This document shows positions 1 to 64,000 of a stretch of 64,000 nucleotides of DNA, in pieces. The position numbers were made by a program, and so were the translations under genes. The first letter of the stretch is position 1; every line of letters begins with the position of its first letter. This DNA is from Dyadobacter sp. 676 (GTDB lineage Bacteria > Bacteroidota > Bacteroidia > Cytophagales > Spirosomataceae), in assembly GCF_040448675.1 (NCBI RefSeq), contig NZ_CP159289.1, positions 5,067,001 to 5,131,000 on the forward strand, read 5' to 3'. The notes beneath the pieces were generated by a model. The model saw nothing but the letters and a program-made list of their open reading frames with translations, ran no database searches and had not been told where the DNA came from.

Positions 1-1
1 G

Positions 2-688
2 AAGGATGTAAGCCTGTCTGTAAAACCAGGGTCGCGCATTGCCGTGATCGGACCGACCGCGGCGGGGAAAACGCAGCTGCTTTACCTGCTCACGGGGCTC
101 ATTCAGCCGCAGGAGGGAAGTGTCGGCTACGACGGCCACCCGATCGGTTATTACGACGCCGAATCGTTTCACCGGCAGGTTGGCTTCGTATTTCAGGACA
201 GCATTATTTTTAATATGAGCATTCGCGAAAACATCGCGTTCAGTACGACGGTGACCAACGAATCGCTGCAAAAAGCCGTCGACACCGCCGAGCTGGCCGC
301 ATTTCTCGAAACTTTGCCCGATGGGCTGGATACTGTTGTCTCGGAGCGGGGGGCGAGTCTTTCGGGAGGGCAAAAGCAACGGATTATGCTGGCGAGGGCG
401 CTTGCAATCAATCCGAAGGTGTTGCTGCTCGACGATTTTACAGCCCGTGTCGATACCAACACCGAAAAGAAGATCCTCGCGAATGTGGAGCGGAATTATC
501 CGGGCATCACGCTTATCTCCGTAACGCAGAAAATCGCGGCGATCGAGCATTACGACCAGATTGCCGTGCTAATGGAAGGTGAGCTGATCGGCTGCGGGAC
601 GCATGGCGAACTGATCGAGACGAGCCCCGAATATGTTCAGATTTTCAATTCGCAACAAAGTACCAGCAACTATGAATTACGATCTTAA
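2..688 (+). CDS. ABC exporter ATP-binding subunit, 3' part (degenerate NBD)
   Basis: The C-terminal nucleotide-binding domain of an exporter-type ABC protein. The frame is open to the left window edge, so the membrane domain and start lie outside; the GTG at 44 is internal. Walker A GPTAAGKT, the Q-loop region, a canonical signature LSGGQKQR and Walker B LLLDD are visible. The residue after the Walker B Asp is Asp instead of the catalytic Glu, and the switch His is Gln (SVTQK). This subunit therefore carries the weak ATP site of a heterodimer with the next gene, whose start overlaps its end by 17 nt. The substrate is unknown. It is convergent to the adjacent lipid biosynthesis operon, so a role in exporting that product is inference only. 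Confidence 0.9.
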   Translation, partial: KDVSLSVKPGSRIAVIGPTAAGKTQLLYLLTGLIQPQEGSVGYDGHPIGYYDAESFHRQVGFVFQDSIIFNMSIRENIAFSTTVTNESLQKAVDTAELAAFLETLPDGLDTVVSERGASLSGGQKQRIMLARALAINPKVLLLDDFTARVDTNTEKKILANVERNYPGITLISVTQKIAAIEHYDQIAVLMEGELIGCGTHGELIETSPEYVQIFNSQQSTSNYELRS

Positions 689-2429
689 CAAGCTGTCTGA
701 GGAACAGCAAAAAGCCTCCACATTCAAGGCGCTGGGCAAGTTGCTGACCCTTATCGCCCATGAGCGAGGAAACCTGGCACTGGCGGTGTGCGCCATGACG
801 CTCAACACGGCCGTGAACCTTTTCGGGCCGTTCCTGATCGGGCATGCGATAGACCGGTATGTGGTAACGAAGCAGTTCCACGGCCTGCTCGTTTTCGGCG
901 GCATTTTGTTGGCGATGTATCTGCTGGGGCTGGCGACCGCCTACACCCAGACGAAGCTGATGGGCGGGGTAGGGCAGCGGTTGCTTTTCACCCTCCGTAA
1001 TGCCATTTTCAACAAGTTACAGCAGCTTCCGGTCGCTTTTTTCAATCAGAACAAGGCCGGTGACCTGATCTCGCGCGTCAATAACGACACCGACAAACTG
1101 AACCAGTTCTTTTCGCAGTCGCTGATGCAATTCATGGGAAGCATTTTCACAATGTTGGGCGCGGGTATTTTTCTATTGGTAATCAATGTAAAACTGGGCG
1201 CAGCGGCCCTGGCGCCGGCGGTGGTGATCCTCATTTTTACAATGGCGCTTTCGCCGTGGGTAAAGGCGACCAACGCCCAAAACCTGAAAAGCACCGGGGC
1301 GCTGAGTGCCGAGATCCAGGAGAGTCTGAACAATTTCAAAGTCGTGATCGCTTTCAACCGACGCGATTATTTCAGGCAACGCTTTCAGTTGGCCAATCTG
1401 CAAAACTACCGGACGGCAATCCGCGCCGGTCTGGCCAACAACATTTTTTTGCCCACTTATTCTTTCTTTTCCAATATCGCGCAGCTCCTCGTGCTGACCT
1501 ACGGCATTCATTTGATCAGCATAGGTGAGTTTACGGTCGGATTGCTGGTCAGCTACCTCGCTTATGCCGTAAATTTTTACAACCCGTTGAGGCAACTGGC
1601 GGCGTTGTGGACGAGTTTCCAGGTGGCGATGGCCGGCTGGGACCGTATTTCGCAAATCCTCGCGCTGGAAACCGACCTTGTCACCGTGGCCGAAGCGCCC
1701 CGACAAGCCGATGGCGCATTGCTGGAATTCCGCGACGTGCGCTTTGGTTACGATAGTCGTGAAATACTGCACCAGGTGAATTTTAAGCTGGAACGGGGCA
1801 AAACTTACGCGCTGATCGGTCCTACCGGCGGCGGCAAAACCACCACGGCTTCGCTCATCGCGCGCTTGTACGACCCCGGAGAGGGAACTGTGCTGCTCGA
1901 CGGCCGCGACATCCGGACTTATACTCCCGAAGAGCGCAGCCGGAAGATCGGTTTTATTTTACAGGAACCGTTCCTGTTCACCGGCACGATCCGTGAGAAC
2001 ATTCTTTACGGGAATGAGCAGTTGAAAGATTATTCCAACGACCAGCTGGAACAGGTGATCCGAAGCGCAAACCTGGAAGAAATACTGGCGTTGTTCGAAG
2101 ACGGCCTGGACACGAAAGTTTCCGCAACCGGCGACAGCACGAGCTTGGGCCAGAAGCAGCTCATTGCCTTCATGCGCGCCGTTTTGCGGAGCCCCGAGCT
2201 GTTGATCCTCGACGAAGCCACGGCCAACATAGACACGGTCACCGAAAAGCTTCTCGGGGATATCCTGAAACAACTTCCCGAATCGACCACGCAGGTTATT
2301 ATCGCCCACCGTCTCAACACGATCGAGAACGCCGATGAAATATTTTTCGTGAATTCCGGCGAAGTAAACCGCGCCGGGTCACTGAGCGATGCCATGGGAA
2401 TGCTGTTGAAGGGAAATACGGCTAGCTAG
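672..2429 (+). CDS. ABC exporter, fused TMD-NBD subunit
   Basis: A complete half-transporter of 585 aa. I chose ATG 672, just inside the upstream gene end, over the in-frame ATG at 633. An N-terminal membrane domain with about six helices occupies residues 25-310 and an NBD residues 350-570. Walker A GPTGGGKT is at about 383-390, Walker B LLILDE has the catalytic Glu, and the switch region IIAHR has His. The signature is altered to TSLGQKQ instead of LSGGQ. Together with the upstream subunit this gives one site with all consensus elements (this Walker A/B plus the partner LSGGQ) and one doubly degenerate site, the pattern of asymmetric heterodimeric exporters such as the TM287/288 and BmrCD families. 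Confidence 0.93.
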   Translation: MNYDLNKLSEEQQKASTFKALGKLLTLIAHERGNLALAVCAMTLNTAVNLFGPFLIGHAIDRYVVTKQFHGLLVFGGILLAMYLLGLATAYTQTKLMGGVGQRLLFTLRNAIFNKLQQLPVAFFNQNKAGDLISRVNNDTDKLNQFFSQSLMQFMGSIFTMLGAGIFLLVINVKLGAAALAPAVVILIFTMALSPWVKATNAQNLKSTGALSAEIQESLNNFKVVIAFNRRDYFRQRFQLANLQNYRTAIRAGLANNIFLPTYSFFSNIAQLLVLTYGIHLISIGEFTVGLLVSYLAYAVNFYNPLRQLAALWTSFQVAMAGWDRISQILALETDLVTVAEAPRQADGALLEFRDVRFGYDSREILHQVNFKLERGKTYALIGPTGGGKTTTASLIARLYDPGEGTVLLDGRDIRTYTPEERSRKIGFILQEPFLFTGTIRENILYGNEQLKDYSNDQLEQVIRSANLEEILALFEDGLDTKVSATGDSTSLGQKQLIAFMRAVLRSPELLILDEATANIDTVTEKLLGDILKQLPESTTQVIIAHRLNTIENADEIFFVNSGEVNRAGSLSDAMGMLLKGNTAS

Positions 2430-2440
2430 ATTTTGGTATT

Positions 2441-2482
2441 TTAACGTGAGTTCCCGCAAAGTTCAGAAATACGGCACGTTAA
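2441..2482. terminator. Weak hairpin between convergent operons
   Basis: An 8-bp inverted repeat (TTAACGTG at 2441-2448, CACGTTAA at 2475-2482) with a 26-nt loop lies between the exporter and the acyltransferase stop codons. There is no U-tract, so a terminator role is only positional inference. Confidence 0.25.
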
Positions 2483-2494
2483 TGAAAACTATCC

Positions 2495-3778
2495 TTACAC
2501 CTGCTGAGTAGCCGAAGTGCGAGCGCCTTCCAACAACAGCCACATCGCTTCCCTGCAAATCTTCTCCGCGTCGATCATCGGCAGAAAGCTTTCGTGAGAG
2601 CAAAAGGAGAAGTCCATTCGTCCGGCGAAGGTACTTACTACCAGCGTGTTTGGATTACGCCAGGGAAAGCCTACGGAGGGACTGTGTATAGCACGAACGC
2701 TGAAATTGTTATACGTCGCCGGTATGTCGAGGATACCCATGTTGGAGATAGTGAGGTCGTGGCTACCCTTGGTGGAACGCATATGGCGCAGCAATGCGCC
2801 GGTTGAGCTGTGAAAGTATTCGGTAATGAACATCATCTCCGCGGCATTCACCTTTTCGGCCTTCTCTACAAGATCGTCCTTTAACCGGCGGGCTTCGGAC
2901 CAAAAATCGCGTTGCGCGTCTTTTTGCGCAAGCGAAAGTTCGACGATCGGCGCAAATGCGAACAGGTGATCGCGGCCGATCGCTGGCAAATAGCGACGAA
3001 TATCGACGGGGCTAATGACCTTATTCCGAGCGGATTTCCCTCTTACCGACTGGTGCGCCAGCAATGAAGCGGTGCACAACGCAGCCTGGACGGTCGTTTT
3101 CTCGGCCTTACATTTCCTGACGAGCGCGTTGGTCGTGTCGCGATCGAGCGTGTGCGTGAGAAAATAGAAGTTGCCCGGGCGAGGGGTTGGCTTCGGATTC
3201 AAGACGGCAAAAAGCCCCTTGGCAAGTGCCGAAAACAGCTTTCCCTTCCAATGGATCACTTTGCTGTTACGGACCGACGCGGGCACCAGCGAATCAATCG
3301 ACAGAATGCCTTCGTAAGGTTCCAGGGGCACCTCGGGATCGTCGAGCAGCGTCAGCAGCTCACGCATGAGCGTCACAAACCCCGAGCCGTCGCATACGCA
3401 ATGCGGGCACACGAGCAACAAATCGGAAACGGGTTCCGACCGCAACCATATCAGCCTGGCCGCCGGCCCGTTTTCCAGATCGAATCGTTTCTCCCATTCC
3501 CGCCGACTGACGTCCTGCCAGTGAATGTCGGATGTCCTGTCGGTTACCTCCACGGGGATAGGCTGCACCTGCGGATTTGTAACAAATATCGGGACATTTG
3601 TCTTGCTTCTCCGGACATTGGTCCTTAATAGCGGATGCCGGTTTTGTATTTTAGCCAGGGCTTCGTTTACCTGTTCAAGGGAAATATTTCCTTCGATAGT
3701 GGCCGTAAAAACGCAGTTCACCGGGGCAAGTCCGTCTGCATACATAATACGCTCCCCGACAATCATCTGTCTGTTCAT
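2495..3778 (-). CDS. HxxxD (condensation/PapA-type) acyltransferase 1
   Basis: A 427-aa protein of the condensation-domain/PapA acyltransferase superfamily. These enzymes move an acyl group from a carrier protein or CoA to a hydroxyl or amine. The catalytic HxxxD motif is H126-CVC-D130, preceded by a typical N-terminal half-domain (HPLLRT around 48-53). The length fits a free-standing transferase such as PapA5 and not an NRPS module. It is the last gene of the nine-gene minus-strand operon and starts one base after the stop codon of its paralogue. The three paralogues share length and active-site position, so they arose by tandem duplication. The likely role is O-acylation of the glycosylated lipid; the acceptor is unknown. 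Confidence 0.85.
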   Translation of the reverse strand: MNRQMIVGERIMYADGLAPVNCVFTATIEGNISLEQVNEALAKIQNRHPLLRTNVRRSKTNVPIFVTNPQVQPIPVEVTDRTSDIHWQDVSRREWEKRFDLENGPAARLIWLRSEPVSDLLLVCPHCVCDGSGFVTLMRELLTLLDDPEVPLEPYEGILSIDSLVPASVRNSKVIHWKGKLFSALAKGLFAVLNPKPTPRPGNFYFLTHTLDRDTTNALVRKCKAEKTTVQAALCTASLLAHQSVRGKSARNKVISPVDIRRYLPAIGRDHLFAFAPIVELSLAQKDAQRDFWSEARRLKDDLVEKAEKVNAAEMMFITEYFHSSTGALLRHMRSTKGSHDLTISNMGILDIPATYNNFSVRAIHSPSVGFPWRNPNTLVVSTFAGRMDFSFCSHESFLPMIDAEKICREAMWLLLEGARTSATQQV

Positions 3779-3779
3779 T

Positions 3780-5054
3780 TCAATCCGTAATGCTAATAGG
3801 TTGGGCTTCCATTAAGTGTTGTCTGAGTAATGTCATGGCTGTTTCCGTAATGGATTTACCATCCTGACAGGAGATATAGCCTTCTTCGGAGTGAAATGCA
3901 AAGTCCATACGCCCGCCGAACGTCGAGACCGACACTTTGGACGGATTCCCCATCGGAAACCGCGACAGAGGGCTGTGAACGTCGGTAACACGTAATTGTC
4001 CGTAGGTTTCGCCGAGCGGAATGCGGCCGAGGTTGGCGAATGCGAAATCGTGCGCGCCCTTTCCGGCCCTGGCATACCGGATGCTTCGGGGATAAAGCGG
4101 CAAAAGGTATTCGCTGAAAAACAGCAGCTTGGGAGCGTTCGTTGCGGCTATCTGCTTGTACAGGCGGTTTTTCAATGCATTGGCCTGTTCACGAAAACCG
4201 GTACCGTCCGCAGGCGTTTTAAGTCCTACCATCGAAGGGAACGCAAACAGGTGATCTTTCGCGATTTCGGGTAAAAACCTGCGCATATCCACCGACGCGA
4301 ACATATTTCCGCTCGTGCGCACGGTACGCTGGAATGCGCGCATGAACACCAGGATCAGCGCCGTGTTGAGGTTAACGTCCTTTTCTTTGCACGCCGATAG
4401 CAATGCAGCCGTTTCTTCCGGGCCCAGTTTCCAGCGGATCGTGTAAAAACGGTCCTTTTTTACCTCTTTCATCCAGGCTACGGCCAGCAGGAACAGGCGG
4501 GTAACGCCGGCAAGGGACTTTCCCGCAAGGCGGTTGAGCAAATTGCGGCGGACATTGGCAGGCACGAGCGCTTCGGGGAAAAACGGCGGATAGGGTTGCA
4601 GGCAGGTTTCCGGGTCGGCGAGGCATTCGAGCAGCTCGCGCATGAGCGTCATCACGGAAGTGGCGTCGCCAATGCAATGGTGGCAAACGAACAACAGTTC
4701 GGAGACCTGCGGAGAGCGGACCCAGACCACCCTCGCAAGCGGTGCGTCGGGCTGGTTGAACGGCGTGTCCCATTCGGTTTCGGCCTCTGCCGCCCAGTCG
4801 TTATCCGAATGTCGCCCGGTAACGCGGAGCGGGATTGGCTGTATCGGCTCCCGGGTTACGTACCATGGGATGCCATCGGCGCCCGTTTCTACGGTGACCC
4901 GCAGGAACGGATGCTTTTGCTGCATTTTCCGCAATGCTTCACGAACGTCCGTTTCCTCGAAATACCCATCTACTGTCACCGGAAATACCACATTTACGGG
5001 CGTGTCGGCGCCCGCGTACATGGAAGCTTCCAGGAAACCCATTTTTCTTTTCAT
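3780..5054 (-). CDS. HxxxD (condensation/PapA-type) acyltransferase 2
   Basis: A 424-aa paralogue of the flanking genes. The active-site motif is H126-CIG-D130, at the same residue numbers as in acyltransferase 1. It has no transmembrane segment or signal peptide, so it should act in the cytoplasm or at the inner face of the membrane. Its start overlaps the stop of acyltransferase 3 by 4 nt, which suggests translational coupling. Three copies with intact but diverged motifs suggest different acyl or hydroxyl specificities on one scaffold, by analogy with the Pap acyltransferases of mycobacterial trehalose lipids. The function is inferred from the family and context. Confidence 0.85.
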   Translation of the reverse strand: MKRKMGFLEASMYAGADTPVNVVFPVTVDGYFEETDVREALRKMQQKHPFLRVTVETGADGIPWYVTREPIQPIPLRVTGRHSDNDWAAEAETEWDTPFNQPDAPLARVVWVRSPQVSELLFVCHHCIGDATSVMTLMRELLECLADPETCLQPYPPFFPEALVPANVRRNLLNRLAGKSLAGVTRLFLLAVAWMKEVKKDRFYTIRWKLGPEETAALLSACKEKDVNLNTALILVFMRAFQRTVRTSGNMFASVDMRRFLPEIAKDHLFAFPSMVGLKTPADGTGFREQANALKNRLYKQIAATNAPKLLFFSEYLLPLYPRSIRYARAGKGAHDFAFANLGRIPLGETYGQLRVTDVHSPLSRFPMGNPSKVSVSTFGGRMDFAFHSEEGYISCQDGKSITETAMTLLRQHLMEAQPISITD

Positions 5055-6346
5055 AAACGCACGGAATCTGTCACGGCAACGGTTTGAAAAAGGATTTGCA
5101 TAGCCTTTTCGCGGATTTGCATGGCTGTTTCGCGGGGCAGGAACGCTTCGTTCGAGACAAACGAAAAATCCATCTGTCCGTTAAAAGTAGTGGTAATGAT
5201 CGTGTTCGGGTTGGCAAATGGCCCGATCACCGTCGGGCTGTAAATCGTATCGATCGTGAAGTTCCGGTACCTGGAGGGGATATCGAGCTTGCCCATATTG
5301 GAGAACATAAAATCGTTGCCTACTTTGGCGTAGGTCAGAAACTCGCGCAATCGGCGGACCGATTTGTGCGATGCCTCCATGATCATGGTGAATTCGTAGG
5401 GATTAAGTTTCGCCATTTGCCTGGAAACATGCTCCTGCAAGGCTTTGGCCCTCGCCCAGAAACTGGTGCCGATGGATTGTGCCAGATCTATATTCAGCGC
5501 GAGGCCGTATGAAAAGAGCATGTCGCGTTTCACCTCCGGCATGTAGCGGCGGATATCTACGGGGCAGGTCGCCTTGCCATGCGAACCTTCGCCATTTATG
5601 GCCTTAAATGCCTCGAGCAAAGCCAGACCGATGGCGGTATTCACCGTTACGCTTTCTTTTTTACAATAGGCGAATAGCGCTTTCGACTGGTTGGCGGCAA
5701 GTTTCCAGTTGATCAGGTAATCGCCCGAACGCGGGGCTGGTTTTTGTTTTTTATTAATAAATAATGAGCCTAACGCCAACCCGGCATGAACCAGCGCGGC
5801 GGAAAGTGTGGCTTTGAGCCGGCTGCGGCGATTATCCAGTATTTCGGCCGGTATAAGGTCGCGAATGCTTCCAAATACCGGTGCTTTGCCGATCTCGGCC
5901 TGGGGATCGTCCAGCAAGGTCAGCAAATCCGTAAGCAATGCCACGCCGGAACCGCCGTCGCACATGCAATGATGGAAAGCCATAACCAGGTCGGAGACCT
6001 CCCCGGAGCGGACCCAGGTAACGCGCAGCAGCGGACCGTTCTTTATATCGAACGAAGTTCCCAGCTCGCGGACCGTTTCGCGGTTCCAGTCGTGGTCACC
6101 TGTCCGTTCCACGATCCTGAGCGGGATATGCGGCCGGGAAACCGGGATGTGAAAATACGGTGCTCCATGGGCATCGGTGCCGATGGCCGTTTGTAGCATC
6201 GCATACTTTTCCTGCAAGCGGGTGAGTGCGATCGTCAGCCGCACATGGTCGATCTCTCCATTGATTTTGAGGGCATAAACCCCGTGGAATGGCTCGGTAC
6301 CATCGCCAAACAGCACTCTTTCGAGGAAAAGCAGGTTTCGTTTCAT
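5051..6346 (-). CDS. HxxxD (condensation/PapA-type) acyltransferase 3
   Basis: A 431-aa third paralogue and the first of the acyltransferase trio to be transcribed. The motif is H126-CMC-D130 in an AFHHCMCDGGSG context. It begins only 3 nt after the preceding glycosyltransferase ends, so glycosylation and acylation genes are co-transcribed. A short basic insert (KKQKPAPR) lies near residue 200, where the other two copies also vary. I see no carrier-protein domain, so the acyl donor is presumably the discrete ACP, the synthase ACPs or acyl-CoA. Confidence 0.85.
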   Translation of the reverse strand: MKRNLLFLERVLFGDGTEPFHGVYALKINGEIDHVRLTIALTRLQEKYAMLQTAIGTDAHGAPYFHIPVSRPHIPLRIVERTGDHDWNRETVRELGTSFDIKNGPLLRVTWVRSGEVSDLVMAFHHCMCDGGSGVALLTDLLTLLDDPQAEIGKAPVFGSIRDLIPAEILDNRRSRLKATLSAALVHAGLALGSLFINKKQKPAPRSGDYLINWKLAANQSKALFAYCKKESVTVNTAIGLALLEAFKAINGEGSHGKATCPVDIRRYMPEVKRDMLFSYGLALNIDLAQSIGTSFWARAKALQEHVSRQMAKLNPYEFTMIMEASHKSVRRLREFLTYAKVGNDFMFSNMGKLDIPSRYRNFTIDTIYSPTVIGPFANPNTIITTTFNGQMDFSFVSNEAFLPRETAMQIREKAMQILFQTVAVTDSVRL

Positions 6347-6349
6347 CCG

Positions 6350-7551
6350 TTAGGCATTTTCGGTTACACGGTGGACAAGCGCGAAATCTTCGAGGAGCGA
6401 CACGGCTTTGACATTACCGCCTGCCGCCTGGAAAGTATCCCGGACATGCTGCGCCGCCTTGCGGTACTTCGGGTTTTCGAGCAGTTCCCACATGGCGTTT
6501 TTCACGTCGGCGACCCGGAGGCGTTTGTATCTCACCTTAATCCCGCAGCCCGCACGCTCGATCAATGCCGCGGTGTGGAAATGGTCGTATGCGATGGGCG
6601 TGATAAGCATCGGCAGGCCGTTCATGAAAGTGTCGTTCACCGTGTTGAAGCCCCCGTGGCAGATTACGGCGTCCATTTTAGGAATAATCTCCGCCTGGGG
6701 CACGAAGCCCTGCACAATAAAGTTTTCCGGCCATTCGTCGATTACCGACGGATCGGTAGCCGCCACGATGGTGATCGGCTCGTTGCCGAATGCTTCGATG
6801 AGTTTCAAAAAAATTCCCTGCGGATATCGACCAGCAACGTGCCGAGCGATACAAATACCTTAGGTGTAGTGGCTTTTTCAAGCCTCTCCCAGTCGAAAGG
6901 GGTGTCGTTGGGCCGGCCATTCACAGGGCCTACGAACTTCATATGCGGTTCCGGGTCGGGAAAACCGGCGAATTCTCCCGACGTGAACACGATATTCATC
7001 CGGTGCGAATGGATCACAAACTCGTCGGTATAAATGCCCAGCTCGCGTTGAAGGCCTTTGATCAGGTTCTGCTGCCACTCGAAGATCCTGGGCGCCGAGT
7101 TGGCGGTATCGCCCATTACATCGGGCGGCACGGGCGTGGTCGTGACGCACGGAATGCCTTTGAGGTACGCGACCAGCGCGCCGGCGAAGGTAATGCAGTC
7201 GTTGACGATCACATCGGGCTGGAAGTCGTCGCTCACGCGCGAGACGCCGGGCACCATCATCCGGGCAAAGGGAATATAAGTTTCTTCCAGGGCAAGTTTC
7301 ATCACTTCCGGACCCGACAGGGATGGCCCGTCGTCCTGGCGTTTCAGGATCCGGTCGATCTCGTCCCGATGCGGTGCGAGCTCCTCTTCCGGCAGGATGT
7401 ACCGCCCGCCTTCCGGAATGTGTTTGTCTGAAAGGGGAATAAGCCCGGTCCACGCCACTTCATGGCCTTTGGCAAGCAAGCTGGCGCCCACGCTGAGGGT
7501 AGGGCTGATATGTCCGAAAAAAGGAGGTACTACAAATAAAAATTTAGCCAT
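6350..7551 (-). CDS. GT1/MGT-type glycosyltransferase 2 (frameshifted)
   Basis: A UDP-glycosyltransferase of the GT1/macrolide-glycosyltransferase type, about 400 aa once a one-base gap is repaired. The N-terminal acceptor domain begins FVVPPFFGHISPTLSVG. The C-terminal donor-binding region reads CHGGFNTVNDTFMNGLPM. The frame breaks at a run of seven T (minus strand) near 6810; eight T restores EFFLKLIEAFG, which matches the intact paralogue next door. Three ATGs (7575, 7563, 7551) lie in a tandem 12-bp repeat. I chose 7551 because the neighbour begins MPKYAFIVPP at the equivalent place. It overlaps the upstream stop codon and probably adds a second sugar or acts on a different acceptor. Confidence 0.82.
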
Positions 7552-8752
7552 TCTGGAAGACATTCTGGAAGACATTAACGGATATCTGATCGAGCCAGCG
7601 GGCTGCGGTTGCGGTGCCGCCCGCTTCCCGGAACGACTCCCGGATGCACTCCGCGGCGAGCCGGTAGCCCGGATAATTTAAAATTTCGTCGACCGCATTT
7701 CTAAGATGCGGCGCTTTAAACCGGTTGAAATTGAGCCTTACGCCGCATCCGTTCGCCACCACGCGCCCGGCCACGTGCGACTGGTCGTAAGCGATCGGGA
7801 TCACTACGAGCGGCAGGCCGTTGGATAGCGTTTCCGAAACGGTATTATGGCCGGCGTGACACACCACGCCATCGAGGTGGGGCAGTAATTCGAGCTGTGG
7901 CACCCGCTGCTGCACCAGGAAATTGGAAGGCCAGGTTTCGAACAAAGTCTCGTCAGAAACCACTATCACAAATATTTCACCCTCTCCGAACGCATCGATT
8001 ACTTTGGTAAAAAAATCCCTTTTGAACTGATGATCGAAAGTGGTGCCTATGGAAATGAGGATTTTGGGGGCCGTCTGGTTCTTCAATCTTTCCCAATCGA
8101 ATGGTATATCGGCAATGCGGTTGGCGATAACCGGGCCGGGAAAGCGGTAGTAGTTGGGCAGTTCCATTTCGCCAAAGAATGCCCTGGACGTGAAAACGAG
8201 CGTCAAAAGCTCGGATGTCGCCAGCGATTTTTCGCCTTTAATGCCGAGCTCCTGTTGCAGACCAATGATTTGTTTTACTTCCCATTCGTGGATTTTAGGC
8301 AGGTCCTCCATCATTTTCACGGCAGCCGGCGCGGTTACCGATGTGGCGTAGGGGATGCCCAGCAAATGCGCGGCCATGCCACCGGCGAAAACCTGATGGT
8401 CGTTGATGACCACATCGGGTTGCCAGCTGCGAAGGATTTGCATAATGCCGTCGAACATATAGCGGTTCAACGGCACGAGGACTTCCTCGTACAGGAACTT
8501 GATGCTCTCGATGCCATAGACATTCTTTTTGGTAATGATATCGAGGTATTCGGCATTGGCCTGTTTTTCGGAATCGTCCTGGTCGTAGCGGATCGGCAGT
8601 AACTGGCCGCCCGCAGGCAACTTTGTCTGTAATTGCTCGTCAAGGCTGATCCAGGCCACTTCGTGGCCCAGCGCCAGAAGCTCTGCGCCTACCGAGAGGG
8701 TCGGGTTAATGTGGCCGGTTAGCGGCGGGACGATAAATGCGTATTTGGGCAT
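7544..8752 (-). CDS. GT1/MGT-type glycosyltransferase 1
   Basis: An intact 402-aa UDP-glycosyltransferase-like protein. The N-terminus IVPPLTGHINPTLSVG is the acceptor domain. The HAGHNTVSETLSNGLPLVV segment around residues 300-320 is the nucleotide-sugar binding motif of GT1/MGT enzymes, which glycosylate polyketides, sterols, carotenoids and lipids. There is no signal peptide, so it is cytosolic. It is separated from the hydrolase gene by 46 nt and overlaps glycosyltransferase 2. In this operon the likely acceptor is the hydroxyl or carboxyl of the synthase product. Two different GT1 genes suggest a disaccharide headgroup or two glycosylation sites. Confidence 0.9.
   Translation of the reverse strand: MPKYAFIVPPLTGHINPTLSVGAELLALGHEVAWISLDEQLQTKLPAGGQLLPIRYDQDDSEKQANAEYLDIITKKNVYGIESIKFLYEEVLVPLNRYMFDGIMQILRSWQPDVVINDHQVFAGGMAAHLLGIPYATSVTAPAAVKMMEDLPKIHEWEVKQIIGLQQELGIKGEKSLATSELLTLVFTSRAFFGEMELPNYYRFPGPVIANRIADIPFDWERLKNQTAPKILISIGTTFDHQFKRDFFTKVIDAFGEGEIFVIVVSDETLFETWPSNFLVQQRVPQLELLPHLDGVVCHAGHNTVSETLSNGLPLVVIPIAYDQSHVAGRVVANGCGVRLNFNRFKAPHLRNAVDEILNYPGYRLAAECIRESFREAGGTATAARWLDQISVNVFQNVFQNG
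7549..7575 (-). repeat. 12-bp tandem duplication at a gene overlap
   Basis: Two perfect copies of CATTCTGGAAGA (plus strand, 7549-7560 and 7561-7572) followed by CAT. The repeat adds four residues to the C-terminus of glycosyltransferase 1 (NVFQNVFQ) and at the same time supplies two extra in-frame ATG codons upstream of glycosyltransferase 2. Being a multiple of three, it keeps both frames. Confidence 0.85.
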
Positions 8753-8798
8753 GGTGCCGGGTTATTATCATTCCCCAGACCAAGTCCGGGGCTGAGGA

Positions 8799-9614
8799 TT
8801 ATCTATTATCTACTATGAATTTCTCAAATCCATTTCCGTCGACTTCAGTCAACGGCCGTCTGAAAAATTCTGTCAATTGTTTTCCGATGATTTCCGGTTG
8901 CTGCACGGGTACATTGTGATCGCCGGGAGCGAGTACCAGCCTCGCGTTTCGGAGTTTTGCGGCCAGTGTGTGCCCGGAGGGGACGCAATTCGACATTTCG
9001 CCGTAAATCAGCAATGTCTCATGCGGAATCGCCGCCACCGATGGGTCGTCGAAGAACGTTTTCTCCGATTCCATGTCCGACCGGATGGAAGTCTCATTGA
9101 ACAAAAACTCATACATCCGGTGATTTTTTTCCAATTGCCGCTTGCCTGCAAGCAGACGTGTGGTGTCGGCGAAGTTTTCGATGTAATGGATCAGAAACTC
9201 CTTGCTGTATGTATCGATGATCGCCAACGTTTCCTGTTCGCTGGGATCGGGACCTTCGATGACCGCCAGCTTGCCTACGCGCCCGGGGAACCGGGTGGCC
9301 ATTTTCAATGCCACGAGCCCGCCATAGCTGTAACCGGCCAGATGCGCCGAGCCGATACCGAGCGTGTCCATCAGGTCGCTAAGGTCGTCGGTCATCGATG
9401 TCAGGTCGTAGCCGGTCCGCACTTTCTCGCTCATGCCGTGACCTTTCATATCGAACAGCACCACGCGGTAATGCGCCGCGAGCATAGGGGCGATATTGAA
9501 ATAGTATACAGCCAGGTTGCTGAACATCCCGTGGATCATAATGATCGTCTCCGGGCCTTCCGGATTCAGCTCCTGTACATGCAGGCGAACGTTTGGCAAG
9601 GTGATTACTGGCAT
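8799..9614 (-). CDS. Alpha/beta hydrolase (thioesterase-like)
   Basis: A 271-aa alpha/beta-hydrolase-fold protein. The oxyanion region is MIHGMFSN, the nucleophile elbow GYSYGG has Ser96, and a C-terminal GDHN supplies the His. I chose ATG 9614, which starts MPVITLPNVRL and overlaps the ACP stop codon by 10 nt; the longer in-frame start at 9686 would add 24 unconserved residues lying across the ACP gene. Directly after an ACP gene and inside a synthase operon, a serine hydrolase is a good candidate for releasing the acyl chain (type II thioesterase or chain release), though acyl transfer is also possible. Confidence 0.85.
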   Translation of the reverse strand: MPVITLPNVRLHVQELNPEGPETIIMIHGMFSNLAVYYFNIAPMLAAHYRVVLFDMKGHGMSEKVRTGYDLTSMTDDLSDLMDTLGIGSAHLAGYSYGGLVALKMATRFPGRVGKLAVIEGPDPSEQETLAIIDTYSKEFLIHYIENFADTTRLLAGKRQLEKNHRMYEFLFNETSIRSDMESEKTFFDDPSVAAIPHETLLIYGEMSNCVPSGHTLAAKLRNARLVLAPGDHNVPVQQPEIIGKQLTEFFRRPLTEVDGNGFEKFIVDNR

Positions 9615-9904
9615 TCCCGGATGTAATTGATAATGTCTTCGAGTTTCAGCTGGATGATTTCGTCCAGGTCCATGTTCGACAGCCAACCGGTGAAATCGAT
9701 GTTCGGTCCGAAATGGTTTTTGACTTTTTCCGAAAATGAGACGATCTCTATACTGTCCATTTCGAGGTCTTTGGTAAACGAGCTGGCAGGCGTGATATCC
9801 ATTTCCTCCACAAACTCCTCGCCAATTACCTCAGCGATGAACTGGTTGAGCGTTTCAAAAACTTCCTCCTTGCTCAGCTTGTTTTCTTGTATCAGTTGGT
9901 CCAT
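9605..9904 (-). CDS. Free-standing acyl carrier protein
   Basis: A 99-aa acidic carrier protein with the phosphopantetheine attachment motif in DLEMDSIEIV (Ser about residue 52) and predicted helices either side. It overlaps the preceding synthase by 13 nt and the hydrolase by 10 nt. It differs from the two near-identical ACPs inside the large synthase, so it probably has a distinct job: starter loading, or presenting the finished chain to the glycosyl- and acyltransferases. Activation is probably by the PPTase domain fused to the gene just upstream. Confidence 0.9.
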   Translation of the reverse strand: MDQLIQENKLSKEEVFETLNQFIAEVIGEEFVEEMDITPASSFTKDLEMDSIEIVSFSEKVKNHFGPNIDFTGWLSNMDLDEIIQLKLEDIINYIRECQ

Positions 9905-12900
9905 CCGATGATGTAATTAAAATGTTTGATAGTATTGATCCAGGTGTCCTGAATGCGTAATGCATTTTCTTTAATTTCTTCAATCTGATAAGCCCTGGGG
10001 TTACCCATAAGCCCTTTTCCCAGCATTTTGCCGAATGCTTCCTTCGCCACCCAGCAGCGGGTCATCCATTCGTCCTGGTCCCGGCCTTCCAGCAGCGCCA
10101 TTTCCAAAGGTGTGAAAACGATCTCCGTGAAACCTGAGCTCCGCGGTTGTATTTCTTCGATATCGATCCCCACCGGACCTTTGTCGCTGGCAATCGCGAC
10201 CGCTTCGAGGTTCTTATGAGCCAGGGAAATATGAATGCCTCCGGTCATCGGGCCATCCAGGAACGGCTTGCCCACCCCGTCGGAACGGATTTCGAACTCG
10301 ATCGGAAAGTAAGCTTCCCCCCGCGAGCGCAGCAGCAGCATACGCGTGGCATCCTTGGCCGCGACCCGACTGATCATCCATTCCTTCTTTTTATTAGGCA
10401 TCAGGCTTCGCTGGTGCTGCTTTTCGGGCTGGTTAAAATATCTTTTTAAAATAAAATCCCACGAAACAACACGCTGGTAAGCATTGCGGAAAAGGAACAC
10501 GCCGGGCGCCACTTCTTCCGAAAGCACGTTTTGCAAGGGTGCCATCGATACGTTCCAGAGCTTGTCGTCGATTTCCAGACGGCGGTTTTGCCAACCACGG
10601 ATGATCGACCACACTTCGCCGTCGCGTTTGAGAATGAAATCGGCGGTGGCGAATTCGTCGGTGAGCTCGGTAAGGCGGCAGGTGCATTCGAAAATACCCG
10701 CCTGGTCCTCCATTTCGCCGTAGAATTCCACTTCGTTGATCTTCACCGGGAAGGCGATCCGATCTTTGGTCAATGTCAGTTGCAGCCACAGCCCGAAGAG
10801 TTGGCCCGCGTTGTCGAGCAGAGAGCCCTTGCCGGCGCTGCCGGAAATAAGCCCGGTAATACCGTTCCGGGCGATGCTTTTTACCTCCCGGATACCCTGG
10901 TAAGCGGGGCCATGGAACATATTTTCGCGGTAAATCTGCTCGGGCGTAATGGTTATACCGAGCGACTCGCCGATATCGTAACCGGTTGCTTCGGGTACAC
11001 CCTTCGTTTCCGAAAGCTGCACTTCCGCATTCGCGTATTTGTCAAGGTCGAGGTAAACGAGGGCAGGGTTTTTCCATTCGCCGGTCACGGTTTCGCGGAA
11101 GGGCTCCACCACATTCATCCATTGGAATACCTTGATAGCCATGATTTTCTGTACGCGCAGCCCGGGCGCCTGCTCGCGCGCGATGTCGCCGAAAACTTCG
11201 AAGATCATTGTCATTGGGATTACCGGGTCCATATCCTCCACACAATGCCAGCCCGGCTTTTGTTTGAGGAGCGAATGGTCGATGAGCCAGGGGCTGTTTT
11301 GCAGGGATACGTCGAGCTGTTTTTTAAATGGCGCGCGCTGTGCGGGCTGTTTAATGGTCTCCGGCCGGACGTTGGCGCGTGCGGCAGGTGCCGCTACCGG
11401 CCGGTTACGGATCAGTCCGGCGATTTCCGACTGCACCAGTGCAATTTCATGCAGGTTGGCCGACAATGCCCGCATCACCGGATTTGCCACGTCGTCGAGC
11501 GCAAGCTCCTTTTTCGGCTGGTGCACCGTAATCTTTTTAAGGGAATCGAATGATGTCACGAATGGAGAGCCCAATTGCAGCTTCATTGGTTTGCGCGCCG
11601 TTTGCTGCGCCCCGACGCCCATGAATGTGAGGTCGATCGCCTTGCCTTCCACGAACAATGCGGCCATCACGCGCTGGATTTGCTGTAACCCGCCGCGGAT
11701 CGGTACATTCGAGGCGATGGCGCTGTACGATTTCCCTTTCAACGTGTCGTCTACGAAGCCTACAAGCCCGCCCGAACCTACCTGCACGAACATCCGGACA
11801 TTCTCGGCATACAATTTGTCGATCAACTCGCGGAAGCGCACCGGTTTCACAAGGTGCTCGATGCTAAGCGAACGGATTTCGTCGAATGATTCCGGATAAA
11901 GGTCCAGCGTCGTGGCCGACCACAACGGAATACCCGTTTGCCGGAATTCCATCGTTTCGAGCCCGTCCAGTATCCGGTCCAGCTTGTCCTTGACGAAAGG
12001 CGAATGGAAGCCGGACTGGAACGGAAGCTGCTGATGGAAGATCTGATGCGCGCGGAGAACGGCCGAGAAATCCTCGACAGCTTCGACGGTACCACAAAGG
12101 ATCACCTGCTGCGGGCAATTGTCGATCGACAAATAAATGTCGGGACGTCCTTCGAGCCAGGGTTTCAATTGATCGTAGCCGCAGCCCACCGCGAGGAACC
12201 GGGTGTTTTTGACTTCGAAAAGTTCAGGGTTTAGCCGGGTAAGAAGTTGCAGTACGGACGCTTCGGAGGCCAGGCCGGACGAGCGCCCGGCAAGCCATTC
12301 GCCGAGACTGTGACCTGCATTCATATCGGGTTTTACACCCAGTTTTTTAAGGGCCGAGTCGAGAATCCTGCTTTTTTCGAGCAGCTTCATGGCTGTGTTG
12401 AAAACCGATTGTTCGCCGGTCGTCCCGTTGGTTTCGAACCGGGGCAGGTTAAAGTAATCCGCCACGCTGTCTGTTTCTCCACCGGCAAGGCCGTCGAGAC
12501 CAGGGAAGATGAACGCGGTTTTGCCGCCGTTGGCCAGCAGAGGTTCGTAGGTGTACCAGATATCCTGCTTATTCCGCCAGACATTGTTTTTGGAAACTAT
12601 CTTGATAGCCTTGGCAATGCGTTCGGGAGTCGGCTCGAAAACGGCCACGCGGTAATTGCCGCTGCCGGTTTCTTTTTCGCCGGCTTCCAGCGCTTTGAGC
12701 AATGCTTCGTGCGTCGGTCGAGCGAGGAGTAAAACTTCGTCGCGGGCCGCGACATTCGGATCCCCCCCCTGTTGCAACAGTTGCCCGCTTTTTAGGACTT
12801 TTGTCCCAGCCTTCCAGCACAATATGCGCATTAATACCGCCAAAACCGAATGCATTCACCCCCGCATACCGCGGCAAACCCGATTGCTGCCAGTCGGTAA

Positions 12901-14200
12901 GTTGTTTTACCGGTTCGAAACGCGTATTGGCTAACGCCTCCACGGGCTCTTCGCAATGCAGGGTGGGAGGCAGTTGGCCGTGATACAACGCCAGGACGGC
13001 TTTGATAACCCCCGCAATGCCAGCAGCAGGCATCGCATGGCCTATCATCGATTTAACCGACCCGATTCCCGCTTTGGCTCCACCTTGCCCGAAAACTGCG
13101 GCAAGTGTTTCCAGCTCGGTTTTATCGCCCAACGGCGTGCCGGTTCCATGTGCTTCGAGATAGCCGATCTCGTTGGTACTGATACCGGCCATTTCCCAGG
13201 CCTGGCGGATGGCTTTCACCTGGCCGTGCACGGTAGGGCTCATTACGCTCGCACCCGCGCCGTCGCTCGATACGCCCACTCCCTGGATCACGGCATAAAT
13301 ACGGTCGCCGCCGGCAATAGCGTCCGAAAGTCTTTTTAATACAATGAAACCACAGCCCTCGCCGATAAGCAATCCGTCGGCACGCCGGTCGAACGGCCTG
13401 ATCTGCTGGTTTCGGGACAATGCGCCCAATTGGTGGAATATGCTCCAGAACGGTGCGTTCTGGCATGCGTGTACCCCGCCGGCGATCATCATATCGGCCC
13501 TGCCTGAGTTCAGTTCCTGCACGGCATGATCGATCGCGATCAACGAACTTGCGCAGGCCGCGTCCAATGTGTAAGCGGTACCGCCGAGGTCGAGGCGGTT
13601 GGCCACCAGCGACGCCGTCAGATTAGGAATGAGGCCCATCGCGGTATCGGCTGAAAAACGGCCTTTTTTTTGCTGAAATTCCTTTTTTACCCTTTCGAGG
13701 TCTTCGCTTTTGAGATCGGGAAGAATGTTCTGCAGCACTTCTACGATTTGCTGCCCGGTGCGCACGATCTCGATCGCGCGGGTCGCCCCGGGACCGGTGT
13801 AATTGCCTTTACCGATGATAATTCCGGTTTTGGCAAAATTGGCGCCATTAGTGAATGCGCGGGCGTCCGCCAATGCTTTGTGCGCCAGGCTGAGGGCAAG
13901 CAACTGCTCAGGCTCGGTGCCTTCCACGGCCAGTGGCAATATGCCGAACTGGATCGGGTCGAATTCGGCGTAATTGTCTATAAAACCGCCGCGCCGGCAG
14001 TAGAACCGGTCGGCAGCCATTCCGACGCCCGGCCCGTTTTCTTCAAAAAACAGGCCGCCCATCCGGTTTTCGGGCACTGTCTCAATGGCGTCCACACCAG
14101 CGCTGATGTTCTCCCAGAAGGCCCCCAGATCGCCCGCCCCCGGAAAAATACCCGACATTCCGATAATGGCGATATCTGCATTTCTTTTCATGATGGTCAC
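9892..14200 (-). CDS. Multidomain synthase KS-AT-DH-PPTase (frameshifted)
   Basis: About 1435 aa once one base is removed from a run of eight G (plus-strand C run 12762-12769). Domains in order: ketosynthase, residues 8-465, with Cys216 (DAACASS), His351 (EAHGTGT) and His388 (IGHAMPAAG); acyltransferase about 560-850 with GHSLG; double-hotdog dehydratase about 970-1215, with His in PWLIDHS and Asp in LLDNAGQ; and a Sfp-type phosphopantetheinyl transferase about 1290-1420 with GIDIEE and WVAKEAFGK. The PPTase presumably activates the ACPs of the system. The order resembles parts of PfaC and of enediyne or HglE-type synthases. It begins 24 nt after the first synthase ends. KS and AT are repeated in the partner, so the two proteins probably form one iterative complex. 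Confidence 0.9.
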
Positions 14201-14224
14201 AATTTGTACAATGCTTCGGGCACA

Positions 14225-17200
14225 CTATTCGGCCATGATCAGCACCTGGCTTTCGGTTCCGTATTTCAGTTCATTGACAAATGTTTCCATGCCGTCGCCC
14301 AGCGGGATCAGCGGGATACCGCGGCGTTCGTATTCCCTTTCGAGCGAAGGCGATACCATGCCGGTACCCTTCCATGGCCCCCAGTTGATAGCCGTTACCT
14401 TGCCCTTGATTTTCTTTTGAAGCTCGCGGGCATATTTGTCCAGCACGCTGTTGGCCGCCGCATAGTCGGTTTGCCCGCGGCTGCCGTACACCGAGGCCAC
14501 GCTCGAAAACAGGGTCACGAATTGTACGTCATCCCTCAAATGCTCGGCCAGGACGCGCAGAGGGGTCACTTTGGTCGACATTACGCGCTCGAACGATTCC
14601 GGCGTTTTCTGATGGAACAGTTTGTCTTCCAGTAAGCCTGCGCCATGGATCACGCCGTCGATGCGGCCAAATTGTTCGTATAAACCTTCCACCATCGCGA
14701 TCAGCGCTTTTTCGTCACGTAAATCCAGCGAATGGTAAGTAACGGTCGAGCCATTTGCTTCCAGGGCGGAAATGGTGCCGAGGATCTGGTTGGCTTTGTA
14801 TATTTCCTCCGTCTTTTTCTCGATTTCGGCCGGCGTTTTGATCTGCCCCGACGCAATGAGCCGTTTACGGATTTCTTCTTTATTCTTCAAACCGGCCAGC
14901 GATTGGTCCTCCCGGCTACGCGGGTCCGGCGAGCGCCCGACGAGCACGTAATGGCAGGGATAATCCTTCGAGAACCGCACGATCAGCTCGGAAGTAATGC
15001 CCTGTGCGCCACCCAATGCAAGTACCACCGATTTTTTGTCCAGATGAATGTCCGGATCGGCGCCGGTCGGGATTTCGGAACGGATCAGTTCGACGGTTTT
15101 CCGCTGGTCGCCTTCGTACACAACTTCACAAGGCTCGTCGGTGTGAAGTATTTCGTTCAGTGTCACCGACGCGATTTTCCCGGCCGGAAGCTGCGAGGTA
15201 ATGCTGATAAGCCGGCACTTGGTTTGATCGTATTCCTTGTCGAGGCTTTTCAGAAGTCCGGCGTATCCCTGGAAATGGCGGAGCAGCTTTACATCGGTAT
15301 CCTTATCGAGCGCGCTCTGGGTGTCGGACACTGTGTAAATCCATTTCACCTTGCTGAAATCGAGCTTTTTGATCAGCGAGAACGACTCGATGATAGTCGG
15401 TTTCAGTCGCGAAGTGAAAATATTCAGGATAATGAGCCCCTCGAAGCCCTGCAACGATTCTTCGGTCGAAATAATGCTTACCGTCGCACCATGCTGCTCG
15501 AAAAGGGCTTTAATGGATGTCGCTACGTCGCCGGCATCGTCGGTGACGGCGAAACGTTTCCCTTTTATCGCAGCCGGGTTGAGGGCCGGGATAACCGACG
15601 GCGTCAGTTCGAACCTGAGGCGCGAGAGTTTTTCGTTCAATGCAGCTTTCGGGACCGGGGTTACATTCAGGCTTTCCGCTTTTTGAATGGAGTCCTGCGC
15701 ACCGGAAAGTGCTTCCGAGAGCCAGTCGATCAGCCCGTTCAGCGTTTTGATGGATGCCAGTTTTTCAACCAGCTCTTCGCCGCGTTCCTGATAGATCTGG
15801 ATGAGCCCGTCGATATTGTTTTTCAGTTCGCCGATAATCTCCATGCGCTTGATGGAGTCGATGCTCAGGTCGGCTTCCAGGTCCATATCCATGCCGAGCA
15901 TTTCCTGCGGATAACCGGTTTTGGCACTTACAGCCTCCAACAGCACGGATTTAATGCGGCTTTCCGACCATTCCTCGATGATGCCATCCTGCGTAACCGT
16001 CAGTTTGCTCAATGGTACATTCCCGGTAACCGGGGCACTCTGCTGTTGATGCTCGGTGATCCAGTTGATCAATAAGTTCAAAGTTTTGATGGCAGCTAAT
16101 TGCTCGATTATCGTTTCCTCATTCTGCGGGCCGGCATCGAAGCCGCCCAGTTGTTTGCGCAGCTCGCCGATGATCTCCATGCGTTTGATAGAGTCGATGC
16201 TGAGGTCGGCTTCCAGGTCCATATCCAAACCGAGCATTTCCTGCGGATAGCCGGTTTTGTCGCTGATCACCTGCATCACCAATGCTTTCACATCGATTGC
16301 GGCCGGTCTGGCGACGTTCGTTTCCTGCGCTGTCACCGCTTTTTCTATCTCGATCGGTACCGGCGACGGTGCATTGGCAGCGAGCCCGCCCAAAGCAGCC
16401 GGTTCATAGACCTCGATATTTCGCGACGGAGGCACCGACTGGCCGAGGTAACCCAATACGACATCGCGCTGCGCCTGGATCAGGTATTTCACGCTGTTGA
16501 GGTATTCGTGGATCACGCGTTCGGCCTCCGTGCCGCCCACCGGGGCCGCTGCCGGCTGGCGGAATGCGGCGAGTTGGAGCGGCTCGGTTACGGGCATTGC
16601 GCCGTGCTCCGGCAGTTTGCCGTGGAGCGGAAGCGCCATTTGGCCGTCCACTATCCAGGTAGTGAGGCTCTTGCGGTATTGTTGCGGTTTGTCGAGATCG
16701 AGGAGGCGCGCGTCGCGGTCTTCGAACAGTTTATTGAAATCAATATTTCTGCCTGTGGCAACGTAGCCCGCCAATGTGTGCAGCAGCTGCGTAATGCCCC
16801 CCTGGTCTTTGTCTTCGGTGTAGAGGCAAATTTCTTCCTTGCCCAAAATCGATCTCGTGAGGCCTGTAAGCACTTTGCCCGGGCCTACTTCGATGAAAAT
16901 GCGTGCACCGTCGTCGTACATCTGCGCGACTTCTTCCGAGAAGCGCACCGGCCTCACGAGATGATCGGCCAGACGTTCCTTGATCGCCTCCGGTGAAGCA
17001 GGGTAGGGAGCGGCGGTTGTGTTCGACCACACGGTCAGCGACGGTTCGCTGAACCGCACGTCGCGTAATACCTCGGCATATAAATCTTTCGAACCGGCCA
17101 GAAGCGGGCTGTGGAAGGCACAGGCTACTTCCAACTGGCGGAAGGAGATTTTCAGTTCGGTCAGTTTTGCGGTGAGTTCGGCTATGGCCGGCGTTGTACC

Positions 17201-20200
17201 GGCAAGCACCCACTGGCGCGGCGAGTTGTGGTTAACCGGGTAAATGTGGTTAATCTCCGAAACGATGCGGGTCAGTTCGTCCTCGGGGCAATTGACGGCT
17301 ACCATGGCTCCATTATCGTCGCCGATCGCGTCAAGAATCGATTTTGCGCGTTTTTCGCTGAGGGTAACCAGTTGGCTGTCCTCGAATACCCCCGCGAAAC
17401 AAAGTGCCGGCAGTTCGCCGTAGCTGTGGCCGGCCACCATGTCGGGGTGTATGCCAAAATCTTTCAGCAAATCGGCGACGGCGAGGTCCACTATACCCAG
17501 CAAGGGTTGCGCGACGCGCGTGTCCCTGATCTTCTCCTTCTGCGCTTTGGCCGATTGCTCATCGAAAACGGCATCGGGAAAAATGATAGGTTGATACGAA
17601 GGGTGTTTTTTCAACAGCTTCCGCATCGCCGGGAACGCAACGAAGAGCTCGCGTGCCATATCCACCCGCTGGCTCCCCTGGCCGGGGAACATAAATGCAA
17701 CTTTGCCGCCCGTTGCTTTAGTATAATAAATACCCTTTGCTTCCGTGCCGGATTGTGCAATATTCAGCTTAGTAAGTGCATCCGCGTGGTTTTCGGCGAT
17801 AATACTCAGTTGTACAGGCTTTTCACTGTACAGGTTCAGGCTGTTGGCGACGTCGCGCATCGAAACCGATTCGTTTTCGAGAATGTCGTGAGTGGCCTTC
17901 GCAAGTTTCTGCGCCTCGGCTAGTGTTTCCCCGCGGAAAATCAGCATTTCGGCGGGCCATGCCTTCACCGATTTTCGCGGTTTTTTCACAGGGGCACTTT
18001 CGATAACGGCATGGAAGTTTGTTCCGCCGAACCCGAACGCGCTGATACCCGCCACCCGGCGGTTATCGGTCCACAGCGCGGGTTTGGTCTGGAATGCAAA
18101 TGGGCTGGTTTCAGGGTTATAGTAAGTGTTCGGCGTTTTCAGGTTAATGGTCGGCGGTTTGACACCATGGTACACGGCGAGCGTCGCCTTGATGAGGCCT
18201 GCGAGGCCCGCTGCACATTTGGTATGGCCGATCTGCGTTTTGACCGACCCCAGATGAGTTTGGGCGACCAATGCTCCGGAGGCCAGCATCATTTCGGTCA
18301 GTGCGCTGAGCTCGGTTTTGTCTCCCACTACCGTGCCTGTGCCATGCGCTTCCACAAGGCCGAGTTCGGCCGGAGAAATGCCCGCCTGGTCATAGGCACG
18401 TTCCAGCGCTTTTACCTGTCCCGACTTGCGCGGCGCGGTGAGGCCCAGGCTTTTGCCATCGCTCGATCCGCCTACACCTTTGATTACCGCATAGATCCTG
18501 TCGCCGTCGCGCAAGGCGTCCTCTTCACGTTTCAGAACGACCATCGCAACGCCTTCGCCAAGCGCGATACCATCGGCTTCGGCATCGAAGGTGGCACATC
18601 GGCCCTTGCGCGAGAGCGCGTGGGTGCTGGAAAACATCAGGTAGTCGTTAATGCCGTTGTGAAGGTCGGCGCCACCGGCGAGGACCATCTCGGAGCGGCC
18701 CAATACGAGCTCCTGGCACGCCAGGTCGATGGCAGCCAGCGATGAGGCGCAGGCTGCGTCCACAGTATAGTTCCGGCCGCCCAGGTTCAGGCGGTTGGTG
18801 ATACGGCCCGAGATTACGTTGGCCAGCACGCCGGGGAACGAATCCTCGGTCAGTTTGGGCAGCGCGTCGTCGAGTTCTTTGGGTATTTCACCAAAAAATT
18901 GCGTAAAAAGGGAGCGGAAACCGTAATTATTTGCGAGGTCGTTACCGCCTTCCGCACCGATGATCACGGATACGTTTTCGCGGTTGACGTCGTCGCCGTA
19001 CCCGGCGTTTTCCAGCGCCTGCTTCGCTACGAGCAAGCTCAGAAGCTGGGTCGGGTCGATAGCCGCCAGCGATTGCGGCGGAATGCCGAATTCTACGGGA
19101 TCGAAATCGATCTTTGGTATAAAACCGCCCCATTTCGAATGCGATTTGCTGCCGTCCGAAACGGTGGGGTCATAGTACAGCGCCTTGTTCCAGCGATCGT
19201 CGGGCACTTCGGTTACCCAATCCCTGCCGGCCAGGATATTGGCCCAGAACTCTTCGATATTCCGTGCTCCCGGGTAAATGCAGGCCATACCTACGATGGC
19301 TACATTCAATGCTTTTTTCTTCCTTCTGGGCGCTTTGGGCAGAGAAGCGCCTGCAATATGCGCATAATGACCGGTTGCTACCTGCTCGTGCAGCTCGTTC
19401 ATGGTCATTATTCTGTCGAGCATGGCGGCTGCCTGCCCGATCATGTACATGCCGCGGCTCATCTGTTCTGCCGGCCCGATCTCGACCAGATTGCCGGCCT
19501 GTCTTTCAATGCCTTTGGCGGCGATGCGCAGGCGGCCTACATTCAGTTTTTCCAGTTCGGCCCAAATTTCCTTTTTATCCATACCGGCCGCTTCCATCCG
19601 GGCTTTCTCCGCATTGAAATCGGAAGCGAAAGGAGAGTCGAGGCAGCGGGTCTCGTGGCCGGGAGCTGTTTCGAGCAGGACGGTCTCCGTCTGCTTCAGA
19701 GCCTCGGCCTGAAATTGTGGCAGAATGGCGCCGGTAGCGACCGCTTCCTGCGTGTACAGATAAGCCGTACCCATGAGCACACCCACTTTTACGCCTCTTG
19801 CCGCTAACGGCGCGGCCATCACGGAGATCATGGCTGCCGAAAAATCGTCATGGATTCCCCCGGCGAAGAATATTTCCAGCTGCCCGGTTTGCTCTTCCTG
19901 CAAAAGCCGGTTGATCTGTTTTTCCCAAAGCACAAAGCTGGAAAGCGGGCCTACGTGGCCACCGCATTCGCGGCCTTCGAAAATAAACCGTTTAGCCCCT
20001 TCTTTCAGGAACATATCCAGCAATGGTGCGGAAGGCACGTGCAGGAATGTTTTGATACCCAGTTTTTCCAGCGGCTTGGCCTGTGATGGCCTTCCGCCCG
20101 CAATGAGCACCACCGGCGGTTTTTCTTCGGTAATGTATGAAAGCTGCTCATCCCGGAGTTCCTGGTCGGCAAAACCGAGGATACCGACGCCCCACGGCTT

Positions 20201-21244
20201 GTCGCCCGCCAGTTCGCGGGTTTCGCGAATGAGGTTACGGGCCTGGTCGCCTTTCAGCAGCGATAATGCCACGAACGGCAATGCGCCCGCATTGGCAACC
20301 GCCTGTGCGAACGCCGGAACGTCGCTCACACGCGTCATAGGCCCTTGCGCGATCGGGTAGCGGGTGCCCAGCGCCTGTGCGAGCGTGTTGTGCGCAGCAA
20401 GCGGGTTCAGGTTTTTAGCCTGGCGCAGGTGTCCGTACATCGCTTCCCTGAACGCGAAAACAAGACGCGGAAGCTTTTTATATTGTTTTACAAGGTCGGT
20501 TCCGATGGCAATGTCCTGCCCGAGTGGAATGTACCCTTTGTCGAGGTCTGCCGTGTGCAGGAACGGTTGCAGGTCCCCCAGCGTGGGTTGCGCGGGCAAT
20601 GCCGGCGAATTCGGACGAACGAGCACGCGGAAGCCGTCGATTACACGTGTTTCGTTGCCGTTGAGTTTCTCGCTCACAGCCTTTAACGAAGCCGGTGCCG
20701 AACTTTCGGGAAACGGCAATAGCTGGCTGTCGAGTACAACGCCGCTGCCGCCCAGTGCGGTAATGGCCGCGGCATTGTGGATTCCAATCCCGCCCTGTAC
20801 CCACACCGGAATGTCGCTAACTTCTTTCATTATACGTTGGAAAAGAATGAAAGACGAGTCGTTGCTGACCGGCCCGGCGCCTTCGTTGCCTTTGGCGATG
20901 ACGCCCATGGCCCCTTCGGCTTTGGCCTGCCGCGCTTCGGCTACGCTGCGGACCTGGCGGATAATCCGGATGGAATTTGAAAGGTTAGGAAAAGTCAGAC
21001 CATATGGTAGTATTGCTAAGGTTACTTGCTCAGGTAAAGAAATTGTTAACGGCGTGTTTTCGGAGAAGCATACGCCGAAGGGCTTTCTGCTTCTGGAAGT
21101 CATTTTTCCCAGTGCGTTCGTAGCGGTTTGTTGATCTCGTCCGAGGTGGATTACGGGGAAAGCTCCTGCTTCCGACAGCGCTAACGCAAGGGGCACGTCC
21201 GGCCGCTCCATCGGGCTAACACCGATCATTTCCAGGTTTTTCAT
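14225..21244 (-). CDS. Giant PUFA-like synthase NMO-NMO-KS-AT-ACP-ACP-KR
   Basis: A 2339-aa type I synthase. Residues 1-210 and 285-600 are two nitronate-monooxygenase/PfaD-like TIM-barrel regions; the second holds the FMN-enzyme motif ECGGH (His430). Ketosynthase 645-1080 has Cys832, His967 and His1007. Acyltransferase 1180-1490 has GHSYG with Ser1274. Two nearly identical carrier domains have Ser1685 and Ser1797 in DLSIDSIKR, the motif of PUFA-synthase ACPs. Ketoreductase 2070-2290 has GGAQGIT and Tyr2261 in YAAAN. It is like PfaD fused ahead of PfaA. With the partner DH it could run full reductive cycles. It is the first gene of the operon. The chain length and reduction state cannot be read from sequence. 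Confidence 0.92.
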   Translation of the reverse strand: MKNLEMIGVSPMERPDVPLALALSEAGAFPVIHLGRDQQTATNALGKMTSRSRKPFGVCFSENTPLTISLPEQVTLAILPYGLTFPNLSNSIRIIRQVRSVAEARQAKAEGAMGVIAKGNEGAGPVSNDSSFILFQRIMKEVSDIPVWVQGGIGIHNAAAITALGGSGVVLDSQLLPFPESSAPASLKAVSEKLNGNETRVIDGFRVLVRPNSPALPAQPTLGDLQPFLHTADLDKGYIPLGQDIAIGTDLVKQYKKLPRLVFAFREAMYGHLRQAKNLNPLAAHNTLAQALGTRYPIAQGPMTRVSDVPAFAQAVANAGALPFVALSLLKGDQARNLIRETRELAGDKPWGVGILGFADQELRDEQLSYITEEKPPVVLIAGGRPSQAKPLEKLGIKTFLHVPSAPLLDMFLKEGAKRFIFEGRECGGHVGPLSSFVLWEKQINRLLQEEQTGQLEIFFAGGIHDDFSAAMISVMAAPLAARGVKVGVLMGTAYLYTQEAVATGAILPQFQAEALKQTETVLLETAPGHETRCLDSPFASDFNAEKARMEAAGMDKKEIWAELEKLNVGRLRIAAKGIERQAGNLVEIGPAEQMSRGMYMIGQAAAMLDRIMTMNELHEQVATGHYAHIAGASLPKAPRRKKKALNVAIVGMACIYPGARNIEEFWANILAGRDWVTEVPDDRWNKALYYDPTVSDGSKSHSKWGGFIPKIDFDPVEFGIPPQSLAAIDPTQLLSLLVAKQALENAGYGDDVNRENVSVIIGAEGGNDLANNYGFRSLFTQFFGEIPKELDDALPKLTEDSFPGVLANVISGRITNRLNLGGRNYTVDAACASSLAAIDLACQELVLGRSEMVLAGGADLHNGINDYLMFSSTHALSRKGRCATFDAEADGIALGEGVAMVVLKREEDALRDGDRIYAVIKGVGGSSDGKSLGLTAPRKSGQVKALERAYDQAGISPAELGLVEAHGTGTVVGDKTELSALTEMMLASGALVAQTHLGSVKTQIGHTKCAAGLAGLIKATLAVYHGVKPPTINLKTPNTYYNPETSPFAFQTKPALWTDNRRVAGISAFGFGGTNFHAVIESAPVKKPRKSVKAWPAEMLIFRGETLAEAQKLAKATHDILENESVSMRDVANSLNLYSEKPVQLSIIAENHADALTKLNIAQSGTEAKGIYYTKATGGKVAFMFPGQGSQRVDMARELFVAFPAMRKLLKKHPSYQPIIFPDAVFDEQSAKAQKEKIRDTRVAQPLLGIVDLAVADLLKDFGIHPDMVAGHSYGELPALCFAGVFEDSQLVTLSEKRAKSILDAIGDDNGAMVAVNCPEDELTRIVSEINHIYPVNHNSPRQWVLAGTTPAIAELTAKLTELKISFRQLEVACAFHSPLLAGSKDLYAEVLRDVRFSEPSLTVWSNTTAAPYPASPEAIKERLADHLVRPVRFSEEVAQMYDDGARIFIEVGPGKVLTGLTRSILGKEEICLYTEDKDQGGITQLLHTLAGYVATGRNIDFNKLFEDRDARLLDLDKPQQYRKSLTTWIVDGQMALPLHGKLPEHGAMPVTEPLQLAAFRQPAAAPVGGTEAERVIHEYLNSVKYLIQAQRDVVLGYLGQSVPPSRNIEVYEPAALGGLAANAPSPVPIEIEKAVTAQETNVARPAAIDVKALVMQVISDKTGYPQEMLGLDMDLEADLSIDSIKRMEIIGELRKQLGGFDAGPQNEETIIEQLAAIKTLNLLINWITEHQQQSAPVTGNVPLSKLTVTQDGIIEEWSESRIKSVLLEAVSAKTGYPQEMLGMDMDLEADLSIDSIKRMEIIGELKNNIDGLIQIYQERGEELVEKLASIKTLNGLIDWLSEALSGAQDSIQKAESLNVTPVPKAALNEKLSRLRFELTPSVIPALNPAAIKGKRFAVTDDAGDVATSIKALFEQHGATVSIISTEESLQGFEGLIILNIFTSRLKPTIIESFSLIKKLDFSKVKWIYTVSDTQSALDKDTDVKLLRHFQGYAGLLKSLDKEYDQTKCRLISITSQLPAGKIASVTLNEILHTDEPCEVVYEGDQRKTVELIRSEIPTGADPDIHLDKKSVVLALGGAQGITSELIVRFSKDYPCHYVLVGRSPDPRSREDQSLAGLKNKEEIRKRLIASGQIKTPAEIEKKTEEIYKANQILGTISALEANGSTVTYHSLDLRDEKALIAMVEGLYEQFGRIDGVIHGAGLLEDKLFHQKTPESFERVMSTKVTPLRVLAEHLRDDVQFVTLFSSVASVYGSRGQTDYAAANSVLDKYARELQKKIKGKVTAINWGPWKGTGMVSPSLEREYERRGIPLIPLGDGMETFVNELKYGTESQVLIMAE

Positions 21245-21490
21245 AACGTAGTTCTTTTAAGTAAATCTCTATTAATCAGCGCATTTTGAGGACTGTGGCT
21301 GGCAGGGTCTGGAGAATTACAGATGGTTTCAACTGATATCGTCCGGTTCATGGCGAAATATACATAATTTATAATTGGAGAAATTACTTCTAAGATTAAA
21401 TTGAAATCTTACTACAAGAAATAGCCATATGTGTGGTATTTATTTGTGAAATAATTTAACCATTCCGACGATGCTGAGTTACAACGCAAT
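21245..21490 (-). promoter_or_regulatory. AT-rich leader of the biosynthetic operon
   Basis: 246 bp without a gene between the first synthase start and a terminator hairpin. It is clearly more AT-rich than its surroundings and must contain the promoter of the nine-gene operon. I find no perfect TAnnTTTG box on the minus strand and no obvious operator repeat, so no site is placed. Confidence 0.4.
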
Positions 21491-21544
21491 ACGACCAAAA
21501 GCCGCCGTCGTTCCGAAGCGGAAATGACGGCGGCTTTTGGTCGT
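21491..21544. terminator. Perfect 19-bp hairpin, probable bidirectional terminator
   Basis: Arms 21491-21509 and 21526-21544 are perfectly complementary (19 bp) around a 16-nt loop. The GC core GCCGCCGTC is flanked by AAAA on one side and TTTT on the other, the usual form of a Rho-independent terminator readable from both strands. It sits just past the stop of the PD40 gene and insulates the biosynthetic operon promoter. Confidence 0.85.
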
Positions 21545-21567
21545 GTGCAGCAGTGAATCTTACAGAG

Positions 21568-22564
21568 CTACCAGCGCTCTTTGAGCCCGGTCATGTAGAG
21601 GTCGTACCCTCCTTTGCCACCGGGCCGGTTGGAGGAGAAGAGCATCAGATGGTAACTGAAATTGGAAAGGTCGGGCAGGATGGGCCGGTACTCTTTGTAA
21701 GCCGAGTTGATCCGCGGCCCGGCATTGACGGGTTGCGACCATTTCCCGTTTTTATATTCGGAATAATAGATGTCTTCGCCCCCCTGATCCCCCCGGCCGG
21801 TCGGATACAAACACCATCATATCGTGCAGGATGTACGGGCACTTGTCATTATACGGCCCCGAGAGTTCTTCGACTTTTCTCAGCTCGTAACTCGGAGGAT
21901 CGAGGAGGCTTTCAATGGAAATTCGTTCGGTCTCCGTCCGCGGTATCTTCACCTCGTAGATATCGAAGTTGCCATCGCGGTCGGAGCAGAAATAGATCCG
22001 GTCGCCCGTCCATGAAAAAGCAGGATAAGCGTCGTTGGCCTTTGAATTCAGATATTTGACAGCTTCGGGAGCGGCAGTTCCGCGTCGGGCGCATTTGATG
22101 TCCATTTTTCCCGAAGAGTCGTCAGCATAGAAAAGAAACAGGTCGTCGGCGGTTCCATAGTTGACAAAGTCCCGCTGGAGCGAAATCAGTCTGGGACCGT
22201 ATACATTGAAATTGCCGTTTGCTTTGTTGATCAGCTGTGGGGCTTCGTCATAGATTTCATAGTAGCTTAGACCGGGCCTTTCTTTCCCTTTTTTCAATTC
22301 AAGGCGCTTGTCATATTTCAAATATGCCGGAAAATAGGTGAGGTTGAAAACGTCTTTCCGGTCGCGCTTTGAAGAGAATACAAGGTAGGCCTCACCGTGC
22401 CGGTTAAGCGGTAAAGTGGAGTTGTAATCGTCATGCTCCGAGTTGAATTCTTCGAGATTCACAACCTCCGAAAGAAATTTGCCGGCCTTCCTGTCCGGGT
22501 CCATTCCGGGCGGCCAGCAGCTGAATACGAGAAATAGAACGACGAACGGCAGGAATCTTTTCAT
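21568..22564 (-). CDS. PD40/WD40-like beta-propeller lipoprotein (frameshifted)
   Basis: About 331 aa after removing one G from a six-G run (plus-strand C run 21779-21784). The N-terminus is a lipoprotein-like signal (VLFLVFSCWPPG). The body has PD40 propeller blades of the TolB/OmpA-associated type: YFCSDRDGNFDIYEV, FVSDRPGG and LFSSNRPGGKGGYDLY. The C-terminal blades lie in the second frame and join to give DRPGGSGGEDIYYSEY, a family-typical line. Such proteins are usually anchored in the outer membrane or periplasm and often accompany OmpA-like proteins. No specific partner is visible here. Confidence 0.8.
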
Positions 22565-22649
22565 AGCGTGGCATTTTAGATTGAAGTTTTATACCCGCAG
22601 AGACACCTGGAACGGATAGGGCGTTGCCTGGCAAGCATTAAGCTTTTGT

Positions 22650-23372
22650 TTATTTCGATAGTTGGTCACAATGGACGAGCAAACGTTTCAAATCCTCTTC
22701 TTTCCCGAAATCAACCGGGTTTTTGCGGAGATATTGGTCGATCCGGCTTTTATAGGCTGGATATAATTTCTTAATGCTACCCGGCGCCGGAATGTAGAAG
22801 CGGTTATTGTTGTCGATCAGGAAATAGGTTGTGCGATAGGTGAATATGCCTTCGGCATTGGTATTCAGCTTCTTTGTGGTGGCCGCCTGGTCGCTGGAAT
22901 AGGAGCGGTAGGTCGTGACCGACGATGCTGTGTATGAAATGCCATAAGGACCGCCTTTCTCCGTGCCAATGCTGGCAAGCACTTCCCGCTTTCCGAGACT
23001 GGCGCGCTCAAAAGTACCGATTACCTCGCTATATCCGAACCGCTTGTCGAAACGATAAGATTTTTCGCCGACCGTGATGTTTTTAAGGATTGCCTTATCG
23101 ATGATCTCGAGTGTATCCAGTTTTGCATCCACAAAAAGAACATGGCCGCCTATATAGTTGTAGTTAAAACGCGCCTGAGAAGTACGGCCATCGACGAATT
23201 GCGCTTTACCTGTGATAAACTGTGCGAATTGGTACCGGTCGGCATACGGAATAACCCTGTCGGGATATTCGCCCGCCCTTACTTTGAACACTTTTGGCGA
23301 CTGCGCATTTGAGAAAAACGGGCATACCGGGAACATCAGGAAGCAGATTGTGCGGATGATAATCATTTTCAT
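22650..23372 (-). CDS. Secreted protein of unknown function
   Basis: A 240-aa protein that I do not recognise. It has a signal peptide (hydrophobic FLMFPVCPFFSNA, cleavage near residue 24) and a soluble body rich in beta-type sequence, with a C-terminal segment of charged helices. The body contains GKAQFVDGR and FNYNYIGGHVLF, a pattern I have seen in uncharacterised Bacteroidota exported proteins that follow cell-envelope genes. It lies 85 nt upstream of the PD40 gene on the same strand. Confidence 0.7.
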   Translation of the reverse strand: MKMIIIRTICFLMFPVCPFFSNAQSPKVFKVRAGEYPDRVIPYADRYQFAQFITGKAQFVDGRTSQARFNYNYIGGHVLFVDAKLDTLEIIDKAILKNITVGEKSYRFDKRFGYSEVIGTFERASLGKREVLASIGTEKGGPYGISYTASSVTTYRSYSSDQAATTKKLNTNAEGIFTYRTTYFLIDNNNRFYIPAPGSIKKLYPAYKSRIDQYLRKNPVDFGKEEDLKRLLVHCDQLSK

Positions 23373-23396
23373 AGGAGGAGCTTTTGAGATAATCTG

Positions 23397-23645
23397 TCAG
23401 GTAAAACTGATGAACAGCAGGTAAGCGACGATGATAACCGGAAATCCGCTGACGCCAAGCGCCCATCCCGTGTGCCCTGCCCCAAGCAAAAAGTACGCGC
23501 CGGCGACGCACGCGATGAGCGCGAGTATGGGCAGAAAAATCATGCCTTTGCCCGCGGAATCCTGGCCGCTGCCGAAAAGCGAAAAAAAGAGGAACATGGC
23601 AGTGGCGGCATCCACGAGCATACATCCGTAAATCAGTGTCTTCAT
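23397..23645 (-). CDS. Small membrane protein, three TM helices
   Basis: An 82-aa hydrophobic protein with three predicted transmembrane segments (about 4-24, 36-56 and 60-80) joined by short Gly/Ser-rich loops. No family is recognised. It is co-directional with and 14 nt downstream of exonuclease III, so it is probably co-transcribed. Confidence 0.65.
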   Translation of the reverse strand: MKTLIYGCMLVDAATAMFLFFSLFGSGQDSAGKGMIFLPILALIACVAGAYFLLGAGHTGWALGVSGFPVIIVAYLLFISFT

Positions 23646-23659
23646 GATATTGGGAAGGT

Positions 23660-24433
23660 TTAATCTTTCAGTTCGATCCAGACGGGTGCATGGTCACTGG
23701 TTTTTTCCCAGCCTCGTACCTGCTTGTCCACTCCCGCATCGATGAGGCGTTCGGCTACCTGCGGGCTTAACAGGAAATGATCGATGCGCAAACCGGCGTT
23801 GCGGGCAAATGCATTGCGGAAATAGTCCCAGAACGTGTAAATCTTTTCATGGGGATAAATAGTCCGCAGGGCGTCCGTCCAGCCCTGGGCTACCAGTTCG
23901 GCAAAAGCGGCCCGCGTTTCGGGCCGGAACAAGGCATCGTCGATCCAGCTTTCGGGCTTATAAACGTCCATTTCGGTAGGCATTACATTGAAGTCCCCCG
24001 TAAGCAGCGCAGGCTTTCCGGCGGCCAGGAGGCTTTCCGCGTGGGTGATCAGGCGGTCGAACCACCGGAGTTTGTAGTCGAACTTGGGGCCGGGGGCAGG
24101 ATTGCCATTCGGAAGATATAGTCCGCCGATAGTTAGCCCGGCAATCTCTGCCTCGATATAGCGGCTGTGGACGTCTTCGGGGTCGCCGGGCAGAATGCGG
24201 CGTATTTCCCGGGGGATATCGCCCCGTGAAAGGATCGCCACGCCGTTCCAGCTTTTCTGGCCGTGCCATATCGCCTTGTAACCCGCTTCAAGAATGGCCT
24301 GCTCCGGGAATTTTTCCTGCGGCGCTTTCAATTCCTGCAAACAGACTATATCGGGCGTGGTTTCCGAAAGCCACCGCAGCAGCACGGGCAAGCGACCGTT
24401 TACACCGTTGACGTTATAGGTTGCTATTTTCAT
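23660..24433 (-). CDS. xth: Exodeoxyribonuclease III / AP endonuclease
   Basis: A 257-aa exonuclease III family protein (EEP superfamily), which cleaves 5' of abasic sites and removes 3' blocks in base-excision repair. Motifs: N-terminal ATYNVNGVNGR, metal-binding Glu in CLQELK, catalytic LLTGDFNVMP, and the C-terminal Asp-His pair in TSDHAPVW. The length is normal for the family. It starts 12 nt after the upstream histidine kinase ends, but this gene pairing has no known functional meaning. Confidence 0.93.
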   Translation of the reverse strand: MKIATYNVNGVNGRLPVLLRWLSETTPDIVCLQELKAPQEKFPEQAILEAGYKAIWHGQKSWNGVAILSRGDIPREIRRILPGDPEDVHSRYIEAEIAGLTIGGLYLPNGNPAPGPKFDYKLRWFDRLITHAESLLAAGKPALLTGDFNVMPTEMDVYKPESWIDDALFRPETRAAFAELVAQGWTDALRTIYPHEKIYTFWDYFRNAFARNAGLRIDHFLLSPQVAERLIDAGVDKQVRGWEKTSDHAPVWIELKD

Positions 24434-24445
24434 TTCAAATGAGTT

Positions 24446-25690
24446 TTAGTTCGGTAATGGCAGCATTACTACAAACGTCGTGCCTTTTCCCGGATTAGGC
24501 TCGGCTTTGATGGTGCCTTTATGGTTTCTTACGATTTTTCGGCAGTAGGCAAGTCCCACCCCTTCTCCCTGCCCGAAATTCCCGGTCGGAAGGCGCGCAA
24601 AAATATCGAAGACCTTTTCCAGTTGTGTATCGTCGATACCGATGCCGTTATCCTCGACCCTGATTTCGGCGTAAGCCATTTGAAGCGGCTCCGGAAGCAG
24701 CTCGTCGATCTCATGCAGTGCGAGTTCCCGGCAGGATACCCGGATCTTAGGAGGCTGACCATAGCCGGCGAACTTGACCGCATTGTGCAGAAGCTGGTAA
24801 AAAAGCTGCTCCATTTGCTCGGGAACTGCGTGTACCTCGGGTAAATGCCCTGTTTCAAGGGTAATATTGCGGCGCTCGATTTGCGGCGTCAACTGGCTTA
24901 CGACATCAGCCACAACGCGGGCCAGCGACACGCTTTCAAATGTGCGGGCATCATTCGGCTCCGAATGGTCGGATAAGTCCTTGATCATCATCGAGAACTG
25001 CTGGGCGCTGCTGCGGATCTTCACCGCCAGGTCCCTGGCTTTCTCTACCTCGTACCGGTCGGTTGCATTAACGAGCATATCGCTGAAAACCCTCAGTTTG
25101 CGAAGTGGTTCTTGCAGGTTATGGCTTGAAATATGGCGGTACTGCCTGTTTTCGTCGTTAGAAGCGCTCAGTTGGCGTTCGAGGTCCTGAATGGCCTCGC
25201 GGGAGCGCTGGATGAGCTGGATGCTGTCGAGGTGGAAGGCCAGCAACTCGGCGAAGAGGTTGAACATGCCTACCACCCTGGGGTTCTGCAACTGGTTGGG
25301 TTTGGGATCGATGGCGCATAGCGTCCCGAAGAATTCCCCGCTTTTTAATATGATGGGCAGCGAAATGTAGCTTTTGAAACCATATATTTTCGGAGTGGGA
25401 TGTCCGGCATAAAAATCGTTGTCGTCCACGTGGTCGATCACCACCGCTTTTCCGCTGGCGCGTATTTCGTTGCAAATCGTAGTACCGATTTCCAGTTCGT
25501 CCCCTTCTTGCAATCCGAATCCGATCTCGTCCTGTACGCAGCATGCCACCCAGCGGTTTTCGGTTACCCGGGCTACGGTGGCAAAACCCATTCCCGTCGA
25601 ACGGCAGATTACTTCCAACACGGTTTTGACGATAGGTATCTGTTTTACCCTTTCAATGTCGGCAAATAAATAGTCGTCGGGTTGTACCAT
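24446..25690 (-). CDS. GAF-domain sensor histidine kinase
   Basis: A 414-aa cytosolic histidine kinase. The GAF domain spans about 15-160 (FGTLCAIDPKPNQL is typical). A short coiled coil follows, then the HisKA-type dimerisation region with phospho-acceptor His in ISSHNLQEPLRKL, and the HATPase domain with N-box LLHNAVKF, G1 VEDNGIGID and G2 GEGVGLAYC. I preferred ATG 25690 (MVQPDDYLF) to the in-frame start at 25795, because the extra 35 residues run through the region shared with the divergent gene. There is no membrane segment and no response regulator gene adjacent, so partner and signal are unknown; related GAF kinases in Bacteroidota are often phytochrome-like. Confidence 0.88.
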   Translation of the reverse strand: MVQPDDYLFADIERVKQIPIVKTVLEVICRSTGMGFATVARVTENRWVACCVQDEIGFGLQEGDELEIGTTICNEIRASGKAVVIDHVDDNDFYAGHPTPKIYGFKSYISLPIILKSGEFFGTLCAIDPKPNQLQNPRVVGMFNLFAELLAFHLDSIQLIQRSREAIQDLERQLSASNDENRQYRHISSHNLQEPLRKLRVFSDMLVNATDRYEVEKARDLAVKIRSSAQQFSMMIKDLSDHSEPNDARTFESVSLARVVADVVSQLTPQIERRNITLETGHLPEVHAVPEQMEQLFYQLLHNAVKFAGYGQPPKIRVSCRELALHEIDELLPEPLQMAYAEIRVEDNGIGIDDTQLEKVFDIFARLPTGNFGQGEGVGLAYCRKIVRNHKGTIKAEPNPGKGTTFVVMLPLPN

Positions 25691-25724
25691 ATTTTCAACT
25701 CGTAGCAGGTGGATTAGTAAATTT

Positions 25725-25964
25725 ATGTGCCGGGTTCCGGATAACCTAAACTTGTTCGTTGTGAAAATTTTCGTCTTCTGCCTGTTTATTGCCATCGCGG
25801 CTTATTTGATAGCGGCTGTGGGCGGTTATTATTTGATTACGAAATTATCCTCGAACTCGCATGATAAGTCGATGGAAGCCAGCATGACGGCCGCTTTCAT
25901 ATTCGGCCCCATTGCGGCGATTATTGCATTTATTGTAGCGTATCTGATGTTACGGGCAAATTGA
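25725..25964 (+). CDS. Small two-helix membrane protein
   Basis: A 79-aa (or 67-aa, if GTG 25761 is used) protein with two strong transmembrane segments separated by a short charged loop (SSNSHDKSMEA). It is divergent from the histidine kinase, and its 3' end overlaps the repaired end of the ankyrin gene by about 35 nt tail to tail. No family recognised. It could be a real small protein or fortuitous. Confidence 0.5.
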   Translation: MCRVPDNLNLFVVKIFVFCLFIAIAAYLIAAVGGYYLITKLSSNSHDKSMEASMTAAFIFGPIAAIIAFIVAYLMLRAN

Positions 25965-26968
25965 GGCGTTTGGCGATCTGGACCAGGTCATCCTCCGGAA
26001 CTTTGCCCCACGACCTGTATTGTTTCAGCCTGTCTTCTACGATTTTCGTGATCGTAAAGCCCCCCCAGCGGTTGGAGATGGATATTAGCGCCGCGATCCA
26101 TCAATAGCTCACATATTGCCCAGTCGTAACGGCTTGCCGCTTTCGCCAAAGGTACGATCCCGACAACCGACTCGCCTGGTTCGGGCGTGTCCCCGTCCGG
26201 ATTGGCGCCATAGTCGAGCAGAAGGCGGACCTTTTCCATTTTCAATGAGCTGGGAGCTTCGGCACCGCCGCTGGATACTGCGGCATTCAGGATTGGCTCG
26301 TAAATGCCGTATTGTCCAGCGGCAGTGTGTGCATTGGGATCAGCACCGTTTTCGAGAAACCATCTCAGCACGCTCGGATCGTATTCGAGTACCTGGAAAT
26401 GAGTTGGCGTATGCGCGGGATCACCGTTATCGATCGTCGCACCGTTTTTGAGCAATACATCAAAGCAGGCAATGGCTTTGGCAGGATCGGTTTTTAAGCA
26501 TTGTTTGGCTGCAAAATCAAACAAGGTGATTTGTTCGAGACCCGCATTGTTCAGGTCAGGTACCGGCTCTTGCAGGTCTGTCCGGAGCTTCTCAATGTCC
26601 AATGCCACAATGTCCGCCGCTAATTTCCGGCGCTGCGGATCTTTGAAATAGTAAGTACCATTGTCCCTGGCCGCATCTTCGTTTGCCCAAATCATCTCCT
26701 GCACACCTTTTACGATCGGGGACGCGATGAGCATCAGCACGCCGCCAACCGCGGGAAAAAGACATACGACGAGCACCAATATGTGCGTGAACTTGTATGG
26801 AAGCAGGTTAATACCCGCCAGGATGATCAGCGGGACAAAAAGCATCATTAAGAAACCCCCTGCCATGCGGTCGTTGGATGAGCCCGAACGGGAGAACAAA
26901 ATGAGGCCGAGAAGGATGGCGGTATAGAGGCCCAGAAGGCACCAGCTTGCGAGTGTGATTGTTTTCAT
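25930..26968 (-). CDS. Membrane-anchored ankyrin-repeat protein (frameshifted)
   Basis: About 345 aa when one G is removed from the seven-base run at 26060-26066. Three hydrophobic segments lie in residues 1-95. Ankyrin-type repeats follow from about 170 (VLLKNGATIDNGD, WFLENGADPNAH, LLLDYGANPDGD, LLMDRGANIHL). The repaired frame continues through GFTITKIVEDRLKQY to a stop at 25930, giving a sensible charged C-terminus; the unrepaired frame ends in a low-quality tail just before 25988. Ankyrin repeats mediate protein contacts. The partner is unknown and no toxin or secretion gene is adjacent. Confidence 0.72.
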
Positions 26969-27037
26969 GCCGCGAAATTAGTTACACCCGGTCACTCGTA
27001 GCAATTTGTAAATCAGCTTCTTATTTAGCGGCGCGGC

Positions 27038-27547
27038 TCAATGTGAGGCGATGAACTCGTCGAGCAATGCTTTTACCGGGTGATAGTAAACCTCAGCGCG
27101 GCGGCTCGGGCGGATGTCCCAGCCACGGTCGTAGTTAACGATACACGCACCGATAAAGTTGTTCGTGGCTTTCCTCACTGCCGGGTCCCAGATCGAGAGC
27201 TTCGAGATACGTCCTTTTTCCATGGCTGTTTTAGCGGGGGTTTTGAGGATCAATGCCGAAAACTCGTACTGGTTCACTGTTCCCGAGAGCCATACGGCCC
27301 CTTCGATCTGCGGATCGTAGCTTTGGTCCTTCACCTTCGTGCGGATTTGCACCTGGTCCTTCAAAGGCAGGTCCGTCTTTTTGTTTTTCAGATAAGCGTC
27401 GATGGCGCGCATGGCGTGTTCTGCCGGATCGATCCCGTCGAACTCGCTCAGCTCGTATAATTTTTTAATTTGAAAGTCAGTAAGTTGAATGTGTTTCCGA
27501 TAGACTTTTTGCTTCACCATAACCCGTTCCTGATAGCGTCCATTCAA
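27038..27547 (-). CDS. Hypothetical protein with a ribbon-helix-helix-like N-terminus
   Basis: A 169-aa soluble protein (160 aa if the second ATG, 27520, is used). Residues about 20-55 (HIQLTDFQIKKLYELSEF...) look like a short strand followed by two helices, as in ribbon-helix-helix DNA-binding proteins. The remainder (MEKGRISKLSIWDP, RRAEVYYHPVKALL) matches nothing I recognise. It is a lone gene, the last one before the SusC promoter region. Function is not assigned. Confidence 0.6.
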   Translation of the reverse strand: MNGRYQERVMVKQKVYRKHIQLTDFQIKKLYELSEFDGIDPAEHAMRAIDAYLKNKKTDLPLKDQVQIRTKVKDQSYDPQIEGAVWLSGTVNQYEFSALILKTPAKTAMEKGRISKLSIWDPAVRKATNNFIGACIVNYDRGWDIRPSRRAEVYYHPVKALLDEFIASH

Positions 27548-27984
27548 ACATACATAGCTTCCGAGAAGGATTCAACGGCTTGTCCCCTTTTTGTGCGCCG
27601 GGAAGAGAAATTTGGATTTATACCGATTCTTGATAAGGTAACCGGGTAGGGGACGTGGTTTCGAACGGGTTTCAAACCGTTATGATTGCAGAAAGCAAAT
27701 GCCGGCCTGGATATTTGAATAATGCAATATATACTTCGATTGTTTTTTAAATTTTAAATAAAAGCAAATAATCGAAAATGTGTCTGTTTTACACTAACTT
27801 GCCGATGAGTAGAAGTTATACTACCGTCTGCAAACGTTCCCGGTATCGTGTGCGGAAATAAATCCGACAAAATGTTTGGGTGAATCGATGGGCTCAAATA
27901 GACTTGATCGTGGTTTCAATTGGACTTTATCAATGAAAACCGGTGATTGTCTTGAAATAGTTATATTCTAAATGACCCAATTAC
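27548..27984. other. Non-coding region upstream of SusC/D locus 1
   Basis: 437 bp with no convincing gene. The 27720-27780 part is very AT-rich (TTCGATTGTTTTTTAAAT), and the promoter of the SusC operon should lie here. I see no perfect TAnnTTTG box, no regulatory RNA and no strong hairpin. Confidence 0.5.
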
Positions 27985-30900
27985 ATGAGAAAACCACTTC
28001 TACTCATCCTCACGCTGCTGCTCGCGGTTTCGGCCGCGCAGGCGCAGAACCGCGTACTGAAAGGTATTGTGATCGATGGCGTCTCGAAGGAGCCGATGCC
28101 GGGGGTTTCGATCCTCCTTTCGGGTACTACTTCCGGAACAGCCACCGACGCGGAAGGTAAATTTGCGTTGAATGTGCCCGAAAATGGCGGCACCGTGATC
28201 ATCAGCTACGTCGGGTTCGTGAAACAGACGGTCGACATCGCCAATCGCGGTTCGCTTACGGTGGTTCTCGAGCCCGATGTGAAAGCGCTGGAAGATGTGG
28301 TAGTGGTCGGGTATGGCGAACAGAAGCGTTCGCACCTGACCGGCGCCGTGGCGACGGTCAAAATGAAGGACATCGATGAACTGCCGGTCGGCGATATTTC
28401 CTCGGCGCTGGTCGGAAAACTGCCGGGAGTGAACGTCAGCGGTGGCATGGCACGGCCGGGTGCGCCTGCGTCTATCGTGATCCGTAACCCTACGAAGGCG
28501 TCCAAAGACGGCGGCAGCAATTCGCCCCTGTATATCATCGACGATGTAATACGTTCGGAATCCGATTTTCAGCTGCTGGATGCATCGGAAATCGAAAACC
28601 TGTCGGTCCTCAAAGACGGTGCTGCGGCTGTTTACGGCGCGCGGGCGGCATTGGGTGTTGTGGTGGTCCGTACCAAACGGGGAAAGGCGGGTAAGCCTAC
28701 GGTGAATTACACCACCACGGTGGGGGTATCGGACGCCGTTTACAAGTCCAAAATGATGAACGGTGTCCAACTGGCGACGTACCTGAACGATTTCAACCGC
28801 AGCCGCGGCCTGGCGCCGACCGATCCCGAATATTACTCGCCGGACGAGCTGGAATATTTCAGGAATAACAATTACAATTGGTTCGACATGGCCTGGAAGC
28901 CCTCGCTCAACACCCGGCATGCGGTGAATATCAGCGGCGGCAACGAGCGCGCGACATTCTTCGCGGGGGCCGCCTATTTTTATCAGAACGGAAATGTCGA
29001 CAACATCAGCTATAAAAAATGGAACTTCCGCGCCAGTACGGACGTGAACGTGACCCGGCACATCAGGGTCGGACTGGGCGTGAGCGGTAACCTGTCCGAT
29101 AACAAGCTGTTCTACCTCAAACAGGGCGGCGAAAACGCGGAAAAGGATGTGACCAACCTGCTTAACACACCCCAGTTCATACCGCCTTACGTCGACGGCC
29201 TGCCCGTATTGCTGCCGGGCGGTTCGGGGACGACCGGTTTCCATTTCTTCGAAGCGCAAAAGCTCGACAATTACACCCGCTCGCGCAATGTAGTGCTGAA
29301 TGTGAATGCCTATCTGGAATACAATGTGCCTTTTCTACCCGGCCTGAAAATCAGGACGGTTTACAACAAAAACCTCGGCAACGACTGGGGCAAGCAGTTT
29401 GGTACCTATTATAAAGCGTATGGTTTCTCGATGCTGGGCGATAACAAGCATATTTACGGCGGCACGCCCAATGCGCCCACGCGCCTTAACAACGGCGACC
29501 GCCTGCGTTTCAATCCCGGCTATTCCGACGGCTACCAGCTGAACTTCAACCTGAGCTATGCCCGCGATTTCGGAAGGCATTCCGTGAGTGCGCTGGCCCT
29601 GGTGGAGCAGTCGGAAATTTACACCGAAAGCATTGCCACGATGAAAGAGGGCATTTTTGAAGGAGGTAACGACTACCTGATGTCGGCTTTCGGTGCCAAA
29701 GACATCGGCCCCAATGCGGCGAACGAAAGCGGTATCCTTTCGTATGTGGGGCGTCTGAATTACAGTTTTGCCGATCGTTATCTCTTCGAGTTTTCGTTCC
29801 GCCGGGATGCTTCCACCAAGTTTGCGCCCGAATACCGCTGGGGAACATTCCCGCAGCTTTCAGCGGGCTGGGTGATGTCCGAAGAGCGCTTTTTCCGGGA
29901 AAAATTATCCTTCATCAATAATCTGAAACTACGGGCGTCGATCGGTTTCCTCGGAGGAGACCGGACGGCTGCCTGGCAATGGCTGCAACGGTACACGCCG
30001 CAGGCCTCGAATGGGGCGGTGTTCGGAGGGAACAGCGACCGAACGGTCGGTATCAAGCTCGAAAAGCTGCCGAATTACTATGGCCGCTGGGACGATGTGA
30101 CCAAGAAGAATGTGGGTATCGATGCATCGTTCCTGAACAACCGCTTGTCGACGACCATCGACGCGTACCACGATCATGGTTATAATTTGCTTACCACATT
30201 ATCGTCGTCCGTGCCATTAACGATCGGTTCGGTCATGCCGGCCGAGAACTACGAGACCGTGAACTCCTTCGGTTTCGAATTCGCAACCGGTTGGAGCGAC
30301 CGGATCGGCAAGAACATCGACTACAACATCGGCGCATTCCTGGCGTGGAGCGATAACAAGAATATCTTCGTGGACGTGGCCGCTACCAACCGGGGCACCT
30401 GGCTCGACCCGACGGGGCGATCGAGCGACCGCGGATTGCAGGGCTACCGCTACCTGGGCATGTTCCGTTCGCAGGAAGAGGTGGACCGTTTCCTTGAAAA
30501 GAACCCGGATTACACCATTATGGGCTATGCACCCAAACCGGGCATGCTCTATTATCAGGATATCCGCGGCCCGCGCCAGACCGACGGCAGTTATGCCGCG
30601 CCGGACGGCAAGATCACAGAGGACGATCAGGAGTACCTCACCAAAAAAGAGAACAACCATTACACCTTCGGGTTGTCGTTTGGGTTCGGGTTTAAAGGGT
30701 TCCGGGTGGATGTCGTGACAGCCGGCTCTTTCGGCGGACAGGGCATTGTGGATGGGGACGCGCGCAAGAAGGCCGCGAAAGACGTTTCCCGCCCGGTTTT
30801 CTGGGCCGACCACTACACACCCGAAAATCCGAATGCGAAATATCCCGATCCTTATTATGAGGAGACATATTCTATGGTTTCGGCTTTCTGGTTTCGCAAT

Positions 30901-31113
30901 GCACTCGCATTCAACATGCGCAGCCTCAACGTGTCATACCAGTTAAGTCAGAATGTGGCTAAAAAATTAGGTATCAGTTCGATGAAAATCATCGGCGTGG
31001 GTATGAACCCGGTCACTTTCGTAAACCCATATGACTACAAGGCCGCCACGGGGGCTTATAATGTGTACCCGCAAATGCGGACCTGGTCGTTGGGTTTAAA
31101 CCTTTCACTCTAA
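27985..31113 (+). CDS. SusC/RagA-family TonB-dependent transporter 1
   Basis: A 1042-aa outer-membrane transporter. Signal peptide 1-21 ends AQAQ. A carboxypeptidase-like (CNA-B type) domain at about 24-105 is typical of SusC. The plug starts near VVVVGYGEQKRSHLTGAVATV with the YIIDDVI and DGAAAVYGARAALGVVVV motifs, followed by the 22-strand barrel. It takes up oligosaccharides with the SusD lid encoded 14 nt downstream. The downstream PL1 lyase and glycosidases point to a pectin-derived substrate. There is no N-terminal extension for an anti-sigma partner, and no sigma/anti-sigma pair is in view. Confidence 0.95.
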   Translation: MRKPLLLILTLLLAVSAAQAQNRVLKGIVIDGVSKEPMPGVSILLSGTTSGTATDAEGKFALNVPENGGTVIISYVGFVKQTVDIANRGSLTVVLEPDVKALEDVVVVGYGEQKRSHLTGAVATVKMKDIDELPVGDISSALVGKLPGVNVSGGMARPGAPASIVIRNPTKASKDGGSNSPLYIIDDVIRSESDFQLLDASEIENLSVLKDGAAAVYGARAALGVVVVRTKRGKAGKPTVNYTTTVGVSDAVYKSKMMNGVQLATYLNDFNRSRGLAPTDPEYYSPDELEYFRNNNYNWFDMAWKPSLNTRHAVNISGGNERATFFAGAAYFYQNGNVDNISYKKWNFRASTDVNVTRHIRVGLGVSGNLSDNKLFYLKQGGENAEKDVTNLLNTPQFIPPYVDGLPVLLPGGSGTTGFHFFEAQKLDNYTRSRNVVLNVNAYLEYNVPFLPGLKIRTVYNKNLGNDWGKQFGTYYKAYGFSMLGDNKHIYGGTPNAPTRLNNGDRLRFNPGYSDGYQLNFNLSYARDFGRHSVSALALVEQSEIYTESIATMKEGIFEGGNDYLMSAFGAKDIGPNAANESGILSYVGRLNYSFADRYLFEFSFRRDASTKFAPEYRWGTFPQLSAGWVMSEERFFREKLSFINNLKLRASIGFLGGDRTAAWQWLQRYTPQASNGAVFGGNSDRTVGIKLEKLPNYYGRWDDVTKKNVGIDASFLNNRLSTTIDAYHDHGYNLLTTLSSSVPLTIGSVMPAENYETVNSFGFEFATGWSDRIGKNIDYNIGAFLAWSDNKNIFVDVAATNRGTWLDPTGRSSDRGLQGYRYLGMFRSQEEVDRFLEKNPDYTIMGYAPKPGMLYYQDIRGPRQTDGSYAAPDGKITEDDQEYLTKKENNHYTFGLSFGFGFKGFRVDVVTAGSFGGQGIVDGDARKKAAKDVSRPVFWADHYTPENPNAKYPDPYYEETYSMVSAFWFRNALAFNMRSLNVSYQLSQNVAKKLGISSMKIIGVGMNPVTFVNPYDYKAATGAYNVYPQMRTWSLGLNLSL

Positions 31114-31127
31114 AAATCGGCATAGCG

Positions 31128-32883
31128 ATGAAAAAGCATTGGATACTGGCAGCATTGTTCGGTTTTGGATTGACAAGCTGTGAAAATATACTCGACAAGA
31201 CAGACCTTTCCGCATTCAATGAGGAGCAGGTTTTTAACGATACCCTGCTGGCGAAAGGCTATGTGGATTATGTTTATGATCAAAATCTGCCCACGTGGCC
31301 CAGCGGTGACTTCCTGAAATGTACCGACGAGATCGGCGGGGAGTCGCGGTTTTTTGAAGGCACGGTGCAGGTGAATACGGTGCAGGATTTCGGCATCGGT
31401 GTGAACGCAACCAATAATTATGGTAAAATCCGCTCCATTAACCAGTTTCTGGCCAAGCTGCCGGACGGCGGTTTGAGCGAGGATGTTAAAAAACGCCTGA
31501 TGGGCCAGGTTATCTTCTTCCGCGCGTTTCGCTACTGGGATTTGGTGCAACTCTACGGGGGCGTTCCGATGGTGCTCGAACCGCTCGAAGGTGTGGGTGA
31601 GGAAGCGAAAGAGGAGGCGGCCATTCCCCGCAGCAGCACTTCCGAAAGCATCGCGATGATCGTGAAAGACCTCGATTACAGTATCGCCAGCCTGCCGGGG
31701 CGCTGGAACAATACCAACGACTGGGGCCGTATTACCAGCGGTGCCGCTGCGGGTTTCAAAGGGCGTATTCTGCTGCATTTCGCGAGCCCGCAATTCAATC
31801 CGAACGACCTGCCCGAACGCTGGCAGGCGGCCTACGATGCCAATAAAAAAGGCGATCGAGCTGCTTTCGGCTAACGGTTTCAAGCTGCACGGCAGTTTCA
31901 GCGATTTGTGGTTTCAGGAGGTGAATAACCCCGAGGCGGTTTGGGTGACCTGCTACAATAATAAAGTAGGTGACCAGATCAACAAAAACATGACCTGGGA
32001 CAATAACACGCGGCCTTCCTATCTCGGAACGGCCGGCGGTTCCAATCAGCCTACCTGGGAAATAGCACAGGCGTTTCCGATGAAAAACGGTAGGAATATC
32101 GACGAAAAGGGCTCCGGCTACGACCCGCAGCTTTTCTATAAAAACCGCGACCCACGCTTCAACCAGACCATCGCATTCAACGGCGCTACGTGGGCGATCA
32201 ACGGGAATACCAATTATCGGCTATGGACCTATTTTGTAAATAACAAGACCGTAGAGCAAAAGGCGACCAACACAGGCTTCTATTGCCGCAAGGCGATCGA
32301 CCCGAACCTTGCACCCGGAGCGGTGGCCAACGCCGGCACCGACTGGATCGAAATGCGCTATGCCGAGGTAATGCTCAACTTCGCCGAAGCCGCCTGCGGT
32401 GTGAACAAACTGGACGAGGCCTATGCCCAATTGACGGCACTCCGCAAACGGGCGGGTATCGAGCCGGGCGCCGACGGCTATTACGGTTTGAACCCGAACA
32501 TGACCCGCACCCAGATGTTCGAGGCGATCTTGCACGAAAGACAGGTAGAGCTGGCATTCGAAGGAAAGCGTTTTTATGACCTGCGCCGCTGGAAAAAATT
32601 TGAAACGGTTTTGAACGGCAAAAGCCGCAACGGAGTGACCATCAACCTGAAAACGACGGGTATTACCCCCGAAGATTTCGCCGCACGCCGCGACGGTATG
32701 AACCTGGATTCGGTGTATAAAAATTATTTCGAAATCGTGCCTAAGAAGCTGGATACCAAATATCTGGTGAACTGGAAGCCGGAATATTACTTTTTTGCGA
32801 TCCCGCAGCAGGCATTGACCAACAACCCGCGGCTCGAACAGAACATAGGCTGGCCATCCGGCACATTTGACCCGTTGAAATGA
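31128..32883 (+). CDS. SusD/RagB-family glycan-binding lipoprotein 1 (frameshifted)
   Basis: A surface lipoprotein that captures glycan for the SusC partner, about 584 aa after removal of one A from a run of six (31845-31850). The lipobox is GLTSC with Cys at about 19. TPR-like helices and the SusD C-terminal motifs RYAEVMLNFAEAACG and LHERQVELAFEGKRFYDLRRWKK are seen in the second frame. At the break the correct reading is DANKKAIELLSANGF. The position right after SusC is the standard arrangement. The break is more likely a sequencing error than gene loss, because both halves keep family motifs. Confidence 0.9.
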
Positions 32884-32911
32884 TTAACGATGCTAATCTG
32901 ACGGCGAACTG

Positions 32912-33100
32912 TTACGGTGCTCTGCGCCCACAAATATTGCGGTGCTCTGCACCTACAAATGTTACGGTGCTCTGCACCTGCAAATGTTACGGTGCTCTGC
33001 ACCTGCAATCGTTGCGGTACCGCTCCTCATCGTTGATTGACGATTCTCCTGCATTATTGCGGCGCTCTGCGCCTTCGCCGTAAGGTGCAGAGCACCGTAA
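32912..33100. repeat. 25-bp tandem palindromic repeats with an inverted copy
   Basis: Four 25-bp units start at 32912, 32937, 32962 and 32987, with a partial fifth at 33012. Each holds a mini-palindrome GGTGC-TCT-GCACC (or the GCGCC variant). A related unit follows at 33057-33073, and an inverted copy at 33081-33100 (TAAGGTGCAGAGCACCGTAA) can pair with the fourth unit. It lies between susD and the pectate lyase gene, where a hairpin array could attenuate or stabilise the operon mRNA. I cannot name the repeat family. Confidence 0.85.
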
Positions 33101-33188
33101 TAAAACTTTAATGACGCCTGCGTTTACGGGCGATATATTATATGATAATCAATTTTTTATAGGTGCGAATATCAACATAGCAATAAAT

Positions 33189-34886
33189 ATGACATCCATT
33201 CCTAAACACTCACTCCAACTAGCATTAGCCGGCCTGCTTTTAGCGCACGGTACTTTCGCTCAATATCCCAAAATCCCCGCCGCGGCCAAGAAAACGAGCG
33301 ATTCGCTGCTGGCGGAAGCCGAGCGCAAATCGGAAATCGCGTGGCAGAAGGCTTTGCCGATCATCGAGGCGGAGGCTAAAAAGGGCAAGCCCTACATTCC
33401 CTGGGCGGCGCGCCCGGTGGATTTGCCGCAATCCGATATCCCCGCGTTTCCCGGTGCGGAGGGTGGCGGGGCATTCAGTTTTGGCGGCCGCGGAGGTAAG
33501 GTGTATGTGGTGAAAAGCCTCGCGGATAGCGGTCCCGGAACGCTTCGTGAAGCCTGCGAGCAGGGCGGGGCCCGCATTATCGTATTCAATGTGGCAGGGA
33601 TTATCCGTTTGAAAACACCCCTCATTATCCGTGCACCTTACATTACGATTGCTGGCCAGACGGCCCCGGGCGACGGTGTTTGCGTGGCAGGCGAGAGCGT
33701 GTGGATCAACACGCACGATGTGGTGATCCGGCACATGCGTTTCCGCCGGGGCGAAACGTTCGTAGGCCGCCGCGACGATTCCATAGGCGGTAACCCCATC
33801 GGCAACATTATGATCGACCACGTTTCGGCCAGTTGGGGATTGGATGAAAACATGTCGATGTACCGGCATATGTACAACGACAGCACCGGCGCGCAGGAAC
33901 AAAAACTCCCGACGGTTAATATCACGATCCAGAACTCGATATTCTCCGAAACGCTGGATACCTGGAACCATGCATTCGGCAGTACATTGGGTGGCGAGAA
34001 TTGTACGTTCATGCGCAATCTCTGGGCCAACAATGCGGGCCGTAACCCGTCCATCGGCTGGTACGGGATATTCAATTTCGTCAACAATGTCGTGTTCAAC
34101 TGGGTGCACCGTTCTATCGACGGCGGCGATTACCGGGCAATGTACAATATCATTAACAACTATTTCAAACCGGGGCCGCAGACTCCGAAAGATTCGCCTA
34201 TCGGTTACCGCATCCTTAAACCGGAAGCGGGCCGCAGCAAGCTGAAATACCTCGTTTTCGGCCGCGCTTACGTGAACGGAAATATCGTGGAAGGCAACGA
34301 AAAAGTTACCAAAGACAACTGGGACGGCGGCGTGCAGGTGGAAGACCTGCCGAATGCCGGCAAGTACCGCGACCATATCAAATGGGACCGGCCGCTTCCG
34401 ATGCCGCAGTTTCCGGTCATGAGCGCAAAGGAATCATTCGAGTACGTGCTCGCGAATGCCGGGGCCACGCTTCCGCGCCGCGATCCCGTGGATGCCCGCG
34501 TAACCACGCAGGTACGTACAGGAAAGATCAATCCGCTGGATAATGTAAAATTGCCCGAGAAGCAGTTCGAGCATCGCCGCCTGCCGATCGATTCGTACAA
34601 AAACGGCATTATCACCGACATTTCGCAGGTAGGAGGCTACCCCGAGTACAAAGGGACCCCGTATCCGGATTCGGACGACGACGGCATGCCGAACGAGTGG
34701 GAAATCAAATACGGTTTGAATCCAAAAGATCCGTCCGATGCGCAGAAAGACATGAGCGGAGACGGTTATTCAAACATAGAGAAGTTCATCAACGGCATCG
34801 ATCCGAAAAAGAAAATGGATTGGAAAAACCCTAAAAATAACCATGATACCCTGGCTTCGCTGAAAGGCGCGCCCGGCCAAAAGTAG
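33189..34886 (+). CDS. Pectate lyase family 1 (PL1) protein
   Basis: A 565-aa secreted enzyme. I chose ATG 33189 (MTSIPKHSLQL) because it gives a clean signal peptide ending FAQ; the upstream in-frame ATG 33111 would bury it. FPGAEGGGAFSFGGRGG is the typical start of Bacteroidota PL1 pectate lyases. The parallel beta-helix follows, with VIRHMRFRRG and IDHVSASWGLDE carrying the catalytic/Ca2+ region. A short Asp-rich Ca2+-binding motif (DSDDDGMPNEWEIKYGLNP) is at the C-terminus. It cleaves polygalacturonate by beta-elimination in this family. Its presence is the main reason for calling region 3 a pectin locus. Confidence 0.92.
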   Translation: MTSIPKHSLQLALAGLLLAHGTFAQYPKIPAAAKKTSDSLLAEAERKSEIAWQKALPIIEAEAKKGKPYIPWAARPVDLPQSDIPAFPGAEGGGAFSFGGRGGKVYVVKSLADSGPGTLREACEQGGARIIVFNVAGIIRLKTPLIIRAPYITIAGQTAPGDGVCVAGESVWINTHDVVIRHMRFRRGETFVGRRDDSIGGNPIGNIMIDHVSASWGLDENMSMYRHMYNDSTGAQEQKLPTVNITIQNSIFSETLDTWNHAFGSTLGGENCTFMRNLWANNAGRNPSIGWYGIFNFVNNVVFNWVHRSIDGGDYRAMYNIINNYFKPGPQTPKDSPIGYRILKPEAGRSKLKYLVFGRAYVNGNIVEGNEKVTKDNWDGGVQVEDLPNAGKYRDHIKWDRPLPMPQFPVMSAKESFEYVLANAGATLPRRDPVDARVTTQVRTGKINPLDNVKLPEKQFEHRRLPIDSYKNGIITDISQVGGYPEYKGTPYPDSDDDGMPNEWEIKYGLNPKDPSDAQKDMSGDGYSNIEKFINGIDPKKKMDWKNPKNNHDTLASLKGAPGQK

Positions 34887-34924
34887 CATTTGACTTGGAA
34901 AAACTGAGATACTTGGTTAAGGTG

Positions 34925-37900
34925 ATGAAATTCGATACGATCCTGTCGCTGACAGGATTGTATTTTCTTTTGGCGCCCATTGCATTCGGCCAGAAGAGAC
35001 CCAAAAAGGCTTCGCCGGTCGCATTGGCTGAGGATGGCCGGCTTGCCTACACGCCCGATTCGCTCGGCAACCGTATTGTCGATTTTTCCTACGCCGGTTA
35101 TATGGCCGGCACGCAGGCGATCCCCGACGTGCCCGTACGCGTAACGGTGCCTGCCCGCGAGGGCGACGCTACGGCGCGTATTCAGGCGGCGGTGGACTAT
35201 GTCGGCAACCTGCCTTTGGATGCGAACGGCCTTCGGGGGGGCGGTGTTGCTTGGTTCCGGCGTGCATCGGGTTTTGGCGGGTATTGTCATGAAGAAGTCA
35301 GGTGTTGTGCTGCGCGGGGCCGGAATGGGCGACGGTGGAACGGTACTGCTGGGTGACGGTCGTACGCGGGAGACGGTAATCCGGGTTTTAGGGGATAATA
35401 ATGCGGTATTAAAACCTGAACTGCGCATTACCGACGCCTATGTGCCGGTCAATGCAATGGGTTTTGAAGTGGAAAATGCAGGCTCACTGAAAGTCGGCGA
35501 CCGCATCCGCATTGTGCGGCCTTCCACGGCCGAGTGGGTTCAAAGCTTGAAAATGGAGGAATTTGGTGGCGAAACCGGCTGGCTGGGCTGGAAACCCGGG
35601 CAGCGCGACGTTACCTGGGACCGGGTCGTTACGGCCATTTGCGGCAACAGGATCACTATCGACGCACCCGTTACAACCGCATTGGACAGTAAGTTTGGCG
35701 GCGGATTTGTGGTTCCTTACCAATGGAATGGCCGCATAGATAACATTGGAATTGAAAGCCTTCGCATTGAATCGACGTTTGACCCAAATAACCCCAAGGA
35801 CGAGAACCATCGCTGGATGGGTATCACGTTTGAAAATACGGAAAACGCCTGGGTGCGGCAGGTTACGTTCCGGCATCTGGCGGGCTCGGCGGTGGCGGTT
35901 TACGAATCGGCAGGGAAGATTACCGTCGAGGATTGCAAGTCGCTGGAACCGGTTTCGGAAATTGCCGGCCAGCGGCGGAATACGTTTTTCACCCAGGGCG
36001 GGCAGGTACTCTTTCTGCGGTGTTATGCCGAATACGGCATCCATGATTTTGCCACCGGTTACTGTGCCCCGGGCCCGAATGCGTTTGTCCAGTGCGAATC
36101 CCGGCTGCCGCACGGATTCAGCGGGACTATCGACAGCTGGGCTTCGGGTGTGTTGTTCGATATCGTGAATGTCGATGGAAACGCGTTGAGCTTTAAAAAC
36201 CGGGGCCAGGACGGGCAAGGAGCGGGGTGGACGGCCGCTCATTCGGTATTCTGGCAATGTTCGGCGTCGCGGATCGAGAATTTCGCGCCGCCGGGGACGC
36301 AGAACTACGCATTCGGCGCCTGGGCGGCTTTTGCCGGGGACGGTTTCTGGGAAAATGTGAACGAGCATATCCAGCCCCGTAGCCTCTACTTCGCGCAACT
36401 TTCCGACCGGCTGGGCAAGCAGGTTTTAGCCCGGTCTTTTCTGATACCCAATGAAACCGAAGCGTCCAGTAGCCCAACCGTCGAACAGGCGGCAGCATTG
36501 GTCGAAAGTTCGCACCGGCCGACGATTTTACTGACCGACTGGATCGATCAGGCCGCGCAGCGCAGCCCGGTTACAGCGGCTGGCGCCATGGTCAGGTCTA
36601 TCGACGAAATCGGGTTTCCCCAACCTGAAAACATTCATGCATTACCTGCATTAACCATCCGTAACGGGCGACTGGTGCGCGGGGAGGAGCTCGTAACAGG
36701 CGCACGCCATGAGGTGCCCTGGTGGCGCGGAAGCATCCGTCCGCACGACGTGGCTGTTGCCAGGCCGCATATTACCCGCTATGTGCCGGGGCGCGTGGGC
36801 AAAGGTTTTACCGACGATTTACAGGAAATGACCGACTCGCTCCGGGGGCAGCATATCGCCGCCGTGGACCATAACTATGGCCTCTGGTACGACCGCCGCC
36901 GCGACGATCACGAGCGCATCCGCCGCATCGATGGCGAAACCTGGCCGCCTTTTTACGAGCAGCCATTCGCAAGAAGCGGAAAAGACGCCGCCTGGGACGA
37001 TCTCAGCAAATACGATTTGCAGCAGTACAACGAATGGTACTGGAACCGCTTGCGCGAGTTTGTAACCCTTGCCGACCAGAAGGGCCTCTTGCTGTATCAT
37101 CAAAATTATTTCCAGCACAATATCCTGGAAGCCGGTGCGCATTACGCCGATTTCCCGTGGCGGACTGCGAACAATATCAATCAGGCGGGCTTCCCGGAGC
37201 CGCCGCCTTACGCGGGCGACAAGCGTATTTTCATTGCCGACCAGTTTTACGACATCGCCAACCCCGAACGGAAAGCATTGCACCGGGCCTATATCCGGCA
37301 ATGTCTGGATAATTTTTCGGGTCAAAGCGGTGTGATTCAATTCATTAGTGCGGAATATACCGGGCCGTTGCATTTCGTACAGTTCTGGCTGGACGTGATC
37401 GGCGAGTGGGAGCGGGAGAAGGGCAAAAACGCATGGGTGGCATTGAGTACCACCAAAGACGTGCAGGACGCTATCCTGGCCGATCCGAAATATGCCGCGC
37501 TGATCGATATCATCGATATCCGCTACTGGCACCGCCGCGAAAACGGTACCGATTACGCGCCGAAGGGCGGTAAAAACCTCGCGCCACGCCAGCACGCACG
37601 CATTCAGAAAACGGGTAAGGTGTCGTTCGCCTCGGTATACAGCGCGGTTTTGGAGTACAAAAAGAAATATCCCGGGAAAGCGGTGCTTTATAATGCCAAT
37701 GGCGCCGAACAGCACGCCTGGGCGGTGTTGCTGGCCGGAGGCTCGGTGAGCGCGGTACCGGCTTTGCCGAAGGCGTTTCTGGCAGCGGTTGCGGCCATGC
37801 AGCCTTCGGAGGCCGCGGGTCAATATATATTGTCCCGAGAAGGTGAAGGATTGGTTATTTACCAGGAAGGTAATGCGGCTTTCGATGTCGATTTGACGCA

Positions 37901-38045
37901 TTTTAATGGCGTTTACAGTCTGCGGCGCCTGAATGCGCGTACGGGTGCCGTTCTCGGTAAAACTGAAAAAATAAAAGGAGGAAAAGTGGTTTCACTGGTT
38001 TTCAAAGAGATAGGACCGGTTATCTATTGGTTTTCGAAAAAGTAA
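34925..38045 (+). CDS. Beta-helix + DUF6298 secreted protein (frameshifted)
   Basis: About 1039 aa after deleting one G from the seven-G run at 35235-35241. Start ATG 34925 gives a signal peptide (LYFLLAPIAFGQ). The N-terminal half to about residue 490 is a right-handed parallel beta-helix (VVLRGAG, LRIESTFDPNNP, NTFFTQGGQVLFLRCYAE), as in polysaccharide lyases. The C-terminal half, from about 510 (RYVPGRVGKGFTDD), I assign to DUF6298. It is rich in Trp and acidic residues (DHNYGLWYDRR, LYHQNYFQHN, FISAEYTGP), like a TIM-barrel glycosidase. The activity is unknown. The gene begins 38 nt after the pectate lyase and ends overlapping the next start (TAATG). Confidence 0.8.
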
Positions 38046-39595
38046 TGAGGTATTTAAAAATTGGTTTTGGATTGATAGGCATCGGCCTTGCCGGCTTGAC
38101 GGGCTGTGCACGGAAAGCGGCTGGTCCGGCTGTTCTGAAAGCGGAGGATTATCGGCATCATGTGGCGTATTTTAACCGGATGGAGGACGAAAACAAGGTG
38201 AATGCGATCCCGAATGCACGATCCTGGGAGTGGATGAAGGCCAATATCCCGCTATTCGACTGTCCGCAGGATAATTTCCGGGAAATATACTACTACCGGT
38301 GGTGGACGTACCGCAAGCACATTCACGACACGCCCCAGGGCTTTGTGATAACGGAGTTTCTGGTTGACAGGAATTATGCCGACAAATACAATATGATCAG
38401 TTGCGCCCTCGGTCATCACATTTACGAAGGCCGATGGTTGCACGATCGTCGTTACCTGGACGATAATGTACATGTGTGGTTCAGGGGGAACAATGGCGGG
38501 CGTATGAAGAAGCTGCTCAATTTTAGCAGCTGGACCGCCGACGCGCTCTACAACCGCTACAAAGTGACGCACGATAAGGCATTCCTGCTCGACATGCTGC
38601 CCGATCTCGATTCGGAATACAAGGCCTGGGAAAAAGACCGCCGTACCGAGAGCGGCCTCTTCTGGCAAACAGACGTGAAAGACGGCATGGAAGAATCGCT
38701 CAGCGGCGGCCGGCGCGAACAGAATGCCCGCCCGACCATCAACAGCTATATGTACGGCAATGCCAAAGCGCTTTCGGCCATAGCGGCATTGAAAGGCGAC
38801 GGGACGATGGCCGAACTATACAATGCCAAAGCGGATACTTTAAAGCGATTGATCGACAGCCGGTTATGGAATGCCGACAGCGCATTTTTCGAAACGGTAA
38901 AAAAGCGTGGGAAGGGGCCTTTTGCGGGTGTGCGCGAAGCGATTGGGTTCATTCCGTGGTATTTCAATCTGCCCGACGAAAAGCATGACGCAGCCTGGAA
39001 CCAGGTGTCCGATCCGACGGGGTTTAATGCGCCTTTCGGCCTTACTACCGCCGAACGCCGGCATCCAGGATTTCGCACCCACGGCTGCTGCCAATGCGAA
39101 TGGGACGGGGCGGTGTGGCCATTCGCGACGGCGCAGACGCTTACCGGCCTTGCCAACCGCCTGAACGCCCCGAAACCGGAAGTGGTGGCGGATACGACAT
39201 ATTTCGGGTTGCTGGAAAAATACGTGGAATCGCAGTATTACCGCGGTAAGCCGTACATCGGCGAATATCTGGATGAAAAGACCGGCTACTGGCTCAAAGG
39301 CGACCAGGAGCGGAGCCGCTACTACAACCATTCGACATTTAATGACCTGATTATTACCGGTCTCATGGGCTTGCGCCCCCGCGCCGACGAAGTAATCGAG
39401 GTGAACCCGCTCATTCCCGGGAACAAATGGGACTGGTTTTGCCTCGACGACGTATTGTATCACGGCAAACGCCTCACCATTCTCTGGGACCGCGACGGCA
39501 GTCATTTCAAAAAAGGGCGCGGTTTGCAGGTTTTTGTGAATGGCAAAAGGGCGGGCTCGTCCGATCGGATTTCAAGGATCTTAATTAACCCATAA
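38045..39595 (+). CDS. MGH1-like (alpha/alpha)6 glycoside hydrolase lipoprotein
   Basis: A 516-aa lipoprotein. ATG 38045 overlaps the upstream stop codon and gives a lipobox (AGLTGC). The body is an (alpha/alpha)6-barrel of the mannosylglycerate-hydrolase-like/GH63-related group: WWTYRKHI, FLVDRNYADKYNMISCALGHH, WQTDVKDGMEESLSGG, and WDGAVWPFATAQTLTGL near the active site, with a short C-terminal beta region (RLTILWDRDG). Related Bacteroidota proteins act on plant or microbial oligosaccharides; the substrate here is unknown. Being anchored in the envelope, it probably processes products of the secreted lyases. Confidence 0.78.
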   Translation: MRYLKIGFGLIGIGLAGLTGCARKAAGPAVLKAEDYRHHVAYFNRMEDENKVNAIPNARSWEWMKANIPLFDCPQDNFREIYYYRWWTYRKHIHDTPQGFVITEFLVDRNYADKYNMISCALGHHIYEGRWLHDRRYLDDNVHVWFRGNNGGRMKKLLNFSSWTADALYNRYKVTHDKAFLLDMLPDLDSEYKAWEKDRRTESGLFWQTDVKDGMEESLSGGRREQNARPTINSYMYGNAKALSAIAALKGDGTMAELYNAKADTLKRLIDSRLWNADSAFFETVKKRGKGPFAGVREAIGFIPWYFNLPDEKHDAAWNQVSDPTGFNAPFGLTTAERRHPGFRTHGCCQCEWDGAVWPFATAQTLTGLANRLNAPKPEVVADTTYFGLLEKYVESQYYRGKPYIGEYLDEKTGYWLKGDQERSRYYNHSTFNDLIITGLMGLRPRADEVIEVNPLIPGNKWDWFCLDDVLYHGKRLTILWDRDGSHFKKGRGLQVFVNGKRAGSSDRISRILINP

Positions 39596-39626
39596 CCCTG
39601 CATTGCAGCTCCAAATTAATATCAGA

Positions 39627-40733
39627 ATGCAAAAAAACAGACCCGTTCGAACAACACTACTCCGCTGGATATATGGCGGAGCCATGGCCCTTATGGCACT
39701 GTCGGCCCACGCCCAGACCTTCAAAGACGGCATTCTTGTCGACGAATTCATCTTTGAAACTGCACCTTTTCCGGAAAGCCATGCGTCGACCATCGCCGAG
39801 ACGCCGGCGGGGCTGGTGGCGGCGTGGTTCGGAGGAACGAAGGAGCGCAACCCCGACGTGGGCATTTGGGTGAGCCGTCTTGAAAACGGCAAATGGACCG
39901 CACCCGTGGAGGTTGCCAATGGTATTGTGAATGAAAAATTGCGCTATGCGTGCTGGAACCCGGTGTTATACCAGATCCCGAAAGGCGACCTGATGCTCTT
40001 TTACAAAGTCGGACCGAATGTGCCAGGCTGGAAGGGGTTTCTCGTCACCTCCAAAGACAATGGTAAAACCTGGTCGAAGCCGGCGGAGTTGCAGGAGGGA
40101 TTTTTGGGGCCGATCAAGAACAAACCGGTATTGCTGGCAAACGGAGAGTTGTGGTGCCCGTCGAGTACCGAGGGCGAGGGAGGCTGGCGGGTGCATTTCG
40201 AGGTAACGCCCGATTTCGGCAAAACCTGGCGGAAAGTGGGCCCGTTGAACGACGGGAAGACGATTAAAGCCATTCAACCGAGCCTGTTGACCTACGCAAA
40301 TGGCGATATGCAGATACTTTGCCGCAGTCAGAGCCGTTCGATCGTGGAATCATGGTCGAAGGACGGGGGAAAGACGTGGTCGGAAATGGCGCCTTCCGCA
40401 TTGCCCAACAATAATTCGGGAACGGACGCTGTCACGTTGAAAGACGGCCGCCAGTTGCTGGTTTACAACCACGTGAAACCACCGGCCGGTCAGCCGAAAG
40501 GGCCTCGTACGCCGCTTAATGTGGCTGTTTCGAAAGACGGCAGAAGGTGGGAAGCGGTGCTGGTGCTCGAAGATTCGCCGATCAGCCAGTATTCGTACCC
40601 CTCGGTGATCCAGACGGCCGACGGCATGGTGCACATCGTGTACACCTGGCGCCGCCAGCGTATCAAGCACGTTAAAATCGATCCATCGAAACTGAAAGGC
40701 AAGGCGATCGTGGAGGAACAGTGGCCCATTTGA
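39627..40733 (+). CDS. Sialidase-fold (BNR/Asp-box) exo-glycosidase-like protein 1
   Basis: A 368-aa secreted six-bladed propeller. The signal peptide ends ALSAHAQ when ATG 39627 is used. Asp-boxes SKDNGKTW, TPDFGKTW and SKDGGKTW mark successive blades. Other landmarks are ESHASTIAETPAGLVAAWFGGT near the N-terminus and YSYPSVIQTADGMVHIVYTWRR near the C-terminus, as in Bacteroidota sialidase-family proteins linked to plant polysaccharides rather than true neuraminidases. No sialic-acid catabolism genes are nearby. It may act on an acidic sugar cap, which is inference. Confidence 0.82.
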   Translation: MQKNRPVRTTLLRWIYGGAMALMALSAHAQTFKDGILVDEFIFETAPFPESHASTIAETPAGLVAAWFGGTKERNPDVGIWVSRLENGKWTAPVEVANGIVNEKLRYACWNPVLYQIPKGDLMLFYKVGPNVPGWKGFLVTSKDNGKTWSKPAELQEGFLGPIKNKPVLLANGELWCPSSTEGEGGWRVHFEVTPDFGKTWRKVGPLNDGKTIKAIQPSLLTYANGDMQILCRSQSRSIVESWSKDGGKTWSEMAPSALPNNNSGTDAVTLKDGRQLLVYNHVKPPAGQPKGPRTPLNVAVSKDGRRWEAVLVLEDSPISQYSYPSVIQTADGMVHIVYTWRRQRIKHVKIDPSKLKGKAIVEEQWPI

Positions 40734-40742
40734 CCTGAAATA

Positions 40743-41633
40743 ATGAAAAGGAGAAGCTTTTTTAATGCATGCGTCGCCGGGATGGCGACGTTGCCGTTAT
40801 TGTCGTGGACAGCGGTATTGCCCGGTCCAGTGAAAAAAACGCGATACAAGATTGCCGTGATCGATCTGATGATTTTGAAAAGGCAAAAACTGAGCGCATT
40901 GCCGCTCGCCGGTGAAATAGGTGCCGACGGCCTCGAAGTGGACATGGGCGGCCTGGGCGACCGGCCTACTTTCGATAACAAATTGGCCGACCCGGCTGTG
41001 CGCCGGCAATATCTCGACAAAGCGAAGGAACTGAACCTGGAAATCTGCTCGCTCGCGATGACCGGCTTTTATGCACAATCGTTCGCGAAACGCGACGGTG
41101 CGGAAAAAATGGTAGGCGATTGCATTGACACCATGAAGCTGATGGGTATCAAAACGGCATTCCTGCCGCTGGGTATTCAGGGCGATCTGGTCAAAAACCC
41201 GGAATTACGGCCTGCTATTGTGGAAAGACTGAAAACCGTAGGTAAAATGGCCGAAAAGGCCGGCGTTGTGATCGGCATCGAAACCGCATTGGATGCGAGG
41301 GGAGAGGTAGAGCTGTTGAAAGAGATCGGTTCGAAGCACATTCAGATTTATTTCAACTTCTCGAATCCGCTGAAAGAAGGGCGTGATCTCTGTGAAGAGC
41401 TGCGCATTTTGGGTAAAAAACGCATTTGCCAGATCCACTGCACCGATGAAGACGGTGTTTGGCTCCAAAACAACACCCGGCTGGATATGAAAAAGGTTAA
41501 AGCGACCCTCGACAGGATGGGCTGGAAGGGCTGGCTGGTGATCGAGCGCTCGCGCGATGCCAGCAAGCCACGCGATGTCAAAGGTAATTTCAGCGCGAAT
41601 ACCGCTTTTATGAAAACCGTTTTTCAATCCTGA
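40743..41633 (+). CDS. Xylose-isomerase-like TIM-barrel protein with twin-Arg signal
   Basis: A 296-aa sugar phosphate isomerase/epimerase family protein (AP endonuclease 2-like TIM barrel). The N-terminus MKRRSFFNACVAG is a twin-arginine type signal, so it is probably folded and exported with its metal. Barrel motifs include GADGLEVDMGG, VVIGIETALDA, ICQIHCTDEDG and GWLVIERSRDA, supplying the Glu/His/Asp metal ligands. Exported members are frequent in Bacteroidota carbohydrate loci and mostly uncharacterised; they may isomerise, epimerise or dehydrate sugars or 3-keto sugars. It starts 9 nt after the sialidase-fold gene. Confidence 0.8.
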   Translation: MKRRSFFNACVAGMATLPLLSWTAVLPGPVKKTRYKIAVIDLMILKRQKLSALPLAGEIGADGLEVDMGGLGDRPTFDNKLADPAVRRQYLDKAKELNLEICSLAMTGFYAQSFAKRDGAEKMVGDCIDTMKLMGIKTAFLPLGIQGDLVKNPELRPAIVERLKTVGKMAEKAGVVIGIETALDARGEVELLKEIGSKHIQIYFNFSNPLKEGRDLCEELRILGKKRICQIHCTDEDGVWLQNNTRLDMKKVKATLDRMGWKGWLVIERSRDASKPRDVKGNFSANTAFMKTVFQS

Positions 41634-41676
41634 TCTGAATACGCCGACCTTACCCGATCGTCTTAACCGTACGCCC

Positions 41677-44022
41677 ATGCTTGTTAATCTTTACCGGCTG
41701 TTGTCGATTTTACTGCTATTCACAAGTCGTTTAAACGCTACTGCACAGGGCTTTTCAACGGAACAATACAATTTGAAGTGGACGAGCCCGAGTAAAAACT
41801 CCGGCGAATCCATGCCTTGCGGGGGAGGCGACATCGGGCTGAATGTGTGGGTGGAGAAAGGTGATCTGCTCTTCTACATCTCACGTAGCGGCGTTTTTGA
41901 TGAAAATAACGTTTTTCCCAAGCTCGGGCGCATACGCATGAGGCTTTCACCGAATCCGTTCGATGCTGGCGATAGTTTCGGGCAGGAATTGAAGTTGAAT
42001 GAGGGGCACATTGAAATTACGGGAAAAAAGGGAAGCTGAGCGCTACAATAAGGGTTTGGGTCGATGTTTTCCGACCTGTTATCCATATCGATACGGAAAG
42101 CAGCAGTCCGGTTTCCGCAAAGGCCTGGTATGAAAGCTGGCGGACGGTAACCGGGGAGTTGAAGGGCAATGCGAGAAGCGCCAGTTCATACAAATGGGCA
42201 GCGCCGACCGTGCCGGTATACCCCGATAGCGTCAGGCACGAGAACGACGGGGTGCTGTTTTATCACCATAACCGCGACTCGACGATCTTCGACGCGATCG
42301 TCAGACAGCAGCAACTGGGGCCCGTAAGATCTGAACTATGGAACCCGCTAAAAAACCTGACCTATGGCGGCCGGATGAACGGTAGCGGCATGGTAGCCGA
42401 TCCGGCGATCACCACGGGCAAATACGCCGATACGCCTTTCAGGGGTTTTGGATTGAAAAGCAAATCACCTTCGAAACGCATTCAGTTCCAAGTTTTCCTG
42501 CATACCGGTCAGGAAGATATCGCGGTTTGGAAAAAAGGACTTCTGGAAACCATTTCGGAAGCGTACCGATCCGAAAAAACGGCGAGGGAAAAAACGCTGG
42601 CATGGTGGAGGCAGTATTGGCAGCGGAGCTATATCGCCTTAAATACCGGCAAAAAAGATACCGCCTCGCCGGTATGGCAGGTCGGACGTAACTATCAGTT
42701 GTTTCGCTACATGCTCGGGTGCAATGCATTCGGTACCTATCCGACGAAGTTCAACGGGGGGGCTGTTCACCTACGATCCGGTTTTTGTGGACACCTCCTA
42801 TCATTTCAGCGCGGACCATCGCAATTGGGGTGGGGGAATCTTTACCGCCCAGAACCAGCGGCTGGTGTACTGGCCGATGCTCAAAAGTGGTGATTTCGAG
42901 ATGATGAAGCCGCAATTCGAGTTCTATCAACGCATACTCGGCAATGCAGAAACGCGGACAAGACATTACTGGGGGCATAGCGGAGCTTCGTTTACCGAGC
43001 AGATCGAAAACTTCGGCCTGCCCAATTACGCGGAATATAATTCCAAACGGCCAGCGGATTACGACCCGGGGCTGGAATACAACAAATGGCTGGAATATCT
43101 CTGGGACACATCGCTGGAATTTTGCCTGATGATCCTCGACCAGCAGCACTTCACGGGGGCGGACATCGGGCGTTATTTGCCGCTCATCGAAAGCTGCGTC
43201 GTGTTTTTCGACGAGCATTACCAGTATCTGGCCGCCCGGCGCGGTGCAGCGAAGCTGGACCAGAACGGCCACCTCGTACTTTTTCCCGGCAGCGCTGCGG
43301 AAACTTACAAAATGGCTTACAATCCGGTTACTACCGTCGCCGGTCTAAGAACGGTGCTGGAAAGAATGCTGGCACTGCCTGCGCAATACGGCGGCCCGGC
43401 GCAGCGCACGCGCTGGCAGGGTATGCTGCGTCGTGTTCCGCCGCTTAGTTTCCGCGAAATGCAGAGCCGTCGTACGATCGCCCCCGCGCAGGCCTGGGAA
43501 CGCATTCAGAATACCGAAATCCCGCAGCTATACCCTGTTTTTCCGTATGGTATTTACGGCATCGGTAAACCCGACCTTGAAACCGCAGTCAACACCTGGA
43601 AGTACGACACCGAAGCCATTAAAAACCGTAATCACACGAGTTGGCACCAGGACGGGATTTTCTGCGCACGCCTGGGCCTTACGGAGGAAGCGGCCGCATT
43701 AACCATTAAAAAGTTACAGGATTCGGGACGTCGTTTCCCCGCGTTCTGGGGTCCCGGCCACGACTGGGTCCCCGACCACAACTGGGGCGGCTCGGGCATG
43801 GTCGGCTTGCAGGAAATGCTTATGCAAACCAGCGGAGATTCCATTTATCTTCTGCCCGCCTGGCCCGATGATTGGGATGTGCGGTTCAGGCTGCATGCGC
43901 CGCTGAACACAACCGTAGAAGGCGAATGGAAAGCAGGCAAAATGGTGAGCCTGACGGTGACGCCAGAGAGCAGAAAAAGCGACGTAATTTGCTCCAAATG
44001 TGGTGTGTTAAAGGGTAGGTAA
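41677..44022 (+). CDS. DUF5703 (GH95-like) glycoside hydrolase, two frame breaks
   Basis: About 781 aa after two one-base repairs: add an A at 42024-42029 (or the adjacent G run) and delete a G at 42756-42762. A signal peptide ends NATAQ. The N-terminal super-beta-sandwich (WTSPSKNSGESMPCGGGDIGLNVW) is the DUF5703 signature region. The (alpha/alpha)6 barrel that follows (RNYQLFRYMLGCNAFGTYP, FVDTSYHFSADHRNWGGG, FPGSAAETYKMAYNP) resembles GH95 and GH65 clan enzymes. The C-terminal beta domain ends in VEGEWKAGK. It presumably removes a terminal sugar from the pectin side chains; specificity is unknown. It is the last gene of the locus. Confidence 0.8.
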
Positions 44023-44175
44023 ATGTTAAAATAGATTTGCCGTTTCTCGCACCGAGCGGAGCAATGATACTACTGATCGCGGCGAAAAACATAGTGTCCA
44101 AATTCAGGTTGCCGAATTTATAGTCATAAAAATTGCATCCAAGGCAATATATTACATAAATTAATCAATATTTTT

Positions 44176-44215
44176 TATCTTTGTTTTCGATTGTTTTTCT
44201 TTTCTTTGTTTTGAG
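44176..44215 (+). promoter_or_regulatory. Promoter and putative DeoR-type operator of the kinase operon
   Basis: TATCTTTG at 44176-44183 fits the Bacteroidota -7 box TAnnTTTG. It is directly followed by a T/C-rich repeat (TTTTCGATTGTTTTTCTTTT, continuing to 44215) that resembles the tandem TTTCRTTTY operators of AgaR/DeoR-family repressors. A repressor bound here would block transcription start. I see no good -33 element. Confidence 0.5.
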
Positions 44216-44251
44216 AAAGTGGTTTAATAAGTTTAAAAACAAGGCTTCCGG

Positions 44252-45769
44252 ATGTTGAATGGCCCATTTGTGCTGGCGATCGACCAGGGTACGAGTAGTA
44301 CTAAAACTGTCATTTTTAATGAGAAAGGGAAGGTTGTAGCGCGAGGAAGCGAGCCGTTGCGTACAATGTATCTGGACGGCGGCCTGGTCGAGCAGGACCC
44401 GCAGGAGATTTTTGAAAACGTACTTGCTTCGGTCGCAAAATGCCTCGCAGATTTTATAAGCCAGGGAGGACGTATAGAGGACATCCGTTCGTCGGGGATT
44501 TCTAACCAGAGGGAAACATTTGTCGTTTGGAATAGCGACGGCGAACCGCTGTATAATGCGGTAGTCTGGCAATGCAAACGATCGACAGCCGTTTGCGAGC
44601 AACTACGTGCGACCGGGCTCGAAGATATGATCCGTCGAAAGACCGGACTGCTGGCTGATCCCTATTTCTCGGGCTCAAAAGTGATTTGGTTGAACTTATA
44701 CAATAACGCTGTCAAAAGGGCGATTTTCGAGGGGAATGCGTATTTCGGAACGGTGGATACATGGTTGCTCTACCGCTTGACCGGCGGCGCCGCTTACCTC
44801 ACCGATCACACCAACGCATCCAGGACGCTTTTTTTTAATCTCGAAACGCTTTCATGGGACGACGAGCTCATCCGGTCGTTCGGATTGGAGGGCTTGCATT
44901 TGCCTGATATACAGCCGTCTTCATCTTTTTTCGGTGAAACGGATTTTGGAGGCCTGTTGCCGGGCCGCGTACCGGTGACGGCGATGATCGGCGATTCGCA
45001 TGCCGCCGCTTTCGGGGAAGGATGTTTTGGCCTGGGAATTGCAAAGGCCACTTTGGGCACCGGGTCCTCTATCCTGATGAATATCGGTGCGAAGGCGAAA
45101 GTGTCGCATCAGGGAATGGTCACGACGATCGGCTGGAGTGCGGGCGATCGGGTCGAGTATGCGCTGGAAGGCGTGATTGTAACTTGTGGGGCGACGATCG
45201 AATGGCTTAAAACTCATCTGGGCCTTTTTAGCGACATCCGCGAAACGGAGTCTATGGCACGTTCCGTAAAAGATAGTGGCGGCGTTTACCTGATTCCGGC
45301 TTTCAGCGGTTTGGGGGCGCCGCATTGGGATATGAACCGCAAGGCGTCGATTACCGGCCTGACATTTAATTCCGATAAAAACCACGTCGTCCGTGCAGCC
45401 CTCGAATCCATTCCCTATCAAATCAGGGACGTGATTGTTGCGATGGAGTCCGACACAGGCATTGCATTGCGGGAATTGAAGGTCGATGGCGGATTGACTT
45501 CCAATGGCTTTGTGGTGCAGATGCTGGCCGATCTGCTGGAAAAGCCGGTTGTTACCCCTGGTTTTCCGGAAGTTTCCGCTTTGGGAGCGGCGTATCTTTC
45601 GGGACTGTATTCCGGGGTTTATCCTGGCATCGAATATTTACAGCAATTAAATGAGCGTCAATCTTCGGTAATGCCGAACGCGGCGAACGAAGCAGTGAAG
45701 GCAGGCTACCGTGGCTGGCAGGAGGCCGTGGGTTCTGCACGGCAAGTATTTATAACAGATTCATTATGA
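44252..45769 (+). CDS. FGGY-family carbohydrate kinase (glycerol kinase-like)
   Basis: A 505-aa FGGY kinase, which phosphorylates a polyol or ketose with ATP. The N-terminal ATPase motif is AIDQGTSSTKTVIF and the C-terminal one DGGLTSNGFVVQMLADLL. Several glycerol-binding positions of GlpK are recognisable: NQRET, DPYFSGSK and the Asp in MIGDSHAAAFGEG. By sequence alone it might be called GlpK. Context argues for a sugar-derived substrate, since the downstream gene overlaps it by 4 nt and encodes a glycan hydrolase, and no glycerol-3-phosphate dehydrogenase is nearby. D-apulose kinase (ApsK) also belongs to the FGGY family. This is the first gene of the operon. Confidence 0.88.
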   Translation: MLNGPFVLAIDQGTSSTKTVIFNEKGKVVARGSEPLRTMYLDGGLVEQDPQEIFENVLASVAKCLADFISQGGRIEDIRSSGISNQRETFVVWNSDGEPLYNAVVWQCKRSTAVCEQLRATGLEDMIRRKTGLLADPYFSGSKVIWLNLYNNAVKRAIFEGNAYFGTVDTWLLYRLTGGAAYLTDHTNASRTLFFNLETLSWDDELIRSFGLEGLHLPDIQPSSSFFGETDFGGLLPGRVPVTAMIGDSHAAAFGEGCFGLGIAKATLGTGSSILMNIGAKAKVSHQGMVTTIGWSAGDRVEYALEGVIVTCGATIEWLKTHLGLFSDIRETESMARSVKDSGGVYLIPAFSGLGAPHWDMNRKASITGLTFNSDKNHVVRAALESIPYQIRDVIVAMESDTGIALRELKVDGGLTSNGFVVQMLADLLEKPVVTPGFPEVSALGAAYLSGLYSGVYPGIEYLQQLNERQSSVMPNAANEAVKAGYRGWQEAVGSARQVFITDSL

Positions 45770-47382
45770 GGAATTTTTCGGTATTTGTTGCGCTTTTTCT
45801 GGTTTCGTTTCTGGCATTGGCACAGGACGGTGCGGGGCGTCGCATAGAGCGATGGGAGCGGTTTGAGGTGACTTTGACAGGGCCGCAGGCGGGCAACCCG
45901 TTTGCTGACGTGACCTTATCGGCCGAATTCACCAATGGCAGCGAAAAAGTAAAAGTGGCTGGTTTCTACGACGGAAACGGCCGGTATAAAGTGCGCTTCA
46001 TGCCTGGGCGGACCGGTGAATGGAAATACAAAATCATTAGCAATAATAAATCGTTGCATGGCAAAACCGGGGCATTTACCTGCACCGAGCCCGGCAAGGA
46101 CAATCATGGACCTGTACAAGTCGCCGACACTTTTCATTTCAGGTATGCGGACGGCAAGCGCTATTATCCTTTCGGGACTACGTTATACGCATGGACGCAT
46201 CAGCCCGAAGGCTTGGAGGAAATTACCCTGAAGACGCTGGCGAACGCGCCGTTCAACAAGGTGAGAATGTGCGTTTTTCCCAAGTACTATTCGCACGTGG
46301 AAAACGAGCCGCCCTTTTATCCCTATGCGAAAAAGTCCGAAACAAGGGACGCAAAGGGCAAGCCGAGATTTGAATGGGACTTTTCAAGGTTTGAGCCTGC
46401 TTTTTTTCAACATCTCGAGAGACGGATCGACGACCTTAAGAAACTGGGCATTGAGGCCGACGTGATTATTTTTCATCCCTACGATAAGGGGCACTGGGGA
46501 TTTGACAGTCTTGGTAAAGAGAACGATCTGAAATATATCCGGTACCTGACGGCCCGGCTGGCATCGTTCCGGAATGTGTGGTGGTCGATGGCGAACGAGT
46601 TTGATTATGTGAAAACGAAACCCCGTGCAGATTGGGACATTTATACCAAGGCTATCGTGGATTCGGATCCTTACGGTCACCTTTGTTCGATCCACAATGG
46701 CAGCGTTTACTACGACAACTGGAAACCCGAATTTACACACGTCAGCATCCAAAACGGCTCGGTAGTCGAGGACTTTGGCCGGGCGGTGTTGCTGAGAGAT
46801 GTGTTTTTTAAGCCGATGGTTTACGATGAAGTTTGCTACGAAGGCGATTTGCCGCAGCGCTGGGGACATTTGAGCGGGCAGGAAATGACCGAAGCTTTCT
46901 GGCAGGGGGTGATTGCCGGAACGTACGTGACGCACGGGGAGACATTCAGGAACGCAGGCGATACGATTTTCTGGGCAAAAGGCGGACGACTGACCGGCAG
47001 TAGTCCGGCCAGGATCGGATTTCTGAAAAAAATACTGGAAGATGCGCCGGGCCCGCTGGAATTGTCGGACCCGTGGAAAGATCACCGCACAGCGAGGGCA
47101 GACAGCAGTCATTATCTGGTTTATTTCGGCAAGCATATGCAACCGGAATGGACGTTTAACCTGCCCCGAAAAGGTGGCCCCAAGGCCGGCCGGAAGTTCA
47201 GGGTGGAGGTAATCGATACCTGGAATATGACTATCGATGAGCGGCCGGAGATTTTTGAAACTGACGAGGCGGTAGACTACCGCGTTTTCGATAAAAAAGA
47301 GAACCCCGATCCGACTACCCATGACGCCCTATTTAGCCTTGCGGATCAGGCAGGTTGGGCATTAAAGACTTTGATTGGTTAA
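45766..47382 (+). CDS. DUF5060-DUF4038-DUF5605 secreted glycoside hydrolase
   Basis: A 538-aa secreted enzyme; signal peptide 1-20 (FLALAQ). An N-terminal Ig-like DUF5060 domain occupies about 25-110 (WERFEVTLTGPQAGNPF). A TIM barrel of the DUF4038/apiosidase-like group follows at about 115-440 (YPFGTTLYAWTHQ, VWWSMANEFDYVK, MVYDEVCYEGD), with Glu residues placed as acid/base and nucleophile candidates. The C-terminal beta domain is DUF5605-like. ATG overlaps the kinase stop codon (ATGA), so kinase and hydrolase are coupled. The DUF4038 group includes GH140 apiosidase, but the activity of this three-domain branch is not certain. Confidence 0.85.
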   Translation: MRNFSVFVALFLVSFLALAQDGAGRRIERWERFEVTLTGPQAGNPFADVTLSAEFTNGSEKVKVAGFYDGNGRYKVRFMPGRTGEWKYKIISNNKSLHGKTGAFTCTEPGKDNHGPVQVADTFHFRYADGKRYYPFGTTLYAWTHQPEGLEEITLKTLANAPFNKVRMCVFPKYYSHVENEPPFYPYAKKSETRDAKGKPRFEWDFSRFEPAFFQHLERRIDDLKKLGIEADVIIFHPYDKGHWGFDSLGKENDLKYIRYLTARLASFRNVWWSMANEFDYVKTKPRADWDIYTKAIVDSDPYGHLCSIHNGSVYYDNWKPEFTHVSIQNGSVVEDFGRAVLLRDVFFKPMVYDEVCYEGDLPQRWGHLSGQEMTEAFWQGVIAGTYVTHGETFRNAGDTIFWAKGGRLTGSSPARIGFLKKILEDAPGPLELSDPWKDHRTARADSSHYLVYFGKHMQPEWTFNLPRKGGPKAGRKFRVEVIDTWNMTIDERPEIFETDEAVDYRVFDKKENPDPTTHDALFSLADQAGWALKTLIG

Positions 47383-47400
47383 CATAGATAGTAAAGGATT

Positions 47401-47431
47401 AAAAAGACCGGATTATATCTGGTCTTTTTTT
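47401..47431 (+). terminator. Rho-independent terminator after the kinase operon
   Basis: AAAAAGACC (47401-47409) pairs with GGTCTTTTT (from 47421) across an 11-nt loop, followed by a T-run. It is 19 nt past the hydrolase stop codon. It separates this operon from the racemase-family gene, which must then have its own promoter. Confidence 0.85.
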
Positions 47432-47462
47432 GCTTTTTTCTTTTTACAATGCTTTTTTTCTA

Positions 47463-47502
47463 AATTCGAAACAAATAGAATATAATCGAAATAAATTCTT
47501 TC
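47463..47502 (+). promoter_or_regulatory. Putative DeoR-type operator upstream of the racemase gene
   Basis: The minus strand of this AT-rich stretch reads TTTATTTCGATTATATTC and then TATTTGTTTCG, the same T/C-rich repeat type found upstream of the kinase, SusC and DeoR genes. It lies 40 nt before the start codon. This is pattern resemblance by eye only. Confidence 0.35.
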
Positions 47503-47543
47503 CTGGTCAAAAGTTTCTAACCGACTTTTCCGAAACCTTATTC

Positions 47544-48212
47544 ATGAAGCCTTTTACATTGGGATTGATCCATACCTCGGCTACCCTTGTGCCGATTTTT
47601 CAGCAATTGTGCAGCGAACACCTGCCGGGTGTCAACGTATTCAATATCGTCGACGACAGTCTGATAAAAGATGTAATCGCGAAAGGGAAACTGGAACCGG
47701 GTACGGCAAGGCGGGTAGTCGATCATGTTGCTTCGGCGGAAATGGCGGGAGCCGACCGCATTCTGGTAACCTGCTCATCGATTGGACGGGCTGTGGAAGC
47801 GGCCGCTTCGCTGGTGTCTGTTCCTGTGCTGCGCGTCGACCAACCCATGGCGGATCTTGCGGTGTCCGTCGGCAAGCGTATCGGCGTAGTGGCTACCCTG
47901 CGTACAACTCTCGAGCCCACCAGCGATCTTGTAAGGCGCCGCGCACAGGTTGCGGGTAAGGAAGTTGAGGTCGTCAGCCGGCTATGCGAGGGTGCTTTCG
48001 ATGCGCTTATTGGCGGGGATGCCGCGCGGCATGACCAGATGGTTGCAGAAGCATTGCGGGAACTGTCTGCACAGGCGGACGTGATCCTGCTGGCGCAGGC
48101 ATCGATGGCGCGGGTTGTCGATACGCTTTCGGAAGAGGAAAAGACAGTGCTCATCGTCGCTAGTCCTCCGACTGCGATCCGGTATCTGGCTTCGGTTATT
48201 AATGGAGATTAA
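47544..48212 (+). CDS. Asp/Glu racemase-family protein, one-cysteine type
   Basis: A 222-aa protein of the aspartate/glutamate/hydantoin racemase superfamily. ATG 47544 (MKPFTLGLIHTSATLVP) is chosen; the in-frame extension upstream is AT-rich promoter DNA. The first catalytic Cys is Cys77 (VTCSSIGRA). At the place of the second Cys the sequence is LAQASMAR with Ala186, so classic two-base racemisation is unlikely. One-Cys relatives include arylmalonate decarboxylase-type enzymes. Beside a sugar kinase, a RuBisCO-like gene and an isomerase-fold gene it more likely acts on a sugar-acid intermediate than on an amino acid. That role is inference. Confidence 0.85.
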   Translation: MKPFTLGLIHTSATLVPIFQQLCSEHLPGVNVFNIVDDSLIKDVIAKGKLEPGTARRVVDHVASAEMAGADRILVTCSSIGRAVEAAASLVSVPVLRVDQPMADLAVSVGKRIGVVATLRTTLEPTSDLVRRRAQVAGKEVEVVSRLCEGAFDALIGGDAARHDQMVAEALRELSAQADVILLAQASMARVVDTLSEEEKTVLIVASPPTAIRYLASVINGD

Positions 48213-48213
48213 A

Positions 48214-48406
48214 ATGTTGTTTTTCAAGAAAATATGTATTGCTATGGCTATGCTGGGAATGGCTGTGTGCGACGGTAAGTCTCAAACGCTTGCCCGCCCC
48301 ATTGACCTGAGGACACCACCGGTAAAACAGGCTTACCGAGCGGCTCTGCTGCGAGACACGAGGCGATGGAGCGCACCACGGAGTCGTCCGGTTCCCAGAA
48401 TTTATT
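48214..48406 (+). pseudogene. 5' fragment of a secreted-protein gene
   Basis: It begins at ATG 48214, one base after the racemase stop codon, so it was probably part of that operon. The first 20 residues (LFFKKICIAMAMLGMAVC) are a lipoprotein-like signal. About 45 more residues read PIDLRTPPVKQAYRAALL and then become basic and unstructured. The frame runs on to 48501 only as antisense of the RuBisCO-like gene. I interpret it as the start of a gene cut at the same junction that truncates its neighbour. The original product is not recognised. Confidence 0.5.
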
Positions 48407-49330
48407 TTAAATACCATTTACATGAAGCTGATCCACTCCTGCCAGCCGCCACAGCTTTTGGTGAGCGGGAAATTCGATTGCCAGCAAGGGATGCCGGTTG
48501 AGCATGCCCCAGCCATTGCGATGGCCATGGATTGCCAGTTGCCCGAGGTCGCCGATGCGCTTGACAGCCGAAAGACCGACGCTATTAATGCTCATCATCA
48601 CGCAGCTTCCGCCGCATTTGATCACATAATCATATTTCCGAAGCATCGGCTCCATTTCGTCGCTGATATTGAAAGCATACATGATTTTCTTCCCGGTACG
48701 ATCGGCATGGCGGTTGATCACTTCCATGACGGCGTCTACACGATCTTCGAAACGCGAATTGGCGGCTGAGGCCATTAACTCGTCATCTTTCACGAAATCG
48801 ATACCGGCTTGGGCGAGCGTATGTACGACACCGGCCGTTTGCGCGGGAGTCAGACCGATGCTGGGTTTGATAATGGTGCCAATCAGCGGTCTCCCGGGAC
48901 CAACGCCCGTGAGGGACCGGCAACCGGCGATGCCGAACCGCGGTCCGCGATAATGGCTGGCGTAGGCGTCGGGAAAATGGATATCCACCAGTTTCAGGCC
49001 TGTGAACCGGGTTATTTCGTACAAATTGCCCTGTAATGTGGACACGAGCGTCGGGAGGTTATATCCGAAATTTTCAGCCGACCAGGATACGTCCACCAGC
49101 GCGCGCCGGTAACCCCCGTAGGATGAACTTGCACCGGGTAGCGCGGGCGAGGCGACGGTTTCGAGTTCTTCGATACGCTCTACCCGGGCTGCGAAGCGGT
49201 CTTTGAGCTCCTTCGTTTCGCCCGGCACGGCTACGAACGTTCCCGACGACTGCTCGCCGGCAAGCACCGCCGCCGCTTTTTCGACCTCATAAGGCGTTTC
49301 AATGTAATATCGTGCCGTGATTCTTTCCAT
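48407..49330 (-). CDS. RuBisCO-like protein (form IV), C-terminally truncated
   Basis: 307 aa against roughly 410-420 for complete RuBisCO-like proteins. The N-terminal ferredoxin-like domain is complete. The barrel has Lys155 in IIKPSIGL, the carbamylation-type Lys181 with Asp183/Glu184 in FVKDDE, His268/270 and Arg271 in IHGHRNG, and His303 in LHVNG. It then stops at once, so the loop-6 lysine region and the C-terminal phosphate-binding strands are missing. RuBisCO-like enzymes of the OiaX/OiaT group decarboxylate or cleave 3-oxo-isoapionate 4-phosphate. A similar sugar-acid phosphate would fit here, but the truncated copy is unlikely to be active. It is divergent from SusC 2. Confidence 0.85.
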   Translation of the reverse strand: MERITARYYIETPYEVEKAAAVLAGEQSSGTFVAVPGETKELKDRFAARVERIEELETVASPALPGASSSYGGYRRALVDVSWSAENFGYNLPTLVSTLQGNLYEITRFTGLKLVDIHFPDAYASHYRGPRFGIAGCRSLTGVGPGRPLIGTIIKPSIGLTPAQTAGVVHTLAQAGIDFVKDDELMASAANSRFEDRVDAVMEVINRHADRTGKKIMYAFNISDEMEPMLRKYDYVIKCGGSCVMMSINSVGLSAVKRIGDLGQLAIHGHRNGWGMLNRHPLLAIEFPAHQKLWRLAGVDQLHVNGI

Positions 49331-49366
49331 TTGTTTCCGGTTGGTCTATTTATGTTTACGAATCTA

Positions 49367-49538
49367 GTTTCTTTTGATTCTATTTTAAGTTGGCTTTTTA
49401 CGCTAGTGGCCTGCCTGGATCGGTTTTTACCAATTTTTTATAAAAATAAGACATAAATTGCTTGTAAAAGTTTTTTATAAATGGAATTGTTCATACTTTT
49501 CGTAAAAATTAGAATATAAAAGAAAGAAAAGCAAAAAT
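49367..49538. promoter_or_regulatory. Divergent control region between the RuBisCO-like gene and SusC 2
   Basis: Two T/C-rich repeats of the same type as at the kinase promoter lie at 49367-49389 (plus strand TTTCTTTTGATTCTATTTT) and about 49503-49538 (minus strand TTTTCTTTCTTTTATATTC). One is near each divergent start. The spacing suggests one regulator controls both directions. The stretch is strongly AT-rich; I place no exact promoter boxes. Confidence 0.4.
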
Positions 49539-49568
49539 CTACACTTCCCCTAAACACTAAAAAGGTTT

Positions 49569-52500
49569 ATGAAACAACTCTTACGCATCATTCTGGCATA
49601 CTTGCTGGTTATTCCGGCGATGTATGCGCAGACGCTGTCCGTCACGGGCAGGGTAACGGGTGTGAGCGATGCCGACCCGCTGCCGGGGGTGAGCGTCGTG
49701 ATCAAGGGCACGCAGCGAGGAACGACTACAAATTCGGACGGAGCGTTCCGGATAGACGTGCCGGACCAGGCTACGGTGCTGGTATTCAGTTTTGTGGGAT
49801 ACAAGTCAGTGGAGGAAACGGTCGGCTCGCGCACCGACATCGGCGTGAGGCTTGTGCCGGAAAACAAATCGCTGGAAGAGGTCGTGGTGGTGGGCTACGG
49901 AACGCAGAGCAAGCGGGCGGTGACGGGCGCGGTGATTTCCGTTAATTACGATAAATTCAAAGACCGGTCGTTCAGTAACGTGACCCAGTCGCTGGCCGGG
50001 ACGCTGCCGGGAGTTAATATTTCGCAGTCACAGGGCGCGCCGGGCGCTTCGCCCGTGATCAAAATCCGCGGCATCAGTTCTATTACGGCCGGAACCAACC
50101 CGCTCATCGTGGTGGATGGCGTGCCGCTGGAAAACTTCAACCTTAACCTGATCAACCCGCAGGATATCGAATCCATTGAAGTGCTGAAAGACGCTTCGTC
50201 GGCGGCTATTTACGGTTCGCGGGGATCGAGCGGGGTTATTATTGTAACTACCAAAACCGGTAAACCCGGCAAGGTGAATGTAAGCGCCAACGTGGAATAC
50301 GGTTCCCAGAAGGTGGTCCGCCGCGTGAAAATGATGGATGCGCAGCAATTTATCGAAACTTATATCGACGCTAAAAATAACGCCTGGACGGCCCAGGGCG
50401 GCAATGCGGGCGATCCTAACAGCGTACGCCCGGCAACGTTGCGTATCCCTGAGGATTTTACCCAAAACGCGCAGCAGTTTGGGAAGGGTACCGACTGGCA
50501 GGATGTGATGTTCCGTACGGCCCCGTCTTTCAATGCACAAGTGACCGTTACCGGTGGCACGGAGAAAACGCAGTACATGTTTTCGGGGGCATATCTGGAT
50601 CAAACGGCCGTTCTGGACGCCAATTATTATAAGCGTCTGGCAATTCGTTCAAATCTCAAGACGCAGATCTCGAAGCGGCTCAGCGCCGGTCTGAATATCG
50701 GGATTACCTCGATTTTCGACCGCACGGAGGGTACACAAGGCAAAAGCGACGTGATCAGCCTAGGCCTGCAAAGCGACCCTATTTTTCCGGTTTACAATGA
50801 AAACGGAAATCTCGGTTTCCGCGACCCGAATTCGACCTGGTTCCGCTTCACTTCCTATGCCGATATGAACCTCTGGCACCCATATTCGCTCACACGCGAG
50901 GTCGACCGCGGGCGCAAGTCGTTTAATACGCTGGCAACAGGTTATCTGGAATATGAAATTATCGACGGACTACGCTTTCGTACCAGCCTCAGCGGGAACC
51001 TTTATAATATGCGCAACAATTTTTACTGGAACGACAAGCAAAAATATGGCTATTCGGCCGTGCTGGCCGCACAAGGGAATGCGAATGACGCCTACATGCT
51101 GAACTGGTTGAGCGAGAACACGTTCACTTACGATAAAAAGGTCGGGGAGCATTCGTTTACGGGCCTGCTGGGTTACACCAGCCAGAAACAGCGTGACGAA
51201 ACTATTTATGTAGCGGCCAATAACTTCCCGAACGACCTCGTGCATACGCTCAACGCGGGAACGGTAACGGCCGGGAATACCACCGCCAGCGAATGGTCGC
51301 TGCTTTCGTACCTGGCGCGTTTGCAGTATAATTTTAAAAACCGGTATTTCCTGGCGGGCGCATTGCGTCGCGACGGTATGTCGCGGTTTGGCGAGAACAA
51401 CAAATGGGGCTATTTTCCTTCCGTTTCGGCAGGCTGGCTGATTTCGGATGAAGCATTCATGTCGGGTGCGACGGCTGTGAACAACCTGAAACTGCGTGCG
51501 AGCTACGGGGTAACGGGCAACAACCAGATTCCCAACTACGGTGCGATCAGCCTGTTGGCGGCTGCCCAATACGTGAATGGCTCGAATTTAGCGAACGGCT
51601 TGAAAGTGAATAGCCTGGCGAATCCCGACTTGAAGTGGGAAAAGACCAACCAATTCAACGTCGGCGTAGATCTGGGGCTTTTTAATAACCGCATTAACCT
51701 GTCGGCGGAGTATTATAACTCGGTTACGCGCGATATGCTGCTCTTTGTGCCTGTGCCCGACATTACGGGCTTCTCGACACAGCTGACTAACATCGGCAAA
51801 ATGCGCAACCGTGGCGTGGAATTGAATATCTCTACCAAAAACCTGACAGGGGCTCTCACATGGACAACCGATTTCAACTTTTCCAGAAACCGCAATAAAG
51901 TGCTGCAACTCGGCCCGGGCAATGCGCCGATCCAGTACGTCGATAACGTCGTGACGGTACGCACGGAGGTTGGTCAGCCGGTTTCGAACTTCTACGGCTA
52001 CATTTTCGACGGTGTCTTCAAAAACCAGGCGGAAATCGATGCCTACCCGCATCATGCGAGTACGACGCCGGGCGACCCGAAAGTGCGCGACGTAAACGGC
52101 GACGGCAAGATCAGCGATGCCGACCGGACCGTTCTGGGCAACTACCAGCCGAATTTCACGGCAGGTATCACAAATACAGTCGGTTATAAAGGCTTCGAGT
52201 TGTCGTTCCTGTTCCAGGGCTCGTTCGGCGGCGAGATTGCGAATAATAACGTGCGCTATCTTGGTACATGGGACAATGGACGGAATTTTTTCGCGGACAT
52301 GTACAACTACTGGCGTTCGGAAAGCGAGCCCGGGGACGGAAAGCATTTCAAGCCGTCGGTTAATTACCTCGGGTTGCAGAAGCAGTTTTCGTCTTACTGG
52401 GTCGAGGACGCTTCGTTCGTGCGGCTGCGGAACGTGCGCGTATCCTACACTGTGCCTGCCAAATGGGCCTCGAGGCTGAAAATGAGCAGCGCCCGGGTAT

Positions 52501-52715
52501 ATGTGAATGCGGAGAATGTGCATTTGTGGAGCAAATATATCGGCTATGATCCGGAGAATACGACCTACGGAACTACCTCCTATTCGAGCAGCATGGAAAC
52601 GGCCGGATCGTACAGCAGCGGCAACGCGCCCGTGCCGGGGGCATTTCAGGGGGTTGATTACGGATCTTACCCGTTGCCACGCGTGATTACTGTTGGGATT
52701 AAGGCTGATTTTTAA
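49569..52715 (+). CDS. SusC/RagA-family TonB-dependent transporter 2
   Basis: A 1048-aa outer-membrane transporter. Signal peptide ends AMYAQ. The carboxypeptidase-like domain is at about 23-105. The plug begins near VVVVGYGTQSKRAVTGAV with LIVVDGVPL and SSAAIYGSRGSSGVIIV, all classical SusC motifs, and then the beta-barrel. It should import oligosaccharides made by the enzymes that follow (DUF4038/GH140-like, sialidase fold, GH127). It is intact, unlike several neighbours. The gene faces away from the RuBisCO-like gene across a shared control region. Confidence 0.95.
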   Translation: MKQLLRIILAYLLVIPAMYAQTLSVTGRVTGVSDADPLPGVSVVIKGTQRGTTTNSDGAFRIDVPDQATVLVFSFVGYKSVEETVGSRTDIGVRLVPENKSLEEVVVVGYGTQSKRAVTGAVISVNYDKFKDRSFSNVTQSLAGTLPGVNISQSQGAPGASPVIKIRGISSITAGTNPLIVVDGVPLENFNLNLINPQDIESIEVLKDASSAAIYGSRGSSGVIIVTTKTGKPGKVNVSANVEYGSQKVVRRVKMMDAQQFIETYIDAKNNAWTAQGGNAGDPNSVRPATLRIPEDFTQNAQQFGKGTDWQDVMFRTAPSFNAQVTVTGGTEKTQYMFSGAYLDQTAVLDANYYKRLAIRSNLKTQISKRLSAGLNIGITSIFDRTEGTQGKSDVISLGLQSDPIFPVYNENGNLGFRDPNSTWFRFTSYADMNLWHPYSLTREVDRGRKSFNTLATGYLEYEIIDGLRFRTSLSGNLYNMRNNFYWNDKQKYGYSAVLAAQGNANDAYMLNWLSENTFTYDKKVGEHSFTGLLGYTSQKQRDETIYVAANNFPNDLVHTLNAGTVTAGNTTASEWSLLSYLARLQYNFKNRYFLAGALRRDGMSRFGENNKWGYFPSVSAGWLISDEAFMSGATAVNNLKLRASYGVTGNNQIPNYGAISLLAAAQYVNGSNLANGLKVNSLANPDLKWEKTNQFNVGVDLGLFNNRINLSAEYYNSVTRDMLLFVPVPDITGFSTQLTNIGKMRNRGVELNISTKNLTGALTWTTDFNFSRNRNKVLQLGPGNAPIQYVDNVVTVRTEVGQPVSNFYGYIFDGVFKNQAEIDAYPHHASTTPGDPKVRDVNGDGKISDADRTVLGNYQPNFTAGITNTVGYKGFELSFLFQGSFGGEIANNNVRYLGTWDNGRNFFADMYNYWRSESEPGDGKHFKPSVNYLGLQKQFSSYWVEDASFVRLRNVRVSYTVPAKWASRLKMSSARVYVNAENVHLWSKYIGYDPENTTYGTTSYSSSMETAGSYSSGNAPVPGAFQGVDYGSYPLPRVITVGIKADF

Positions 52716-52722
52716 GGTTTCA

Positions 52723-52780
52723 TGCCACGAAGACACGAATTTACACAAATGCCTTCGTGAATATTCGTGCCTTCGTGGCA
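52723..52780. repeat. 18-bp inverted repeat hairpin between susC and susD
   Basis: Arms TGCCACGAAGACACGAAT (52723-52740) and ATTCGTGCCTTCGTGGCA (52763-52780) pair at 17 of 18 positions around a 22-nt loop. It lies wholly in the 84-nt gap between the two genes. It resembles dispersed CCACGAAG-type intergenic repeats that I recall from many genomes. A transcribed hairpin here could protect the susC mRNA end or lower susD read-through. Confidence 0.8.
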
Positions 52781-52799
52781 ATTCAAAAAAGCGAAGAAA

Positions 52800-54213
52800 A
52801 TGAAAAGAATCATAAAATTGATTACGCTCGCAGCACTCGTAGTCGCCACTTGGAGCTGCAAGGACTCATTCCTCGACCTGGCGCCGGTATCGAATCCGAG
52901 TGCCGAGAATTTTTACAAAACGCGATCGGATTTCGACCTTGCCACGAATGCGGCCTACAACACGCTGTACACCGTGTACCATCCGCAGGGCCCCGTTTCT
53001 TACGCTGGCGAACTAATGTCTGATAACGTCACGATTTACAATATTTCCGGCAACCAGGCCGATAAATGGCAGTTTCGCGACTACACGCTGGCGCCCGCGA
53101 ATACAATGGTGTATCAGTTCTGGCAGGATTTCTACCGCTCGATCTACAACATCAATATCATCCTCGACAAAATCCGGAATGCCGATCTGGACGCTTCCTA
53201 TAAAGCGCAAACGCAGGGTGAAATGCTTTTCCTGCGCTCTTTGTATTATTTCAACATGGTGCAGCTCTGGGGGGGATGTGCCACTGGTAACCAGGCCTGT
53301 GAATGCCGCCGAAGCCTACGATATCCTGCGTGCGCCGGCGACGGAAATCTACGCCCAGATCACCCGTGACCTTGTCGAGGCGAAGTCCAAATTGCCCGTC
53401 ACTTCCGCCGTTGCCGGCCGTGCCACCAAAGGCGCAGCGCAGACATTACTCGGAAAGGTTTACCTTACGACGGGTGATAAGGCGAATGGCGTCAAGGAAC
53501 TCAAAGAGGTCTACGACAGCAAGCAGTATGAGCTGTTGCCATCCTTCGCGACGCTTTGGGACCCCAAAACGAAGAACACCAGGGAGTCGATCTTTGAAAT
53601 CCAGTATCTCGGGGGCTCGGCAACGGCTCCTTACAGCAACTATTACCTCGAATTTTTCCCTAATTCCAATGCATTGGGCTTCTATGGAGCGGGTATGAAC
53701 CAGGTTGTGGAAGATATCTGGAATGAATACGAGAAAGGCGATGCCCGCCGGGAAGCGTCTATCGATACGGGCTTTACCGACGCCAAAGGCAACTTTACAA
53801 AGGCCAAATTCCCCAAAAAATGGCAGGACAAAACGGCGCCGCTGATTAACCAGAACATCGCCGCGAATAACAACTTCATAGTGCTGCGCTATGCCGACTT
53901 GCTACTTTTGCTTGCCGAGGCGACCGGCGACGCCACTTACCTGAATCAGGTACGAAAACGGGCCGGGGTACCGCTGTATGGCGAAAACGGCTATCCGGCT
54001 AAATACAATACCGTTGCGCTGGCCGTCGAGCATGAGCGCCGCGTAGAGCTGGCTTTCGAATTTCACCGCTGGTTTGATTTGAAACGCACCAACCGCGCAA
54101 TCGACGTCCTTACGGCGAAAGGCAAGCCGGTGACACAGAACAAACTGCTTTTCCCGATTCCCAACATCGTGAGAGACCAGAACGCCAAAATTACGCAGAA
54201 TGCAGGGTATTAG
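52800..54213 (+). CDS. SusD/RagB-family glycan-binding lipoprotein 2 (frameshifted)
   Basis: About 470 aa after removing one G from the seven-G run at 53269-53275, which restores MVQLWGDVPLVTRPV. Start ATG 52800 gives a lipoprotein signal with Cys19 (ATWSC). The SusD N-terminal helices (SAENFYKTRSDFDLATNAAYN) and the C-terminal FRYADLL-like region (VLRYADLLLLLAEATGD, VEHERRVELAFEFHRWFDLKR) are typical. It works as the surface lid and glycan binder for SusC 2. The frame break has the same form as in the first susD and in other genes here, so sequencing error is the likely cause. Confidence 0.9.
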
Positions 54214-54216
54214 GAG

Positions 54217-54366
54217 TTGAGAGTTTATGAGTTCATGAGTTTAGGGATCAGGAGTTTGAATTGAAGGCCTGCGTATTCACTCATGACCCCAACACTCACA
54301 GACTCATGAACATTAAACTCTTGAACTCACCACTCATGAACTCCCAAACTCATGAACATTAAACTC
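54217..54366. repeat. Low-complexity inverted/direct repeat before the GH140-like gene
   Basis: The left part is built from GAGTT/TTCATGAG words and the right part from their complements (ACTCATGAAC), giving a long imperfect inverted repeat. A perfect 16-bp direct repeat (CATGAACATTAAACTC at 54305-54320 and 54351-54366) includes the start codon of the next gene. The gap holds no gene. Confidence 0.75.
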
Positions 54367-55731
54367 CTGACGCTTCTCTGCGCCGCTTTGATCGTTACTG
54401 AAAAGGCCGCTCACAGCCAGTCGAAGGCGCTGAAAATCTCGGAAAACAAGCGGTTTTTAGCCGATCAGGACGGGAAGCCGTTTTTCTGGCTTGCCGATAC
54501 CGGCTGGTTGCTTTTTACGCGCCTGACCCGCGAAGAAGCCGACCGTTACCTGGCCGATCGCCAGCAAAAGGGTTTCAGTGTGGTGCAGGTAATGGTGGTG
54601 CAGGCTTTGCGTTCGGTGAATGTTTACGGTGATTCGGCATTGATAAACAGAAACCTCGACGCCCCGAAAACCACGCCGGGCGATTCTTTCGGGAATGCCG
54701 AGGAATACGACTACTGGGATCATGTCGACTACATTGTTGGCAGGGCTGCGGAAAGGGGCATTAAAATAGGGATGGTGCCGATCTGGGGCAATGCCGTGAA
54801 AAACGGGAAAACCAGCGCTGCACAGGCAACAGCCTACGCCCGGTTCCTGGCAAAGCGTTACCGCGACTACCCGAATATTGTGTGGATTAATGGCGGCGAT
54901 ATTCAGGGTGACGTCGTTCCCGAGGTTTGGGACGCAATAGGCAGTACCCTTCGCACCGAAGACCCCAACCATCTCATTACCTTTCATCCGTTTGGAAGGA
55001 TGCAATCCTCGAAATGGTTTCACGATCGGGAGTGGCTGGATTTCAATATGTTTCAATCGGGTCACCGTACCTATGCCCAGGATAACGAGGCCAGGGATTT
55101 GCGGTATGGGGAGGATAACTGGCGCTACGTGGAAGCCGACTACGCCCGCCGGCCGGTAAAACCGGTGCTCGACGGCGAGCCGTCGTACGAAAACATCTGG
55201 CATGGCCTGCACGATAAAACGCAACCCGTATGGACGGCCGACGACGTGCGGCGGTATGCCTATTGGTCGGTGTTTGCCGGCGCTTGCGGTTTTACCTATG
55301 GAAACAATGCGGTAATGCAAATGCGCAACCCCCGTACCCACCCGGAGCCGGACCCGAAAGTGTCGTATTGGGACGAAGCAATCCATGATCCCGGCGCGGG
55401 GCAGATGGTCCATTTGAAAAACTTAATGCTCTCGAAACCCTATTTCGAACGTGTGCCCGATCAGTCGCTTATTGCCGAAAACGGCGAACGGTACGATCGC
55501 CTGCTCGCGACCCGTGGTAGGGATTACGCATTGATTTACACCTGGAACGGCCGCAATATGAAGGTGAATATGGGTAAGATCGGCGGGGCGAAAGTCAATG
55601 CAAGCTGGTACGACCCGCGGACGGGGCAAACCGTCGTTTTGGGGAAGTTCGAAAACAAGGGAATCAAAATATTTGACCCGCCCGGAGAGGTTAGAAACGG
55701 GAACGATTGGGTTTTGGTGTTGGAAAAATAG
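54352..55731 (+). CDS. GH140-like apiosidase-family hydrolase (DUF4038)
   Basis: A 459-aa secreted protein; signal peptide about 1-23. The DUF4038/apiosidase-like TIM barrel runs 35-365: FFWLADTGWLLFTRLT at the start, VWINGGDIQGD with the acid/base Asp candidate, and PVLDGEPSYENIWH with the nucleophile Glu candidate. A C-terminal beta-sandwich of the putative collagen-binding type occupies 370-459 (LIYTWNGRNMKVNMGKI, WYDPRTGQ). The domain order and length match GH140, whose founding member (BT1012) releases D-apiose from rhamnogalacturonan II. True specificity needs assay. It is 4 nt upstream of the next gene and follows SusCD 2. Confidence 0.87.
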   Translation: MNIKLLTLLCAALIVTEKAAHSQSKALKISENKRFLADQDGKPFFWLADTGWLLFTRLTREEADRYLADRQQKGFSVVQVMVVQALRSVNVYGDSALINRNLDAPKTTPGDSFGNAEEYDYWDHVDYIVGRAAERGIKIGMVPIWGNAVKNGKTSAAQATAYARFLAKRYRDYPNIVWINGGDIQGDVVPEVWDAIGSTLRTEDPNHLITFHPFGRMQSSKWFHDREWLDFNMFQSGHRTYAQDNEARDLRYGEDNWRYVEADYARRPVKPVLDGEPSYENIWHGLHDKTQPVWTADDVRRYAYWSVFAGACGFTYGNNAVMQMRNPRTHPEPDPKVSYWDEAIHDPGAGQMVHLKNLMLSKPYFERVPDQSLIAENGERYDRLLATRGRDYALIYTWNGRNMKVNMGKIGGAKVNASWYDPRTGQTVVLGKFENKGIKIFDPPGEVRNGNDWVLVLEK

Positions 55732-55735
55732 GATT

Positions 55736-57568
55736 ATGCAGAAAAAATTAACAGCCTTGCTGGGCTTATGGCTGGCTATGGGCGCCGTAAATGCGCAGGA
55801 TACCGTCCGTTATACCGGCAAAACGCTCGTGAACGTCGATTACCATCACGGCCAGCTTAGTGCGGCCATCGGTGTGCATTCGTACCAGACATTGCGCGCT
55901 AACCGAACGGACCCCGGCGGGGATTCGGCCATTACCTGGACCTATAACCATGCGCCGATGCTGGCCTATTGGAACGGCAAATTTTACCTGAATTACCTGA
56001 GTAACCCGGTAGGTGAGCATATTCCGCCGGGACAGACGCTTTTACAGACTTCGGATGACGGGCGGAACTGGACTAAACCGGTAGCTATTTTTCCACCGTA
56101 TAAAATTCCCGACGGTACAAAAAAAGATGGCCATCCCGGCGTCGCGAAGGATTTATACGCGGTTATGCACCAGCGGATGGGCTTTTATGTTTCCAAAAGC
56201 GGCCGGTTGCTGACGCTCGGCTATTTCGGAATAGTGCTCGACGCGAAAGACGACCCGAACGATGGGCAGGGGATAGGCAGGGTAGTGCGGGAAATCAAAA
56301 AAGACGGGACTTACGGGCCGATCTACTTCATACGCCACAATGCGTCCTGGAAGCAGCCTTCGGATTACCCGATGTACACCGAAAGTACGGACAAAGGCTT
56401 TGTGGAGGCTTGCGAGGAACTCCTTTCCAATAGACTGGTAATCCAGCAATGGGTAGAAGAGGCCGACCGCAATGACCCGCTGATCAGTTTGAAAGGTGAA
56501 TATAAGGCACTCAGCTACTACCACTTGCCGGATGGACGGGTAGTGGGGCTCTGGAAAAATGCATTGACGAGCATCAGTAAAAACGAAGGTAAAACCTGGC
56601 TGTACAATCCCAAACGTGCGCCGGGATTTGTGAACAGCAATGCAAAAATCTGGGGCCAGAGAACGTCGGACGGAAAATATGCTACGGTCTACAATCCTTC
56701 GGAATTCCGCTGGCCGCTTGCGGTTTCTGTTAGCGACGATGGGCTGAACTACAAAAACCTGCTGCTGGTGAATGGCGAGATTACTTCCATGCGCTATGGT
56801 GGTAATTACAAATCCTACGGGCCGCAATATGTTCGTGGCATTTCCGAAGGCGACGGCACCCCGCCCGACGGCAATCTTTGGGTGACTTACAGCATGAACA
56901 AGGAGGATATCTGGGTCTCGAAGATTCCGGTTCCCGTGCGCGATAAGACTGAAAAACACGCTTCCGACCGCTTTGCGCAAATGCCCGACGGCAAGGAACT
57001 CGCCGAATGGAATGTTTACAGCCCGTTGCAGGCGCAGGCAGCTATTGGTAAAGGTGTAAATGGTAAGGTATTGATTATGAAGGATTCTGATCATTTCGAC
57101 TACTCGCGCGTCGAGCGTGTGATCCCCGCGACGAAAAAGCTGGTGGCTGAATTTTCTGTTACGGCGGGCCAAAACAACACAGGTTTGCTCGACATTGAAT
57201 TTCTGGATGCCAAAGGTATGCCGGGCATTCGTTTATCTTTTGACTCGGCCGGTGTTTTCAGGTTAAAGGCGGGTTACCGCAACAAAACCTTGTTGAATTA
57301 CCGGAAAGGACAGCGCTACGACATTAAGGTACAAGCCAACACCGAAACGCGGCTTTACACCGTTGTCGTAAACGGCAAACAGATTGGTACTGGTGTGCTT
57401 TTTGCGCCGCTCGAATCGGTGAGCCGGATCGCATTCCGCACGGGAAATACCCGTCGCTTTCCCGACGCCGATACACCTACCGATCAGATGTACGACCTTC
57501 CGAACGCCGGGATGAAGGACCCGGAAGCTGTTTTTGAAATTGATTATCTGATTACCAAGCCATTTTGA
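55736..57568 (+). CDS. Sialidase-fold secreted protein 2 with C-terminal jelly-roll
   Basis: A 610-aa secreted protein; ATG 55736 gives a signal peptide ending AVNAQ. Residues 30-440 are a beta-propeller of the sialidase superfamily (LLQTSDDGRNWTKPV, SISKNEGKTWLYNP, VSVSDDGLNYKNLL are Asp-box-like). Residues 445-610 look like a concanavalin-type sandwich (ASDRFAQMPDGKELAEWNVYS). It is not a close copy of the sialidase-fold protein at 39.6 kb. The target glycan is unknown; position between an apiosidase-like gene and GH127 suggests plant-pectin side chains. Confidence 0.78.
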   Translation: MQKKLTALLGLWLAMGAVNAQDTVRYTGKTLVNVDYHHGQLSAAIGVHSYQTLRANRTDPGGDSAITWTYNHAPMLAYWNGKFYLNYLSNPVGEHIPPGQTLLQTSDDGRNWTKPVAIFPPYKIPDGTKKDGHPGVAKDLYAVMHQRMGFYVSKSGRLLTLGYFGIVLDAKDDPNDGQGIGRVVREIKKDGTYGPIYFIRHNASWKQPSDYPMYTESTDKGFVEACEELLSNRLVIQQWVEEADRNDPLISLKGEYKALSYYHLPDGRVVGLWKNALTSISKNEGKTWLYNPKRAPGFVNSNAKIWGQRTSDGKYATVYNPSEFRWPLAVSVSDDGLNYKNLLLVNGEITSMRYGGNYKSYGPQYVRGISEGDGTPPDGNLWVTYSMNKEDIWVSKIPVPVRDKTEKHASDRFAQMPDGKELAEWNVYSPLQAQAAIGKGVNGKVLIMKDSDHFDYSRVERVIPATKKLVAEFSVTAGQNNTGLLDIEFLDAKGMPGIRLSFDSAGVFRLKAGYRNKTLLNYRKGQRYDIKVQANTETRLYTVVVNGKQIGTGVLFAPLESVSRIAFRTGNTRRFPDADTPTDQMYDLPNAGMKDPEAVFEIDYLITKPF

Positions 57569-57609
57569 ATGCGGTTTTGTATGATAATGCATCTCCGATT
57601 ATTGAAATT

Positions 57610-59632
57610 ATGAAGACCGCCAAAACCATCATAGCGCTCTCGTTCGGGCTGGGGCTCAATGCATTTGCGCAGGAAAAAGCCCTTGTCAATACATCGCAAA
57701 GTAAATTCGCGAAACTCCATGGTGCGGATCTGACGGCCGTCGAGTGGACGCAGGGCTTTTGGGCCGACCGTTTCAAGGCATGCCGGGAAACCATGGTGCC
57801 GCAGCTATGGAAAACCTATACCGACCCGGATGTCAGTCATTCGTTCCGTAATTTCGAGATTGCCGCCGGCCTCGAACCGGGCAACTTTAAAGGGCCTTCG
57901 TTTCACGACGGGGATTTTTACAAAACACTCGAAGCGGTAGCCAGTCTGTATGCCGCCACCAGGGACCCGAAGCTGGATGCGCTCATGGACAAGGCCATTG
58001 CTGTAATCGCCAAAGCGCAGCGTGGGGACGGGTACATTTATACCAAAGCCATTATCGGGCAAAAGCAGAACGGCGAGGGTAAAATGTTCGCCGACCGTCT
58101 GAGTTTCGAGGCCTATAATTTCGGGCATTTGATGACCGCCGCCTGCGTGCATTATCGCGCTACGGGCAAAAATACCCTGCTCGATGTCGCTAAAAAAGGC
58201 TGCCGGTTTTCTTGTCGCTTTCTACAACTCGGCCACGGCGGAGCAGAGCCGCAACGCCATTTGCCCATCGCATTATATGGGCCTTTCGGAGCTTTACCGC
58301 ACCACGCGCGACGAGAAGTATCTCACGCTGGTAAAGCACCTGATCGCCATTAAAGGAGCCACCGAAGGCACGGACGATAACCAGGACCGTATCCCGTTCC
58401 TGAAACAAACCAAAGTGATGGGTCATGCCGTGCGCGCCAACTATCTGTACGCGGGCGTCGCGGACGTGTATGCGGAGACGGGCGACGAAGCGTTGCTCGC
58501 GCAGCTCCATACGATGTGGGACGACGTTACCCGACATAAAATGTACGTCACCGGCGGTTGCGGGGCGCTCTACGACGGCGTCTCTCCCGATGGTACTTCG
58601 TATAAGCCCGATGAAGTCCAGAAAATCCATCAGGCCTATGGCCGCGATTACCAGCTGCCCAACTTTACCGCGCACAACGAGACCTGCGCCAACATCGGTA
58701 ATGTCCTCTGGAACTGGCGCATGCTGCAGATAACCGGCGAAGCCAAATATGCAGATATTGTAGAGCTTGCCTTGTACAACAGCGTGTTGTCGGGTATTAA
58801 TTTGAAAGGTGATAAGTTTCTTTATACCAATCCTCTGGCTTATTCCGACGCATTGCCCTTCAAACAGCGCTGGGAAAAAGACCGGCAGGCATACATTTCC
58901 AAATCGAACTGCTGCCCGCCCAACACCGTACGCACCGTTGCGGAGGTGAGCCAATATGCTTACAGCCTTTCGGACGCCGGTGTTTTCTTCAATTTGTATG
59001 GCGGGAATAAATTTAAGACAGCATTTAAAGGCGGACATTTGCGCCTGACGCAAACGACCGATTATCCGTGGAACGGGAAAATTTCCGTCACTATCGACGA
59101 AGCACCGGAAAACGCATTAGCGCTATTTTTTCGCATTCCGGACTGGTGCAGCAATGCTTCCTTAATAGTTAATGGTAAAAAAGAAAATACAAAACCCGGC
59201 TCCGGCTCTTACGCGGAGGTCAAGCGAGCGTGGAAATCGGGCGATAAAATCGAACTGACGCTCGATATGCCCGTAAAACTGATCGAATCGAATCCTTTGG
59301 TAGAAGAAACCCGGAACCAGGTGGCCGTGAAACGCGGTCCGGTAGTGTATTGCGTGGAATCCGTTGATTTACCGAAGGGTAAAACCATTTTCGACGTTGC
59401 TATCGCAGCTAGAAACAATTTCAAACCAGCTCCGCTGACCATTGAAAACAGCCCCGTAATGGCCCTGCAAGGCGACGCTCTGCTCCTCGACAATTCGGAT
59501 TGGGACAACAAGTTGTATCGCGAAGTTGCAGTCGGGACACCGAAAACCATTCCTGTGCGGCTGGTTCCATACTACGCCTGGGGAAACCGGGGGCACGGGG
59601 ATATGTCGGTATGGCTACCGCTGGTGCGGTAA
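57610..59632 (+). CDS. GH127 beta-L-arabinofuranosidase-family protein (frameshifted)
   Basis: About 673 aa after removing one A from the run at 58192-58197, which gives VAKKAAGFLVAFYNSA. A signal peptide ends NAFAQ. The (alpha/alpha)6 barrel carries the GH127 zinc/cysteine centre: Glu and Cys in HNETCANIG and the Cys pair in SNCCPPNTVR, the nucleophile motif established for HypBA1. The start of the catalytic domain is VEWTQGFWADRFKACRETMVP. GH127 enzymes remove beta-L-arabinofuranose, and pectic relatives act on rhamnogalacturonan II side chains. It is the last gene of the SusCD 2 operon. Confidence 0.9.
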
Positions 59633-59979
59633 CGTCGGCTTCGGGGCCTGATTTTCACGTTTGGGGCAGGGAGCGCCGCTGTGTACCCGTTGTCGCGTAC
59701 CTAGCGGTACGCCGGGGTAGTTTTTGTATCGATCTTGCCACCGATGTTTTCATTCCTGGCGGGATCGGTTTGGTAAAACGCAAGCCCCGTCAGGGACGAA
59801 ATATTGGTGGCAATACCGAATACGACCAATCCGGAAGGCACCTGCCGAGCCCCCCGCGGCATCGTAATTCCGCCTCCGGTTCTGTAAATGAGCATAGTGA
59901 TTAAGATTTGAACGCGCCAATATGAGCGGAGCTCCAACAGGTGGCCGCTTTGCCCCGGTGGCTCGGCCTCGTGTTGCGC
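59633..59979. other. Intergenic region with hairpin and probable dispersed repeat
   Basis: 347 bp without a credible gene. GCGTACC-TAGC-GGTACGC (59695-59712), followed after six bases by a short T-run, could terminate the GH127 operon. The central part (about 59740-59900; contains GCCCCGTCAGGGACGAAATA) has the look of a dispersed intergenic repeat of Bacteroidota; its minus strand is open for 78 codons but the translation resembles no protein family. Confidence 0.5.
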
Positions 59980-60345
59980 TTAGGCATTGTCCAGCAATAC
60001 GCCGGGATCGATATCCAGTTTGTGATAAACGGCCTTCAGGAAAGGCACATCCGGTTCACGCTTGCCGTTCAGGATTTGTGAGAGTTTGTCCTTTCCCAGT
60101 CCTAGTAAATCGGCAAGGCCGGCTATCGTCAAATTGAGTTCAAAACGTTTTCTTTCGACTATTTCAGGAATCGATTTGGGCATCGGGAAAGGGTAGTGCA
60201 CTTTTTCATATGCCTGAATTGCTGACGCGAGTGTTTCAATTCTGTCCGCTTCCTTATCAGAAATATTGCCCTCCCCCTTTTTCATCAAGCGGTTGAGTTC
60301 TTCAAGTGCCGCCTCGTATTTTTTCTCTGATTGCAAAGTTTCCAT
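59980..60345 (-). CDS. higA: HigA-type antitoxin (XRE family)
   Basis: A 121-aa protein with an N-terminal helical toxin-binding half and a C-terminal Cro/C1 helix-turn-helix at about 70-110 (LTIAGLADLLGLGKDKLSQILNGKREP). The length and the IPEIVERKRFELNLT linker fit the HigA group. It starts 9 nt after the end of the toxin gene, so the toxin-first order of HigBA is kept. It neutralises the toxin and represses its own promoter in characterised systems. Confidence 0.88.
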   Translation of the reverse strand: METLQSEKKYEAALEELNRLMKKGEGNISDKEADRIETLASAIQAYEKVHYPFPMPKSIPEIVERKRFELNLTIAGLADLLGLGKDKLSQILNGKREPDVPFLKAVYHKLDIDPGVLLDNA

Positions 60346-60354
60346 ACCAATGTC

Positions 60355-60647
60355 TTATAACGCAGACAAATTTACATCATCATATTGCTTATGTGTGCCA
60401 ATGAAACGAATGTACACTGTTCGTGTCCTAAATATGATTCGAGCGATCAACCTGCACCTATTACCACCCATATTAAATACAAACAATGCGTTACCCACCG
60501 AATCAGCGGAGTTGAAAGTCTGCCTGACTGCTGCGAAATTGGGCCAGTCTGCATTCAGGGTCTCAACATACCATTTGTCTAACGGGATTTCCAGCTCCGG
60601 ATTATTGATACAAAACGATCTGATCGCCCTGTGAGAACGATAACCAC
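60355..60647 (-). CDS. higB: HigB-type mRNA-interferase toxin, frame break near the start
   Basis: Reading the minus strand from 60635 to the TAA at 60355 gives HRAIRSF, IPLDKWYVETLNADWPNF, FNSADSVGN, LFVFNMGGNRCRL and VYIRFIGTHKQYDDV, the full HigB (RelE-like) consensus. No ATG precedes it in frame. Adding one T at about 60636 joins it to a GTG at 60647 and gives VVIVSHRAIRSF, matching the family N-terminus and about 97 aa in all. So the toxin is either hit by a sequencing error like other genes here or is inactivated. The catalytic core residues appear intact. Confidence 0.7.
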
Positions 60648-60746
60648 CAGTTTGTTTTTTGAAGTTACAGCTTCAATTTGAAAAACCTTAATGATTTGAT
60701 TGAAATGTTGTTTTCAAGTGCAATTTCCCGCTTATCAAACGGTACT

Positions 60747-61508
60747 CTACAACTCCCTGATCCAGATATTCCGGAAGCTCACGCGGCTTCCATGCTCCTG
60801 CAATTGCAAAGGCAGCTTCGCATCGTGGTACTTGTACTTCGGATAGCCCTGGTAAACCATGGGTCCCTTCAATTCCACGTGGTTTAGAATCAATACATTA
60901 TTGTGGAAAACGGTCATGTATGCAGGCTTTTCAACGGTTTTGTCGGCGCGGAAGACAGGTGCTTCGAAAACGACGTCGTAAGTCTGCCAGGTCTGCGGCT
61001 TGCGGGCGGCATTCACCAGTGGCGTGTGTTGTTTGTAGACGCTGCCGGCCTGGCCGTTGTAGTAGATTTTGGTGTTGTAGTTCCAGGATTCGTAGATCTG
61101 CAATTCGTAAAGACCCATAATGAGCACGCCGCTGTTGCCCCGGTTGAAATCCTTGTCTTCGGATGGATCGGGCGTGCGCCATTCGACGTGTAGCTGCATG
61201 TTGCCGAATTTTTGTTTCGTGCGGATATCGGTGGCCCTGGGCACGATAACCAGCGCGTCGCCGTCGGGTTTCCATCTGACGGCCGAGCCGTCGGGGTGTT
61301 CCCATTTGGCGAGGTCCGTTTGGCCGCTGTACAGAATGATGGCATCCGAAGGCGGTTGTGCGCACGTTTCGCCCGGGGTTACAAGCGGGGGTTTAAACGA
61401 CCAGTCCTCGGTTGCCGCAGGAGGTGGCAGTTTTTCTTCTTTTTCGGATTGGGCGGCGGCCAACGTGCTGGCTGCCAGCAGGAGCATTCCGGTGAAAAGC
61501 TTTTTCAT
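60747..61508 (-). CDS. DUF1080 (3-keto-disaccharide hydrolase-like) secreted protein
   Basis: A 253-aa secreted protein; ATG 61508 gives a signal peptide ending LAAAQ, and the longer in-frame start is rejected. The DUF1080 jelly-roll (concanavalin-like) domain covers about 60-253: AIILYSGQTDLAKWEH, MQLHVEWRTPDPSEDKDFNRGNSG, YELQIYESW and the C-terminal VSFRNIWIREL. Some DUF1080 proteins hydrolyse 3-keto-glycosides and pair with sugar oxidoreductases; others are carbohydrate-binding only. It is divergent from the DeoR regulator. Confidence 0.87.
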   Translation of the reverse strand: MKKLFTGMLLLAASTLAAAQSEKEEKLPPPAATEDWSFKPPLVTPGETCAQPPSDAIILYSGQTDLAKWEHPDGSAVRWKPDGDALVIVPRATDIRTKQKFGNMQLHVEWRTPDPSEDKDFNRGNSGVLIMGLYELQIYESWNYNTKIYYNGQAGSVYKQHTPLVNAARKPQTWQTYDVVFEAPVFRADKTVEKPAYMTVFHNNVLILNHVELKGPMVYQGYPKYKYHDAKLPLQLQEHGSRVSFRNIWIREL

Positions 61509-61604
61509 AATACATGAGTATTGCAGGAATGAAACATCGAAATCAAGCATAAGTAATCCCATTGTTGTTAAACAAAGAAATAATAGCACAATAATTCACT
61601 ATTA

Positions 61605-61648
61605 TTTTCAATTTTCTATTTTTATTTTCTTTTATTTACGTAAATTTG
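61605..61648 (+). promoter_or_regulatory. Promoter and T/C repeat of the deoR-type gene
   Basis: A near 7-nt-periodic run (TTTTCAA TTTTCTA TTTTTAT, then TTTCTTTTATTT) at about 61607-61638 is followed by TAAATTTG at 61641-61648, a match to the -7 box TAnnTTTG. The repeat type is shared with other operons of the region and suggests autoregulation. Confidence 0.45.
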
Positions 61649-61762
61649 CTTTTGATAAGTTTAAGCGTTCTATTTGAGCTGTGAATAGGTTTATTTTTTG
61701 TCGGTATGTGACGGATTGTTTCTTTTCCGCCTATTTTTAGGTAAAAAACAAAAGTTGATACA

Positions 61763-62530
61763 ATGCTGGCAAATCAGAGAAGAGAAAAAATACTTGAACT
61801 GTTAAAAGAAGACGGCTCGGCGAAGGTGATCGACCTGGCGAGGCTCTTTAAAGTGACCGAGGTGACCATCCGGCAGGATCTGGACAAGCTCGAAAAGGAC
61901 GGCCTGGTGATCAAGGAACACGGCGGGGCGTTTTTGAAGAATGTCGAAGACCAGGTGCGCAATTTCTCGCTCGCCAATCAGGAAAACCTCGATAAGAAAG
62001 AACTGATCGCCGCGAAATGCCTGGAATTTATTTCGAACGGCGACACGATCATTCTCGACTCCGGGTCGACCACGACGGAGATCGCGAAGAAGCTGAGAGG
62101 CAGCAACAAGCATCTGACAGTGATCACCAACGCATTGAATATCGCGTTGATTCTCGGTGCCGAAACGGGTATCGAGGTGATCATGACCGGCGGGGAATTT
62201 AAGCCGCCTACCTTGTCGCTGACGGGTCAGAAAGCGGCCGACTTTTTCAAAGGCCTCAATGTGCAGAAGCTGTTCCTGGCAACGGCGGGATTATCGCTTA
62301 AAGCCGGACTTACCTATCCGAGTATCAGCGACCTGGTCGTGAAAAAGGCAATGATCGACGCGGCGGATACGACTTACCTGGTAGCCGATTCGACCAAGGT
62401 CGGCAAAAGTGCATTCGCAAGCCTCGGCGCCCTGTCGCTGATCGACTATATCATCACCGACGCGGGCATCGAGGAGAAGTTCCAGCAGGTTTTTCATGAT
62501 AATGAGATCGAGCTGATTATTGCGGAGTAG
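61763..62530 (+). CDS. DeoR/GlpR-family transcriptional regulator
   Basis: A 255-aa regulator. The N-terminal winged helix-turn-helix is typical (RREKILELLKEDGSAKVIDLARLFKVTEVTIRQDLDKLEKDGL). The C-terminal sugar-phosphate sensor has the ISOCOT-fold motifs DSGSTTTEIAKKL and VIMTGGEFKPPTLSLTG. DeoR regulators usually bind a phosphorylated sugar that relieves repression. Here the ligand is likely a product of the FGGY kinase. It is immediately upstream of and co-directional with the isomerase-fold gene. Confidence 0.92.
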   Translation: MLANQRREKILELLKEDGSAKVIDLARLFKVTEVTIRQDLDKLEKDGLVIKEHGGAFLKNVEDQVRNFSLANQENLDKKELIAAKCLEFISNGDTIILDSGSTTTEIAKKLRGSNKHLTVITNALNIALILGAETGIEVIMTGGEFKPPTLSLTGQKAADFFKGLNVQKLFLATAGLSLKAGLTYPSISDLVVKKAMIDAADTTYLVADSTKVGKSAFASLGALSLIDYIITDAGIEEKFQQVFHDNEIELIIAE

Positions 62531-62647
62531 GAGGATTGAATTTTGAATGAGTGAATGATTGAATGAGTGAATAAAAAAAGTTTAAAGCTTAGGGCTTATA
62601 GCTTAAAGCTAACAGCCGACGGCCGATAGCCGACAGCCATCAAACCC
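62531..62647. repeat. Three low-complexity repeat modules between deoR-type and isomerase genes
   Basis: Successive blocks: GAATGAGTGAATGATTGAAT and a further GAGTGAAT (62540-62571), AAAGCTTAGGGCTTATAGCT and following bases (62584-62609), and AGCCGACGGCCGATAGCCGA plus CAGCC (62612-62636). Each block is a short word repeated with slight changes. No gene fits. Confidence 0.75.
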
Positions 62648-64000
62648 ATGAACATGAAAGAAAGTATCGGAGTAATTATTGGCAACAGGGATTTTTTTCC
62701 GGACCGGCTGGTGGCCGAGGCGCGGGTGGAGATCGTCGATTTGCTGAAAAAATTGAATATCAACGGCGTCATGCTCGATACCGAAGCTACGAAGCTCGGA
62801 GGGGTCGAAACGTTTCAGGATGCGCAGAAATGCGCGGCATTGTTCCGGGCGTACCGGGATGAGATTATTGGCGTGCTGGTGGTTCTGCCCAATTTCGGGG
62901 ATGAACGCGGCATCGCCGAAACGCTCAAGCTGGCCGATCTGAATGTGCCGGTGTTGGTCCAGGGTTACCCCGACGATCTCGACAAGCTGGATGTGGCCCG
63001 CCGCCGCGATTCGTGGTGCGGGAAGATTTCCGCCTGCAATAATTTGTATCAATATGGTATTAAATATACGCTTACAACCAGGCACGTCGTACATCCGACC
63101 GATCCTTCGTTCGTCAAAGATCTGAACGATTTCGTGGCGGTGTGCCGGGTAACCAAAGGGCTTCGTAATGTGCGGATCGGCGCTATCGGCGCTCGTCCGG
63201 GCGGGTTCAACACGGTGCGTTACAGCGAGAAGATTTTACAACGCAATGGCATTTCAGTCGTGACGGTGGATCTGTCGGAGATTTTGGGCAATGCGAATAA
63301 GCTCACGGCCCAGGATTCGAAGGTGAAGGAACGTCTGGACAAAATCACTTCCTATGCCTCACGCGGGCGCACACCTGACGAGGCCTTGATCCAGATGGCG
63401 AAGCTGGACGTGGTTTTGGGTGAATTTATGGAAGCGAATGCGCTGGACGCGACGGCCATTCAATGCTGGACGTCGGTGCAGCAGAATTACGGCTGCAATG
63501 TGTGCACAAGCATGAGCATCATGAGCGAAAATATGATGCCGAGCGGCTGCGAGGTGGATGTGACGGGAACATTGAGCATGTATGCGCTGCAACTCGCTTC
63601 GGGCTCGCCGAGCGCGCTGGTGGATTGGAATAACAATTACGCAAACGACGAAAATAAATGCGTGCTCTTCCATTGCGGCAATTGGGCGAAGTCGTTTTTG
63701 CCGGATATCGAAATCGCGACGGCGCCGATCCTGGGGACATCGGTGGGAGAGGAGAATACCTGGGGCGCATTGGCCGGTCGCACGCCCGCGATGCCGCTCA
63801 CGTACGGGCGCATCAGCACGGACGACCCGCGCGGGATCATGAAGGCGTATGTAGGCGAGGGACGTTTGACGGACGATTCGTTGAAAACCTTCGGTAACCG
63901 TGCCGTAGCTGAAATCCCGAACCTGCAAAATCTTATGAATTACGTCTGCCGCAATGGTTTCGAGCACCACGTGGTAATGAATGCGTCGAAAACTGCCGGC
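62648..64000 (+). CDS. L-fucose/L-arabinose isomerase-fold protein (3' end beyond window)
   Basis: An open frame of 451 codons runs off the right edge. The start is ATG 62648 or 62654. The N-terminal half has IGVIIGNRDFFPDRLVAEAR and GVLVVLPNFGDERGIAE, as in fucose isomerase-like proteins. The central and C-terminal parts contain RIGAIGARPGGFNTVRYSE, LGEFMEANALDATAIQCW and VFTG-equivalent metal/substrate motifs such as PSGCEVDVTGTLSMYAL and VLFHCGNWAKS. These proteins interconvert aldose and ketose or act on related sugars. As a neighbour of DeoR, and with FGGY kinase and RuBisCO-like genes in the same region, it is likely an early step in the same catabolic route. Confidence 0.85.
   Translation, partial: MNMKESIGVIIGNRDFFPDRLVAEARVEIVDLLKKLNINGVMLDTEATKLGGVETFQDAQKCAALFRAYRDEIIGVLVVLPNFGDERGIAETLKLADLNVPVLVQGYPDDLDKLDVARRRDSWCGKISACNNLYQYGIKYTLTTRHVVHPTDPSFVKDLNDFVAVCRVTKGLRNVRIGAIGARPGGFNTVRYSEKILQRNGISVVTVDLSEILGNANKLTAQDSKVKERLDKITSYASRGRTPDEALIQMAKLDVVLGEFMEANALDATAIQCWTSVQQNYGCNVCTSMSIMSENMMPSGCEVDVTGTLSMYALQLASGSPSALVDWNNNYANDENKCVLFHCGNWAKSFLPDIEIATAPILGTSVGEENTWGALAGRTPAMPLTYGRISTDDPRGIMKAYVGEGRLTDDSLKTFGNRAVAEIPNLQNLMNYVCRNGFEHHVVMNASKTAG

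Follow-up and report, generated by a model that had tools for sequence, protein, structure and literature searches.

A predicted glycolipid gene cluster, BGC2 of Pedobacter cryoconitis, was published in 2022 from a soil metagenome, with no product given in the available text (PMC8742384). The cluster contains an hglE-type PKS, a PKS-like protein, an alpha/beta hydrolase, two glycosyltransferases and two condensation-domain proteins, the last of which were read as NRPS-like by the authors; a 4'-PPT appears in the figure legend, and two ketoreductases, two cysteine synthases and a regulator are also listed (PMC8742384). Pedobacter occurs with hglE-KS or heterocyst glycolipid in both PMC8742384 and PMC11446778. 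Among the secondary-lipid synthases, Type P is responsible for the phenolic lipids of Azotobacter vinelandii and has a Beijerinckia member with no known product, Type N is known from Chitinophaga pinensis and Chryseobacterium gleum, and the heterocyst glycolipid synthase (Type F) has a KS-CLF-AT protein and no DH/I domains (PMC3098273). Type N, like the synthase described here, is from Bacteroidota, and the available text of PMC3098273 mentions no sugar or acyl genes with it. Two successive glycosyltransferases followed by acetylation are described for the sophorolipid pathway of Starmerella bombicola, which is a yeast that uses a P450-made hydroxy fatty acid, with no dedicated synthase mentioned in the available text (PMC11210130). 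Searches of the open-licence literature returned no report of the product of the cluster described below, and no paper joining Dyadobacter with glycolipid and polyketide synthase, Dyadobacter with polyunsaturated fatty acid synthase, or Pedobacter with BGC, PUFA and glycosyltransferase.

The locus lies in a 64,000-nucleotide stretch of Dyadobacter sp. 676 (NZ_CP159289.1, positions 5,067,001 to 5,131,000), here called the window. The host is a soil-type bacterium. A nine-gene minus-strand operon had been proposed in the first-pass annotation, and all of its genes and domains were found at 2495–21244: two iterative synthase subunits, a free ACP, an alpha/beta hydrolase, two GT1 glycosyltransferases and three HxxxD (PapA-like) acyltransferases. 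The same annotation called the pathway undescribed, which was too strong, as BGC2 has a closely matching gene list, compared here by gene content, and had already been proposed as a glycolipid maker (PMC8742384). The features are as follows.

14225..21244, minus strand: PKS-A, 2339 aa, with a degenerate ER-like barrel, an ER barrel, KS, AT, two ACPs and KR (Pfam)
20438..21244, minus strand: first ER-like TIM barrel in PKS-A (residues 1-269), in which motif III has lost its catalytic His
19328..20398, minus strand: second ER barrel of PKS-A, residues 283-639, FabK/PfaD type, RECGGH intact
15839..16207, minus strand: ACP serine motifs (DLSIDSI) of PKS-A in tandem, at residues 1680 and 1792
9892..14191, minus strand: PKS-B, with KS (active Cys), AT, PKS-type DH and PPTase; reading frame interrupted once, at the 12762 run
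10555..11346, minus strand: double-hotdog dehydratase of PKS-B
9605..9904, minus strand: free acyl carrier protein, 99 aa, PF00550
8799..9614, minus strand: alpha/beta hydrolase, PF00561, start placed by comparison with L041
7544..8752, minus strand: GT1a, GT1-family glycosyltransferase, PF00201/PF06722 over cut-off
6350..7551, minus strand: GT1b, the second glycosyltransferase of the GT1 family; reading frame interrupted at the 6807 run
5051..6346, minus strand: AT1, HxxxD acyltransferase (HCMCDG), PF00668
3780..5054, minus strand: AT2, HxxxD acyltransferase (HCIGDA), PF00668, in Dyadobacter only among the clusters compared
2495..3778, minus strand: AT3, HxxxD acyltransferase (HCVCDG), PF00668 and PF16911 PapA_C

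Overlaps of 4-13 nt had been reported between the genes; these occur at four of the eight junctions (13, 10, 8 and 4 nt), and the other four are gaps of 33, 46, 3 and 1 nt. No match to the -33/-7 promoter pattern of Bacteroidota was found upstream of or inside the operon. All nine genes are under purifying selection, with dN/dS of 0.028-0.148 in three Dyadobacter pairs; in a fourth, more distant pair dS exceeded 2, or could not be computed for three genes. The active-site motifs are present and conserved in relatives as claimed, except that AT2 lacks the usual glycine after the HxxxD aspartate.

The synthase pair had been labelled PUFA/HglE-like. This label is not retained, as the DH is PKS-type and, among families whose product has been characterised, Type P is the closest. 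PKS-A scores 1065.5 bits against NCBIfam TIGR02813 PfaA (cut-off 1010.1), its KS, AT, ACP and KR motifs are kept in 24/24 rows of the alignment, and both ACP DLSIDSI motifs are found in the same 24/24. The PfaA-like KS-MAT-ACPn-KR arrangement is thus shared with the marine PUFA synthases (Pfa Type A/B), with two ACPs here. The DH/isomerase domains of the PfaC kind, which are FabA-like, are absent; no FabA-like dehydratase was found in the operon (Pfam, E 0.001), and the dehydratase of PKS-B is a PKS-type double hotdog. A CLF, a KS-like domain without the active cysteine, stands beside the PfaC KS, whereas PKS-B has a single KS with active cysteine (DAACAS[SA] in 24 of 26 rows; the remaining two rows are pieces) and no second KS-like domain (Pfam). 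The Type F synthase likewise differs, having no DH/I domains where a DH fold is present here. Membership of the HglE/PUFA group was rejected on the PKS-type DH fold, the cysteine kept by the second KS and the absence of a FabA-like dehydratase. A polyunsaturated fatty acid or PUFA-glycolipid pathway is favoured by the PfaA score above cut-off and by the tandem ACPs, but the same three features, together with an ER that is fused and tandem, make it quite improbable. Structure comparison of the ER model took in mainly residues 268-638. The PPTase motif hShxH, given for Types M-P and R-T (PMC3098273), is present as ISLAH and was found in the 25 covering rows; the motif x(G/D)xP, given for all types (PMC3098273), is met in the window as VGKP and is missing in 12 of 25 covering rows.

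The synthase resembles the phenolic-lipid (Type P) type more than the PUFA or HglE synthases. The comparison was made with the Type P genes of Beijerinckia indica pBIND02. The Beijerinckia PKS carries, in common with PKS-A, two ER-like barrels, KS, AT, two ACPs and KR in a single protein, with the catalytic His missing from the first barrel and present in the second as in Dyadobacter, and is 39% identical to D. fermentans PKS-A over residues 6-1593, an alignment that takes in the greater part of the protein. Its partner consists of PS-DH and PPTase without KS-AT, whereas PKS-B has an added KS-AT. The Beijerinckia PKS is followed by two KAS-III-type genes, one of which was scanned and contains a chalcone/stilbene synthase domain; no such domain was found in the Dyadobacter operon (Pfam). 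Transporter genes are present in Beijerinckia, no condensation-domain gene is listed, and its glycosyltransferase gene gave no match to GT1a or GT1b at 1e-3. Two other matches, G121 (41%) and G641 (37%), both over the KS-AT part, are different synthases with no matching glycosyltransferase or acyltransferase genes in the stretches fetched.

Similar cassettes are carried by plasmids of Streptomyces sp. NBC_01243 and NBC_00984, with synthase A, synthase B, ACP, hydrolase and glycosyltransferase in the order seen here. Synthase A is covered over 98% at 41% identity, and the B, hydrolase and ACP proteins of NBC_01243 are 38%, 29% and 25% identical to those of D. fermentans. Each cassette has one glycosyltransferase (37% to GT1a, 31% to GT1b) followed by a methyltransferase, and no acyltransferase is annotated alongside in the PLSDB gene table, which is incomplete. 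Two further plasmid matches (H16 and H18) fall in records without annotation over the match.

Within the Bacteroidota, eight core genes occur in the same order in Dyadobacter, Pedobacter and five further genomes. PKS-A, PKS-B, ACP, hydrolase, GT1a, GT1b and AT1 were present in all 23 other clusters tabulated, and AT3 in 22, the contig of G755 ending before AT3. The carriers span at least four families (f1, f23, f42 and f55). The eight-gene order is kept even in other families of this phylum, where the synthases are about 60% identical, and the conserved cluster is thus more than chance.

GT1 enzymes have a UDPGT-type C-terminal domain that holds the donor motif, and an N-terminal catalytic His. 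Both GT1a and GT1b exceed the PF00201 cut-off and conserve the donor and N-terminal His motifs; in GT1a, GH[IV]NP and a donor motif ending in YDQ are found in 24/24 rows. The macrolide subfamily TIGR01426 gave 178.8 bits, under its cut-off of 260. GT1b of relatives has 396-438 aa and is fused to GT1a (800-801 aa) in 3 of 23 clusters, as would be expected of consecutive steps. The free ACP motif LEMDSIEI is kept in 25/25 rows, with G491 counted twice.

The three acyltransferases are single-domain proteins of 424-431 aa with the HxxxD motif, and Pfam Condensation is the top family for each. Their best solved-structure match is PDB 8s6l (AT1 3.4e-19, AT2 9.4e-14, AT3 1.1e-22), named phthiocerol/phthiodiolone dimycocerosyl transferase, a PapA5-type enzyme. 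For each protein its E-value is lower, by nine orders of magnitude or more, than that of the best NRPS condensation domain with a solved structure. For PF16911 PapA_C (cut-off 30), AT3 is over at 38.8 bits, AT2 is below at 25.3 and AT1 is unlisted. The proteins share the HxxxD motif, standalone form and best structural match with the mycobacterial Pap acyltransferase PapA5, and fall far short of the NCBIfam PapA5 cut-off (31.5-35.3 bits against 396). It has been suggested for the Pedobacter cluster that such proteins are NRPS-like, so that amino acids would be added to give an amino-acid-bearing glycolipid (PMC8742384). The top Pfam family agrees with that published reading, but it is highly improbable in view of the single-domain proteins, the lead of 8s6l over NRPS condensation domains, and the Pfam scan, in which the operon showed no adenylation domain and the acyltransferases no carrier domain; the missing adenylation domain led to rejection of the NRPS reading.

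Three acyltransferases had been claimed, which holds for Dyadobacter, while the number common to relatives is two. AT2 forms its own clade of 9 rows seen only in Dyadobacter, with the motif HCIGDA in 8 and HCICDA in 1. A search of the own genome with AT3 found the three cluster genes only, and across 241 genomes of the order the matches were confined to G000 and a distant one in G955 (29% identity, E 1e-20). On plasmids, 27 records of other groups matched AT3 at E 1e-5, all below 60% identity, so that there is no general link between enzymes of this type and such synthases. Three of these records (two Nostoc and one Crinalium) were inspected and rejected as the same system, with no type I synthase and glycosyltransferase alongside; the Crinalium relative sits among aromatase/cyclase and methyltransferase genes. 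The other 24 records include one Hymenobacter.

On the reading that we favour, with a probability of about one half, the operon encodes a dedicated glycolipid pathway in which a long-chain lipid would receive two sugars and then two or three acyl groups, the latter from dedicated PapA-like enzymes. PKS-A and PKS-B would form a joint iterative synthase of the Type P (ArsA/ArsD) kind, its ACPs activated by the PPTase at the end of PKS-B, and would make a long, largely reduced acyl chain that probably retains a hydroxyl. The hydroxyl is assumed to be left by the synthase because no hydroxylase or reductase domain that would make an obvious glycosylation site was found in the operon (Pfam). The hydrolase would release the chain or correct the synthase, and could instead be an editing or tailoring esterase. 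GT1a would place the first sugar on the chain hydroxyl and GT1b would add the second; two PapA-like enzymes, three in Dyadobacter, would then attach acyl groups to the glycoside by ester bonds, and the free ACP may be the carrier of these groups. Such a pathway would yield a diglycosyl lipid with several acyl groups, perhaps one of the cell envelope. The scheme first proposed, a long chain with one or two sugars and acylation, fits the conservation, the fused glycosyltransferases and the confinement of the acyltransferases to the locus in their own genome, and its chemistry is inferred.

The PapA-like enzymes could also use the synthase chain as donor. By the logic of the acyltrehaloses, they would move the chain from the synthase ACP onto a sugar or disaccharide assembled by the glycosyltransferases, making the chain an acyl donor and not the aglycone. 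This is possible, though on the unlikely side. The best solved relative of all three acyltransferases is a PapA5-type enzyme, and such enzymes accept chains carried on a PKS ACP; if the chain were fully reduced, as with ArsA/ArsD, it would offer the sugar no hydroxyl. However, both in the Bacteroidota and in two Streptomyces records the hydrolase gene stands between synthase and glycosyltransferase, a position that suggests that the chain is released before it is glycosylated, and the Streptomyces cassettes list a glycosyltransferase and no acyltransferase gene in the incomplete PLSDB table.

Returning to the pathway with a glycosylated chain, we tentatively propose a new class of Bacteroidota envelope glycolipid, in which a phenolic-lipid-type synthase would be combined with paired or fused GT1 enzymes and with PapA-like acyltransferases in place of the type III PKS to make multiply acylated diglycosyl long-chain lipids. 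These would be a Gram-negative counterpart of the mycobacterial acyltrehaloses, with the third acyl group a Dyadobacter addition. Sugar and acyl enzymes in a definite, conserved combination are here tied to an orphan group of iterative synthases, and part of that combination is found in Streptomyces also. If the proposal is true, it would add a lipid class, give PapA-like enzymes a function in Bacteroidota and correct the published NRPS-like reading of such proteins (PMC8742384).

In the assembly PKS-B occupies two frames, the KS part running from 14191 to 12569 and the AT-DH-PPTase part from 12855 to 9892; the frame changes where eight identical bases follow one another (12762). GT1b is likewise interrupted, at a homopolymer of seven (6807). 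In relatives PKS-B is a single open frame of 1405-1467 aa; that of G046 was cut by the stretch chosen for the table and sits in an open frame of 1405 aa. Since both genes are open in the 23 other clusters tabulated, the breaks in Dyadobacter sp. 676 are likely an assembly error. It is unlikely that both are genuine mutations in a decaying cluster that makes no product in this strain, although two genes do carry breaks and others occur elsewhere, AT1 of L056 being in two pieces (291 and 115 aa) and PKS-A of G885 split over two frames (1077 and 1317 aa). Against decay, the remaining seven operon genes are intact, and two genes outside the operon are broken in the same manner: one neighbouring gene (about 21785) and another at 42724, whose frame has 459 aa. 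The 24 other genomes matched have 770-807 aa there, with one stop within the match in two of them. At 95.3, the completeness of the genome also falls short of the 99-100 found for all 47 congeners but two.

The window spans bases 5067001–5131000 of a single-contig genome of 7.28 Mb. All nine operon genes claimed by the first-pass annotation were found by their Pfam domains, and the set is real, conserved and apparently dedicated to a predicted acylated glycolipid.

Genes of the operon (window 2495–21244, minus strand) and their Pfam domains
PKS-A, iterative synthase: NMO-type ER, KS, AT, PP-binding, KR
PKS-B, its partner: KS, then AT, PS-DH (sub-threshold, 19.4 bits vs cut-off 23.7), ACPS
Remaining genes: ACP; alpha/beta hydrolase; two GT1 proteins (GT1a, GT1b), one split in two; three condensation-type proteins (AT1–AT3)

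The claimed overlaps of 4–13 nt exist at four junctions (13, 10, 8 and 4 nt), and the other four junctions are gaps (33, 46, 3 and 1 nt). PKS-B has one frame shift at a run of eight identical bases (12762) and GT1b one at a run of seven (6807). Outside the operon, a neighbouring gene at about 21785 is likewise broken, adjoining runs of six. So is a gene at 42724 (break at or near 42756), which has a sub-threshold GH95 C-terminal match. Its frame is 459 aa long; a search of 48 genomes matched it in 24 others, where the frame measures 770–807 aa and, in two, a stop lies within the match. Because four window genes are broken at or near homopolymer runs and most relatives are open, this assembly probably contains systematic indel errors; the breaks are taken as probable assembly errors. 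Completeness of the genome is 95.3 vs 99–100 in all but two of 47 other genus members. Breaks also occur in the AT1 of another related cluster (L056) and in the PKS-A of genome G885.

The gene set was sought in related genomes, and 23 other clusters were tabulated: 8 from Dyadobacter, 10 from Pedobacter, and those of the Bacteroidota genomes G046, G491, G706, G755 and G738. The partial Pedobacter contig L050 and the Dyadobacter genomes of the genus-wide search stand outside this table. PKS-A, PKS-B, ACP, hydrolase, GT1a, GT1b and AT1 were present in 23/23, and AT3 in 22, the exception being G755, whose contig ends. GT1a and GT1b form a single protein of 800–801 aa in G706, G755 and G738. Purifying selection acts on each of the nine genes. 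Every one of the 24 PKS-A rows (window included) keeps KS DAACAS, EAHGTGT and IGH, AT GHSYG, KR YAAAN and two ACP serines. In PKS-B the KS cysteine is kept in 24/26 rows, the remaining two being pieces, and the DH His and DNAGQ in 25/26. The free ACP serine and the hydrolase GYS[YF]GG were found in 25/25 rows each. The donor motif ends in YDQ in GT1a (24/24) and YDH in GT1b (24/24 covering rows); by analogy with plant enzymes, the two could use different sugars.

AT2 was found in 8/8 Dyadobacter clusters and 0/15 others. In a tree of 55 rows AT1, AT2 and AT3 formed three separate groups (supports 100/99, 100/100 and 98/90), which suggests that AT2 is an old extra copy rather than a recent duplicate; the rows do not include the broken AT1 of L056, and the tree program cautions that long branches meet. 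The top solved-structure match of each was 8s6l, a PapA5-type transferase (AT1 3.4e-19, AT2 9.4e-14, AT3 1.1e-22). AT3 had no copy beyond the cluster in its own genome and, besides its own, only one distant match in 241 genomes of the order; relatives occurred in 27 plasmid records, each at <60% identity. The acyltransferases evolve faster than the synthase, with median identities to the reference locus L041 of 79–85% vs 91% in Dyadobacter and, for AT1 and AT3, 41–44% vs 60–61% in the other clusters. A 168–192 aa membrane protein, carrying two to four hydrophobic segments, follows AT3 in 14/15 non-Dyadobacter clusters; the one member scanned (L062 11030–11539, 169 aa) had a sub-threshold MgtE match and no Pfam family over cut-off. 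It was found in 0/8 Dyadobacter clusters within about 0.1–0.9 kb downstream of AT3. In the window a convergent ABC transporter gene comes after AT3; the transporter genes (44–2429, plus strand) show no sign of a tie to the operon.

The distribution is patchy, like that of a secondary pathway. In the named collection the close PKS-A relatives, in best segments, were at 8 Dyadobacter loci (78–90% identity) and 11 Pedobacter loci (60–63%), which would place the window in Dyadobacter or close to it. In overlapping genome samples, own genome included, PKS-A occurred in 12/48 of the genus, 2/395 of the class and 5/395 of the phylum (E 1e-125; four full length, the fifth, G641, KS-AT only); the matches listed for the family (150 genomes) held one other full-length match, G046, at 61%. 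Searched at E 1e-40, the ER region alone (PKS-A residues 1–640) was found in 4/375 genomes, each of which carries the cluster.

PUFA/HglE-like is not the best label for the synthase: PKS-A exceeds the NCBIfam PfaA cut-off (1065.5 vs 1010.1), but the DH was modelled as a double hotdog of the PKS type. PKS-A also has a second, degenerate ER-like barrel (window 20438–21244), which it shares with related synthases from Streptomyces and from three Alphaproteobacteria; this barrel is possibly a built-in dimer partner. With tblastn, PKS-A matched 704 plasmid records at E 1e-50, and at least 80% of it was covered in two, both Streptomyces (98% coverage, 41% identity). These have A-B-ACP-hydrolase-GT in the order of the Dyadobacter operon, then a methyltransferase; the GT is nearer GT1a (37%) than GT1b (31%) of L041. 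The cassettes (L101 11971–26945; L105 8971–23942) lie on large linear plasmids, and the protein accessions of their ACP, and likewise of their hydrolase, are identical between the two. Methylosinus and Beijerinckia indica pBIND02 covered 79% and 76% of PKS-A, each at 40% identity. In Beijerinckia the partner protein combines PS-DH with PPTase; of two KAS-III-type genes, one was scanned, and it has a type III PKS domain. In Type P, a phenolic-lipid synthase type with proteins named ArsA and ArsD, the chain is saturated. The source on this type gives C22–26 chains and counts Beijerinckia as a member, yet one not found there to make phenolic lipids (PMC3098273). It also gives a PPTase motif for Types M–P and R–T, whose window counterpart is ISLAH, and x(G/D)xP, present in the window and absent from 12/25 covering rows.

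The product had been called undescribed. A Pedobacter cryoconitis cluster, BGC2, has been reported with a type I PKS, a PKS-like protein, two condensation-domain proteins, an alpha/beta hydrolase and two GTs, and a glycolipid bearing two amino acids was proposed (PMC8742384). A like gene list already has a glycolipid proposal, and by gene list the two clusters were considered the same family. An hglE-KS region described as having no similar known cluster has been reported in Sphingobacterium (PMC11446778), and a Dyadobacter species paper gives D. linearis a glycolipid absent from strain UC10 (PMC12584681).

Elsewhere in the window, positions 27985–59632 (plus strand) encode TonB-type receptors, DUF6298, MGH1-like glycoside hydrolase, Apiosidase-like and DUF5060 proteins. 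This stretch resembles a glycan utilisation region.
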